In this document: one piece after another, positions 1-64,000 of the stretch
Numbering within the stretch: position 1 is the first letter of the stretch
Layout of the letters: every line of letters begins with the position of its first letter
From: Rugalucina vietnamica
Lineage: Eukaryota > Mollusca > Bivalvia > Lucinida > Lucinidae
Direction: 5' to 3'
NCBI GenBank assembly: GCA_964017185.1
Contig: OZ024869.1
Location: 58,120,761-58,184,760 of the forward strand
DNA: 64,000 bases
Translations under genes and position numbers: made by a program
Notes under the pieces: model-generated
Told to the model about the DNA's origin: nothing
The model's input: the letters and a program-made list of their open reading frames with translations, nothing else
Databases searched by the model: none

Positions 1-2
1 AC

Positions 3-1379
3 TGTTATGTAGACCAACACAATGACACTATTCTGAGTCAGTTGCCAGGAGAAAAGTTTGTGATACAGTGCCATGACATTGTTGTCTCAGCAAACATTCC
101 TGCTAAAAGGCACCAGTCCCTGATTGATGGGCTTCCAAAAGACTATGGGAAAACAGGACAGTTAAAGAAGTCATTGACAGTAGTTGTTGGAATGATTGTT
201 GTTCATACAGCTAATGTAGATGTAGAAGACGGTTTAACTAATGGTGCTACGGGTGTGGTGAAACACGTTGACTTCAGGTGGATGGAAGGAACAAATCGAC
301 CTAGCATTATTTGGGTATTGTTTGATGACCCTCGGGTTGGTAAGGCAACACGTGAAAAAAACAGGAAATTCTACAACTCAAGCATTCATTCAGACTGGAC
401 ACCTGTATTTGAAACACAGCGAACATTTATAGTGAACTACAAAAAGTTTCAAAGAAGCCAATTTCCACTGACACCAGCTTCAGGTAAAACAGTCTACAAA
501 GCTGAAGGAGCTACAGTAGACAGGGTAGTTGTTGATTTATCCCAGAAAGACAGAAAGTATAAAATGCCACATATGCACTATGTTGCATTTAGTCGAGTGA
601 AAAAGCTTGAGGATTTATATATATTGAATATGAATGAAGCTGCTCTGGCTGTAGATAATGATGTGAATATAGAGATGGAAAGGCTACGCAGAAAAGCTGT
701 CTTAGAGCTGTGTTATGTTCCTCTGTATAAAATCGGATCAGACAAAACCAAAATCGCATTTAACAATGCTAGATCCTTGCATAAACATTTCAAGGATGTT
801 GAATTTGAACCAAATGTTTTGGCAGCAGATGTAATTGGATTTTCTGAAACAAGATTATGTAGTAGAGATGAAAATGTTCATTTTGCTCTCAGACTTATAG
901 GACTTGATGATACAGTAAAAGAGGCAAACAACAGGCCATATCATGGACTTGCATTATATGATAAAGAATACTTACATATTCAGAAAGTTGTGAAATTACA
1001 ATGTAAGTCATTTGAATTCATATTGGCTGACATATTCAATGCTCAAAGAAGTTGTGTTCAAGTTGTTGTATTGTACAAATACCCCAAAAGTTCACAGGCT
1101 GATTTTAGAAAGGATATTCACTGTCATCTTAGACCAGTTGTTGATCTGAATGTTAAATTAGTCATATTAGGTGACTTCAACATACAGGTAGATGGTGCCA
1201 ATACAAGGTTTGTGGATTTTGTGGAAACATTATTTGGGTGTATGCAGCAAATCAAACAATGTACAACTGACTCTGGATCAATGCTAGACTTGATTTTTTC
1301 AAATTCTGAAGGGTTTTGTGATGTTATTGAGGCTTATTGGTCTGATCATAAACTTATATATTGTGCCTTAGACAAATAG
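3..1379 (+). CDS. Helentron-type transposase, C-terminal part (PIF1-like helicase plus EEP endonuclease)
   Basis: The frame is open from the left edge of the window, so the true start lies outside. It reads in from before position 42 (VDQHNDTILSQLPGE) and stops at 1377-1379. The first ~220 residues are the end of a PIF1-like SF1 helicase: KAEGATVDRVVVDL resembles motif V and HYVAFSRVKKLEDLYIL motif VI. From about residue 245 an endonuclease/exonuclease/phosphatase domain follows, with NNARSL, a conserved Glu in GFSETRL, the GDFN block, DLIFSN and a terminal SDHKLI. A rolling-circle helicase fused to a C-terminal apurinic-type endonuclease is the mark of Helentrons (Helitron2), which move by a single-strand peel-and-replace route. 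No stop or frameshift is seen in the visible part, so the copy could be recent. The N-terminal Rep domain is not in view. It lies upstream of the zinc-finger exon at 3842 and may sit in an intron of that gene. Confidence 0.88.
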   Translation, partial: CYVDQHNDTILSQLPGEKFVIQCHDIVVSANIPAKRHQSLIDGLPKDYGKTGQLKKSLTVVVGMIVVHTANVDVEDGLTNGATGVVKHVDFRWMEGTNRPSIIWVLFDDPRVGKATREKNRKFYNSSIHSDWTPVFETQRTFIVNYKKFQRSQFPLTPASGKTVYKAEGATVDRVVVDLSQKDRKYKMPHMHYVAFSRVKKLEDLYILNMNEAALAVDNDVNIEMERLRRKAVLELCYVPLYKIGSDKTKIAFNNARSLHKHFKDVEFEPNVLAADVIGFSETRLCSRDENVHFALRLIGLDDTVKEANNRPYHGLALYDKEYLHIQKVVKLQCKSFEFILADIFNAQRSCVQVVVLYKYPKSSQADFRKDIHCHLRPVVDLNVKLVILGDFNIQVDGANTRFVDFVETLFGCMQQIKQCTTDSGSMLDLIFSNSEGFCDVIEAYWSDHKLIYCALDK

Positions 1380-2329
1380 ATATTCAAATGATGTGATGCA
1401 AATGATGAATAAAGTATAAAAGAAATCAGTGTGAAGACATGACCCATTCCTGAGAAAGATAATAATGTTATTTGTATATAGTTGACACCTTTGCAACCAA
1501 ACATAGCTGCAAAGCTGAATTTGAAATGAGCGTAATATTTTTGCTTACCAAGATTTGCTTCTACAAGTGTTGCTTGATTCAGATTAATATTTATATATAT
1601 TAAAATCTGTAAGTTAACGTCATGACAGAAGAATTGAGAATCCATTTCATTTGAATGCAAAAAGTGTAACCCCACTTAAGAAATTTAATCAGGTGGTTTA
1701 GTTAATCTTTGGGGTTGCCACCTTTTTTTTTTTAATTGTTAGGTCCTTTGGAAGCAGTAAAACATTGAAAGCGAGAAGATGGGCCATATTGTACAATTTC
1801 GGGTAATGAACCTTCGTCAGTGACCCTTTACAAAACTGGCAGCGAAAAAAAAACCCAAGTGGAAAAAAAAAAAAAAAACAAAACAAAATTTCAACCAAAC
1901 CTTAGGCTCTAATACATACTGTATTCTTGGACATACTGTTAGCCAAGTGAACAGCTGTTTCCAAAAAAAGGCCACAAAACACACATTAAGCTGTTAACAG
2001 GACAAATATCAACATTGAAATAAAAAAATGTTGAGAATCACAGAAGTAATGGCTCCATCTTGGAATGTCAGTAATGTAAAATTACTGTTGTGATTTTTTT
2101 CAAACGTGCCTAACCTTGCCATCACTATCAAAGGAGGCAACTGAAGCAGCAAGTTATGAATACACATAATTTGATCAAATACTGACTAAAAGTGGGCAGT
2201 AAATGTTTCAACAGAATTGATATGTTGTTTTCTGTTTTAAGTCACTCAACAGCTAAGGTCATATGGAGATGAAACCTCGGATTAAAGTCTATATGTCAAG
2301 CCCTGGGTTGTAACCAGGAGCCCTAGAAG
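1380..2329. other. Unassigned sequence after the Helentron ORF
   Basis: This holds no recognisable gene. It is A/T-rich, with a T run near 1720 and A runs near 1850-1880. It should contain the Helentron 3' end, but I could not identify a clear terminal hairpin. Small ORFs here have no family features. Confidence 0.4.
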
Positions 2330-2544
2330 GGAAATAGATTAACCCAACTTGTCACAGAGGCCACTGTTTCACCAGAATGTCCTCCCAGAAACTTTGCAGC
2401 CTTAGACCGGAAACTTGCCAGATGCAGACAACTAATGAAGTCCGTAAAGGTATGTGAGTATTTAAGGTCAAGGTCATTTCATGAAGAGTAAATGCTCCAA
2501 CGTCAGGCTTCAGGTGAGCGTTCTCAGGACCAATGGTCCTCTGG
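2330..2544 (+). mobile_element. Family A Helentron-like element, 3' fragment
   Basis: The stretch matches the last module of family A and ends with the A terminus: CTTCAGGTGAGC, the hairpin AGGACCAATGGTCCT, then CTGG followed by TT. There is no 5' hairpin, so this copy is 5'-truncated. The left limit is approximate. Confidence 0.75.
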
Positions 2545-3562
2545 TTAAAAACTATTGCAGCCTGAGGCCTTCTTCTCTGCCCATATATGGTTAAAACCAC
2601 TCAAAAATCTTCTTCTCCAGAACCGGTGGGCCGATTTCCACGAAACTTTGTATGTAGCATCGGGGACCTCAGCCCATCATAGTTTGATAAAATGATGACC
2701 CTTGGATGACCTTGACCTATTTTACGACAAGGTCAAATTTGGAAACATAGGCTTTTACATAGGTAAAAGTGAAAACTATGGATTTTTTGAAAACTATTGC
2801 AGCCTGAGGCCTGAAAAGTGGTAGATGCAAACAACTAATGGAGTAGATGAAGGTATGTGTTTAATATAGGTCAAGGTCATATCTTAACCTTGGCCAGTCT
2901 GTTGTCCATACACACTTTTCAAAGATCTTCTTCTCTGAAACTGCTTGGCAAATCAAAGTGAAATTTTATGTGGAGCATCCATGGGTAAGGGAGACGAAAG
3001 TTTGATCGCGAAATCCAGGTCACATGACCAAGATGGCCGCCACGCCCATATATGGTAAAAACCTTTCAAAAATCTTCTTCTCCAGAATCGGCAGGCCAAT
3101 TTTCACGAAACTTGGTATGTAGCATTTGGGACTCCAGCCCATCATAGTTTGTTGAAATGATGACCCTATGATGACCTTGACCTATTTTACGGCAAGGTCA
3201 ATTTTGGAAACATAGGTTTTCACATGGGGAAAGGCAAAAACAAACTGTTGCAGCCTGAGACCTGAAAGTTGCTAGATGCAGACAACTAATGGTGTCAATG
3301 AAGGTAAGTAATTAATGAAGGCCAAGGTCATGTCTTGACCTTGGCCCAAGGTCATTTAAATATCAAAATTAAAATTATGGTTTTCTCAGAAATCACTGGG
3401 TTTGGAAACTATTGCAGCCTGAGACCTGAAACTTTGCAGATGCAGACAACTTATGAAGTGAATAAAGATGTGTGAGTATTCAAGGTCAAGGTCATTTCAT
3501 TATGACTTAATACTCCAAGATCAGGCTTCAGGTGAGCATTCTCAGGACCAATGGTCCTCTGG
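2545..3562 (+). mobile_element. Family A Helentron-like element, 5'-truncated copy
   Basis: It begins right after another A terminus and carries two A internal modules (CAAGATGGCCGCC, AGAACCGG, GAAACTTGGTATG, TGACCTTGACCTATTTTACG). It ends in the standard A terminus (CAGGTGAGC, AGGACCAATGGTCCT, CTGG at 3562, then TT). No 5' hairpin is present. Two A termini 1 kb apart in the same orientation suggest nested or tandem insertion, or alternative use of 3' ends. Confidence 0.75.
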
Positions 3563-3841
3563 TTATTAATGGTGGACAGAATGTGCTGATCGCAGGCCAA
3601 TCTTATACTAACGAACCATGTTGCAAGTGGAAACTTAGCACATCACTTGGCACATCACAGTTTGCCTATATAAGAATAGCTGTGTCATACCAAAACAAAG
3701 ACACACACTTTTCTGAGCAGCACCTTTGTTTTTTTGTATTTATCCAGTAGAATCCCTTTAATTTCTAAATCACAAATTGAATCTCAGTTTATATCAGACC
3801 TTGTTGAAAACCGAAGACCAGTCTCACCTGATTATTTCTAG

Positions 3842-4044
3842 GAGTAGAGATTCCTGAGCCAATCTCAGAGAAACCCAAGATTGCTGAGGCTGATGTCCCA
3901 GATGATTATGACTTTGAGACAAATTGGATGAACCTGGATGAGGAGCTTATTAAACGACTCAAGAATAGAACAAAGGCTGCAGAAAGGGACTTAAACCCAG
4001 ATGAAATTGGGAAGAAACAGTTCAGTGATGATTTCACTTGTGCT
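3842..4044 (+). CDS. Host gene exon: acidic/charged segment leading into a C2H2 zinc finger
   Basis: The splice acceptor TTATTTCTAG ends at 3841 and the donor GCT|GTGAGT starts at 4045. Between them one frame is fully open (codons from 3844) and reads VEIPEPISEKPK..., DYDFETNWMNLDEELIKRLK and ...GKKQFSDDFTCA. Composition is charged and codon-like, in contrast to the flanking A/T repeats. The exon enters in phase 2 (two leading bases) and leaves in phase 0. Its last residues, FTCA, are the first half of a zinc finger whose other half is the exon at 20676. The start codon, upstream exons and gene identity are outside the window. U1/JAZ-type fingers usually bind RNA or double-stranded RNA, as in ZNF346, ZFR or U1-C relatives, so a nuclear RNA-binding role is plausible but only inferred. 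Confidence 0.8.
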
Positions 4045-4370
4045 GTGAGTATCAGTAATTTTCTGTCTCCTCTCAAGGAGTTAATTAATCTTAGTTAATT
4101 ACATGTAGTTTATTGCATGTATATTTTGCTGTTTGTACATCACAGAAATACCTTTATAAACAGTCAGTCTCTTAAATGGATTTGAAACAAGTGTCATTTG
4201 AATTTTTTTAAAATAAAAATTTGTGCTTCATAAAATGAATCAGACCAATTTTGGTAGATATATGCATGTATTAAAGATCATTAAAGATTAAACTATTTCA
4301 TGTATTATAGAGTTTCTAGCTCTAGCTTGCCAAACCCACTATAATCAATAGAATCAATAGTTATGTTTTA
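4045..4370. other. Intron start, no feature
   Basis: Ordinary A/T-rich intron sequence lies between the exon donor and the 5' hairpin of the first complete A element. I see nothing else in it. Confidence 0.6.
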
Positions 4371-5655
4371 TTAGCTCACCTGAGCCGAAGGCTCACAAGG
4401 TGAGCTTATAGGATGGCCATGATCCGGCGTCCGTCCGGCGTCCGTCGTCGTCCACAATTTCAAAGATCTTCTTCTCTGAAACCGCTTGGCCGATCTAGTT
4501 GAAATTTTATGTGGAGCCTCCTTGGGTAGTGGCATTGTAATTTTGTTCGCGATATCTTGGTCACATTACCAAGATGGCCGCCACACCCATATATGGTAAA
4601 AACACTTCAAAAATCTTCTTTTCCAGAACCGGTGGGCTGATTTCCACAAAACTTGGTATGTAGCATCGGGGACTTCAGCCCATCGTAGTTTGATAAAATG
4701 ATGACCCTTGGATGACCTTGACCTATTTTACGGCAAGGTCAAATTTGGAAACATAGGCTTTTTCATGGGAAAAAAGTGAAAACTATGGATTTTTTGAAAA
4801 CTGTTGCAGCCTGAGGCCTGAAAAGTGGTAGATACAAACAACTAATGGAGCAGATGAAGGTATGTGATTAATATAGGTCAAGGTGATCTTTTGACCTTGG
4901 CCAGTCAGTCGTCCATACACACTTTTCAAAGATCTTCTTTTCTGAAACTGCTTGGCCAATCAAAGTGAAATTTTATGTGGAGCATCCATGGGTAAGGGAG
5001 ATGAAAGTTTGATCGCGAAATCCAGGTCACATGACCAAGATGTCCGCCACGCCCATATATGGTAAAAACCACTCAAAAATCTTCTTCTCCAGAACCGGCT
5101 GGCTGATTTTCGCGAAACTTGGTATGTAGCATTTGGGACTCCAGCCCATCATAGTTTGATCAAATGATGACCTTGACCTATTTTACGGCAATGTCAAGTG
5201 GTAGATGCAAACAACTAATGGAGTAGATGAAGGTATGTGATTAATTTAGGTCAAGGTCATCTCTTGACCTTGGCCAGTCTGTCATCCATACACACTTTTC
5301 AAAGATCTTCTTCTCTGAAACTGCTTGGCCAATCAAAGTGAAATTTCATGTGGAGCATCCATGGGTAGGGAAGACAAAAGTCTGATCGCAAAATTCAGGT
5401 CACATGACCAAGATGGCCGCCAGGCCCATACATGGTAAAAACCACTGAAAAATCTTCTTCTCCAGAACCGGCAGGCCGATTTTCATGAAACTTGGTATGT
5501 AGCATTTGGGACTCCAGCCCATCGTAGTTTGATCAAATGATGACCATAGGATGACCTTGACCTATTTTACGGCCGCCATGCCCAACTATGGTAAAAACCA
5601 CTCAAAAATCTTCTCCAGAACCGGCTGGCCGATTTACGCGAAACTTGGTATGTAG

Positions 5656-7383
5656 CAATTTTCTAGGCTTATTACACTGAATAAAAATTAATTCAGAAGG
5701 AAGAATTATCATTTAAAGAGCATAAAATTTGAATCCATATCTCTTTTCCTCCTCATTCAGTTCCTATCTTCACTTTCTCAGGCGGGGGTGAAGCTGTCCA
5801 GGGCGGTTTATCTCGCGCCCCACCTAGGTATTGGAGGATAAAATTTTCTAGGCTTATTACAACTATTTCAAATTAATACCTTAAGAAGTTTTAACTGCAA
5901 TCTATTTTATTATCAAGACCTTTTCCTCGTATTTCCATTCTATACCCTCAGTTATAAAGGTGGGGATGAAGCTGTCCAGGGCGGTTTATCTTGCCCCCCG
6001 CCATATCTCATTTCCTCCTTGCCCCCCGCCTATGTATTGGAGGATCAATTTTTCGAAGCTTGTTACACTGTTTCAAAATTAATACCATAAGAATGTCTAC
6101 CTTTTGGAATTGCAATTTATTTGATTAAAAAGCCCTTTTCATCGTCATTCAGTTTTTTACCCTCAATTACATAGGCGGGGGTGAAGCTGTCCAGCGTGGT
6201 TTATCTCGCCCCCCGCCTATGTATTGGATGATAAAATTTTCTAGGCTTATTACACTGATTAAAAATTAATTCCGTAGGAAGAATTATCAGTTAGAAGTGC
6301 ATTTAGTTTGAATACATATCTCATTTCCTCCTCATTCAGTTCCTATCTTCACTTTCACTGGCGGGGGTGAAGCTGTCCAGGGCGGTTTATCTCACCCCCC
6401 GCCTATGTATTGGATGATAAAATTTTCTAGGCTTATTACACTGATTAAAAATTAATTCCGTAGGAAGAATTATCAGTTAGAAGTGCATTTAGTTTGAATA
6501 CATATCTCATTTCCTCCTCATTCAGTTCCTATCTTCACTTTCACAGGCGGGGGTGAAGCTGTCCAGGGCGGTTTATCTCGCCCCCAGCCTATGTATTGGA
6601 TGATAAAATTTTCTAGGCTTATTACACTGATTAAAAATTAATTCAGAAGGAAGAATTAAGGAAGAATTATCAGTTCAGTTAAAGTGCATTAAGTTTGAAT
6701 ACATATCTCTTTTCCTCCTCATTCAGTTCCTATCTTCACTTTCACAGGCGGGGGTGAAGCTGTCCAGGGCGGTTTATCTTGCCCCCCGCCTAGGTATTGG
6801 AGGATCGATTTTTCGAAATTTGTTACACTGTTTCAAAATTAATACCATAAGGTCTACCTTTTAGAAATGCAATTTATTTGATTAAAAAGCCCTTTCTCTG
6901 GTCATTCAGTTTTTTACCCTCAGTTGAAGCTGTCCAGGGCGGTTTATCACCCCCCGCCTATGTATTGGATGATAAATTTTTCTAGGCTTATTACACTGAT
7001 TAAAAATTAATTCTGTAGGAAGAATTATCAGTTAGAAGTGCATTTAGTTTGAATACATATCTCATTTCCTCCTCATTCAGTTCCTATCTTCACTTTTTCA
7101 GGCGGGGGTGAAGCTGTCCAGGGTGGTTTATCTCGCCCCCCGCCTATGTATTGGATGATATAATTTTCTAGGCTTATTACACTGATTAAAAATTAATTCA
7201 GAAGGAAGAATTATCAGTTAAAGTGCATTAAGTTTTAATACATATCTCTTTTCCTCCTCATTCAGTTCCTATCTTCACTTTCTCAGGCGGGGGTGAAGCT
7301 GTCCAGGGCGGTATTTCTCGCCCCCCGCCTATGTATTGGATGATAAAATTTTCTAGGCTTATTACACTGATTAAAAATTAATT
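5656..7383 (+). repeat. Satellite array 1, ~180-bp unit, nine cores
   Basis: Tandem units of about 175-200 bp carry a GC-rich core of ~40 bp (GGCGGGGGTGAAGCTGTCCA, then GGGCGGTTTATCTCGCCCCC) at about 5788, 5963, 6175, 6360, 6545, 6747, 6922, 7101 and 7287. The A/T-rich spacer is also conserved (TTTTCTAGGCTTATTACACT, then ATTTCCTCCTCATTCAGTTC). The core begins with GGCGGGGG and ends with CCCCCCGCC, so it is a partial inverted repeat. The array is embedded in a family A element. Confidence 0.85.
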
Positions 7384-7497
7384 GTACAAATGATGGTGAA
7401 GAAAAAAAAATCAACATCAAAAACCTGGGTGGGGGGCGAGATAAACTGCCCTGGACAGGTTACCCCCCACCCATGTACCAGCAATTAGTTTCACTTT

Positions 7498-8511
7498 TTA
7501 TCGCACCTGCTTATAGCAGAGTGCGATATAGGAGTCCAAATTTCCGTCCGTCCGTCCATCCGTCCGTCCGCCCGTCCGTTCGTCCGTCCGTCAACATTTT
7601 TGTCGAAGTTTGGTTTTCTCTACATAAGTGATAGCTAGGATTGTGAAACCTTGCATAGTAATTGTCCTTGACATACCCTTCAAGCACGCACCTTGACCCG
7701 CTGACCTTGACCTATATTTCACGGTACATTGACTTTGTTAATTTTTACGTCGAAGTTCTGTTTTCTCTGCATCAGTGATAGCTGTGAGTGTGAAACCTTA
7801 CATATTAATTGTCCTTGACATACCCTTCAAGCACGCACCTTGACCCGCTGACCTTGACCTATATTTCACGGTCCATTGACTTTGTTAATTTTTACGTCGA
7901 AGTTTGGTTTTCTCTGCATCAGTGATAGCTAGGATTGTGAAACCTTGCATAGTAATTGTCCTTGACATACCCTTCAAGCACGCACCTTGACCCGGTGCCC
8001 TTGACCTATATTTCACGGTCCATTGACTTTGTTAATTTTTACGTCGAAGTTCCGTTTTCTCTGCATCAGTGATAGCTAGGATTGTGAAACCTTGCATAGT
8101 AATTGTCCTTGACATACCCTTTAAGCATGCACCTTGACCCGCTGACCTTGACCTATATTTCACGGTCCATTGACTTTGTTATTTTTTATGTTGAAGTTTG
8201 GTTTTCTCTGCATCAGTGTTAGCTGTGAGTGTGAAACCTTGCATAGTAATTGTCCTTGACATACCCTTCAAACACGCACCTTGACCCGCTCACCTTGACC
8301 TTTATTTCTCGGTCCATTGACTTTGTGAATTTTTACGTCAAAGTTTTTTTTTTCTGCATCAGTGATAGCTGCAAGTGTGAAACCTTGCATAGTAAAAGTC
8401 CTTCACATACCCTTTCAGAACACACCTGAACCTGGTGCCCTTGACCTATATTTCACGTTTTTAGTTATTTTGCCCGATGCAGGTGCGATATCCACCTCCG
8501 CGGAGTTCTTG
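7498..8511 (+). mobile_element. Family D Helentron-like non-autonomous element
   Basis: The 5' end is TTATCGCACCTGC with a hairpin (TATCGCA ... TGCGATA, loop with GCTTATAGC), followed by a CCGTCCGTCCGT microsatellite. The body is about six tandem ~167-bp modules (GAAACCTTGCATAGTAATTG ... CTGACCTTGACCTATATTTC). Near the 3' end GCAGGTGCGATA is an exact 12-bp inverted copy of the 5' end. It is followed by the palindrome CTCCGCGGAG and the terminus TTCTTG, then TTT. It is inserted in satellite array 2, whose unit resumes on the right with AACATTGAAAACAAG. No transposase is encoded. Confidence 0.82.
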
Positions 8512-10217
8512 TTTAACATTGAAAACAAGTTTATACTAGGACTTGTCTTGTGATTTTAAAAAGGTACAAGTAGGCAAAGATCAGGAAAAGGTGCAATCAG
8601 AAAAAGATTCCCACCCCAAAAACTGCTGTTTTAAATCCACTTTTATTTTATATCAAGGTGGTTCAAATGATGGTGAAGAAAAATAAAATCAACATAAAAA
8701 ACCTGGGTGGGGGGCGAGATAAACCGCCCTGGACAGGTTGCCCCCCACCCATGTACCAATTATTTTCTTTTTTCTGTCATTGAAAACAAGTTTATTGGAC
8801 TTGTCTGGTGATTTGAAATCTACTTTTATTTTATATTTAGGTTGTACAGTTGATGGTGAAGAAAAAAAAATCAACATCAAAAACCTGGGTGAGGGGCGAG
8901 ATAAACCGTCCTGGACAGGTTACCCCCCACCCATGTACCAATTAGTTTCTTCTTTTCCGACATTGAAAAAAAGTTTATAGGGCTTGTCTTGTGATTTTAA
9001 AGCCACTATGATTTTATATTAAGGTTGTTCAAGTGATGGTGAAGAAAAAAATATCAACATCAAAAACCTGGGTGGGGGTCAGTTCAAACCCCCCTGGACA
9101 GGTTACCCCCCACCCTTGTACCAATTACTCTTTTCTGACATTGAAAAAAAGTTTATAGGACTTGTCTTGTGATTTTAAATCTACTTTTATTTTATATCAA
9201 GGTGGTTCAAATGATGGTGAAGAAAAAAAATCAACATCAAAAAACCTGGGGGGGGGGGGGGAGAGATAAACCACCCTGGACAGGTTGACCCCCACCCAGG
9301 TACCAATTTTTTTTTCTATTCTTCTGACATTGAAAACACGTTTATAGGACTTGTCTTGTGATTTTAAATCTACTATTATTTTATATTTAGGTTGTACAAA
9401 TGATGGTGAAGAAAAAGATCAACATCAAAAACCTGGGTGGGGGGGCGAGATAAACCGCCCTGGACAGGTTACCCCCCACCCTTGTAAAAATTAGTTTCTT
9501 CTTTTCTGACACTGACAAGTTTAAAGGGCTTATCTTGTGATTATAATCCAATATTATTTTATATTAAGGTTGTTCAATTGATGGTGAAGAAAACAAAATC
9601 AACATAAAAAACCTGGGTGGGGGGCGAGATAAACCGCCCTGGACAGGTTGCCCCCCACCCATGTACCAATTATTTTCTTTTCTCTGTCATTGAAAACAAG
9701 TTTATAGGACTTGTCTTGTGATTTTAAATCCACTTTTATTTTATATTTAGGTTGTACAAATGATGGTGATGAAAAAAATCAACATCAAAATCCTGGGTGG
9801 GGGGCGAGATAAACCGCCCTGGACAGCTTACCCCCCCCCACCCATGTACCAATTAGTTTCTTCTTTTCTGACATTGAAAAAAAGTTTGTAGGGCTTGTCT
9901 TGTGAGTATAAAGCCAATACTTTTTTATATTAAGTTGTTCAAGTGATGGTGCAGAAAAAAATATCAACATCAAAAACCTGGGTAGGGGTCAGTTCAAACC
10001 GCCCTGGACAGGTTACCCCCCACCCTTGTACCAATTAGTTTCTTCTTTTCTGACACTGGAAACAAGTTTATAGGGCTTATCTTGTGATTTAAATCCAATA
10101 TTATTTTATATTAAGGTTGTTCAAGTGATAGTGAAGAAAAAAAAACAACATCAAAAACATGGTGGGGGCCAAGATAAACTGACCTGGACAGGTTACCCCC
10201 CACCCTAATACCAATTA

Positions 10218-10984
10218 CAGCGATGTAGATAATTATTTTTTACAATGCGTACTGTACGCATCAAATTAAATGTACAGTGCGTACCGACAATACAACTGTG
10301 TACACGTTTTCTGAGGATTCTTATTCTAACTCAAACTTATAGATATGTGTACACGTATGGTAAGGTCATGTATTCAAGTATGAAGTTCAAGTAAACTGGT
10401 TGAAAATCCTGTAATTATAGGTTATTCTATCATTTAGGCATGTTAAACCATACATTTGTCCCCTGCATATAGATAATAAGAGAGAAAAATGACGAAAACA
10501 TGATAAACTGGGATGACTGAAGAACATGAAATACATCAAGTTAAATTGAAAACAATGACCATAAATCGATGCAAAATGTCTATTCAATGACACACTAACA
10601 TTAAACTTCATGAATAAACCTTTGGTAAACAATGTGTCTGACCGAGGCAATTAACGGAGGGCACGTATATGGTATAACTACTGAAGATACATATCATGTT
10701 CGTATGATTGCATAATGTGTAATATGGAACGATCAAAAACTGGATAAATATTGTAACTACTTTTCAATTATTGGCAGAGCAGCCAGACAAAATAAGTTGA
10801 AAATTGATTGTCATTTTGTAACAAATTTAAAGATATTTTTATCTGAGTACGCATAAAACCGAAACCTGTTTGCGTACCGCTGATTTTTACTGCGTACATG
10901 GTACGCACAGGTCTTAATTTCTTATGCGTACAGAGCGAAAAATCGTGCGTACATACGCAGTACGCATCGTTATCTACATCGCTG
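10218..10984. mobile_element. hAT-like non-autonomous TIR element, copy 1
   Basis: The ends are CAGCGATGTAGATAA and its inverse TTATCTACATCGCTG, flanked by AATTA on both sides (10213-10217 and 10985-10989). The element interrupts a satellite unit at ...ACCAATTA. Subterminal DNA is packed with TGCGTAC/GTACGCA motifs at both ends, as expected for transposase binding sites. CAG...CTG ends suit the hAT group, but the 5-bp duplication is shorter than the usual 8. A related copy lies at 42093-43379. There is no transposase ORF. Confidence 0.75.
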
Positions 10985-12603
10985 AATTACATGTAGTTTC
11001 TTCTTTTCGGACATTCAAAACTAGTTTATAGGACAAACTTGTCTTTTGATTGAAATCCAATATTATTTCATATTAAGGTTGTACAAATGATGATGAAGAC
11101 AAAGAATATCATCATCAAAGTGTGGGTCGGGGGTTAGATAAACCGCCCTGCACAGGTTACCCCCCCCCCCCCCCCCCCCCAATCCTTGTACCAATTATTT
11201 TCTACTTTTCCGACACTGAAAACAAGTTTATAGGATCTGTTTATACCCCCCGCAAAACAAAGTTTTAGGGGGGTATACTGTTTTCAGCCTGTCCGTGATT
11301 CCGTAATTCCGTCATTCCGTCAACATTTTGACATCTTTGCTGAATAACTTAAGTAGTTTTTGCCCGATGTTCTTCAATTTTTCAACACACCTGCACCATT
11401 AGACAACACATGTGTGATATGAATTTAGGGGCCAAAGGGTCAGTTTTGCAAGAGTTATGGGACTTTTTAAACATATACATAGAATGTTTGCCATAGTGCT
11501 AATAGTGCATACTTTGTGAAATCAACTCCTCCTACAGCTTTCAATATTCTCTTTTGATACTTTGCAGATATGTGCCAGATATATTGAAGATATGCATGAA
11601 GAAGTATTATGCTGAAAAAATGAATTTTGACAAATTTACAGCATTTTGAACTTAGCCAATTTTCGATAATTGCCATATTCAATAATGGTTGGTAGTGCAT
11701 AGTTTGTGAAATCAACTCCTCCTAGGGCTTTCAGTATTTCTTTTCAATACTTTGCAGACATGTTCCACACATATTGAAGATGTGCATGAAGAATTACAAT
11801 GCTGAAAAAAATAATTTTTGACAAATTTACATTATTTTTCAACATAGTCATTTCTTGACCATTGCTTATATACAATAATGGTTGGGAGTTCATAGTTTGT
11901 GAAATCTACTCCTCCTAGGGCTTTCAGTATTTCTTTTTAATACTTTGCAGACATGTTCCACACATATTGAAGATGTGCATGAAGAATTATAATGCTGAAA
12001 AAATAATTTTTGACAAATTTACAGCATTTTTTAACATAGCCATTTTTTGACCATTGCTTATACAACAATGGTTGGTAGTGCATATTTTGTGAAATAAACT
12101 CCTCCTAGGGCTTTCAGTATTTCTTTTCAATACTTTGCAGACATGTTCCACACATATTGAAGATGTGCATGAAGAATTATTTATAATGCTGAAAAAAAAA
12201 TAATTTTTGACAAATTTACAGCATTTTTCAACATAGCCATTTTTTGACCATTGCTACAGTAATGGTTGGTAGTGCATACTTTGTGAAATCAACTCCTCCT
12301 AGGGCTTTCAGTATTTCTTTTCAATACTTTGCAGACTTGTCCCTCACATATTGAAGATGTGCATGAAGAATTATAATACTGAAAAATTAATTTTTGACAA
12401 ATTTACAGCATTTTTAACATAGCCATTTTTTGACCATTGCTTATATACAGTAATGGTTGGTAGTGCATACTTTGTGAAATCAACTCCTCCAAAGGCTTTC
12501 AGTATTTCTTTTCAATACTTTGCAGACATGTTCCTCACATATTGAAGATGTGCATGAAGAATAATAATACTAAAAAAATAATTTTTGACAAATTTACAGC
12601 ATT

Positions 12604-15600
12604 TTAGCTTACCTGAGCCGAAGGCTCACAAGGTGAGCTTATAGGATGGCCATGATCCGGCGTCCGTCCGTCCGTCGTCCGTCCGTCGTCCGTCGTCCAC
12701 AATTTCAAGGATCTTCTTCTCTGAAACCGCTTAGCATATCTAGTTGAAATTTTATGTGGAGCCTCCTTGGGTAGTGGCATTTCAAGTTAGATCGCGAAAT
12801 CCAGGTCACATGACCAAGATGGCCGCCACGCCCATATATGGTAAAAACCCTTCAAAAATCTTCTTCTCCAGAACCAGTGGGCCAATTTCCACGAAACTTG
12901 GTATGTAGCATTGGGGACTTCAGCCCATCATAGTTTGATAAAATGATGACTTGGATGACCTTGACCTATTTTACCTCAAGGTCAAATTTGGAAACATAGG
13001 CTTTTACATGGGAAAAAGTGAAAACTATGGATTTTTTGAAAACTGTTGAGGCCTGAGGCCTGAAAAGTGGTAGATGCAAACAACTAATGGAGTAGATGAA
13101 GGTATGTGATTAATTTAGGCCAAGGTCATCTCTTGACCTTGGCCAGTCTGTCATCCATACACACTTTTTAGCTCACCTGAGCCGTCAGGCTCACAAGGTG
13201 AGCTTATAGTATACCCATGCTCCGTCGTCCGTCCGTCCGTCGTCCGTCCGTCCGTCGTCCACCATTTTCAAAGATCTTCTTCTCTGAAACAGCTTGGCCA
13301 ATCAAAGCCAAATTTTACATGAAGCATCTATGGGAAGGGGGAACCAATGTGTATATAAATAATCCAGGTCACATGACCAAGATGGCCGCCATGCCCATAT
13401 ATGGTAAAAACCCTTCAAAGATCTTCTCCGGAACCACTGGACCGATTTCAACCAAACTTGGCATGAATCATCGATGACTCAAGTACTACAATGTATATAT
13501 AAATCATGATCTTGCGATGACCTTGACATATTTTACGGCAAGGTCAACATAGGTCGCCTTTGCATTTGAATGGGAAAAATTGTTAAATTGTCATTTAAAG
13601 GAAAAATCTTGCAGAAAATGAGCAGTAGGACTGAATATTAATGATTCTGAAAAAAATTGGACCCCAGGGGCTCATATGCCCCCACCCCGGGGCAATATAC
13701 ATGTATATTACCATAATATTCAAACATCATCTCCTCTGAAACCGCTTGGCCAATCAAAGCCAAATTTTATGTGAAGCATCAATAGGAAGAGATAATTAAT
13801 GTATATATAAATAATCCAGGTCACATGACCAAGATGGCTGCCATGCCCATATATGGTAAAACCCCTGCAAAAATCTTCTTTAGAACCAGTGGACTGATTT
13901 CAACGAAACTTGGCATGAAGCATCGATGGCTCAAGCACTACAATGTATATATAAATCATGACCCTGTGATGACCTTGACCTGTTTTACGGCAAGGTCAAC
14001 ATAGGTCGCCAATGCATTTGAATAGGGAAAACTTTTAAAATGTCAATTAAAGTGATAGTCTTGCAGGAAATGGGCAGTAGGACTGAATATTAATGATTTT
14101 GACACAAGTTGGACCCCAGGGGCTCATCTGCCCGCACCCCGGGGCAATATACATGTATATTACCATAATATTCAAACATCTCCTCTGAAACCGCTTGGCG
14201 AATCAAAGCTAAATTTTATGTGAAGCATCTATGGAATGGGGGAATTAATGTATATATAAATATTATCTAGTTCACATGGCCAAGATGGCTGCCATGCCCA
14301 TATATGGTAAAACCCCTGCAAAAATCTTCTTCTCCGAATCTGGTGGACCGATTTCAAAGAAACTTGGCATGAAGCACCAATGGCTGAAGTACTACAATGT
14401 ATATATAAATCATGACCCTGTGGTGACCTTGACCTATTTTACGACAAGGTCAACATAGGTCGCCAATGCATTGGAATGGGGAAAACTTTTAAAAAGTCAT
14501 TTGAGGTGAAAATCTTGCAGGAAATGGGTAGTAGGACTAAATATTAATGATTCTGAAAAACAAATTGGACCTTAGGGCTCATATGCCCACACCCTCATAT
14601 ACATGTATATTACCATAATATTCAAACATCTTCTCCTCTGAAACCACTTGGCCAATTGAAGCCAAATTTTATGTGAGGCATCTATAGGATGGGGAAACCA
14701 ATGTATATATTAATAATGTAGGTCACATGACCAAGAGGGAGGCCATGCCCATATATGGTAAAAACCCTTCAAATATCTTCTTCTCTGAAACCAATAGATT
14801 GATTTCAACGAAACTTGGCGTGAAGCATCCATGGCTAAAGTACTACAATAAATATATAAATCATGACCCTGTGATGACCTTGACCAAGTTTATGGCAAGG
14901 TCAACATGGGTTGCCCATGCATTTGAATGGGAAAAACTGTTTAAATGTCATTTTAAGGGAAAAACCAGCAAGAAATTGGCAAATGGACAGAATATTGAGT
15001 ATTCTGAAAAAAGAAAAACGGCCCAGGGTCTTCAAAAGCCCCTGCACTGGGGTTAAATACCATAATATTCAAACATGTTTATTGGTATATGCAGCAGACT
15101 CAGGTGAGCGTTTACAGGACCATTGGTCCTCTGGTCAAAGATCTTCTTCTCTGAAACTGCTTGGCCAATCAAAGTGAAATTTTATGTGGAGCATCCATGG
15201 GTAGGGGAGACGAAAGTTTGATTGCGAAATCCAGGTCACATGACCAAGATGGCCGCCATGCCCATATATGGTAAAAACCACTCAAAAATCTTCTTCTCCA
15301 GAACCGGCTGGCCGATTTTCATAAAACTTGGTATGTAGCATTTGGGACTCCAGCCCATCATAGTTTGATCAAATGATGACCATAGGATGACCTTGACCTA
15401 TTTTACGGCAATGTCAATTTGGAAACATAGGCTATTACATGGGAAAAAGTGAAAACTATGGATTTTTTGAAATCTATTGCAGCCTGAGGCCTGAAAAGTG
15501 GTGGATGCAAACAACCAATGGAGTAGATGAAGGTATGTGATTAATTTAGGTCAAGGTCATCTCTTGACCTTGGCCTGTCTGTCGTCCATACACCCTTTTC

Positions 15601-16686
15601 AAAGATATTCTTCTCTGAAACTGCTTGGCCAATCAAAGTGAAATTTTATGTGGAGCATCCATGGGTAGTGGAGACGAAAGTTTGATCGCGAGATCCAGGT
15701 CACATGACCAAGATGGCCGCCACACCCATATATGGTAAAAACCACTCAAAAATCTTCTTCTCCAGAACCGGCAGGTTGATTTTCATGAAACTTGGTATGT
15801 AGCATTTGGGACTCCAGCCCATCATAGTTTGATCAAATGATGACCCTAGGATGACCTTGACCTATTTTACGGCAATGTCAATTTTGGAAACATAGGCTTT
15901 TACATGGGAAAAAGTGAAAACTATGGATTTTTTGAAAACTGTTGCAGCCTGAGACCTGCAAACAACTAATGGAGTAGATGAAGGTATGTGATTAATTTAG
16001 GTCAAGGTCATCTCTTGACCTTGGCCAGTCTGTCGTCCATACACACTTTTCTAAGATCTTCTTCTCTGAAACTGCTTGGCCAATCAAAGTGAAATTTTAT
16101 GTAGAGCGTCCATGGGTAGGGGGAACGAAAGTGTGATCGCAAAATTCGGGTCACATGACCAAGATGGCCTCCATGCCCAACTATGGTAAAAACCACTCAA
16201 AAATCTTCTTCTCCAGAACCGGCTGGTCGATTTAAGCGAAACTTGGTATGTTGCATTTGGGACTCCAGCCCATCATAGTTTGTTGAAATGATGACCATAG
16301 GATGACCTTGACCTATTTTACAGCAAGGTCAATTTTGGAAACATAGACTTTACATAGGAAAAGGTAAACTATTGCAGCCTGAGACCTGAAAGTTGCTAGA
16401 TGCACACAACTAAAGGAGTCAATGAAGGTAAGTAATTAATGAAGGCCAAGGTCATTTGTTGACCTTGACCCAAGGTCATTTAAATATCAAAATTAAAATT
16501 ATGGTTTTCTCAGAAATCACTGGGTTTGGAAACTATTGCAGCCTGAGACCAGAAACTTTGCAGATGCAGACAACTTGTGAAGTCAATAAAGGTGTGTGAG
16601 TATTCAAGGTGAAGGTCATTTCATGATGACTTAATACTCCAAGATCAGGCTTTAGGTGAGCGTTCTCAGGACCAATGGTCCTCTGG
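12604..16686 (+). mobile_element. Family A Helentron-like element inside family E
   Basis: The 5' end is TTAGCTTACCTGAGCC with hairpin partner GGCTCACAAGGTGAGCT; the 3' end is CTTTAGGTGAGC, AGGACCAATGGTCCT, CTGG at 16686. The host sequence is the E module: left flank ...ACAGCATT, right flank TTTAACATAGCC. The uninterrupted module (for example near 12400) reads ACAGCATTTTTAACATAGCC, so the insertion lies exactly between two Ts without duplication. Internal A modules of ~450-590 bp are repeated. A second complete A element (13168-15134) is nested in it. Confidence 0.85.
13168..15134 (+). mobile_element. Family A Helentron-like element nested inside another A element
   Basis: The 5' end is TTAGCTCACCTGAGCCGTCA with hairpin, then a CGTCCGTCC microsatellite and four A modules. 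The 3' end is CTCAGGTGAGCG, AGGACCATTGGTCCT, CTGG. The left flank ...ACACTTT and right flank TCAAAGATC together give ACACTTTTCAAAGATC, which is exactly the uninterrupted A sequence at 5291-5306. This fixes the ends as TTAGC...CTGG with a T|T target and no duplication. Short ORFs rich in INHDPVMTL, GKNPSKIF and similar strings are translations of the repeat, not genes. Confidence 0.88.
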
Positions 16687-16801
16687 TTTAACATAGCCAT
16701 TTTTTGACCATTGCTTATATACAATAATGGTTTGTGAAATCAACTCCTCCTAGGCCTTTCAGTATTTCTTTTCAATACTTTGCAGACATGTTCCACACAT
16801 A

Positions 16802-18110
16802 TGGTAAATGACCAATTAGTCCGAACACTTAAAAAATAAATATTGAAATTGGTGTTCGAATTATTAGAAATTATGATCTATGAAAAAATACAGTGTTCGA
16901 ATTAATAAAATGCCAAGCAAAAAGCTGAAAATGACCATACAAAAACGAACTTTCTGGCGTCTAAATCAGTCTGCGTAATCAACATCTCGCCAATTACGTC
17001 ATCCTGAGTGGAGTAGCTTAACTTGGTATGACATATGATAGTGTCAATTTTTAAACAAATCGGGTGTCCAGTCTAGTTTTAGCTTTCATGTGTGTGACAC
17101 CACATGAGGTATTGCCTTAGAACGAATTTGACTGCAGGATACTCCCCCATTTGCCTTTGTTTACAAGAACCACATGGCCCTTTCTTGCTAGTCATACGAA
17201 AAGGCATCTCTTGATACACATGCATGCAGATGACATGGCATGCACAACAATGTGTGAATTCCGAGACCAACGGGGATCAGTTACGGTTGTAAAGCTGATC
17301 TGGTTTTGCTTTTGCTGGTAAAACGATTTCTCTTGACGCAGACGGTACTGGTAGGTGCGCTCAATTAATTAGGCCTATGTCCAGTTAAAAGGAAGATTAT
17401 GATCAATACACAATCTTGTAAATCAACAGCTATGAATACTGAAGGTTCTATTTGCAATTAATTATTAATTAACAATCATAAAGTAGTTTAGTAAATTAGT
17501 GATAAACCATGTTAAATCACCACGCACCATTCGTTTTTGATTATAGACAAAGTCAAGACCTTTTCACGTGGCGCAGCGCTGAATGACCTTTCCCAAAAAG
17601 TGTGTCATTACAACTTTCTCTAAAAATTGATTGTAACCCAGTTTATGAACTAAGGACTTTCATTTAAAAATGCAACAACTTTTTACTTTGGATTCATATG
17701 CTTCTTCTATAGCAAGAATGTTTGTCATCATACACATCTTTTGCCTTGAATAATAAAATAATTAAAAAGCTGGAGAAATCAGCAATAAATGTGCAGGCAA
17801 TTTACAGGAGTTTCAGGGTAAGAGATATTTTTATTTGGTCCATCTGCTACCATCGTAATTAGTGCGAGCTGTCACGAGAAAAGAAAGCTTCTGTTCTGTA
17901 AGAAAGGAACCTCGTGTCATCAAAAAGACGTATTTGTTGGTCTTTATTTCACAAACATGCCAAGTTTTTCTTGTATATGAAGTATTAGAAATTTAGGTCC
18001 TTGAAAAAAATTAATTGTTCGAACTATAAGAGCAATTTTTAGGGACCAGTTCCAAGATAATTTTTGGTATTCGAACTGCTAGGGTGTTCAAACTAATTGG
18101 TCATTTACCG
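16802..18110. mobile_element. TA-flanked TIR element (Tc1/mariner-type non-autonomous)
   Basis: The ends are TGGTAAATGACCAATTAGTC and the inverse of CGGTAAATGACCAATTAGTT, about 26 bp each, with TA on both sides. It interrupts an E module (...TTCCACACATA / TATTGAAGATGTGCATG). The motif TGTTCGAAYTA recurs just inside both ends (near 16853, 16893, 18017, 18069 and 18084, with one variant base in some). The 1.3-kb body has no transposase-like ORF, so it is non-autonomous or deeply decayed. Confidence 0.75.
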
Positions 18111-18627
18111 TATTGAAGATGTGCATGAATAATTATTATACTGAAAAAGTGATATTTGGCAAATTTACATCATTTTTCAACATAGCCATTTTTTGACCAT
18201 TGCTTATATACAATAATGGTTGGTAGTGCTACTTTGTGAAATCAACTCCTCCTAGGGCTTTCAGTGTTTGTTTTAGATTCTTTGTAGATTTGTTCCAGAT
18301 ATATTTTAGATGTGCATGAATAATTTTCATGCTGAAAATTTAATTTTTGACAAATTTACAGCTTTTATTTAACTTATCCAATTTTTACCATTTCTCATGA
18401 TAAACAGTGATCATAGTGCATACAGTGAAATCAACCTCAAGCTTTCAATATACTCTTTTGATATCTTATAGATGTGACTGGCATACTGGGGATGTACATG
18501 AAGGATTATAATGCTGAAAAGATATCTTTGACAAATTTTCTGCATGTTTGACTTAGGAAGTTATTGGCCAGCTTCAGATAATTTTGCGGGGGGTATACTG
18601 AAAGCCTTGCTTGCAGCCAATTTCTAG

Positions 18628-19024
18628 TTTAATTCAATTTTCAATATTCTTTTATATGCAGATGGTTTGTATAGAATATATAGTCATAATTGGGTGGGGG
18701 GCAAGATAACCTGCCCTGGACAGGTTACCCCATAAGTTTCCACTTTTGCCACACTGAAAACAACTTTTTAGGACTTGTCTTGTGATTTTAATCCAACGTT
18801 TTCATTTTTGGATAGTTCAAAAAATGTGTATAAAAATCGATCACAACCAATACTTGAAACTGGGTGGGGGGCAAGATAAACCAGCCTGGACAGCTTGCCC
18901 CCTGGGGGTGAAGATATCCAGGGTGGGGGCAAGATTTCCCGGGACAGCTTACCCCCCGGGGGGGTAAGCCAACCGCAGTCAGCTTACCCCCGGGGGGTAA
19001 GCTGTCCAGGGGGTAAGATAAACT
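18628..19024 (+). repeat. Satellite array 2 continued, degenerate
   Basis: After element E ends, the array 2 unit returns with cores near 18703 and 18874 (GGGCAAGATAAACCAGCCTG). Then 18895-19020 is a compressed run of core halves in both orientations (CAGCTTACCCCC, GGGGGTAAGCTGTCC). It joins family A sequence at ~19024. Confidence 0.7.
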
Positions 19025-19539
19025 GGGACACCGGCTTGCTGATTTATGCGAAACTTGGTATGTAGCATTTGGGACTCCAGCCCATCATAGTTTGTTGAAA
19101 TGATGACCCTAGGATGACCTTGACCTATTTTATGGCAAGGACAATTTTGGAAACATAGGCTTTTACATGGGAAAAGGCAAAACAATGGATATTTTGGAAA
19201 CTGTTGCATCTCGAGACCTGAAAGTTGCTAGATGCAGACAACTAATGGAGTAAGTGAAGGTAAGTTATTAATGAAGGCCAAGATCATTTCTTGACCTTGA
19301 CCCAAAGTGATTTAAATATCAAAATTAAAATTATGGTTTTCTCAGAAATCACTGGGTTTGGAAACTATTGCAGCCTGAGACCTGAAACTTTGCAGATGCA
19401 GATAACTTATGAATTCATTAAAGGTGTGTGAGTATTCAAGGTCAAGGTCATTTCATGATCACTTAATACTCCAGGATCAGGCTTCAGGTGAGCGTTCTCA
19501 GGACCAATGGTCCTTTGGTTTCCATGAGTTCGAACCCCA

Positions 19540-20075
19540 GGGTCCATGCCCAGGGGTGGGGCTACAGGTCAAAATCTAGGTCACCTTTAAAATGTGCTAT
19601 TTACAATGTTATATCATATTTTAACAAACATTCCTAGGAAAATATACTGGTACCTATTTAGATCATAGATACACTGTAGAGTTTGCTTTTATTCCATGGC
19701 ACCAAATACTGGGTGCCATCCCCAGGGGTGGGGCTTGAGTTCAAAATCTAGGACATACATTTATAATATGATAGATACCATGATGAATGTTTGTAAGTCT
19801 ATATATCTTGACATCCACAAAGTCATGTCAGAAAGTTTTCATAATTATGTAGACCATAAGCATTATGTTACGTTCAGACTCTAAGGTCCATATGTGGGGG
19901 ATGGGGCTAGAGGTCAAAATCTAGAACTTCTTTATAAATTGTATTTTCTGTACTTTTCTTTACAACCATATTTACAATCATTCATAATTGGGCCAGAGGT
20001 ACTCTCTAAGGTTTGCTTCCTATAACATCAGCCATAACAGGGATTGGGCTAGAGGTCAAAATCTAGGACTTTTCT
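19540..20075 (+). repeat. Degenerate tandem repeats related to family B/D modules
   Basis: Four loose copies of a ~130-190-bp unit are marked by GGGGTGGGGCTACAGGTCAA, GGGCTTGAGTTCAAAATCTA, GGGGCTAGAGGTCAAAATCT and GGGCTAGAGGTCAAAATCTA. The same phrase (GGGGCTAGAGGTCAATATCT) occurs at the start of family B at ~25537. No terminal hairpins remain, so this is probably the interior of an old element. Confidence 0.55.
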
Positions 20076-20675
20076 TTAGTAGTAGTAGTAGAACATGTAG
20101 CAGTATTGAAGAATGACATATTATTTTCATCTAGGACCAAGGACCTGACCCTCAATGTCCGCGATCAAGTCCTAGATTGAGTATACAAGTCAGCTCTGTA
20201 TACTGCTGTAAAACAGATCTATCATTCTACTACACTTCCCAATAGTTGTATGCAATGTGCTTTTCACACTTGTTGAAGGTGCTCTCTTTGATTAGGGAAT
20301 TAAGTTACAATGTGTCAGAGGGGAGCATGTCCAGGGGGAGGTCGGGGCGATGGCGACATGGGGCTACCAGCCTCTAAAGGCACTTTTTCTAGTTGCACTT
20401 GTGAAAATATGATAGTCCACAAACTGAAATTATGATAGTCCACAAACGTTTTGCTCTGCCCTGGTACTTCAAAATACTAGCAGTTTATGTCACTAAAGTT
20501 CATATGCAATTTTATTTACCAAAGCTTAAACAGTAAAATAAATAAAAGATCAAGGATTGATGAATTATGATTTAAGTGTAGATGTAATATTAAATGATGT
20601 TATAAGGAAGAAGACTGTCTATAAATTCACCTGTATTTGCAGGTGTTAAAGTCTTGCTTTCTTTGTATTTTCCAG
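20076..20675. other. Intron end, no feature
   Basis: Low-repeat A/T-rich sequence before the exon at 20676. It includes a poor duplicate phrase (ATGATAGTCCACAAAC twice at ~20410-20450) and a polypyrimidine tract (CTTTGTATTTTCCAG) that serves as the acceptor. Nothing else is recognised. Confidence 0.6.
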
Positions 20676-20744
20676 GTTTGTAATATGAAATGTACCAGTG
20701 CTGTAACCTTCAAGATGCATGTTGATGGGAAGACTCATAAAGCT
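20676..20744 (+). CDS. Host gene exon: second half of a U1/JAZ-type C2H2 zinc finger
   Basis: The acceptor TTTTCCAG ends at 20675 and the donor GCT|GTAAGT follows 20744. The 69-bp exon is 23 whole codons in phase 0 at both ends: VCNMKCTSAVTFKMHVDGKT, then HKA. With the preceding exon's FTCA it gives C-x2-C-x12-H-x5-H, the spacing of U1/matrin-type zinc fingers (ZNF346/JAZ, ZFR, U1-C). The FKMHVDGKTHKA tail matches the family's usual ...H...G..H.. helix and argues strongly that these two short exons are joined. The 16,631-bp intron falls between the second and third residue of the CAVC knuckle. Downstream exons were not found with confidence. Longer ORFs through this region extend into intron and are not genes. 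Confidence 0.82.
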
Positions 20745-21209
20745 GTAAGTTATATTGCTGAAGAAGTATTTGCGACAAAAACAAGGACAAAGAAATGCAT
20801 ACTGGCCAATTGTAAGGGGTTTATATCCCAGCATAGGAAGTATGTAAGGGTATATAGATTTTGCCTTTTCTGTAGTGTAAACTAAAGTTCAAGATTTCGA
20901 ACTGTTTTACTTTGAATCTTGAAATCTAGTACAAAAGCATGGGTATAATGAGTTGCATTGTGTATAAGACAATCAGCCACATAATGCATATCAGTCTCTT
21001 TATTCATCCATTTTTTACCTTACTGCACAAAGTGCAAAGATCTACTGAAGCCAACCTCGATTGTCCGTGTTGCTGTGCAGGTTCCCATGTGCATCACACT
21101 GCATTTTTCAGCAGTCCACAACTTGACAGCAATATAGCATTTATACTTGGACCATAGGTACCCGGTATGGCATTGGACTGCCAGTAAAACTGTAGACCTG
21201 TGACAGTTT
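20745..21209. other. Intronic, no feature
   Basis: Unique-looking A/T-rich intron sequence after the zinc-finger exon. The small ORFs here have no recognisable motifs. Confidence 0.55.
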
Positions 21210-24200
21210 TTAGCTCACCTGAGCCGAAGGCTCACAAGGTGAGCTTATAGTATGGTAGTCGAGCAGGCTTCCGTGCGTGCGTCCGTGCGTACATTCACAC
21301 TTTCAATCATGAATATCTCTAAGACGACAAAGCCAGTCGCAATCAAATTTTATCTGAAGCATCATTGAGGAGGGGGAAAGGTTGCATTAGGTTTTGGGCC
21401 AGGTCGGATCAGTTTCCATGGCAACAGATAGCTCCCATTGAGTTATAATGAGGAAAATGTTGTGGCCACTCTAGCAACTTCATTTTTGATTGGATCTACT
21501 TCATTCTTGGGAATAACAAGGACAACCATAACATCTCGGATGAGTTCGAATTTCGGCTAGGTTCGACCTCAGATTGCGGAGTTAGCTGCCCTTGAGCGTC
21601 TGGAAAAATCCCCATAGACTTATAATGGGAAAAATGTTGTGGCCACTCTAGCGCCATTATTTTTCAGTGGATCTTCTTCATTCTTGCAGGTAACAAGGAC
21701 AACTATAATGTCTCGGATGGGTTAGAATTTCAGATAGATCCGATCTCTGACTGTGGAGTTAAGGATAGGGTTTACGATAAAGGAGTAACCATATTCAAAT
21801 GCATATTTCACTGCGATTGTGAGTCATACTGACATTGTTTCATATACCAAATTAAAGGCAAGATTTTAAAGTTTAAGGTGAATGAATTTGTTTTATTGTA
21901 AGTTATGAATTTGAGGCTAGAAGTAAGCTTTAGTAAAATTATGACCAATATCATGTTTGATGTTTCATATTCTACATGTTTTGCTATATGGTTTTCCTTT
22001 TTCCATGAAAAGCTTCCCTAACACTAGATAATTAAAACGGTATCAGGGATTTCCGCTAAAGTTCTTTGAAACTGAGATATTACATTTTAAATTTTCTGTG
22101 ACAAAACTGATTGGTCATCCTAAACAAAACTCCAATTTACTCAGCAACAAATCAAACTAGAAAAAATCTGAGATATCCTTTTGAAGAGAAGGCTTCAAAC
22201 GATATGTGTGCCAAATTTCATTCCACTGGGATGGATAAAAAAAGAATTGAAATGCTTTGAAGTTGACAGTTCTAACACAAAGTCTATTTTACAAGAAGCC
22301 ACAAAATTCATTTCATCAATCAAATGCAAATTTATTCATGATTGGCAGCTTTTGGGCTTACAAATTTCTGGTCAGTACATCCCACATTAGCAAACATTGG
22401 TAGCCTTGCATTTGAAGGCGGGCTTTTGCTAAAGAAAATATGAAAATTCATTAATATTTATATACTTAGCCAATCAGCTAACACTCAAATCGTTAGGCTA
22501 TTAATCGCTCCTGTTGTAAATGACCACACATTATTACCGTAACATTTTATCTCAGGGGTTCAAAGACTGACATATTATATTCTCTTCTGACCTTTTGAAA
22601 TTGTGTAATGGTGCTGCTATAGATGCAGTAAGCGGCGTCATAAGAAAACCAGAAGTGAAGCATATACATGTACGAAAACATAGCCGTAGATCAGCTTCTG
22701 TGCAATAACTGCACAGTTGATTAGTGCCTTTGTTTTCGCTACAATTTAAATGTCAAGCCTCTAACCAGCTTCGGCAGCTACAAAGGCCAGTATTTGTAAC
22801 CCTCTCCACACAACGACCAAATAGTGCCCCCCCCCCAACATATCTCCCAAGGCTTAGTAATAAGCTGGTCATTTACAACAGGAACAATAATAAAAGAAGG
22901 TTCTGTGAATATGCATTATCAAATAACAACTTACTTTGGTTCTTTATTATCTGATGGCTAACAAATTTCTGTATAATATCCCCATTGGAAGAACCTTTGA
23001 CAATTCAACAATATGCTTACATAAAAGCCACTGCATAACAAAACAATGCAAAATAAAATAATGATTGTATGCTTAAAGAAAGGACATTGATCAGCTCATT
23101 GCAGTCATATACAACCAACAAAATCAGCTGCACAGGGTTTCTCCACTATACTTTTCACAGAATTGGAGTGGTCTTGTGAGAAAACATGATTTAGAAAGTT
23201 AGATAAAATCAGTTGTAGATCAGGTATGCAACAATGAATGCTTATTGTTTTCGAAAAAAATGATTCCCAATAAACCTTAACTTTTTGTGTGGCTGTTTAT
23301 CCTTTTGTCAAACACTCAAACAAAACATTTAATTACAAAGAATTTCTTGTGATATGACCATTATCTCTATGCAGTAAACCAGCTTCCATACGAATAAATA
23401 GCATGGCGGAGGGGGCATTGCTAATGGGTGCTAAAGACTTTTACTGACCATGGATAAATTTTATTGGCACTAAGAAACATGCTTTAAATTGAAAAAAAAA
23501 AAAAAACTATAGAAGCTGTTTACAGTTATTTTTCTTATTTTGTCAATTTCTAAGCTTATAACTTATTGTGGGAATTTGAGCCTTTGGTAGGTGGCTAAAT
23601 GATTTTTTTATGAGAGTAAAATGAGTAAAATTTCACCAATTATCGCATACCCTATCCTTAACTGCCCTTGAGTGTTTGAAAAATCATTATTTTGTGTTGT
23701 GGCCAGTCTAGTGCCTTCAATTTTGATTGGATCGCCTTCATACTCGGAAGTAACAAGGATAGCCATAACATCTCAGATGAGTTCCAATTTCAGCCAGATC
23801 CAACCCTTGACTGCAGAGTTATCTGCCCTTGACTGTGTGAAAAATCAATTTTTAGTGTTGTGGCCACTCTAGGGCCTTCATTTTTATTCGGATCTTCTTT
23901 ATTCTTGGAAGTAACAAGGACATCAGTAACATCTTGAAGAGTTGGAATTTCGAGGAGATCCGACCTCTGACTGTTGAGTTATCTGCCCTTGAGTGTTTGA
24001 AAAATCAATATTCAGTGTTGTGGTCACTCCAGCCCCTCCAATTTTGATCAGATCTTCTTCATACTTCGAAGTAACAAGGATAGCCATAACATCTCGGATG
24101 AGTTCCAATTTCAGCCAGATTTGACTCTTGACTGCAGAGTTATCTGCCTGTGTCTGTGTGAAAAATCAATACTTAGTGTTGTGGCCACTCTAGCGCCTTC

Positions 24201-24759
24201 ATTTTTGTTCGGCTCTTCTTTTTTCTTGGAAGTAACAAGGACATCCATAACATCTCGAATGAGTTCGAATTTCGACCAGATCCGACCTCTGACTGCGGAG
24301 TTATCTGCCCTTAAGTGTTTGAAAAATCAATATTTTGTGTTGTGGCCACTCTACCATCTTTGTTTTTCAGTGGATTTTCTTCATTCTTGTAGGTAACAAG
24401 GATAACTACAATATCTCAGATGAGTTCAAATTTCGAGCAGATCAGACCTCTAACTGCGGAGTTAGCTGCCCTTTAGTGTTTGAAAAATCAATATTTTGTA
24501 TTGTGGCCACTCTAGCGCCTTCAATTTTGATTGCATCTTCTTCATTCTTGGAAGTAACAAGGATAACCATAACATCTTGAATGAGTTCGAATTTGAGCCA
24601 GATTTGACCCTGGACTGTGGAGTTAGCTACCCTTGAATGTTTGAAAAATCAATTTTTATTGTTGTGGCCACTGCAGCATCTTCAATTTTGATCAACACTT
24701 TGTCCAGTGACTGTACTTGTTGACTCCCAGGTGAGCGATCGTTGCCCTTGGGCTACTTG
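21210..24759 (+). mobile_element. Family C Helentron-like element
   Basis: The 5' end is the same as family A (TTAGCTCACCTGAGCCGAAG, hairpin to AAGGTGAGCTTATAG), followed by a CGTGCGTGCGTCCGTGCG microsatellite. The body is a tandem ~170-bp module (GTTGTGGCCACTCTAGCGCC, TCTTCATTCTTGG, AAGTAACAAGGA, GATGAGTTCGAATTTC). The 3' end differs from A: CCCAGGTGAGCGATCG, the hairpin GCCCTTGGGC, then TACTTG followed by TT. A 1.9-kb TTAA-flanked element interrupts it at 21763-23657. Modules repeat at least eight times with low coding potential. Confidence 0.82.
21763..23657. mobile_element. TTAA-flanked TIR element (piggyBac/Kolobok-type target)
   Basis: It starts GGATAGGGTTTACGATAA and ends with the inverse of GGATAGGGTATGCGATAA (16 of 18 matches). 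It has TTAA immediately outside both ends (21759-21762 and 23658-23661). The surrounding family C module is continuous across it (GACTGTGGAG|TTAA ... TTAA|CTGCCC). A TTAA duplication is used by piggyBac and Kolobok elements, but these termini are not clearly either. No transposase ORF is seen in 1.9 kb. Confidence 0.78.
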
Positions 24760-25301
24760 TTATCTTTCGTTCCAATAGAAATTTCAATAGACTTGAGCTT
24801 CTTCAAACTTGGCATACACTAAGAGAATGTGACAGATTCAATTTGCTCCTAGCTATATCGATAGTAAAATCATTTTGCAAGCTATTGACCTGTTTTGGGT
24901 CGCTAGGTGCAGACCCAAAAAGTTAAAGCATCATCAATACTGGAGAGTCTCAGCTGCTTTCAAAATCCAGAGAGCCAATATCAATGCAACAGACCAATGA
25001 CATGAAACGTGGATGTTGGCATGCAATACACCATTTTAGTCATGACAGTGTGGTTCTGATATTAAAGATTTTTACACATTGAGAAAATAATTGACAGACA
25101 ATAACAAAGCAGTGAGACTAGTTTAAATGCAGATATTTAGCTGATATGTTATTGAACTACAAAGAGGACAAACTTTTGAAGCAATAACACATAAATGAAA
25201 CCTGCACATTTGGAATATTATTTTAATTGAATAGCTGCTCACTCCGCTTATGATATGTTTTCTCAGAATAAGTACCTGAGTGTTCTTTCACACCTCAGTT
25301 T
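24760..25301. other. Intergenic or intronic gap, no feature
   Basis: Unique-looking sequence between family C and family B elements. No ORF, RNA gene or repeat is recognised. Confidence 0.5.
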
Positions 25302-28300
25302 TTAGCTCGCCTGCACGAAGTGCACAGAGCTATTGTTGTCACCTCGGTCGTCCGCGTTTACGTGTACGTCTGCGTCCGCGTCCGCGTCCGCGTCACACTT
25401 TCGGTTAAAGTTTTTAAAATTGTTATATCTTGATAGTCACTGACCAGAAATCATTCATATTTGGAACATTGCTGCATATGAGGGTCCTCTGTGATTTAGT
25501 GTGAAGGGACCCGTGGGGTCATGCCTGGGGGCGGGGCTAGAGGTCAATATCTAGATCACCTTTGTACAATGCTCAGATGCTGTGTTAGTTTCTCATCAAT
25601 TGTAAAGCCTACAACTGTCAAACCTTACATAAGGCTTCTCCTCGATGTCCCGACTCGGCACCCACATTGACCTTCTGACCTTGACCTATATTTCATGCTC
25701 CAGTGACTTTGTCATTTTTGAAGCCAATCCTTAATATCTCATCAACTATAAAGCCTACAACCATCAAACCTTGCATATGGCTTCTCCTCGATGTCCGGAC
25801 TCGGCACCCGTATTGACCTACTGACCTTGACCTATATTTCAATTCAGAGCCCCAGATAATTTTTTTCCTGAGGAGTATTTTACTCCTGAAATTTTGTCCA
25901 GAGGAGTAAAATGACATAACAAGGTGTAAAGAGCCTTTTTTTTTAATCATGAAGTTTTTGTCGTAGGAGTATAATGATCAAATAATAATTTTTTAAAATA
26001 ATGTTAAAACTAATTGGCTTATAAATCTAAACACAAAACAAACAAATTCAATATATAATTGTATTGCCATTAACTTTTGATTCTTGATTCTTGGTCTAAG
26101 ACTAAAAGTGACATCCAGTTGAAAAGTGTTATTGGCATATACTGCTTATCAACATCCTGTGAATGAGTCCACTAAGTTGCGTTGAACAGTTTTTGAGCAT
26201 TTGAAGGCAGAGGTCAAATAGCGGGTTGATCTATAGACTGCTCCTCTGCGCATGTGTCGGATTTTGAGATCCAATGACACAAGCGGACAGCTGCACGCCA
26301 ATGTTTACATCCAAGGATTCGTGGATGTACTTGTATGAACTCAGAGTGCATTGACTGACTCATGAACATAAACAATTTTCTATTGGCTGGAACCATGACA
26401 ACAAAGAATAAACAGATTGGTGGCTGGCTGGCGTGTGATTGATAATGAACTCGCCAGAACGAAGCAGGCTAGTTGATCTAGAAATATACTTTCATTTTAC
26501 TGTTGTACTTGATTTTGATTTTTTACGATAAGCCGTTGCATACTTACAAGGTCGTTTCGTACCTTTTTCACTTCGGCCGAGTCTGTTCAACGGCGCAAAT
26601 GAATCTGATTCGTGACTTTCGAATGTGGCATATTGTGTGAGTTTGTTCACCTGAATTGAGTTTATCACCGAAATAAACTATCAGAACTAGCTTTAGGTAA
26701 TAAAATTAAGATCGCTCAACTCTATTTTTGCGGATACATCTACGGTCACGCCAAGGATGATATTTGTCGCCACTATGCTATATGTAATTCATTAATAAAT
26801 GCATGATCCACTATTTTTTTTAATTCGAAACTTTATTAAAATCTGTTATTCTTTCCAGTGTTTATGAATGATAATTAGAGCACAAACTGGCAATGAAGAA
26901 ATCTCTTTAAATTCTTAAGAGAAGCCACTAAGTGATTTGAAGGCAAGTTTTCCCTGTCGTTTCCTTCAAAACTTAAATTACCAATTAAAAACTGGCAAGC
27001 CTAATTACAGGTAATGCTCACTTCAAACAAAGATAGTATACAAACAAATAAGTATGCATACTATGCAGTGATAAGGAAAAGGGGCACTCACTGTTCACGC
27101 TTCATTGACTTTTGAAAAATGAAATGTCGTTTTAGTTAATTGGTGACAATTATCACATTGACGCTACCACATTTTAGGGTTTTTCATTTGGAAAAAGTTA
27201 CATTTTTAGTCCGAACGAGAAAAATATAGCAAATGAAATTAGTCTTGACAGCTTTTAATACATGTACAAAGTTAACTTAAGATCAGAATCGTTATTTGAA
27301 GGTTCGATTAAAATATGTTTTCGAACAAAGAAAAAAATCTGTGTTTGTAATCGGGCTAAAGTAAAAAAAAACGATCGCTCTATCTCTAAACAAATCGAAC
27401 ATTTCGGCGGTGAAAGAAATCACATTAAAAAGGGCGACTCGGCGTTCGAGAGTGTTGTATTTTGTCATGGAACGAATCGTCTCGGACCAAGTATCTCAAA
27501 ACACAACATTCGAAATCAAGTGCAACACCATATCGTCCAATAAAAATCAAGTTTAGCCGATGGTCCGGGCATCGTGGGACAAAAGTATTCAGATACTTTT
27601 CTCGGAAGCATGCAAGCATCTGTTATTGTTTTGATTGGATTAAGATGGCGATAGCCTACGACGTCAAGTTGGATTTGTTGCGTATATTAGAAATTGCATG
27701 CGTAAATGGTACTCATCAAATCTCAGTCAGAGGCGTATCTGCTGATTTTAGGGTCGTAAAATACGCAAATACAACCCTTATCTGGGGCTCTGATTTCATG
27801 CTCCAGTGCTTTTGTCATTTTTTAAGCCAACCCTTAATATCTCATCAACTATAAAGCCTACAACCATCAAACCTTGCATATGGCTTCTCCTCGATGTCCC
27901 GACTTTGCACCCACATTGATCTAGTGACCTTGACCTATATTTCGTGCTCTAGTGACTTTGTCATTTTTGAAGCCAACTCTTAATATCTCATCAACTATAA
28001 AGCCTACAACCATCAAACCTTGCATATGACTTCTCCTCGATGTCCCGACTCGGCACCCACATTCACCTAGTGACCTTGACCTATATTTAATGCTCTAGCG
28101 ACTTTGTCATTTTTGAAGCCAACCCTTAATATCTCATCAACTATAAAGCCTACAACCATCAAACCTTGCATATGGCTTCTCCTCAATGTCCCGACTCGGC
28201 ACCCACATTGACCTACTGACCTTGACCTATATTTCATGCTCCAGTGACTTTGTCATTTTTTAAGCCAACCCTTAATATCTCATCAACTATAAAGCCTACA

Positions 28301-28868
28301 ACCATCAAACCTTGCATATGGCTTCTCCTCGATGTCCCAACTCTGCACCCACATTGATCTAGTGACCTTGACCTATATTTCGTTCTCTAGTGACTTTTTC
28401 ATTAAAGTTTTTAGAAGTCTATATCTCTTGAACATGTTGATGGATCAAGTTGATACTTTGCATGTTGGTAGATATTGGTCTGAAGTTGTATGCAGTACCA
28501 TCATGACCCACTCTGTATGACCTTGAGGTCAAGGTCACAGACTTAGAATTTTTTTGTTAAAGTTTTCGGTTAAAGTTTTTAGAAGTCTATATCTCTTGAA
28601 CATGTAGATGGATCTTGAGGTCAAGGTCATGGCCTTAGAAATTTTTGGTTAAAGTTTTGGGTTAAAGATTTTTTGAAGTCTATATATCTCTATGTTGATG
28701 GATCAAGTTGAAACTTTGCATGTTTGTGGATATTGGTCTGAAATTTTATGCCGTACCATCACAACCCACCTGAGCGACCTTGAGGTCAAGGTCATGGGTC
28801 ATAGATTTTGATAAGTTTAGTGGCAAAGCACAAGTCAGGCGAGCTACGCTGTCCTGCGACAGCTCTTA
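25302..28868 (+). mobile_element. Family B Helentron-like element, copy 1
   Basis: The 5' end TTAGCTCGCCTGCACGAAGT is a hairpin with ...GTGCACAGAGCT, followed by a GCGTCCGCGTCC microsatellite. Two internal module types are in tandem: ~150 bp (AACTATAAAGCCTACAACCA, AAACCTTGCATATGG, TGACCTTGACCTATATTTC) and ~170 bp (GTCTATATCTCTTGAACATG, GACCTTGAGGTCAAGGTCA). The 3' end has CAGGCGAGC (inverse of the 5' end), the hairpin GCTGTCCTGCGACAGC, then CTCTTA followed by TT at 28868. A hAT-like element interrupts a module at 25845-27792. Confidence 0.85.
25845..27792. mobile_element. hAT-like non-autonomous TIR element, second family
   Basis: The ends are exact 15-bp inverted repeats, CAGAGCCCCAGATAA and TTATCTGGGGCTCTG. 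The surrounding B module is broken at ATTTCA, which appears on both sides and fits a decayed 8-bp duplication (ATTTCAAT / ATTTCATG). Subterminal motifs such as GAGGAGTATTTTACTCC and GGAGTAAAATG repeat near the left end. The end pattern CAG-n-AGATAATTTTTTT resembles the TGCGTAC family at 10218 and 42093, so they may be relatives. ORFs near 27262-27854 have no recognised domain. Confidence 0.7.
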
Positions 28869-29129
28869 TTGGATTGGGAATTTCTATCTGACTGGGCCAT
28901 TATCATAGCCCACTTTAACTTTTAGTGTAGAAAAATATGCTTTTTTGGTAACATGATCAAACTTATTGCACCTTAAGATTGCTGAGGTTGCTGAGGTTGC
29001 CCCTGTAAGACTTACTTGCTGGTGTGAAAATTATCATATTTTGTTAGTTTTATTGAAGAATTTGTTTATTTAAATCTTCTAGAAATATTACATGTACCTT
29101 TTTTGTGAATTTCAAATAAATTCACATAG
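28869..29129. other. Gap between element B and the large TIR element
   Basis: Short A/T-rich stretch with no recognised feature. It includes an imperfect doubling of GCTGAGGTT near 28980. Confidence 0.5.
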
Positions 29130-29480
29130 CGTTGGCCCGGCGCAAAAGTGTTGTAACTCAGTTTTAGAAAATTTTTCAGGAGGAGCAAAAAACTTTCTTA
29201 TTTCTTTGAAAAGCCTTGTAATCATACATAATCAAGATATATGATGGAAAAAAAAGCCAATTGTTTTATTGTAGTTAACCATTTTTCAAAAAAGTCAATC
29301 TTTAAAAGAAATATTTGCAAAATTTAAGTTACAACCTTCTTGCGCTGAAAAAGCTTTTAAAAAATTAGAAATGGTCACAGCGCAATACTGTTGTAACTTG
29401 AGTTACAACAGTTTTGCGCTGTTACTTTCTTAAAAGAGCAACTAAATTTTGACAGCGCAAAAGTGTTGTAACTTCTTTTA
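29130..29480. repeat. Left subterminal palindrome array of the large TIR element
   Basis: Besides the TIR, inverted and direct copies of the site occur at about 29330 (AGTTACAACCTTCTTGCGCT), 29380-29425 (CGCAATACTGTTGTAACTTG meeting AGTTACAACAGTTTTGCGCT, a ~42-bp palindrome) and 29455 (AGCGCAAAAGTGTTGTAACT). The arrangement suggests several transposase binding sites. Confidence 0.75.
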
Positions 29481-29959
29481 ATGAATTTGAATATTCAGTT
29501 GATTGAATTTGAATATCCAGTTGATTGAAAATTGTAAAAACTTTGAAAAGTGATCCTACTGATTTAGTCACACAGTTTACAGCAACAAAATTCAACCAAT
29601 CTGTACTGAGAAGCTCGGTATTTGATTATGAAGTAGGATGTTTGCCATTCGGTAATCATAATATTAATGAACAATTATTCTCTGTAGAAGGTGGAAAATA
29701 TTATTTTGGGGACTTGTATTATTCTTGATGTAGCTGGACAAAAAAGACTTTTCCCATACCATTTACCAGTACTTTATATTTACTACATTTTGCAAAATTT
29801 TCTTTTGCAACCTTTTCATGATATCTTCAATGTTTTAAAAAGTCTTGTAACTAAATAAATATGCAATTGAAAATGAAGTTATAAATTACTGAAATTGCAG
29901 TATTCCAACCTTTATTGAGAAACACTCTAATAAAAGCATGCCAAAAGTATTTTTCTTAA

Positions 29960-30190
29960 ATTTTGCACCTTTTGCCATCTGTCTATTTGTCGGTCTGTCT
30001 GTCAACAATTTGTCGAGTTGGTGTTAAACCTGGAAATTGAGTGTATTTCTCTGAAGAATGGATAGATGTAAGCATTTATAATCACTGCATAGGCTCAACC
30101 ATGACCCAATGCCCTTGACCAATATTTCATGGTTCGTCCACTTTGTCAATATAAATGTCGAGTTGCACTGAGTCTACAGAACTAAAGTGT
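29960..30190 (+). repeat. Degenerate family D/B-like remnant
   Basis: Decayed phrases of a D-type element are present: GTCTATTTGTCGGTCTGTCT, AATGCCCTTGACCAATATTT and CATGGTTCGTCCACTTTGTC. No termini remain. Confidence 0.5.
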
Positions 30191-30275
30191 ACCTCTCTAT
30201 AGCAGTGCTATCTCTATAGCAGTGCTATCATTTATATGAAGAAAAGAAAAACCAGGAACTAATAAAGTGCACGGG

Positions 30276-30741
30276 CATAAAATTTTAACAATATGGCTGC
30301 CTCGATCAACAATTTTTTCGAAAGTGACGCTCAAAATTGAAAGTTGTCCAAGCGGGACAACACTGCGATCTGATTGGTCCTTACATGATGTAAACAATTC
30401 CTGATTGGATAACATTTAAAATGTCCGTTACAAAACAAAGCACGCATAAATATTTAAAACTGATTGGTTCTCATAGGTCATGTGACCTTGAAAAAAGGAA
30501 ATTTGGGAAAATTTTACTTTTCTTATATATCTATTAAAATTTGAAATGATGCCTACAAGAAAATCTTGATAAAAATAAAAGCAATAAAATATTTTTCCAT
30601 CATGGAAAAACAAGTAAAAAGAACTTTCACGAGATGGTGAGGTCACGTGACATAAGAACGCCATTACCCCAGGTGGGTGGGGTAATGTAAACAAACATGC
30701 TAAATGAATTTAAAAACAGATTAATGACCATAATCTTATTA
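30276..30741 (-). repeat. Terminal direct repeat of the DIRS-order element (downstream copy)
   Basis: The 466 bp from CATAAAATTTTAACAATATG to ATAATCTTATTA match the other copy with about four differences. It contains AGGTCATGTGACCTTG, an inverted pair of AGGTCA half-sites, at ~30476. It serves as the uninterrupted site for the B insertion found in the other copy. Confidence 0.88.
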
Positions 30742-31274
30742 TTAAATTCCTACCGCCTTGAATCAGCAACACCATCCAGCTTCAAGGTTGCCCTTGAATC
30801 TGCCAGGTGTTGCCCGGTCGGAAACACCATCCTGCCAGGTGTCTCCGGTGGGGAAGAGCATTTTCATTTACCTAAATGGTTTGTAAGAAAGGACATAAAA
30901 CAAAGCTTTTTGGGAACTAGAGACCATATAATTGAAACCTTTTTTGGACATGCACAAATAAAGAACAAAATAAGAAACATGATCAAATGAGAAATAAAAT
31001 CATTTCTCACTAATGCAGATTGTCCAAAAATTTTCAATGATATTGTACCTCCAGACCCCCAAAAGCTGTAGTGGTAGGAAACATTAAGTTAATATTTGGA
31101 CTAGTAAATTAAATGCAAAGAAATAAAATATATATGTAACTCAGCAGTTTATATATAGATTGTAAGTGCCAGTGGCACCCACAAACAAACATAGCATAAT
31201 ATAATATAATATATACAAACAATATAGTCAACCACAACAACCTGACATGTGACTTTCTCCCCCTGCACAGCCAT

Positions 31275-32432
31275 TTAAAAGCCCCCCACTGAGGACCCCA
31301 TTGTACGGGCAACCTGCTTCCTTAGTTCAAAAGATGGCTCTAAGTACCGCTCGCAAGCGTTACTTCGCCAGTCCCCTTGCACCTTGATTAGATCAACCGG
31401 TAACCCACACTGAAGCGCATACTGGGCACCTCCCCGACGAAAGCTATGTCCTGAGAATTTTGAGGCATCTAGACCCACCCTATTAAGACAGGCTCTAAGC
31501 TTATCAGTAAACTGCCTGTGGGTCAAGGGAACATTAAGCGCCCCCATCCATGTATACCGGAACAAAGGTACTGGAAAAGGGCAAGGGGGACTTTCCAAGG
31601 TGAGTCTTAGCAAGGCTGTTGAGGGGCAATAGGGTGAATTTGGGATCTTGGGTAGTGGAATGTGCAAAACAGGTTCCTTGAATTGTATAACCTTGGACCA
31701 TCGGACAGAAAGGACCGCACCATCAAGGTTAAACTTCAAATCATCAGAACACAGGTTCCGGTTCGGATCAAATAGAGCATGAGACTCCACTAGCAAGTTC
31801 GATTTCCTAAAGAAGGAAAAGAAACCAACAAGACAAGCTGCCCAGAAGGTGCGGTCGAAAGAATCCCTCAGGTTTAAGGTCAAGAAAATCTTCTGCAAAA
31901 TATCAAATGTTATAGGTAATTTTTGCACACTTGCGTCACCTTTAATTCTCCTCACACCTTTCAGAATGGAATCAACATACCAGTTTTTCTCCAAAGGATT
32001 TTTAAGACCTGCCTCAAGATGCATCAACCTTACAGTGTTTAGGTATTGCCTAACTGAACTAAAACATAGCCGTCTTGACAGAAAAGCTATGTATCGCCCT
32101 AGATTTTCTTGCGACAAAGGAACCGGACTAATTTTCATATCATTGCAAAATTTTAGAAGCGCGGAACGTTGTGTGGAATAAGTCTTTGAAGTTGAAGCAG
32201 CAAAGCTGTTAGCGCGATATTGGAGAACCTCTTCATCTAGACTGTCTGGCAGATTTCTTTGGGTAATGGCTGTCGTTACTGGTGACTCAGAATTGGTAGT
32301 TGGACCACAGGCGGGGGAATCTGTGAAGCAGAAAAAGGAGTGTTTGGTGTGACATAAGCAATTGAAGAGGGGAACCATCTGTATATGGCCATAAAGTTTC
32401 AAGGTATGCAGGAGAGTGTAGTCGCGAGGCAC
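31275..32432 (-). CDS. Tyrosine recombinase of the DIRS-order element
   Basis: An integrase of the phage tyrosine-recombinase fold, used by DIRS elements to insert a circular intermediate by recombination. An N-terminal SAM-like core-binding part (STSKTYSTQRSALLKFC, LSQENLGRYIAFLSRR) precedes the catalytic part. The family signature is visible: an Arg in FFRKSNLL, the H-x-x-R box in SGHSFRRGGAQYA, a GDW, and a Tyr in ACERYLEP. Its beginning overlaps the end of the reverse-transcriptase frame on the same strand, an arrangement known in this order. The exact start is uncertain because of that overlap. Confidence 0.87.
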   Translation of the reverse strand: MPRDYTLLHTLKLYGHIQMVPLFNCLCHTKHSFFCFTDSPACGPTTNSESPVTTAITQRNLPDSLDEEVLQYRANSFAASTSKTYSTQRSALLKFCNDMKISPVPLSQENLGRYIAFLSRRLCFSSVRQYLNTVRLMHLEAGLKNPLEKNWYVDSILKGVRRIKGDASVQKLPITFDILQKIFLTLNLRDSFDRTFWAACLVGFFSFFRKSNLLVESHALFDPNRNLCSDDLKFNLDGAVLSVRWSKVIQFKEPVLHIPLPKIPNSPYCPSTALLRLTLESPPCPFPVPLFRYTWMGALNVPLTHRQFTDKLRACLNRVGLDASKFSGHSFRRGGAQYALQCGLPVDLIKVQGDWRSNACERYLEPSFELRKQVARTMGSSVGGF

Positions 32433-34089
32433 TGTCGGCTGCTATGTTTTGTACCCCAGGCAAATAACGCGCAGTTAAGTGAAAGTTAAATCTGGCAGAG
32501 AGCCAAAAAAGACTACGAATGCACTTCATTACAATGTCATTCCGACAAGTGCCTTTGTTAAGAGCAGAAACTGTGACGGTATTGTCAGAATATATAATGA
32601 TATGCCTATTTTGCCAGCAAGGAGCCCAACGATGGGCTGCTATCGCAACAGCTATCACTTCTTTTTCATTAATATGAAAGTTTTCTGCCTGAGGCCAATC
32701 TTTGGACCAGTTAAAATAGAACCAGTCTCCCCCAAATGACCCACCTGCACCTTCATTACAGGCATCTGTGAAAACACATTCAATTGGGCATTGGTCAAGA
32801 ATGGTTGACCGTCCATTAAAGGTGGCTATGAAATTGGACCACCAAAGAAGGTCTTTACGAACCTCTGAGCTTACACGCACACGATGAGCATTCTGCCGGA
32901 GCATACGAATTGTGTTGAAAATTCGGCGGAGAAACACTCGTCCACCTTTTACGACACTTGCTGCCCAAGATAGGCGCCCAGCCAGGGACTGGAGCTGACG
33001 CTTAGTAAACCTATTTCGGGATAAGGAACCCTGGAGTTCTTGCCTAAGCAGTTGAAGCTTTTCCTGGGGAAGACTTAATGTCATAGAATTTGAGTCTAAT
33101 TCAATACCCAGGAATGTTATACGCGTAGTAGGGTCGACAACCTTACCCCAATGGATCATGAACCCCAGCTTCCGGAGAAGCTGGATAAGCACTCTTAACG
33201 CTTCCGCGCAAACATATTTACATTTTGAAATTATCAAAAAGTCATCTAAGTAGACGATAGTGAGGTCATATCCCTTACGAGCCATCATACGCCTTACAGC
33301 CTGAGTAAGCCGATGAAAAATTCCAACGCTTCGACGCGCCCCAAAAGGTAAACGAGTATCCTTGAGGAAAACCGTTTTCCCATTTATTTCCCAAGCCAAC
33401 CCTGTGACCTCCTGACTTCTTGTACTAAGACTAACGCTTCTATAGGCAGATCGCAAGTCTACTTTTGCAAAATAGCAACCCTCTGTCATGACTTCCGCAG
33501 CATCATCAACGCGTGAAAATTTCTGTTGCCAGTCAGTGGTGCAGTAATCATTTACGGCCTCACCGACTGGACGAGAACAGTCGTGTATAAGACGGACATC
33601 ACCATCTGGTTTAGGGATAGCTGCCATTGGGCTCACTATTTTAGGTGGAATATCGCATACCACATAGTGGCCATTCTCAATTTCCTTTATTACCTGAGAT
33701 GTTGCTTTATCATACAGAGGGCTGCCAGGTCTAGCCGATGGATGGTTTTGACAGGAGACGGGCTTTATGTTCGCATCCTCATCAATAATATCGAACCCAT
33801 TTTTGATGCCATTTAGAATGAAATGACGGTCACAGTCATTAGCTAGTTCTTCCTCCCAGGCTGCAAGACACAATCCTGGTAAGGGATTGACCTCAATGTC
33901 TACTTTTTTCATGCGAATGTACTGTTGCAGAGTGGGCTTGACTGCAACCGGGAACAATGCATTTGTGCTTGAACTTGCAGTGTTCGAAACTGCAGCCTTT
34001 ATCGGAATTGAAATTTCGACATATTTCCACCCTCTTATCCCCTTTGGGCTTTGCTGCAAACTGGTTTGCGTTACCTCTCTTTTGGCCAA
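32287..34089 (-). CDS. Reverse transcriptase and RNase H of the DIRS-order element
   Basis: The RT core shows KVDLRSAYRSVS (motif A), RLPFGARRSVGIFHRLTQ (motif B) and IVYLDDFLIISK (motif C, YLDD). It is followed by a connection region (SLAGRLSWAASVVKGGRVFL). The RNase H domain has VFTDACNEGAGG, the Glu of HINEKEVIAV, IIIYSDNTVTVSALNKGT and a terminal AADSASRL. This RT type, with an adjoining tyrosine recombinase, is typical of DIRS/Ngaro elements of molluscs and other invertebrates. The N-terminal limit of the domain is not clear, and the frame overlaps the gag-like region. Confidence 0.88.
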   Translation of the reverse strand: MAKREVTQTSLQQSPKGIRGWKYVEISIPIKAAVSNTASSSTNALFPVAVKPTLQQYIRMKKVDIEVNPLPGLCLAAWEEELANDCDRHFILNGIKNGFDIIDEDANIKPVSCQNHPSARPGSPLYDKATSQVIKEIENGHYVVCDIPPKIVSPMAAIPKPDGDVRLIHDCSRPVGEAVNDYCTTDWQQKFSRVDDAAEVMTEGCYFAKVDLRSAYRSVSLSTRSQEVTGLAWEINGKTVFLKDTRLPFGARRSVGIFHRLTQAVRRMMARKGYDLTIVYLDDFLIISKCKYVCAEALRVLIQLLRKLGFMIHWGKVVDPTTRITFLGIELDSNSMTLSLPQEKLQLLRQELQGSLSRNRFTKRQLQSLAGRLSWAASVVKGGRVFLRRIFNTIRMLRQNAHRVRVSSEVRKDLLWWSNFIATFNGRSTILDQCPIECVFTDACNEGAGGSFGGDWFYFNWSKDWPQAENFHINEKEVIAVAIAAHRWAPCWQNRHIIIYSDNTVTVSALNKGTCRNDIVMKCIRSLFWLSARFNFHLTARYLPGVQNIAADSASRLHSPAYLETLWPYTDGSPLQLLMSHQTLLFLLHRFPRLWSNYQF

Positions 34090-35116
34090 TCAACTGATTC
34101 CCTTGCGATTGGGATCCGGGAACTGAACGCTGCTGTAAGAAAAGTGTATGCAGGTGCTGCACATCAGTGCCCCAACGGAAATTCATTGACGCCTGAAGTT
34201 TTCTATATTCCCTATCGTACAACAGAACGGATGAAAGGCTAAACCGCTGAACAAGTTGATACACCTTAGTTGTATAGGACAGGTAATCCATCAGATTAGG
34301 CCCCACAAGCTTACCCTCATTTACAAGCCTATACAATATTGCCAAATTAGCTACAGACCATTGTGACAGAGTAAGGAACTCCAGTTTTGGTTTCTTAGGC
34401 CCGGTCTTGATGACCATTTGTTGGTCACCATGACCCCCCACTACCAGGTCTTCGTCAACTGCTTGGGGGACAAAGTCACAAATGTCAAAAAATGTTGAAG
34501 TTGACTTACCGGTAGCTGATGCTATGTGAATTTGTGGGTCATTCTACAATGGCAAGGCACTAGAATTTGTCCCAGTCTGTTGCGAATTGTCCGTTGCACT
34601 AGGAGTCCTAATTTGTTGGGAATGGTTTGACACTTGGAGTCCCGTTGCTGCTGTTAACTGAGCGTGCTGATACAGCAAGGTATTGATGAGCGTCTGGCTG
34701 TAGTCGTCGTTCACGAGTGAAGTTTGTTGTTGCTGACTAAGTGGCTGAACCTCCGTTGCCGTAGGATGCGCCGGAAGTGTTGTTGTCGTTGCTGGGGAAA
34801 CCCCGGTGTTTCCCGCCCCCGCCGATGACGTAGATCCGGTACTTCCGGTATGACCGGAAGTCGAGTCGTCTGCGCACAATGATTGCGCAATGTGAAAGAT
34901 GAGCCTTCGCTGGCCCATCGGGATGTTTTGCGAGCTGAGATCCTCGATGCTCACTAATCTCAGTGCGGCAAGGCTGTCGTAGCCCCGTTTCAGTAGCTCG
35001 TCAATTGCCGTTTTGTTCACCTTATTGTCCAGGCAGAATTTGATTAATATGTCCTGATCGGAGAGATCGCTAATTGTCCCCATATTCGAATCGTCGTTAT
35101 TCTCTGTCTGAGACAT
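33893..35116 (-). CDS. Gag-like region of the DIRS-order element
   Basis: The upstream part (34544-35116) starts MSQTENNDDSN and has a small helical, SAM-like region (DQDILIKFCLDNKVNK, LISIEDL-type helices, IPMGQRRLIFHIAQSL). A long Ser/Thr/Gln-rich linker follows. The downstream part (33893-34441) ends in Cys/His clusters (CRNFNSDKGCSFEHCKFKHK, CIVPGCSQAHSATVH) typical of nucleic-acid-binding gag-like proteins. The region is read as separate open segments, and their relation was not worked out. It probably makes the RNA-binding particle protein. Confidence 0.6.
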
Positions 35117-35138
35117 TTTAATGACGTTTAATCAGAGT

Positions 35139-35423
35139 TTAATCACGCACAACGTAGTTGCAAGTAGCACACATTTTTTCAATGTCCCCTTCGTCGGCAG
35201 CACAAAAGAAGCAAAACTGCTCATCGCAGATCGTAGAACAGTCCATTATCCTGTGTAAGTTTGCTTCCTGGATATTTCTGGCCTCACAGATGTAACCGAA
35301 GAGTTTGTTTTCCTCACGTTCGGTCATCAAATACCATTCGGGAATTCCAACACCCACTTTACCAATTGTGTTTTGTCCGCCATTTTGGAGATGTTTATGA
35401 ACAATTTCACGTCCGATTTTCAC
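35139..35423 (-). CDS. Small Cys-rich ORF at the 5' side of the DIRS-order element
   Basis: A 94-residue frame ends with paired cysteines (CSTICDEQFCFFC, then CATCNYVV), suggesting a zinc-binding fold. It lies between the upstream terminal repeat and the gag-like region, so it may be an accessory ORF. I do not recognise a family. It could also be chance. Confidence 0.3.
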   Translation of the reverse strand: MKIGREIVHKHLQNGGQNTIGKVGVGIPEWYLMTEREENKLFGYICEARNIQEANLHRIMDCSTICDEQFCFFCAADEGDIEKMCATCNYVVRD

Positions 35424-35548
35424 TTCCAGTGATCGATTCGCTTAATGAAATATGGTGGAAACGTTTTTATTTATATCCCCGAATATAAGCACTGTTTATT
35501 TAGTAGATTACTTTGCCCAGTTCCGCTTTTTTAAGTTACTGATTATTC

Positions 35549-37306
35549 CATAAAATTTTAACAATATGGCTGCCTCGATCAACAATTTTTTCGAAAGTGA
35601 CGCTCAAAATTGAAAGTTGTCCAAGCGGGACAACACTGTGATCTGATTGGTCCTTACATGATGTAAACAATTCCTGATTGGATAACATTTAAAATGTCCG
35701 TTACAAAACAAAGCACGCATAAATATTTAAAACTGATTGGTTCTCATAGGTCATGTGACCTTGAAAAAAGGAAATTTGGGAAAATTTTACTTTTCTTATA
35801 TATCTATTAAAATTTGAAATGATGCCTACAAGGAAATCTTGATAAAAATAAAAGCAATAAAATATTTTTAGCTCGCCTGCACGAAGTGCATAGAGCTATT
35901 GTAGTCACCTCGGTCGTGCGCGTTTACGTTTACGTTTACGTGTGCGTCCGCGTCACACTTTCGGTTAAAGTTTTTTAAAAGTCTATATCTCTTGACCATG
36001 TTGATGGATCAAGTTGATACTTTGCATGTTGCTAGATATTGGTCTGAAGTTTTACGCAGTACCATCATGACCCACCCTGGGTGACCTTGAGGTCAAGGTC
36101 ACAGACTTAGAAATTTTGTGTTTAAGTTTTTTGTTAAAGTTTTTTAAAAGTCTATATCTCTTGACCATGTTGATGGATCAAGTTGATACTTTGCATGTTG
36201 CTAGATATTGGTCTGAAGTTTTACGCAGTGCCATCATGACCCACCCTGGGTGACCTTGAGGTCAAGGTCACAGACTTAGAAATTTTGTGTTTAAGTTTTT
36301 GGTTAATGTTTTTGTAAGTCTATATCTCTTGACCATATTGATGGATTGAGTTGATACTTTGCATGTTGCTAGATGTTGGTCTGAAGTTTTACGCAGTACC
36401 ATCATGACCCACCCTGGGTGCCTTGAGGTCAAGGTCACAGACTTAGAAATTTTGTGCTTAAGTTTTTGGTTAAAGATTTTGTAAGTCTATATCTCTTGAC
36501 CATATTGATGGATTGAGTTGATACTTTGCATGTTGCTAGATATTGGTCTGAAGTTTTATGCAGTACCATCATGACCCACTCTTGGTGACCTTGAGGTCAA
36601 GGTCACAGACTTAGAAATTTTGTGTTTAAGTTTTTGATTTAAGTTTTTGTAAGTCTATATCTCTTGACCATGTTGATTGATCGAGTTGATACTTTGCATG
36701 TTGGTAGATATTGGTCTGAAGTTTTATGCAGTACCATCATGACCTACCCTGGGTGACTTTGAGGTCAAGGTCACAGACTTAGAAATTTTGTGTTAAATTT
36801 TTTGGTTAAAGACTAAATCTCTTGAACATCATGTTGATGGATAAAGTTGATACTTGCATGTTGATAGATATTGGTCTCGGGTTTTATGCTGTACATCACA
36901 ACTCACCTGGATGACCTTGAGGTCAGGGTCACGGACTTGGAAGTTTTGTGTTTAAGTTTTGGTTAATGTTTTTATAAGTCTATATCTCTTGAACATGTAG
37001 ATTGATCAAGTTGATACTTTGCATTGGTCTGAAGTTTTATGTTGTACCATCATGACCCACCTGAGTGACCTTGAGGTCAAGGTCATGGGTCATAGATTTT
37101 AACAGATGTAGTGACAAAGCACAAGTCAGGCGAGCTACGCTGTCCTGCGACAGCTCTTATTCCATCATGGAAAAACAAGTAAAAAGAACTTTCACGAGAT
37201 GGTGAGGTCACATGACATAAGAATGCCATTACCCCAGGTGGGTGGGGTAATGTAAACAAACATGCTAAATGAATTTAAAAACAGATTAATGACCATAATC
37301 TTATTA
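35549..37306 (-). repeat. Terminal direct repeat of the DIRS-order element (upstream copy, interrupted)
   Basis: The segments 35549-35867 and 37160-37306 together match the 466-bp repeat at 30276-30741. The gap between them is exactly one family B element. Confidence 0.88.
35868..37159 (+). mobile_element. Family B Helentron-like element, copy 2, with a defined empty site
   Basis: The 5' end is TTAGCTCGCCTGCACGAAGT with hairpin, then a TACGTTTACGTTTACGTGTG and GCGTCC microsatellite. About seven tandem ~170-bp modules follow (GATACTTTGCATGTTG, GGTCTGAAGTTTTA), each with TGACCTTGAGGTCAAGGTCA or close. The 3' end is CAGGCGAGC, GCTGTCCTGCGACAGC, CTCTTA. The uninterrupted copy of the target reads AATATTTTTCCATCATGG. 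Here three Ts lie to the left and two to the right, so insertion was between T and T with no duplication. It postdates the DIRS-order insertion. Confidence 0.9.
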
Positions 37307-37508
37307 GCAATAAAAAATCTCAAACCAGACATCACTCGCATGGAATCCCCGACCCGCTGTTTTGCAAATTGAGTTGCAAAACTGTCTTACAACATTCATA
37401 TGAATGTCGTGTGAATACTTAGCCACCAACTATTTGCAAAAGAAATGTTAACAGTTCAATAATGCACAACACCAACACGAATAAATGTCCAGATTTATGT
37501 AACCCAAC

Positions 37509-37532
37509 GTTTCGCCATCTTGGCTTCTTCAG
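37509..37532 (-). ncRNA. Hammerhead-ribozyme-like core in the Penelope-like element
   Basis: On the minus strand the order is CTGAAGA, a short GCC-AAGAT-GGC stem, then GAAAC. This corresponds to the CUGANGA / stem II / GAAA core. Hammerheads are known in Penelope-like elements, often as minimal forms with a tiny stem III. Stem I pairing here looks weak and there is an extra A before stem II, so activity is doubtful. Confidence 0.4.
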
Positions 37533-37799
37533 GGATATAAATAAACAAGTATATGACGTCGCGCACCGTAAAACGCAATGTGTGACAGCGCGCCACGTCA
37601 GATACGTTATGACGGAAACTAGCGGAAAAAATACAATGTGACAGGGGCATAAAAAGCCCTGTATATGTGAACGTAGCAATTAAGCGAATGTTAGAAGTAT
37701 TATAGTGAGAAAACTATTGGATCGAAAATGATACAATTATTCCTATAAGATCGTTACACAAAAAAATAATAATAGGAACAAACAATAGCTGCTTAACTG

Positions 37800-38277
37800 C
37801 TACTCAACATTGTACAACAATTTGGAATTCATGCCTTTTGGGTACATTGTTTCGAGTTTATGTATCCAATAAGTTTCCTTACACAGGCGAGTCATTTCAT
37901 CATTAACAACATCAATAGGAAGGAAACTGAAATCTGCAATGGAATGTGAATCTGAATTGAAATGTAAAGCAACGTTTGTTGTATAACCCTCACTGTCATA
38001 ATTATTTATGTCAAATCTATGGCTATTCATACGTTTGGAAACTTGTTGATTAGTTTGACCAACGTATTGCTTATTGCAACGTTTACATTCAATCAGATAA
38101 ATAACATTTTGTGACGTACAATCTGTAGAAAACCGTAGATTGAACGAGTTTTGAGTACAGGTGCTTGTAAAAACATCAGCTTTAATGATATTTTTGCAAT
38201 GAGAACATCTCCGTCTGTCACATGCCTGAGAAAAATGACTGGTTTTATCTTTAAATGCAGCTACCTTTTTGGGACTA
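37800..38277 (-). CDS. GIY-YIG endonuclease domain of the Penelope-like element
   Basis: The minus-strand frame ends at a TAG at 37800-37802. It holds a Cys-rich linker (CDRRRCSHCKN), then VIYLIECKRCNKQYVGQT, the GIY-YIG core in its Penelope form (VIYLIxC...YVGQT). It continues with a conserved RMNSHRFDI, VALHFNSDSHSIADFSFLPI and KETYWIHKLETMYPKGMN. The final Trp-Ile-His-Lys-Leu/Leu-Asn block is diagnostic. It nicks target DNA for primed reverse transcription. The upstream side is cut off by the inserted element at ~38278. No stop occurs in the visible part. Confidence 0.85.
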
Positions 38278-39813
38278 TGGAGGTATTTTGAAAAATTTTG
38301 GAGTTACGGCTCCAGTTTAATTGGATTATCAAATTTTACATTGTTTATGTAATTGCTGTTACATATATTTAAAGAAAATTTTTCAATTATACATGGTTCA
38401 TGGTCCCAAAAAGAATTCTTCTTATTTTTACTGCAGTGCAGTGTTTACTGGGCAGCAAGTAGCAGGTATGCAGATACCTGGATCATGCTGCACAGTGATA
38501 TATAAGGTAACAATTTAATAGAGAGATTAGAATTTAATCTTGTTTTAAATTGAAAACGTGATTGTTTATTTACATTTTTATCCCCCTTTGCTCTCGTTGA
38601 ATCTCACGGGCGCTGCACTTGTTTGGGGGTATTATTGCTTTTTAGACAAAGTCAATTCGTTTCATGTCACCCCAAACAAGCCTGCTTCTTCTGATTGGTT
38701 TCCCTTCTTGTTGCCATGACACTTTAGATAATTCCCAGATTTGGAAGGGGCGACATTATTAGCGCCCCCTTGTGTTTTGCACACGTCCCTTATCTATATC
38801 ACACGACCCATTCCAGGAATGGCAAGCTCCAAGGTCCCAGCCAATCAGATGGTTTGGCGCCAATAAACCAACCAATGAGGGTAGACCTGATAAGCCCGCT
38901 GGCTCGAATTAAGTATTTCCTGGCACTTTCAAATTTGCGATGCTTGGAGCTAGATCTATGCATTGTGCCAATCACGAATTTTACCCGCCCTCCCAAGCCC
39001 AATCTTTACATGTATGTAAATATGTAAATAATGTAGTTTTAGAATTTTTAGTGTAGTGTTTTGAACCATGTTGAGTTTGCAATTCTGTTTCATTACTTGC
39101 ATTAAGGCATTCTGTCTTCAGGGGCAAATTCATTTGTTGTTTGAGTAGTTACATATTATTCTATTCAATATGCGGCCCCATATGTGGACCATTGACATTG
39201 CTTTCATGAAAATCAATCCACGAGAACTGCAAAACATGTGTGTTAATTTGTTCTACATAAGTGAATAATGCCAGGAGACATTTATGATTTAGTGTTAATT
39301 GTGTGATTATACAGTGATACCCTTAGGGAAACATTATAGTAACACTTATTTGGTGCTCTTATATACCCTTCGAGTGACATATTGGTATACATGTGTGTGT
39401 AGTACATAAGAAGCTACACTGTGCCACCTATATATGGAAGTGACTCTAGTGGATTCGTTGGACACTCCTTCTGTGCTAATGGACACAAATGTAGGATTTC
39501 ATCCATGGACCTAGTGACTAACAGTTATACATATATAGAACTTTAAATGTATACTTAGAGATGACATTAAATTCACATGGAGGTATTTTGAAAAATTTTG
39601 GAGTTACGGCTCCAGTTTAATTGGATTATCAAATTTTACATTGTTTATGTAATTGCTGTTACATATATTTAAAGAAAATTTTTCAATTATACATGGTTCA
39701 TGGTCCCAAAAAGAATTCTTCTTATTTTTACTGCAGTGCAGTGTTTACTGGGCAGCAAGTAGCAGGTATGCAGATACCTGGATCATGCTGCACAGTGATA
39801 TATAAGGTAACAA
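38261..39813. mobile_element. Insertion with 240-bp identical direct repeats, LTR-like non-autonomous element
   Basis: About 240 bp starting ATGGAGGTATTTTGAAAAAT at 38278 recurs at 39578 with an exact offset of 1300 and no differences seen. The block lies inside the Penelope-like element, and TTTAAATGCAG is found at both outer edges (38250-38260 and 39814-39824), which fits an 11-bp target duplication. The ~1.06-kb interior has no coding capacity that I recognise; it includes several CCAAT motifs near 38840-38980. It could be a very young TRIM-like element or a tandem duplication. The repeats contain the hairpin CAGGTATGCAGATACCTG. Confidence 0.6.
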
Positions 39814-39824
39814 TTTAAATGCAG

Positions 39825-40102
39825 AATGAACCAAAAAGTCTCGCAAATTCCTAGGTCTTTTATAAGCCAAAATAGGCTTATATTCGTGCACATATTTTAC
39901 GCTGTCTTTGCGTGAGAGTTGCAACAAATCCCAGTATTTATTTAATATAAGACCTATATTAGGTAGAGAGGGGTTATATTCTACCACGAAAGGAATAATT
40001 TTTTTGTTACGACTTTTCTCGGAAGATTGGAGTGCCTGTTCTTGTGATAATGAAGAGACTTGATCAAGAGCATGATCAACAACATTTACGGGATAATTTC
40101 GT

Positions 40103-40109
<7 letters not shown>
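39825..40109 (-). CDS. Penelope-like element, region downstream of the RT core
   Basis: The frame reads ERNYPVNVVDHALDQV, then KKIIPFVVEYNPSLPNIGLI, NKYWDLLQLS and AYKRPRNLRDFLVHSAF. The run P-F-V-x-x-Y-N-P-x-L-P, W-x-L-L and R-N-L-R-D-x-L-V is characteristic of the segment between RT and GIY-YIG in Penelope-like proteins. It starts abruptly at the homopolymer at 40107-40152, where an apparent poly-Lys reading is an artefact. This is a fragment only. Confidence 0.75.

Positions 40110-40152
<43 letters not shown>
40107..40152 (+). repeat. Poly(T) run of 46 bases
   Basis: An uninterrupted T tract at the truncated edge of the Penelope-like element, directly next to the right target duplication. 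It could also be affected by sequencing error. Confidence 0.9.
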
Positions 40153-40154
<2 letters not shown>

Positions 40155-40166
40155 AAAAGAAATGTT

Positions 40167-41379
40167 CAAAGATTTCTGCGACAAAACATTTAGAAGCCGG
40201 TCGCAAGTTATCGCAAATAGATCTGCTACCCAACAGTTGTACAAGTGTCACAATTCTGTCACCGCCAAATCTTTGTGAATTCACAATGCAGTTAATATGC
40301 CACACCCCCATGAATGTTGTATGAATGTCACACTCACATAACAGTCTTGAGTGAAAAAATGTGCAAACAACTCATGACTACTTATCTGGTGAGAAAATAA
40401 AACTAAGCGACATTCGTGTGAATGTCGTGAGACAACCTCAGGAATATCTTGCGCTAAACAATATCCATGGGAACTTTGAGGGACACTTTAATGATTGTTG
40501 TACAAGTATCTTGCGACTTTCACTTGGCATTTGTGAGACATTTTGTAAAATCAGGCCGAAATTCACAAAATTTTTATATATTGCATAAATTTCCTTTCAG
40601 TGAGACTGCAACGTGAAAATTGCATTATTAAATCTTTGTCCAAGAGGTCTGGTCTCCACTTGTTGCATTCCAGAGAGATATGGGCTTTACCCATGCATTA
40701 GTAGTGTTTTCCTGCAGTTGAATTTGCTGCAATAATTTGTATTCTTTGGATTTATTTGTTATCAGTGACAGTGAGGTTTCATTTGAACCATTATTAAACC
40801 ATTATTAAACTGCGAGGGAGTGCCTCAGCATCAGGTTGTTTGCAAAATGCTTTGTTGTTATGCCAGGTTTGGAGACTAGGTACCTTGGACTTGGCATATT
40901 GAGCACAGCATAGTCTCCAGCCTCGTCACAGAATGTCTTTGTCACCCGTTTGTCCTGGAAAATTGTCATGGGACCTCGGTTTATAGTCTCATCCAAAAAA
41001 CTGTAGAAGCCGGCTATTGATCCCTGTTTTACAAGTTGAGTAGCTAAACAACTACATGTTTATGTACACCACAGAGGCTTCTCATCAGTTTTTATGTACC
41101 CTTGATGTGAGCCCATAATTTTGAGCTTGTAATTTATAGACAGGCACTTACAGTCAAAGACCAGGACAAGGCCATCAACAAACCAAAACTGACAGATAAT
41201 GTTTGGGAAGATCAATTATGTAGACTTTACTGGGGGATACAATAACTTGAAGGTTGCAAAGGCAATCGTAAAGACAATTAGAAACCACCTTCATGGTGAC
41301 TTTCCCTCTCCCTCTTAAGTGTTACACCCTGCTACTGAACCTGTTTTGACCCTAGGTCTTTGAACTGCAGACTTGAAAT
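40167..41379. other. Interior of the large TIR element, no gene recognised
   Basis: This appears to be native sequence of the 15.7-kb composite. It has repeated ATGAATGT/ACATTCA phrases near 40310-40430, also seen at 37395-37412. A short minus-strand ORF at 40805-40996 has no recognised motif. Confidence 0.45.
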
Positions 41380-41710
41380 TGTCCTATAGTCATTTGTTTT
41401 CTATGAAAGCCAATTCCATGTTTCTGTTTGTGAAGACATGTTCCTGTTTGGAGGTGTCATGTTTGGAGGTCCCAAAGAGGGCACTATAATGCTACCATTG
41501 TGGAGTACGACAAACTGGGTTATGGCTCAATCATGTTGTTGGATGAGATAGCTTTTAACGGGTGCTCAGACTTGAACAGGGTAGCTGGTGGCAGTCTAAC
41601 AGTGTTAATTTACACAAGATATTGGATCCAATTGTGAGATCATGTCGTTGTGCAATGGGTTGTAATGCAAACCATCACACTGTTCATGTTGTCATTGAAA
41701 TGGACAGGTC
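41380..41710 (+). pseudogene. Decayed Tc1/mariner-type transposase fragment
   Basis: Pieces in shifting frames recall the C-terminal DDE part of Tc1-like transposases: a GG-x-MFGG phrase near 41445, LDEI/GSLTV near 41540-41610, and AMGCN...NHHTVHVVIEMD near 41652-41705, which corresponds to the usual MGxNFxxMxDNARPHTA block. Several stops and frameshifts interrupt it. It is a relic inside the large TIR element, and the family assignment is tentative. Confidence 0.38.
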
Positions 41711-42092
41711 AGCCTGATCTTTGTGACCACCCTCCCCCCTCCTTCCAGAGTCTATCGGTAACATATTTTATTAAACTACATAGGGTGTTCAAAAAGTTTG
41801 CGTAAAAATGCTGTCATGTCCTTATTTTGTAAATTAGCTGAACTCATAAAAAGTAAAAATGCTGTCATGTCCTTATTTTGTAAATTAGCTGAACTCATAT
41901 AGTTATACAGACAAACATTATTTGTACATTTTGCTGCTCGGGCATGAATACAATTTTAACAGTGGTTGTTATGGAAAGCATACATCACTTACCAGCCCAC
42001 TTTTGATCATCTTTACAAAAAGTCGATGTTTTATAATGATGTTGCATTTGATAGTTTACTATGCTATATTCACCAAATTTTGTATGAGTAAA

Positions 42093-43379
42093 CAGTGATG
42101 TAGATAATTATTTTTCACAATGCGTACTGTGCGCATCAAACTGAATGTACAGTGTGTACCGACAATACAACCGTGTACATGTTTTTTCAAGAGTTACATA
42201 GAGGATATTTAATTTTTTGAGGTGAATACCAAATATATTTCATCGAGTGAGTTGAAAATTTAGATGTTTTCAAGTCACGAGATGAAATATATTTGGTATT
42301 TACCGATAAAAAGTAAATCTTCTTTTTATTTTATACAATACACGGGCATTCACAAAGCAGGCGGTGAAAATGCAAAAACCAAAAATTTTTGAAAACACAA
42401 ATAATTTTGGTACCACATTGTTCCTAACGTTCTGACTAAGAAAATGAATACCCACACTTTATGTTTTTGTTCGTAAATAACGGAGTTATAGGCATTTGAA
42501 TTTCTGAAGTGAGGCACATTTAATGACGTCAAGTGAATGGAAACGTCAGAAGTAATCCAAATTCTACAGTGAAAATATCGGCTGATATCAATCACTAGTG
42601 AAAATATCAATTCTGCAGTGAAAATATCACTTTTTTTTTTTTTATCTATTTTTGATATACATTAATTTCACTGCTAAGTATAAAATAAATTCTTATTCTA
42701 ACCTCTCATCAAGAATCGAATTTTGAGATATGTGTACAGGTTTGGATAAGATCATTTACTCAAGTATGAAAATTCAAATAAGCTGGTTTATAATCCTGTA
42801 ATTACAGGTTATTCTATCATTTAGGCATGTAAAACCATATACATGTGTGTGACCCTGGCATAGATAATAAAAGAGAAAAGAATGAGGAAAATGATGAACT
42901 AGCATGGCTGTAGTAAATGGAATACATCAATTTTTAAATAGATGACAATGACCAGAAACCGCGTAAAAAATGCCTATTCTATAAACCAAATTGAAACACT
43001 ACCATTAAACTATGTGAATAAACCTATGGTAAACAATAATTTGTCTGACCAAGGCACTGGACAGAGAGCATGTATAAGGTTTTACTACGACAAATACATA
43101 AAATATATTACGTAAATATAGAACAATCAAAAGCTACATTAACATTGCACAATGTAACTACTTTTCAATTGATGGCAGAGCAGCCAAACAAAAAAAGTTG
43201 AAAACTTGTAGTTTTGTAACAATTTTAAAGGAATGATTTCTGATTAGGCATAAAACTGAAAGCTGTTTGCATACCGCTGATTTACTGCGTACATAGTACG
43301 CACAGCTCTCAATTTTTTATGCGTACAGAGCAAAAAATCATGCGTACATACACAGTATGCATCCTTATCTATTTCGCTG
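42093..43379. mobile_element. hAT-like non-autonomous TIR element, copy 2 of the TGCGTAC family
   Basis: It starts CAGTGATGTAGATAATTATT and ends ...TTATCTATTTCGCTG, with AGTAAA on both sides (42087-42092 and 43380-43385). It matches the copy at 10218-10984 along its length, including ACCGTGTACATG, GGTTATTCTATCATTTAGGC and the TGCGTACAGAGC block. It is longer because of a ~500-bp insert at ~42190-42690. Confidence 0.75.
42190..42690. mobile_element. Foldback-type insert in the hAT-like copy
   Basis: This stretch is absent from the sister copy at 10218-10984. It contains a 26-bp inverted pair (AATACCAAATATATTTCATC ... inverse at 42272-42300) and three copies of GTGAAAATATC near 42570-42630. 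Exact ends are not resolved. Confidence 0.5.
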
Positions 43380-44559
43380 AGTAAAGTTCAATTTGTTGGT
43401 GGTAAGCACATGACATCATGTAGGTGTATGACATCATTTATGCGTAATGCGGCCATATTGTTTAGTGAGCATGCCTAAAATGCATGGGAAACAGCCGTCT
43501 TCAATAAATTATGTATTTGAAATAGATATTAAAAGAAAGAAACACTGTTAAGAGCAAACTCATATGGCGACAAGGAAATTAAGAAAACGGCAATCTGCAA
43601 TTAATATGCATGATTTATAGATGGCCAAAAAACGTCTATGTCGACTCAAGCAGTGTAATGTCAAATAACATTAAAATGTCAAAAATGATCATCGTGATAG
43701 AAAAGAGTAGAAGTCGTGAAATATATATATCGAGCTGTAGTTTTGGCACAATTCACCACATTATACACAAAGAATTGACAATTAGATGCTTTAATATGCC
43801 AGATGGACTCCAAAACTGCTTAAGAGCTAGCAAACAGTAGGAAGGATGCGAATAGCATGACGTTGTTATGTCGTTTCTGGCCATCTAGAAATCATGCATA
43901 ACAATGTCATACTTGGGCCGGTTTTACTGTTGTAACCCAAGATACGCATAATATGTTAACAATATGTTAATTTACAAAACATACAGACAGTGTGAATTTC
44001 CCATGAAAATTAAGAATTTGGCAGCACTTTTCCGCTAACCTTTTGAATGCCCCTCGTATTACCATAATATTACATCATTTGTATATGGTTCAAAAATTGA
44101 GCATAAAATGAAAGAAAATTTACATTACTTGTGAAAATCTTACTGCTTGATGTGAATTATCAGCCTAAAGATTGTATAAAGTGATACAATTACTTGGTGC
44201 CACATGCCTTGATGGTGGGTTGTGCTACCACAGCAGACCTTAGTCTGGATCCCGCCCTTGCATTAATTTCTCCAAACGAAGCCTTTGATCTGGATATTTA
44301 GAATTAAAAGCCTGCCTTAAACCATGTTTACTTACTTGTTTCTTTTCGCTTCATTATTGTTCAAAGCTTCAAGAATTTAAATGCGAAGTAGCTTCTGTGG
44401 CCATAAAGCCCATTTCATGCCTGAACTGATCAGATCCCCAAGAGAGTTTTTTTTGTGTTAATTATTAAATTGCTCAAAATAATGCCATTAACTCATCATC
44501 AGTGTAACTGTGATGTCATTTTGTATTACTTCCCTTCATATGTACATAAATACAGTGTA

Positions 44560-44839
44560 AAATTGAGTTACAACAGTTTTGCGCTGTAACCATTTACAAT
44601 AATGTATCAAGACAGTTCAGCACAAAAGGGTTGTAACTCGAGATACAACACTTTTGCGCTGTGCAAACCATTCATTTCAGTTACAACCATTCACCAAATA
44701 TCAAAGTATCTTGGAAAGTTTAAAAAATACAAGTAAAATAATTTTGCAGGTTATGTGTATGTGTTAGACAAATCAAAATGTGCAAAAAAGTGATTTTTGG
44801 AAAAATTGGTAGTTACAACACTTTTGCGCCGGGCCAACG
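44560..44839. repeat. Right subterminal palindrome array of the large TIR element
   Basis: Copies of the site at 44567 (AGTTACAACAGTTTTGCGCT), 44619-44662 (CAGCACAAAAGGGTTGTAAC then ATACAACACTTTTGCGCT, a palindrome) and the terminal AGTTACAACACTTTTGCGCC at 44811. It mirrors the left array. Confidence 0.75.
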
Positions 44840-47811
44840 ATAGAGAAAATGAAACTACATGGCTTTTTTTATCTAATTTGAGTGATACTTTAATGCAACC
44901 TTTTTTTCTCGTTTCTTGTTACATGAGAAAGCTTTTCTTAACTCTGTATTGTACTCATCTCCAGGCTGATGAGACAGGATCTATACATGTATAATAACAA
45001 TGTTTATGTCAGAATGGCATTTATTCATTCAATAGTTCAAGCAAACAAATATGTGATTATAAAATAATGTTAAAATCAATTAAGCTGCATGTATTCTTAA
45101 ACAAGCTTAATTTAGTAAATTCAAGAGACAAAGCATTTACTCAGCAATCAAACACTTATTAAAACAAGGCACATGCAGGTATGATAAAGCCAGGCACAAC
45201 AACAAGGCAATAGGTGCATCACGAAATAATGGTCTAGGATCGACCAGCATTATGCCGAGGTACGGTTCACAGGTAGCCCGGCAGGACACATTCTTGGTCA
45301 GGATACCAAGTATATGGCAATGGAAAAACCGGGTTGTTTCCATGCAGCTCAACTATGGTGATTCGGCATGGGTCTCTGGTCACGGCCTGTCAGATCTGGT
45401 CTCGATCCTATGGTCACAGGTGATCAATCACAAGATGAAAGATGCCGAAATCGTATTGCCCACTTGTATTTATACTCTCTTTCTCGGTACCCATATGACC
45501 TGAATTGACCAATCAGTGAGAACCATTCAGTGCAAGCCAGGAATTCCGACCACCTTGTTTTCGTTACCAGGCTGCCACAACAGTGAAATCAACTAAAATG
45601 TCAAATTACATAAATCACGAACATTTCTTGGAACTAAAACATTCCTTGCTTGACAACTTAAATTACAAGGATTACTCTGATATCTCATTATGTGTATGGA
45701 ACTCAGGATTTCTCATGATATTATGAAAGTCCGGAATCGAAGTGAGCCATGAAACATACGTTGCATTTGACGTCATAATGCGATGCAACAGACCAAAAAA
45801 GTCAATTTAAAGAGGTTTACAGACACCACTGCTACCAATCCCAAATAGTAGAGGTTGCCAGAAGTGTAATTAAACCTCCCGTCACACTGGATAAAATGAT
45901 TTGAGCAAGCTTTACCATTTCACTTCCCCAGACTGTCAAAAACAGAACAACAATTATGGCGGATGTGTTTGAAAATCTGACAGTTGTCAACAAATGGATG
46001 AAAAATGTGAATTATGGGAACAATGGCATTACATGAACATCATCAAGTGAAACAGTGTGATAAACTAGATATGAGCAGCTAAATGCTAAAGTGAATAAAT
46101 GTTTGCTCCAGAAGAATCGTTGGAAATAATGCCATTTGAGGAAAACAAGTAATGACTTTTGACAATAGGTAAAAGTTACACTCTGAGTTAAAAAGTTCCT
46201 GTCAATCCATTTCAAGTGCCAGAAAGTATCTAGATTAATAACACACATTGTCCTGAATTTCTTGTGATCATTCGTCGTAAATGCCAGCTTGCGGCTGAAT
46301 TGCGATAAATATTTATTCGAGCAAAAATAGGGCAAAAATAGGCTGCAAGGCCTGCCTATTGACAATTTTAAATTAGCCAAGTGTTATGCGTTGTGTAACA
46401 AATACTTCTACACTAACATACTTAAATTGAATTACAGGGTATCAGGATCTATTAATTTTCACAGGCCTAAAAAGTCATGTTGATTGGACAAGCCATTTTT
46501 TCACAGTATAAGTTTAAATTACCAAAAAAATACCCCCAAAACAGGTGTTATGCTGTCTCACTGGAAATTTGCTTCTCTTTTATGGGTCAGGGGATAGAAA
46601 CCAGCACTTTATTTGCATATAAAATAGTTTGTGGCTTGTATTGAGCGACGATATCCCCTTTATTTTGCCGTTTATTTGAATGGGCTACGACTATTTGTTT
46701 TTGAGTTATGCCATGATTACTAAAGCTGATGACATGTGCCAAACTGAGGTATTTTAAAGTGAGAAAGGAGTGACCTGCCAGATAAGTCAGACTGTTACAT
46801 CCAATACTACTTTCAATGAGTTGTAAACAATATTTGGACATACCTTATTAGTAAAAATAAGCAGATACGTGGCTTACTTTTATCACTGGATAGAAATTTT
46901 TATCCCAAATTACTGTGGACAATGTAACAAAAAAGTGTCCTGTCCGTAAGACATACATTTCTCTACGACGTCACATACATCTGGAAGTTTAAAATTTTAC
47001 TGGGGAATGTAGTCTTCAAAACTGATAATTGTCACAAGGAAAATATTATACCAGCACCAATGACAATGTAGAATTATGGAAATAATTATTTGGTCAAAAA
47101 TGTCCTGTCCGTAGAGAAAAAAACAACAACAAAATATGCAAAATTTCTGAAATCAATGAACCCAGAGCCATCAAATTTCACATGACGCATACTTTTAGTG
47201 GGACAAAAGTTTCATTAGAATATAGGGTGGAATGGATTAAACCTCTGGTTACCATGGCAAAGGATATTTCCCATAGGGTAATAATGGTTAAACCAATGTT
47301 TTCTTATTTTCTAGCTAGCAATTGATCTGATACTGCTCAAACTTATTTGTAACCAGGATATACACATCAGCTTTACATATATTAAGTTTCGGCCAAATAC
47401 GATTCCTAAGTAAGGAGTTAGCTCCCCGTTCTGAAATTTCCATGATTATTCAAGTTGAAATAGAGTTTTGGATATAACGGAATTCTGTGGCATAGAATGA
47501 TAAAAAGGTATATATTTTCCCAAACTGTTTAACCTATAGATTTTGGAAAAAGTGAAACAAAACCAAGGGTACAACTTTGACAAAAATACAATGAAAACAG
47601 GTGAAACAAAAATTTGCATCTGATCGTAGCTGAGACGAGTATTCATAAGTCAAGATGGATGTTTCTCTGGGTGTTTTTGCATTTTTGGAGCACAATATCC
47701 ATCAGCAGAGTCTCATAAGCCCAGTGGCAAGTGTCTGCATCATCGAGGACTAAGAGCCCAGTTGACATCGTATGGACATGCATATATCTGTCGCCCCCAA
47801 AAGAAGACAGT
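44840..47811. other. Intergenic sequence, no gene recognised
   Basis: No convincing coding region. Around 45000-45583 the minus strand has a TATAAATA box near 45470 and an AATAAA near 45030, in denser, less A/T-biased sequence. It begins TGTTGTGGCAGCC and could be a solitary LTR-like promoter, but I found no target duplication. ORFs at 46012-46380 (minus) and elsewhere show no family features. Confidence 0.4.
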
Positions 47812-48590
47812 TTGGATCTGATAATCGCAAATGTCATGGGCATTCATTCAACCTATGACTTTGTGTATTATGAGATTTCACTGTTTTAATGATTATCGCT
47901 GACAAAAGTAAAATGACTTCAGTTTAATGTGCACAATATGGATCTGATAATCACAAATAGTATGGGCAATGACATCAGCCCATAACCTTGTGTATTATGA
48001 GATTAAACTGTGTTAACATTTATCGCTGAACACAAAATTGGACTTTTCAATTTCAAGTGCATGGTATGGATCTGATAAACACAATTGGCATGGGCAATCG
48101 TTTCAACCCATGATCTTGTGTATTATCAGATTAAACTGTTTTAACAAAATGGCTGACTACTTTGAGGAAAAAAAAGAGAATTTTCAGTTTCATGTGCAGA
48201 GATCACAAATGGCATAGGCAGTCAGTCCCCTCAGCTCATGATTGTTTGTATTTTGATACTACACTGTATTAACATTTATTACTAATGTCTGTATAGGTCT
48301 AAATCTTTGACAATTTCTTTATTTTTCAATTTCATGTGCATAGTATGGATCTGATAATCACGAATGGCATAGGCAATCAACCCATGACTTTGTGTATTAT
48401 GAGATTAAACTGTGCTAATTATTACCAATGATTATTAAATAGCCTGTCAAAATGTACATGTCTGTACATCATACTCTTGACAAAATTGGATTTGTCTGTT
48501 TTTGATCACTAAGTAAGGATCTAAGAATAACAACTGGCATGGATAAGGATTTCATCTCATGACCGTGTGTATTTTGAGATTTCACTGAGT
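47812..48590 (+). repeat. Degenerate tandem repeats, ~125-170 bp unit, six copies
   Basis: Copies begin near 47815, 47939, 48066, 48200, 48345 and 48515. They share ATGGATCTGATAATCACAAA, GGCATGGGCAATC, CCCATGACCTTGTGTATTAT and GAGATTAAACTGT. Divergence is high and unit length drifts, so the array is old. There are no terminal structures. Confidence 0.72.
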
Positions 48591-48659
48591 AACATCAAAA
48601 ATATACATATCTACATGTATATAGCCTAATAAAGACTTAACCTATTCCAAGCAAGATTT

Positions 48660-49590
48660 TCTAATACACCCTACTGAAAATATCCATTGTAGTTTCACTG
48701 AAATTACAGCGCAAAAATTACCCCTAAGTTCAATGAAATTTTAGTGCTATATGTCATTGAAATTACAGTACTCTAAGCTTGTTCCGCAGTCTACCACATG
48801 GTTTGAAAGCATTTTATAGGCAAAAACTACTTAAATAATGCATTTCATGAATTTGTTGTTTTCTCAGACACATTATAGCAGTTGGAATGCTGTCTAATGT
48901 CAAGTTGCTTCACAGATGTAAATTTTCGAAGGATACTATATTTCACCAATTCCGAAATAATTCGATTTTTTGAAAAAATGTAAAAAAAAAAAATAACATT
49001 TGACATTTCTTTACAGATAAATAATTGAAGATATCACAAAACTGTTATGAATGGCGAATAAATAGTCCATTTAGGCTTTATTCATTAAATTTATGATAGA
49101 GGATTTTTATGCATTCATCTTTAAGGGTTGCAAAGATATTTTCTAGTATTTAAGGGTTTCAAAGATATTTTCTAGTATACCCCCATTTTTGTGTAAAAGT
49201 TCAAGGGTTAGAAAATGGGTGCCAGTATTTGATGACCATTTTGTTCATGATCAGGTAAATACTATCTGATTTAAAACATCTTTTTATATACATGCATATT
49301 AAAGTCTGGTTATGTTATTTTTTTTTAATTCTGAAGCATTAAAATCAAGCCATCAAGAAAGCAACGAACTTTCTTAACACCCTTTGTATCACTGAAATTT
49401 CAATGAATTTCACTGAAATTTCTGTGCAAAAATCCCCCCCCCCCCACACACATTTCACTGAAATTTCAATGATATAGCACTGAAATTTCAGTAAAAATTG
49501 ATTGCATTGGAATTTCAATGATTATCAGAAATTTCATTGCTATAACAGTGAGATAGCACTGAAATTTCATTTTAATCCCTGCCAGACACC
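48660..49590. repeat. Clusters of the palindrome CACTGAAATTTCAGTG, first two groups
   Basis: Imperfect copies of the 16-bp palindrome (TTTCACTGAAATTAC, CACTGAAATTTCAGTAAA, CACTGAAATTTCAATG and others) cluster at 48665-48775 and 49390-49580. They are separated by short A/T or poly-C tracts. Nothing coding is present. Confidence 0.65.
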
Positions 49591-52300
49591 TACATGTAGT
49601 TGCTGTATGCCTGGAGGATTAAAGGAAACTGCAAACGAATTACTGAATTACAGAATTAAGACCATATCATGAAATTTAACCTGCCCAGACGGACACTTCT
49701 ACAGTATGATACATTAGAAACTATGTTGAGAACAACAGACACATACTTTAATATCTTAAAAATAAAATTTCTTCTAAATCACTTACCTGATAAAAACATA
49801 TACTAGCCGTATATAGCCTTTATCATTTTTCTGTCCATGATTGGTCTATTTTCCCCTCATGTCTTCTACCTAATCGTCCTCTAGACCACTTTCCATCAAT
49901 GTTTTTGCACTGTCCTCTTCCTGTTAGTAATTCTCTGCTACTTGTCTGTTCTTTATTAGCTCACCTGAGCCGAAGGCTCACACCTGAGCCAAAGGCTCAC
50001 AGGTGAGCTTATAGTATACCCATGCTCCGTCGTCCGTCGTTGTCCACACTTTTCAAACATCTGCTCCTCTGAAACCGCTTGGCCAATCAAAGCCAAACTT
50101 CATGTGGAGCATCCTTAGGTAGGGGGAACGAAAGTTTGTATAAATGGTCTAGGTCACATGACCAAGATGGCCGCCATGGCTATAAAAAGCAAAAACCTTT
50201 AAAAATCTTCTTCTCCAGAACTAGAAGGCGTATGATCTTGAAACTTGGCATGAAGCATCAGGCAATCAAGCCCTATAAAGTTTATATAAATCATGACCCT
50301 AGGATGACCTTGAACTAATTTACGGCAAGGTCATCTTAGGTCACCCATGCATTTGAATGCGGAAAATTGTTAAAATATGATTTGAAGGGCAAATCTTGCA
50401 GGAAATGGGCAAATGGACAGAAAATTTATTTTTATGAGCAAATTTTGTCTCCAGGCGGTTACCTGCCCCTGCCCCGGGGCTATATACATGTATATGACCA
50501 TAATATTCAAACATCTCCTCCTCTGAAACCGCTTGGCCAATCAAAGCCAAATTTTATGTGGAGCATCATTAGGAAGGGGCAATGAAAGTTTGTATAAATG
50601 GTCAAGGTCACATGACCAAGTTGGCCTCCATGGCTATCAATAGTAAAAACCTTTAAAAATCCTCTTCTCCAGAACCAGAAGGCCTATGATTTTGAAACTT
50701 GGCATGAATCATCATGAAATGGAGCTCTACAAAGTTTTTATAAATCATGACCCTTGGATGACCTTGACCTATTTTTCGGCTAGGTCAACTTAGGTTGCCC
50801 ATGCATTTGAATGGGGAAAATTATTAAAATGTCATTTGAAGGGCAGAACTTGCAATAAATTGACAAATTGACTGAATTTTTATGATTTGAAAAAGAAATT
50901 GACTCCAGGGTTTGCTCTGACCGTGCCCTGGGGTTATATACGTGTATATTACCATTCTAGTCAACCAAGTTTATTGTTATATATCTCAGGTCTCAGGTGA
51001 GCGTTTACAGGACCATTGGTCCTCTGGGTCTTCAAATTTCTAGTTTGTAATCATCTGATATCTTAGATGTTTGAAGATTACTTCAGATTTAATTTTTGTT
51101 TGCTTTTCAAAATAATGTGCAACAGGAAAAGGAAGCAAGGTCAGAGGTCATTCAAAATAATGTGCAACAGAAAAAGGAAGCAAAGTCAGAGGTCATGCGA
51201 TTATGGGTAATGTGGTTATTGGCAGGGCTCGGGAAATTTTTATTTCCCAATCGGTCCAGCCAACTGACAACGTCACCAGAGACGTATAAACACACATGTC
51301 AAAACCATCACACAGTCGTTAAAACTAATGACATTTCACTACTGAAAATATCCATTGTAATTTGGCTGAAATTTCAGTGCAAAAATACCCCCTCATTTCA
51401 CTGAAATTTCAGAGCTATATCACTGAAATTTCAGTGCTTTATCACTGGAGTTTCAATGAATTTTAGTGCTATATCACTGAAATATCACTTAAATTTCAGT
51501 GTAAAAATTCCCCCTTATTTCTTTGAAATTTCAGTAGTAAACTACTGAAATTTCAGCGATACAGCACTGAAATTTTAATGATTTTCAGTGGCACTGAAAT
51601 TTCAGTGAAATATCACTGAAATTTCTGTGGAATCACTGCCAGACATCTAGTTGCAATAAGCCTGGAGGATTGTTTATAAAATGCAAACAAATTCGAAGAG
51701 TATAGTATAAATAAACAAACATATTCATTTAACACTAAAGTTCTTTTATGATAACTGCCTGTACACTAGCTTTACCAGTTTTGCTTCCACTTGGCTTTCC
51801 ATCCACTTTGGTTTTTGGTTTTCAAGGTCTGATGGGACTGACTTGTGAGGTGTGTCTTTGAGAGGTAAGGGGTGGGGGAAGTTGGTTGCATTTTGCATTT
51901 ACCTTCTTGGCTGTTCCAATAGCCTATGTGCATTGCAAGGATTTGCCTGTACCCAGAAAGGAAAAGGCACCTGGTCAAATGTCTCTGAATTACAGAATTA
52001 GACCAAATTATGAAATCTAACCTGCCTGAGCTAGACACTTCTACAGTGATAAATGGGAAACTGTTGAGAACAACATGCACATATTTTAATATCTTAAAAA
52101 TAAAATGTATTCTCTCTTCTATTCTCTTTCTGAACTTGTCTGCTGTTTAGTCTTCAAATTTCTAGTTTGTAGCCTTTCAGATGATTTGTTGAGATAAGAT
52201 TTTTGCTTGCTTTTTTAAAATTATCAAAATTATGTAAACAAGAAAAGGATGTAAGGTCAAAGGTCATGGGATTATGGGTAATGTGGTTATTGCTCATGTT
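49590..52300 (+). repeat. Imperfect segmental duplication interrupted by a family A element
   Basis: Blocks of 49595-49770 and 51028-51240 recur at 51640-51700, 51985-52110 and 52150-52300 in the same order. Examples are AGCCTGGAGGATT, GAATTACAGAATTA, TTAATATCTTAAAAATAAAA, GTCTTCAAATTTCTAGTTTG and GGGATTATGGGTAATGTGGT. The second copy lacks the A element and ~150 bp near its left side. It provides an empty site for the insertion at 49956. Confidence 0.7.
49956..51027 (+). mobile_element. Family A Helentron-like element with a paralogous empty site
   Basis: The 5' end is TTAGCTCACCTGAGCCGAAG (the first hairpin arm is partly duplicated: CACCTGAGCCAAAGGCTCAC), then a CGTCGTCCGTCGT microsatellite and two ~450-bp modules. 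The 3' end is CTCAGGTGAGCG, AGGACCATTGGTCCT, CTGG. Flanks TTTA (left) and GTCTTCAAATTTC (right) are joined as TTTAGTCTTCAAATTTC at 52146-52162 in the duplicate, with no target duplication. Confidence 0.86.
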
Positions 52301-52500
52301 ATCATTGAAATTTCAATGATATTTCATTGAAATTCCAATGGAATATACCAATGATATTTCAGTGGAATTTCATTGAAATTCCATTAGAAAAAAAAAATTC
52401 ACAGAAATTTCAGTGATATTTCAATTAAAATTAGGTTTTCATTGCAATTCAATGAAATATCATTGAAATTTCAGTGATATTTCACCCATATTTTTAGTAT
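51338..52500. repeat. Clusters of the palindrome CACTGAAATTTCAGTG, third and fourth groups
   Basis: 51338-51635 has at least ten copies, some perfect (51421-51436). 52285-52500 has a variant based on CATTGAAATTTCAATG. Units are spaced irregularly with ATAT or CCCC tracts between. Confidence 0.68.
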
Positions 52501-52623
52501 GGTTGTTATTTTATACTTTATGTGCTCTGTATAAACATCATTTCGAAAACATTTAAAATTTTTGTTGTATAGAAATTAAATTGACAAGAAAACGTAGACA
52601 ATCATACTTATTTCATTCCATTT

Positions 52624-53957
52624 TCACGGCTAACAAACCTTTAAATGCGTAACCGCGGTTAAGAAAAGAAATCCGATTCATGTCCTTCCGGTTTCGCATC
52701 AGATGACCAACAAAAGGTAAACAAACTTTTGCAGCTCGTGTTTCCGAGTAAAATATTTCGATTTGAAGACAAATATTATAATTCTCTCAATGCTATTTTA
52801 TTAGTTAGACATTGCTATATTTGGACCCCAAAGGATTTCCAGAAATTTTTCTTTATAATCATGATTTTTATTCCCTACCCCAAAACACATGTTGGGATTG
52901 CATTGTACACGACTAAAATGTGGGTCAGTCGCAGGGATATTTTTAGATTTCCGTTCATTATGTCCATATTAACGGAAAGCAATGCAGTGCGCAGATGATT
53001 TTAACATTGTGTGAGGTCTGGTGACAGTTTCGTTGCCTCTGGCCAATGCATTCTATGCATATGTGGTTAAAAGCTGTGTCAACATTTCGGTTACGAATTT
53101 AATCATTAGAATGATAGCAATATAGTCATTATAGAACACATGTAATAAAGTTTTTGTTTTTGTTAATTGTTTTACGCTGAAGATTATTGTCACATTCTCT
53201 CGTCCTTTCTTAATAGTTGCTTACTCAAATTTTGTGTGTTTGTGATATTTGCAGTGAAAATGTTTGATATAAAATAATACAAACTGTCTATGAAATACAT
53301 GTTATACAATAGTTCACATGCATGATAATCCTTTCGTGAAGACGATTTTACAGCATTCTGTATACTTTGATTTGTTTTTTCTTGGTTTTATGTCTTTCAA
53401 AACGCTTTACAGGGAAATAAATACCATAACTTGAACAGGTTGAGGTTTTCAAACGTATCTTGAAATATATCCTTCATATTTTAATTATTAAATGCGTACC
53501 CATCTTTTCCTTCCCTTCAAATCGATAATGACGGGCACTAACACAACGAAATACTGGCACAGACATCAGGTGCAATTTAATTAATACATATCTGTAAATT
53601 TGTCGTGGAACAATCACTAAAATTTGATATTAACCAGCAAATTGTCCAATTTTTAGTTGTATTTCGCCGACTTTGGCCTTGTTGGAACACCAGGTTCGAA
53701 GAAGGGAATAAATAACTCAAAGACCATCAAATTATTTTGCGAGCTACTTTGGTGCTGAGTTACAATAGTAAATAAGTGACAAAATAGCATTCATAGATAA
53801 TCGATATATTTCTGTACTAAAATATAATCATCAATCGATCTTAGTAGTGTATGTTTTGTTTACCTTTTCTTGGTCTTCATATGCGGAACCGGAAGGGCGT
53901 GAATCGGATTTTCTTTCTTAACCGGTGGTTACGCATTTAAAGGTTTGTTAGCCGTGA
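52624..53957. mobile_element. TIR element with ~100-bp inverted ends
   Basis: The left ~105 bp (TCACGGCTAACAAACCTTTA ... AGAAATCCGATTCATG ... AAAGGTAAACAAAC) is repeated in inverse at 53850-53957 with a modest number of differences. No target duplication could be seen. The 1.1-kb interior has an 89-codon ORF (from 52729) without recognisable motifs. Long TIRs and no transposase suggest a non-autonomous element of unknown superfamily. Confidence 0.72.
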
Positions 53958-54029
53958 TCTTGCACAGCTCCTGTTTAATATTTTGGTAATTCCAATGTTT
54001 ATTTTTGTCTGCTGGAATCCCGCATTTAC

Positions 54030-55382
54030 AGGTTCCTGAATGCAGTTGCTCCCCTGGAACGAAAGTTTATATAAATGGTCCAGGTCACATGACCAAGATG
54101 GCCGCCATGGCTATAAATAGCAAAAACCTTTAAAAATCTTCTTCTCCAGAACCAGGGGGCCGATTTCCACGAAAGTTGGTATGTAGCATCGGAGACGCGG
54201 GCCCATCATAGTTTATATAAATCATGACCCTGGATGACCTTGACCTATTTTACGGCAAGGTCAAGTTAGGTCACCAATGCATTTGAATGGGAAAAAATGG
54301 TAAAATGCTATTTAATGGGTAAAACTTACTGGGAATAGGCAAATGGACAGAAGATTAATGTTAATGGAAAATTTTAGCCCCTGGGGGGTTGTCTGCCCCT
54401 GCCCCGGGGCTATATACATGTAAATTTCCATAATAATGAAACATCTCCCCTGAAACCGCTTGGCCAATCAAAGCCAAACTTCATATGGAGCATCCTTGGG
54501 AAGGGGGAAAGAAAGTTTATATAAATGGTTAAGATGGCCACCATGGCTATAAATAGAAAAAAAACTTTAAAAATCTTCTTCTCAAGAACCAGAAGGCCTA
54601 TAATTTTGAAACTTGGCATGAAGCATCAGGCAATGGAGCTCTACAAAGTTCATATAAATCATGACCCTGGGATGACCTTGACCTTTTTTATAGCAAGGTC
54701 AACTTAGGCCGCCCATGCATTTGAATGGGAAAAAATAGGAAAATGTCATTTAATGGCAAAAAACTTGCTAAGAATGAGCAAATGGACAGAAGATTTATGT
54801 TTATGAAAATATTTTGGGCCCAGAGGGTTGTCTGCCCCTGCCCCGGGGCTATATACATGTGTATGACCATAATATTCAAACATCTTCTTCTCTGAAACCT
54901 CTTGGTCAATCAAAGCCAAACTTTATGTGGAGCATTATTAGGAAGAGTGAATGAAAGTTTATATAAATGGTCAAGGTCACATGACCAAGATGGCCGCAAT
55001 GGCTATTAATAGCAAAAACCTTTGAAAATCTTCTTCTCCAGAACCAGAAGGCCTATGATTTTGAAACTTGGCATGAAGCATCAGGCAATGAAGCTCTACA
55101 AAGTTTATATAAATCATGACCCTTGGATGACCTTGACCTTTTTTACGGCAAGGTCAACTTAGGTTGCCCACGCATTTGAATGGGGAAAATTTGAAGGGCA
55201 AAACTTGCAGTAAATTGGCAAATGGACTGAATCTTTATGATTTAAAAAAGAAATTGACTCCAGAGGTTGCTCTGACCCTGCCCTGGGGTTATATACATGT
55301 ATATTACCATTCTAGTCATACAAGTTTATTGGTATATATCTTGGGTCTCAGGTGAGCGTTTACAGGACCATTGGTCCTCTGG
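54030..55382 (+). mobile_element. Family A Helentron-like element, 5'-truncated
   Basis: It starts abruptly in an A module (GGAACGAAAGTTTATATAAA) without the 5' hairpin. Three modules follow, and it ends in the standard terminus (CTCAGGTGAGCG, AGGACCATTGGTCCT, CTGG at 55382, then TTT). The left limit is approximate. Confidence 0.75.
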
Positions 55383-55539
55383 TTTCTGAATAAAACTGCC
55401 AATAGAGATGTGAAACAAATGGTTTTTTAAATGTTTAATATCTTTTAAATGTGGATTTTGTAATGTTTTATTCAAAATCTTATCTGCTGCATGTGACATA
55501 TGTACATTAAATGTTTTATATAATTTCTGTCTTCTTTTA

Positions 55540-56851
55540 TTAGCTCACCTGAGCCATCCATCTGTCCGTCCACAATTTCAAAGATCTTCTCCTCTGAAAC
55601 CCCTTGGCCAATCATAGCCAAATTGATGCATCAATAGGAAGGGGTAACCAATGTGTATATAAATTATCCAGGTCACATGACCAAGATGGCCGCCTGATGC
55701 CCATATATGGTAAAAACCCTTCAAAAATCTTCTCCGGAACCGATGGACCAATTTCAACGAAACTTGGCCTGAAGTATGGATGACTCAAGTACTCAAGTAC
55801 TACAATGTATGTATAAATCATGACCCTGTGATGACCTGGACCTATTTTACGGCAAGGTCAACTTAGGTCGCCAATGCATTAGAATGTATATACCATAATA
55901 TTCAAACATCTCCTCTGAAACCGCTTGGCCAATCAAAGCCAAATTTTATGTGAAGCATCTATAGAATGGGGGAATCAATGTATATATGAATAATGTAGGT
56001 CACATGACCAAGATGGCTGCCATGTCCATATATGGTAAAAAACCCTTCAAAAATCTTCTCCGGTGGACCTATTTTCAAAGAAACTTGGCATGAAGCATCA
56101 ATGCCTAAAGTACTACAAGGTATATATAAATCATGACCCTGTGGTGACCTTGACCTATTTTACGACAAGGTCAACATAGGTCGCCAATGCATTTGAATGG
56201 GGAAAACTTTTAGGTGAAATCTTGCAGGAAATGGGCAATAGGACTGAATATTAATGATTGTGAAAACAAAATTGGACCCAAGGGCTCATATTCCCCCACC
56301 CCGGGGCAATATACATGTTTATTACCATAACATTCAAACATCTTCTCCTCTGAAACCACTTGACCAATTAAAGCCAAATTTTATGTGAAGCATCTTTAGG
56401 ATAGGGAAACCAATGTGTATATTAATAATCTAGGTCACATGACCAAGATGGCCGCCATGCCCATATATGTTAAAAACCCTCCAAAAATCTTCTTCTCTGA
56501 AACCAATGGACTGATTTCAAGTACAACGAAACTTGGCGTGAAGCATTGATGGCTAAAGTACTACAATGTATATATAAATCATGACCCTGCGATGACCTTG
56601 ATTCAGTTTATGGCAAGGTCAACATGGGTTGCCTGTGCATTTGAATGGGGAAAACTGTAAAAATGTCATTTGAAGGGGAAAACCAGCAGGAAATTGGCAA
56701 ATGGACAGAATGTTGATTATTCTGAAAAAAGAAAATGGCCCAAGGGCTTCATCTGCCCCTGCACTGGGGTTAAATACCATAATATTCTAACATTTTTATT
56801 GGTATATGCAGCAGATCTCAGGTGAGCTTTACAGGACCATTGGTCCTCTGG
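55540..56851 (+). mobile_element. Family A Helentron-like element
   Basis: The 5' end is TTAGCTCACCTGAGCCATCC, where the second hairpin arm is missing and only a short CCGTCC remnant of the microsatellite is left. Three modules follow, ending CTCAGGTGAGC, AGGACCATTGGTCCT, CTGG at 56851, then TT. It appears to be a complete copy with a 5' deletion. Confidence 0.8.
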
Positions 56852-57543
56852 TTACTAGAATAGTGTCAATATAATTATGTCAACATTTTAGCGGCGATCT
56901 AATTTCGTGATTTTTTCAGTCCCGCGAAAATAAATGGCTCGAGAAAAATAGTTGGTTTACAGTATGACCTTTTCGTTCCAATAGTTTGTCGGTCCAAAAA
57001 TATACCCTATTTTTTGCACAGAAGAAAATAGGATTAGGGTAATTATCAATGAGAGGATTCATCTTTCATGTAATGTTCAGCCTGACCTTTTGGAACTTTA
57101 TGACATGTTTCTCATTGTGAAGCAATTCCCGCTTTTGTTGGCTTTTTTTGTCGTTAGAACAGCGTTTCAAAAGATGACAGACCAGTTTCATAATGTACAT
57201 TAGGGAAATGTCAAAACGGCTTTGGTTGATCATTGACAAGCTCCGCCCACGGGACACAGTTAGAATGGCCCAATCAGCACATGCTGTATAAATTACTGCG
57301 ATCATTATGCAACACAGCAAAACAGAAAGGTTACCGGTTGTCACGTTCAGTAACTTTCACACTTTTCCTCAGAGTTGGATAACTGGCCCAGGATAACTGG
57401 ACAATTAACAGGGACAATTATTGACTTGACACTTGTGTACTCAAGATAAAATGGGTCTGAAACTCATAAATTTGAGGACCGATCAAACAAAAGACTGTCT
57501 GGCAAATGTTTTTATAGGTAAAAAAAAATCGGATAATGCATTT
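56852..57543 (+). other. Unique interval with a possible promoter
   Basis: Low-repeat sequence between two A elements. On the plus strand CCGCCC (57243), CCAAT (57270) and TATAAAT (57287) follow in order within 55 bp, a layout seen in metazoan core promoters. No convincing first exon was recognised downstream, and a family A element begins 250 bp later. Confidence 0.3.
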
Positions 57544-59087
57544 TTAGCTCACCTGAGCCGTCAGGCTCACAAGGTGAGCTTATAGTATACCCATGCTCCG
57601 TCGTCCGTCCGTCCGTCGTCCGTCGTCCGTCGTCCGTCCGTCCGTCCGTCCGTCGTCCACACTTTTCAAAGATCTTCTCCTCTGAAACCGCTTGGCCAAT
57701 CAAAGCAAAATTTTACATGAAGCATCTATGGGAAGGGGGAACCAATGTGTATATAAATAATCCAGGTCACATGACCAAGATGGCCGCCATGCCCATATAT
57801 GGTAAAAACCCTTCAAAAATCTTCTTCTCCGGAACCACTGGACCGATTTCAACCAAACTTGGCATGAAGCATTAATGGCTCAAGCACTACAATGTGTATA
57901 TAAATCATGACCCTATGATGACCTTGACCTATTTTACGGCAAGGTCAACATAGGTCGCGAATGCATTTGAATGGCAAAAATTGTTAAATTGTCATTTAAA
58001 GGAAAAATCTTGCAGAAAATGAGCAGTAGGACTGAATATTAATGATTCTGAAAAAAATTGGGCACCAGGGGCTCATCCGCCCCCACCCCGGGGCAATATA
58101 CATGTATATCTCCATAATATTCAAACATCTTCTCCTCTGAAACCGCTTGGCCAATCAAAGCGAAATTTTATGTGAAGCATCAATAGGAAGGGGTAACAAA
58201 TATGTATATAAAAAATCCAGGTCACATGACCAAGATGGCCGCCATGCCCATATATGGTAAAAACCCTTCAAAAATCTTCTTCTCCGGAACCACTGGACCG
58301 ATTTCAACGAAACTTGGCACGAAGCATCGATGGCTCAAGCACTACAATGTGTATATAAATCATGACCCTGTGATGACCTTGACCTATTTTACGGGAAGGT
58401 CAACGTAGGTCACCAATGCATTTGAATGGGGAAAACTTTTAAAATGTCATTTAAAGTGAAAGTCTTGCAGGAAATGGGCAGTAGGACTGGATATTAATGA
58501 TTCTGAAAAAAATTGGACCCCAGGGGCTCATGTGCCCCCACCCCGGGGCAATATACATGTATATTTCCATAATATTCAAACGTCTTCTCCTCTGAAACCT
58601 CTTGGCCAAACAAAGCCAAATTTTAAGTGAAGCATCTATAGAATGGGGGAATCAATGTGTATATAAATAATCTAGGTCACATGACCAAGATGGCCGCCAT
58701 GCCCATATATGGTAAAAACCCATCAAAAATCATCTTCTCTGAAACCAATAGACTGATTTCAAGGAAACTTGGCGTGAGGCATCGATGGCTAAAGTACTCA
58801 AATGTATATATAAATCATGACCCTGTGATGACCTTGACCAAGTTTATGGCAAGGTCAACATGGGTTGCCTGTGCATCTGAATTGGGAAAACTGTTAAAAT
58901 GTCATTTGAAGGAAAAAGCCAACAGGAAATTGGCAAATGGACAGAATATTGAAGATTCTGAAAAAAGAAAATGGCCCAAGGGCTTATCTGCCCCTGCACT
59001 GGAGTTAAATACCATAATATTCAAACATGTTTATTGGTATATGCAGCTGATCTCAGGTGAGCGTTTACAGGACCATTGGTCCTCTGG
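57544..59087 (+). mobile_element. Family A Helentron-like element, head of an abutting pair
   Basis: The 5' end is TTAGCTCACCTGAGCCGTCA with hairpin and a long CGTCCGTCC microsatellite (57598-57658). Three modules follow, with terminus CTCAGGTGAGCG, AGGACCATTGGTCCT, CTGG at 59087. The next element starts at the very next base. Confidence 0.88.
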
Positions 59088-60690
59088 TTAGCTCACCTGA
59101 GCCGTCAGGCTCACAAGGTGAGCTTATAGTATACCCATGCTCCGTCGTCCGTCCGTCCGTCGTCCGTCCGTCCTTCGTCCACCATTTTCAAAGATCTTCT
59201 TCTCTGAAACAGCTTGGCCAATCAAAGCCAAATTTTACATGAAGCATCTATGGGAAGGGGGAACCAATGTGTATATAAATAATCCAGGTCACATGACCAA
59301 GATGGCCGCCATGCCCATATATGGTAAAAACCCTTCAAAAATCTTCTTCTCCGGAACCACTGGACCGATTTCAACCAAACTTGGCATGAAGCATCGATGA
59401 CTCAAGTACTACAATGTATATATAAATCATGACCCTGTGATGACCTTGACCTATTTTAAGGCAAGGTCAATATAGGTCGCCAATGCATTTGAATGGGGAA
59501 AACTTTTAAAATGTCATTTAAAGTGAAAGTCTTGCAAGGAAATGGGCAGTAGGACTGAATATTAATGATTCTGAAAAAAATTGGACCCCAGGGGCTCATG
59601 TGCCCCCACCCTGGGGCAATATACATGTATATCTCCTAAATATTCAAACGTCTTCTCCTCTGAAATCGCTAGGCCAATCAAAGCCAAATTTTATGTGAAG
59701 CATCAATAGGAAGGGGTAATCAATGTGTATATAAATAATCCAGGTCACATGACCAAGATGGTCACCATGCCTATATATGGTAAAAACCCTTCAAAAATCT
59801 TCTTCTCCAGAACCAGTGGATCAATTTCAACGAAACTTGGCATGAAGCATCGATGGCTCAAGCACTCCAATGTGTATATAAATCATGACCCTGTGATGAC
59901 CTTGACCTATTTTACGGCAAGGTCAACATAGGTCGCCAATGCATTTGAATGGGGAAAACTTTTAAAAAGTCATTTGAGGTGAAAATCTTGCAGGAAATGG
60001 GCAGTAGGACTGAAAATTAATGATTCTGAAAAAAATTGGACCCCAGGGGCTCATGTGCCCCCACCCCGGGGCAATATACATGTATATCTCCATAATATTC
60101 AAACGTCTTCTCCTCTGAAACCGCTTGGTAAATCAAAGCCAAATTTTATGTGAAGCATCTATAAAATGGGGGAATCAATGTGTATATAAATAATCTAGGT
60201 CACATGACCAAGATGGCCACCATGCCCATATACGGTAAAAACCCTTCCAAAATCTTCTACTCTGGAACCGGTGGACCATACAGGCCACGCCCCAGGCATG
60301 TCATTATCTACCATAGACTTATAATGGAAATATATGAATTTTTTTTCTCTGCAACAGCATGACACAAAGCTTGTATATTTGATATACAACATTGTCATGT
60401 GGAGCTCTACATAAATCCTGCCAATCTTGCCCCTGGGGTCAAATATAGCCCCACCCCCGGGGTCATTATAGGACCCTGCCCTTGTTAGATGATTTTTTCA
60501 AGTGAACCAAAATGGCAGAAAAGAGGATACACAATCCAGACAAGAGCTCTTCTGCTGATGTAAGTAGCGTTTCAAGGTCACATGACCAAGATGGCCACCA
60601 TACCCATATATGGTAAAAACCCCAATTACTTTGTCCAGTGACTGTACTTGTTGACTCTCAGGTGAGCGATTGTTGCCCTTGGGCTACTTG
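59088..60690 (+). mobile_element. Chimeric Helentron-like element: family A start, family C end
   Basis: It starts TTAGCTCACCTGAGCCGTCA directly after the previous element and nearly matches the copies at 13168 and 57544. After ~60270 it departs from A sequence. 60270-60560 is other sequence that includes an exon-like segment (60512-60559), followed by a piece of A module. The 3' end is type C (CTCAGGTGAGCGATTG, GCCCTTGGGC, TACTTG, then TTT). This is best explained by read-through of the A end to a downstream C-type end. Confidence 0.7.
60512..60559 (+). other. Possible captured or native exon: MAEKRIHNPDKSSSAD
   Basis: ATG in good context (ACCAAAATGGC) opens 16 codons ending in a clean donor GAT|GTAAGT. 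The residues look like a protein N-terminus but no family is recognised. It lies within the chimeric element, so it may be a captured gene fragment. Chance is also possible. Confidence 0.25.
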
Positions 60691-61219
60691 TTTACCTCTG
60701 ATACCAAACAACCTCTGACAAGGGAACAAACGGTTACCCTGGGTGGTAATCATCTTTCTGTTACAAGAAATTTTCAGTCTAATCACTGAATACTGAATTC
60801 GATTAGTTTGTCAGGTAAAACTGTTCTTCTCTATTTTTTTTTCTTTACAAAAACAAAAATGTCCACAGAGATGGACTGCTTGCCTTTATTTAGTCTGGAT
60901 TAAATAAGTCAACAACATGACAACATGACAAGCATGATCCAGTGCTAGCCAGATAATTTTGGGCTCCAAGTAAGGTAGCCGCATGTTACCATTTTTACCA
61001 TCATGACATCCTGCTTGGGAAGTGGATCCTCTAACCACCAAGCTAAAAGATTACACCAGGCATAACTTTTACCAAGCCAAAGAGGCTTCTTCGAATATCT
61101 ATTTGACTTACACTTTTATATACCAGCATAATAATAACTATTTTTGTGGCCAGATAAACAGTCTCTCTCAACAAAGAATATCGTACATACACTAATAAAA
61201 AGTATGTTTTTATTTTCAG
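60691..61219. other. Interval without a recognised feature
   Basis: Unique-looking A/T-rich sequence with T and A tracts near 60835. No repeats or ORFs of note. Confidence 0.5.
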
Positions 61220-61250
61220 AATATGGAACACCTGGAATCAGGAAACAAAT
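61220..61250 (+). other. Possible 31-bp micro-exon
   Basis: The acceptor TTTTATTTTCAG ends at 61219 and a consensus donor GTAAGTATT starts at 61251. The enclosed 31 bp read NMEHLESGNK in the frame that would follow a codon-complete upstream exon such as 60512-60559. Splice signals are good, but 31 bp is too short for coding evidence. Confidence 0.3.
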
Positions 61251-61328
61251 GTAAGTATTGTACAGGTGGTTCACTTCATCAGTCAAGCCTGTATCCAACT
61301 GATAAAGTTATATACAGGGGTCCACCTC

Positions 61329-61830
61329 CTTTTAGCTTAGCTCCCTGAACTGAAGTCTTACAGGTGAGTTTATGGTATACCCATGCTCCGGCATCCATCA
61401 TTGTCTGTTGTTCACAATTTCAAACATCTTCTCCGCCAAAACTGCTAGCTTAATCAAAGCTTAACTTCACATGGAGCAGGGGGAACGAAAGTTTTTATAA
61501 ATGGTCCAGGTCACATGACCAAGATGGCTGCCATGGCTGTAAATAGCAAAAACCTTTAAAAATCATTTCCAGAACCAGAAGGCCTATGATTTTGAAACTG
61601 GGCATGAAGCATCAGGCAATGGAGCTCTACAAAGTTTGTATAAATCATGACTCTGGAAAGACCTTGACCTATTTTATGGCTATGTCAACTTAGGTCGAAA
61701 ATGTATTTGAATGGGGAAAATGAGTAAAATGTAATTAAATAGGGGGAAATTTGCTGGGAGTATGCAAATGGGCAAAAGATTTATGTTTATGTAAAATCTC
61801 ATGTGGTCTGGTCAGCTAAAAAAATAGATT
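61329..61830 (+). mobile_element. Family A Helentron-like element, decayed, 3' end missing
   Basis: A degenerate 5' end (TTTTAGCTTAGCTCCCTGAA ... TACAGGTGAGTTTATGGTAT) is followed by one A module (CAGGTCACATGACCAAGATG, GACCTTGACCTATTTTATGG). It fades out near 61830 without a terminal hairpin. Confidence 0.7.
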
Positions 61831-63034
61831 TTCAAGTTATGCCAGCTTTTATCACTTAAAAATCATGATTTAAAAAAAAAAAGTCATAAGGGGAAATAGA
61901 CTAGTGATCCAATCTCAAATTTTGAGATCAGGGAGGCCGGCTTTGTAATGGATGCAGACAATGATATTTTGCTTGCCCAATATCTGTGGAACAGCGCTTG
62001 CCTTGTCTGCAGATTCACAATCCGTTTTGTAGGTCAGTACAGAGGTCAAAGGTCATGGAGTGCATAAAAAAAGTAAAAAAAAACAACGTAATAATACACC
62101 CTATTATTGATGGTATCTTCAAAATAAAACCAGATTTTTGGTAGTTTTAATGACTACCTGTGCAAATAACATTTTAAATGATTATGTACTTCCCATATGG
62201 CAAAAAATAAGTAACTATTATAAGTACTAAAAGTACCCAAATTGAACGCTTCCGTGAGAAAAGGTAAAAGTTGGCACAAATTCACATTTTCTGGCAAATT
62301 TATTTCAAAAGATTTGGGGGCATTTATTGCTTATATGCTTATTAAACATATATTTCAACCTTGGAGGTTAACTTGCACTGATGCATATTTTCATGAATTT
62401 TAATGAAAATTAAACATTATTATTGCACCAGAAATATCATAAGACAAATTTATTGATGTCATGGGCCTAAATGAAAATTATCACCTTTGCATATTCATGA
62501 ATATTAATAAAAATGTCGAAGATCGAGGAAAAACGAAGGAAAAACTACAGCCAATGTAAGGCTTTGGATGGGTTATAAGATCTATCTTGCATCCGTGAAA
62601 CCAATCTCATGGCTGCCAGTGTGGTCAAAGGGACGACCTAAATGCCATGAAATAATGTCCTCCACATTGAACACATTTGCACGATGTAAAATTACATAGT
62701 TTCCATGCGCACCCCTGGTGTGGCTCTAAAAAAGACAGTGTACTCAATATTCATATACTAACATAAACATGCTCTAGAATACTATAATTGGTCTGATAGG
62801 GATGCATGGACCTAGCAATTTTACCTTAATACATACATGTATTATTCAAATCGTTGAATTTGCTTATTCATAAAAATTAATAAAACACATAAGAAATCGG
62901 AGGAAAGTCTTGAAAAAAGGGGGTATACGTACAAAATCATGTGTTACATCAAGAAAACATGTCCGTGCAATGTATACCCCATTAAACCCCACTTTTATTT
63001 AGTAAAACTGGGGTACGCAAGGGTATACCTATTT
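61831..63034. other. Intergenic, no gene recognised
   Basis: A/T-rich unique-looking sequence. It contains short repeats of ATTCATGAAT and AATTTTAATGAAAATTAA near 62390-62510. No ORF with family features. Confidence 0.5.
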
Positions 63035-63140
63035 TTCTTATTTTTGCTCCAAAACATAGATTGTGGGTACTCGTTAGAACCTCCATGGCGAGGCGGTTCT
63101 AACGTGTACCCACAATCTATGTTTTGGACAAAAATAAGAA
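63035..63140. other. Near-perfect 46-bp inverted repeat (hairpin, 13-base loop)
   Basis: The left arm, 63035-63081 (TTCTTATTTTTGCTCCAAAA ... GTTAGAACC), pairs with the right arm, 63095-63140 (GGTTCTAACG ... TTTTGGACAAAAATAAGAA). There is one mismatch and one single-base bulge. The loop is TCCATGGCGAGGC. It could be a foldback element or a long-stem small-RNA precursor. No TIR-type target duplication is seen outside. Confidence 0.85.
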
Positions 63141-64000
63141 ATATATCAAAATTTTTCTTACGAAATTTTCAATTTTTACAGGTGAAAAAAATCTCTGTAT
63201 ATTGCATGGGCGTGTTTTTGTAATGTGTTTGTTTGTTTGAATTGATGCTTAACAACCCAGTCAACAGCCAAGGTCATGTCGGGACGTTGTCTCTTTTATG
63301 GGACTTTTACCAAAACGAGGATGTCATGACATCCAACATGTGCCTAAAATATAACCACCTAACTAAATCAATAAGGCTTATATGTATTGATGGTTTGTCT
63401 TGAAACTAATTTTCCTGGGCAGGCCCAGACGTGAGCGATCAAACAGTATTCAGATGGTCAGTCAGAAGCTTTGCCTGGAGGCACAAGCAGCCCATCTATT
63501 GCTTCAGGGCCCAATAGGTGGGGGCCCATATTCCCATCCGAACGCTCTTATATGAGAGCTGTTAACAAACCAAGATTGCTGAATCAAGTTTGAAATGAAT
63601 GCTATGGCAATTTACTGTAACTCTTCAGTCTGATACTTGCATGATATGAGTTTCATTTTCATACATTTTAATGAAAACTTCATAAATAGGAATGAAAAAG
63701 TGAAAACAATAAACAGATAAACCTACAAAATGACTTGATTCTCGGCAACAAAAAGCCCTAACATGGTGAGAATGGCACCAAATGGTTACTAGGAAAAGGT
63801 TATACCTTTCTGTATTACAATATATATAAGTCATTCGTTTCAAGCTTCAATTTTTCGTTAATATTACAAATTTTGGAATTTTTATGTAACATTCACAAAA
63901 TTTAGAAATATATGGTTGGGCTATCAGACTCCATATGGCAACAGTGCATTACCCACGCATTCTATTGGTACCATATTCGGCACTCTAAGGAAAATTGCAA
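63141..64000. other. Right edge of window, no gene recognised
   Basis: No coding or RNA gene is recognised. A phrase near 63250 (CAACCCAGTCAACAGCCAAG, then GTCATGTCGGGACG) resembles one near 2241 (GTCACTCAACAGCTAAGGTC), so a dispersed repeat may be present at both edges. Confidence 0.45.

Follow-up and report, generated by a model that had tools for sequence, protein, structure and literature searches.

A bivalve locus filled with probable non-autonomous Helentrons built on one structural plan

What are the repeated elements that crowd this locus of the lucinid bivalve Rugalucina vietnamica, how do they insert and what moves them? Within the window, by which we mean the whole stretch of 64,000 nucleotides that was analysed, a first-pass annotation had described five families, A to E, that differ in sequence and obey one structural grammar, and had likened them to DINE/HINE elements mobilised by Helentrons. 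That class is borne out here: paralogous empty sites place the element ends at the hairpins and show no target duplication past the T's, and the anatomy is the published one. From their sequence we put the probability that the elements of the window are non-autonomous Helentrons (HINEs) at about 0.9; part of the DNA that they fill, in places nested in one another, is an intron of a zinc-finger gene. The elements are as follows.

1–2544, + strand: X, 3′ part; an ORF at 3–1379 and an A2-type 3′ end, putatively joined
2545–3562, + strand: A2, 3′ part, with X inserted in it and its 5′ part beyond the window
4373–19518, + strand: A2; 5′ end and modules at 4373–about 5656, 3′ part at about 19020–19518, the two halves putatively paired; split by a large G/C-rich array that carries D and E
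7500–8511, + strand: D; TT, then ATCGCACCTGC ... CTTG, then T; 147-bp modules
11243–18627, + strand: E; TT, then ATACCCCCCGCAAAA ... CTAG, then T; 190-bp modules; split by one A2 and one TIR element
12606–16686, + strand: A2 nested in E, with decayed tips
13170–15134, + strand: A1 nested in the A2 at 12606–16686; five empty sites
21212–24759, + strand: C; A-type 5′ end, its own 161-bp modules and the C 3′ module; interrupted by a TIR element
25304–28868, + strand: B with 146-bp modules; interrupted by a TIR element
35870–37159, + strand: B with 168-bp modules, lying in one of a retroelement's terminal repeats
49958–51027, + strand: A1; short empty site at 52134
54056–55382, + strand: A1, 5′-truncated
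55542–56851, + strand: A1 with a damaged 5′ hairpin
57546–59087, + strand: A1, complete
59090–60690, + strand: AC; A1 part to about 60278, the terminal 63 bp of C at 60628–60690
61339–61797, + strand: decayed A-type relic (5′ end and body)

The structural grammar is real and above chance. A strict scan for it across the 64-kb window returned seven starts on the + strand and none on the − strand, whereas 200 order-1 shuffles gave a single start between them and 100 order-3 shuffles gave none; on this comparison chance hairpins were rejected as its source. The filters of the strict scan had been narrowed after a looser, unspecific one (18 starts on + and 5 on −; mean of 5.5 and maximum of 12 in 60 shuffles), and it misses 5 of the 12 elements, namely E, both A2, A1 49958 and A1 55542. 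With the 3′ requirements dropped, decoys yielded 0 and 0 starts (+ and − strand) when reversed, 2 and 0 when complemented and 6 and 2 when direct.

Most parts of the described anatomy stood. TT lies directly before all 12 recognised 5′ ends. Folding as DNA covered eight of these (six distinct sequences) and gave a two-step hairpin every time, with z of −4.8 to −8.0 for A, C, D and E and of −2.7 and −3.3 for the two B; A1 55542, where little of the 5′ hairpin survives, is among the four left out. An inverted copy of the 5′ tip near the 3′ end is exact over 9–15 bp in 11 of 12 pairs. Its length is 11 bp in A1 (12 in one copy), 10 in A2 4373/19518, 11 in AC, 9 in C (the shortest), 11 in B with one T counted, 12 in D and at least 15 in E, where the query had 16 nt only and the 16 bp first described are present as an exact motif; in the decayed A2 pair 12606/16686 it is down to 6 bp. 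The microsatellite is CGTCC-like in A, B and D, CGTGCG in C and ATTCCGT in E, and internal tandem modules were found in all groups. The termini of A to E read CTGG, CTTA, CTTG, CTTG and CTAG, as claimed, and a T follows at 14 of 15 3′ ends. The small 3′ hairpin fared worse, since none of the eight 3′ ends folded (seven distinct) was clearly stabler than dinucleotide shuffles (z +0.2 to −1.7). Palindromes are present at the 3′ ends of A to D, nearly loopless in C and D; E shows no clear 3′ hairpin.

This grammar is not new, as the plan has already been published for eleven elements of one oyster genome. The Cg_HINE of the Pacific oyster, Crassostrea gigas, have subTIRs, a 5′ IR, a microsatellite, satellite-like repeats, a 3′ palindrome and a TT preference, with no TSD (PMC7492417). 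Compared by description, the elements of the window agree with them in the 5′ subTIR with its complementary IR, the satellite-like modules, the 3′ subTIR, the palindrome, the T-rich or TT target without TSD, and the microsatellite, which in several oyster elements is GTCY, GTCC or GTCK. In both genomes several unrelated families coexist, and related ends may enclose unrelated modules. The bivalve elements Pearl, DTC84 and MgE, as summarised in the same paper and likened here by description, likewise have conserved ends that flank short tandem arrays. According to PMC4067079, HINE-Mo and DINE-1 have ends in common with Helentrons, and they resemble the present elements in their subTIRs, IR or palindromic subTIR, 3′ stem loop, microsatellite, TT preference and T's at the ends; they differ in their hosts and in that tandem modules occur in all five groups here. 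Canonical Helitrons, as that paper describes them, have a 3′ palindrome and a 3′ CTRR that fits A (CTGG) and E (CTAG). In contrast to them, the elements of the window start with TTA and have no 5′ TC, carry subTIRs, use a T run rather than A^T as target, and end in CTTA or CTTG in B, C and D.

Twelve queries of joined flanks were searched within the window, of which six were informative: paralogous empty sites support A1 13170, B 35870, A1 49958, the outer A2, D and E. The filled site has exactly TT added in A1 13170, which has five empty sites, and TT is likewise added in B 35870, relative to the other terminal repeat of the retroelement, and in A1 49958, relative to the short site at 52134 (38-bp match). 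For the outer A2, which hosts A1 13170, the comparison varies by a few T's, and for D and E the accuracy of the junctions is coarser than one base. At none of these six elements does a target duplication go past about two T's. Neither TIR-type duplications nor ends lying off the hairpins, which the first-pass annotation had named as evidence against itself, were seen with the six informative queries in the window. No empty site was found there for C 21212, B 25304, A1 55542 (its query set the right boundary 4 bp too far) or A2 4373 (its query used a placeholder boundary). The spanning matches of A1 57546 and AC 59090 were dropped as artefacts of adjacent copies.

Inverted tips, and the two T's added at the best empty sites, are also what would be expected of cut-and-paste MITEs, the early label of Pearl, whose inverted repeats would be short and whose target duplication would be TT. 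However, the inverted copy at the 3′ end is internal rather than terminal (21–30 bp inside, except for 16 bp in the decayed pair 12606/16686, one of the 12), A1 49958 has no T on its right side despite the two T's added, and the entire plan is that of HINEs, which have no TSD (PMC7492417). The terminal inverted repeats that mark TIR transposons and MITEs are absent, the empty sites show no duplication past the T's, and we regard such an origin as highly improbable. As Helentrons, the elements would have their 5′ tip and hairpin recognised by a Rep-PIF1 helicase-endonuclease protein; rolling-circle replication would peel off one strand, the 3′ subTIR and palindrome would halt the peeling, and the freed strand would join into a T run. 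Insertion of this kind would add only the element's own T's and duplicate no target.

The count of five families did not survive: under the published naming rule (PMC4067079) there are about four families with six 3′ subfamilies. Family A comprises two 3′ subfamilies, A1 and A2, the 5′ end of C is the A-type 5′ end, and AC (59090–60690) has the 5′ end and body of A1 joined to the final 63 bp of C. Over the last 60 bp, identity is 84–95% within A1, 93–97% within A2, 97% for C and AC and 90% for B; A1 is 66–75% identical to A2 or X. Five parallel versions with matched ends had been proposed, and the two tips of each element do match; the parallel holds only in part, given the 5′ end common to A and C, the composite AC and the two 3′ subfamilies of A. 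The 3′ modules may swap through bypass or recombination of the replication terminator. An element made of one body and the 3′ module of another sets this locus apart from the oyster Cg_HINE (PMC7492417).

As for what moves these elements, the ORF at 3–1379 (+), which is cut by the window start, has weak domain matches in the expected order, to the C-terminal part of a PIF1 helicase and then to an endonuclease. In PDB nothing matched at E 0.001, and PIF1 chains and Helraiser are among the weak matches (E 0.0011–0.0023); Exo_endo_phos was matched at E 0.0018, under Pfam's cut-off. No Rep domain is present in the in-window part of the ORF, its expected place, like the 5′ end of X, being before the window start, and a structure model was uninformative (mean pLDDT 29.7). 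About 1.17 kb downstream, at 2544, lies an A2-type 3′ end (CTCTGG followed by TT) that is 85–88% identical to A2 over 60 bp and homologous to it for about 160 bp; farther upstream the DNA is unrelated to the A2 body. We infer that the ORF and this 3′ end form one element, X, a candidate autonomous partner of A2 on sequence grounds. The family of the X ORF would move A2 and perhaps, through the common tip, A1 and C.

Given the 1.17 kb between them, ORF and 3′ end might instead be two insertions, a broken Helentron next to an A2 tail that is truncated and independent of it, which would leave A2 without a demonstrated partner here. All of the DNA from the stop codon to the 3′ end is non-coding, and A2 tails are present three more times in the window. 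On the other hand, the A2 homology stops about 160 bp from the terminus with no A2 body upstream, and a blastn self-search of 1–2370 hit no HINE body, its only two matches being short and A/T-rich. Moreover, the 3′ end adjoins an A2 body at TT, the right flank (2545–2570) matching that body from its first T, over 26 bp only. Two insertions are possible but less likely than not. Taken as one element, X would connect a helicase-endonuclease ORF to a matching 3′ end downstream, a connection out of reach of the oyster study; which Helentron mobilises the satellite-carrying HINEs of molluscs was left unsettled in that paper (PMC7492417), and X is a testable candidate. Passages of PMC11136912 and PMC12628747 name no autonomous partner for a bivalve HINE, although PMC12628747 does report Helitron parts located inside other elements. 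For B, C, D and E no partner was recognised within the 64-kb window.

The A/C 5′ pattern had no match in bacterial, archaeal and viral contigs, nor had the A 3′ pattern in viral contigs. The X protein had no confirmed relative in viral contigs and, among phages, hit only two records of a single phage, over a helicase (E 5e-3). Being drawn from bacteria, archaea, viruses and phages, these collections say little about animals. A search of paper text with six end motifs returned 13 papers, none of them, by title, on these elements; there were no Rfam matches at gathering score and no tRNA, and NCBIfam gave a weak TraA match only.

All 16 recognised insertions lie on the same strand (+), with T-run and A-run targets equally common, an observation made post hoc in one window. 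This differs from the oyster, where both orientations are reported (PMC7492417). A search of the open-access literature, including passages of PMC5371812, PMC5148889, PMC4067079 and PMC9674265, gave no report of locally uniform Helitron or Helentron orientation. There is about an even chance that the uniformity reflects not the mode of insertion but the selective loss of antisense copies from transcribed DNA, or tandem insertions that are not independent. The + strand carries at least one gene, with exons at about 3842–4044 and 20676–20744, and AC 59090 follows A1 57546–59087 with just TT between them. However, a retroelement and a GIY-YIG ORF are on the − strand of the window, the insertions have differing flanks, and poly(A) hexamers number 13 in sense and 18 in antisense over 21,187 bp of elements, a small difference. 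It is unlikely, if conceivable, that Helentrons insert single-stranded into T runs exposed on one strand, orientation over tens of kb then following the direction of the replication fork (or of transcription). Such one-strand insertion would give eukaryotes an equivalent of the IS200/IS605 rule, and domains of uniform orientation genome-wide would tie rolling-circle insertion in animals to the direction of replication or transcription.

A fixed motif scan of the window located 12 5′ ends and 14 3′ ends of HINEs (non-autonomous Helentron elements), and a 15th 3′ end at 56851, carrying a 1-bp deletion, was read directly from the sequence. TT directly precedes all 12 5′ ends, and T directly follows every 3′ end except A1 51027 (14/15). 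The inverted copy of the 5′ tip lies 21-30 bp inside the 3′ end in every pair but one.

Exact inverted copies of the 5′ tip (elements named by start coordinate)
A1: 11 bp; 12 bp in one copy
A2 4373/19518: 10 bp
A2 12606/16686, decayed, the excepted pair: 6 bp
AC, 59090-60690, with an A1 body and a C terminus: 11 bp
C: 9 bp
B: 11 bp, reached only by counting a flanking T
D: 12 bp
E: at least 15 bp

The TTA-type start, the inverted tip copy (at least 9 bp outside the decayed pair) and the terminus followed by T, as described in the first-pass annotation, were thus recovered. TTTATT, not a plain T run, precedes three of the eight A/C-type 5′ ends (4373, 49958 and 55542); it could mark a subfamily's own end or reflect a preferred target. 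The filters of a strict scan, made tighter after an earlier, looser scan, were a TT-A start, an outer arm of 5 bp, a GC-rich tip of 9 bp with an inverted repeat at ≤8 kb, a 3′ hairpin and CTNN-T. It returned seven forward starts, with one start in total from 200 first-order shuffles and none from 100 third-order shuffles. Five of the 12 elements fail it (E, A2 4373, A2 12606, A1 49958 and A1 55542). The finding is sound, and its main claim, the grammar, is already published for oysters (PMC7492417).

Twelve joined-flank queries were searched against the window, six of which had true spanning paralogues. A1 13170-15134 added exactly two T's relative to five paralogous empty sites; two T's were likewise added by B 35870-37159, relative to the uninterrupted copy of the retroelement repeat in which it sits, and by A1 49958-51027, relative to a 38-bp match. 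For the outer A2 12606-16686 the added T's vary by a few across paralogous sites, and the D and E junctions lie inside a T run, where the exact base cannot be fixed. Target duplications, or ends lying off the hairpins, in copies across the genome had been named as evidence that would count against these assignments; within the window, no duplication beyond the T's was found at the six informative empty sites. Such T-only junctions agree with Helentrons, whose terminal T's are reported to vary (PMC4067079).

Eight 5′ ends, six of them distinct, were folded, and each forms the hairpin claimed for it, a two-step structure of higher stability than its shuffles reach on average (z -2.7 to -8.0); 6/200 and 2/200 shuffles folded as well as the two B ends, and none as well as the others. 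Of eight 3′ ends folded (seven distinct), none was clearly more stable than its shuffles (z -1.7 to +0.2), those of C, D and E being about equal to them, and the supposed small 3′ hairpin is therefore better called a palindrome. Its weakness in E was correctly noted, no clear 3′ palindrome being found there.

Identity over the last 60 bp was compared among the 3′ ends, 56851 included, under the published family rule of Thomas et al. (PMC4067079). It is 84-95% within A1, 93-97% within A2, 66-75% between A1 and either A2 or X (an element cut by the window start), 97% between C and AC, and 90% between the two B. Together with the tip common to A and C, these values suggest about four families with six 3′ subfamilies in place of the five families first proposed, a count that is approximate because the B tip reaches 11 bp only with the flanking T and the C tip is 9 bp. 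By direct reading, the A/C, B and D tips have C(A/G)CCTG in common, a motif absent from the E tip. From its start to 60269, AC shares 92% identity with A1 57546, and A1-type similarity extends to 60278; then follow ~350 bp of mostly other sequence, including a 51-bp A1-type piece (60572-60622), and a terminal 63 bp that are those ending C (96.8% identity). The 5′ end of C is itself A-type, at 78-85% over 60 bp against five A/AC 5′ ends and 49-54% against two altered ones (A1 49958 and A1 55542). Since AC ends in C's 63 bp and C starts A-type, the claim of matched ends holds for the tip and not for the whole end, and the alignments indicate that modules are exchanged between elements. Chimeric Helitrons and nested insertion are already known from Fusarium (PMC5148889). 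Within AC, 60500-60555 is an open stretch from an ATG, followed by GTAAGT, and is perhaps a putative captured first exon.

X (1-2544, forward) contains an ORF at 3-1379 that matches PIF1 helicases and Helraiser weakly in PDB (E 0.0011-0.0023, residues ~148-231), none at E 0.001. Pif1_2B_dom (E 0.036) also matches, as does Exo_endo_phos at residues 275-449 (E 0.0018, below the Pfam cut-off); the weak matches run in the order helicase, then endonuclease. An A2-type 3′ end lies at 2544, ~1.17 kb downstream of the ORF stop; it is 85-88% identical over 60 bp to three other A2 ends (homology ~160 bp) and adjoins A2 body sequence at TT (26-bp match). X is a candidate autonomous partner of A2, at one locus whose 5′ end lies before the window start; the ORF and the A2-type tail could instead be two separate insertions. 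The partner candidate merits a genome-wide look. For oyster, ten autonomous elements were located in Repbase, none of which could be linked to the HINEs of that study (PMC7492417).

The element nest at 4373-19518 lies within an intron of a zinc-finger gene, the one bounded by the two exons listed next.

Other features of the window
~3842-4044 and 20676-20744, forward: exons of a zf-met zinc-finger gene (domain match E 1.7e-8)
5655-7500, 8629-11220 and 18630-19020: two satellite arrays, modules ~186 bp and ~182 bp, in opposite orientation
10218-10984; 16802-18110; ~21760-23660; ~25845-27792; ~52625-53956: inverted-terminal-repeat elements
~42093-43379: diverged element whose ends mark it as a second copy of 10218-10984
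30276-37306, reverse: retroelement (RVT_1 2e-17; weak, sub-cut-off tyrosine-recombinase match)
37800-38303, reverse: ORF with a GIY-YIG domain (E 4e-7), presumably Penelope-like

The arrays have an inverted core of ~65 bp in common, interrupt an A2 element and hold both D and E; possibly they form a foldback-like element with satellite arms. Four of the five inverted-terminal-repeat elements sit inside HINEs or a satellite array, and direct reading gives TA around 16802-18110 and AATTA around 10218-10984. Direct repeats of ~466 bp, 98-99% identical, lie on both sides of the retroelement, and B 35870-37159 sits in one of them. GC content is 35-44% per 4-kb step across the 64 kb, which contain introns, retroelements and HINEs and are on that ground regarded as eukaryotic; element anatomy and published work make a mollusc the probable source. 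AGCTCACCTGAGC-like repeats are common in bivalve genomes.

All 16 insertions lie on the forward strand, a pattern spotted after the fact in one window, with a two-sided p of 3e-5 if they are independent, 5e-4 for the 12 neither nested directly in nor abutting another HINE, and 0.03 for the six with empty sites. Searching 20 element segments on the reverse strand of the window gave no match at E 1e-3, a search that an unrelated reverse-strand family would escape, and the strict scan returned no start or element there either. GTCCGTC occurs 25 times on the forward strand (in eight elements) and twice on the reverse; runs of at least four number 692 for T and 696 for A, and overlapping dinucleotides 6962 for TT and 7210 for AA. 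In orientation the HINEs here differ from those of oyster, reported in both orientations (PMC7492417). Orientation of IS200/IS605 follows replication direction because the lagging-strand template is targeted (PMC5371812); the idea that Helentrons might do the same is speculative. An explanation by selection within transcribed DNA is no less likely, and at least one gene, the zf-met zinc finger, is on the forward strand of the window. The orientation pattern, too, merits a genome-wide look. A short D-like fragment at 30098-30161, left out of the 16, is also on the forward strand.
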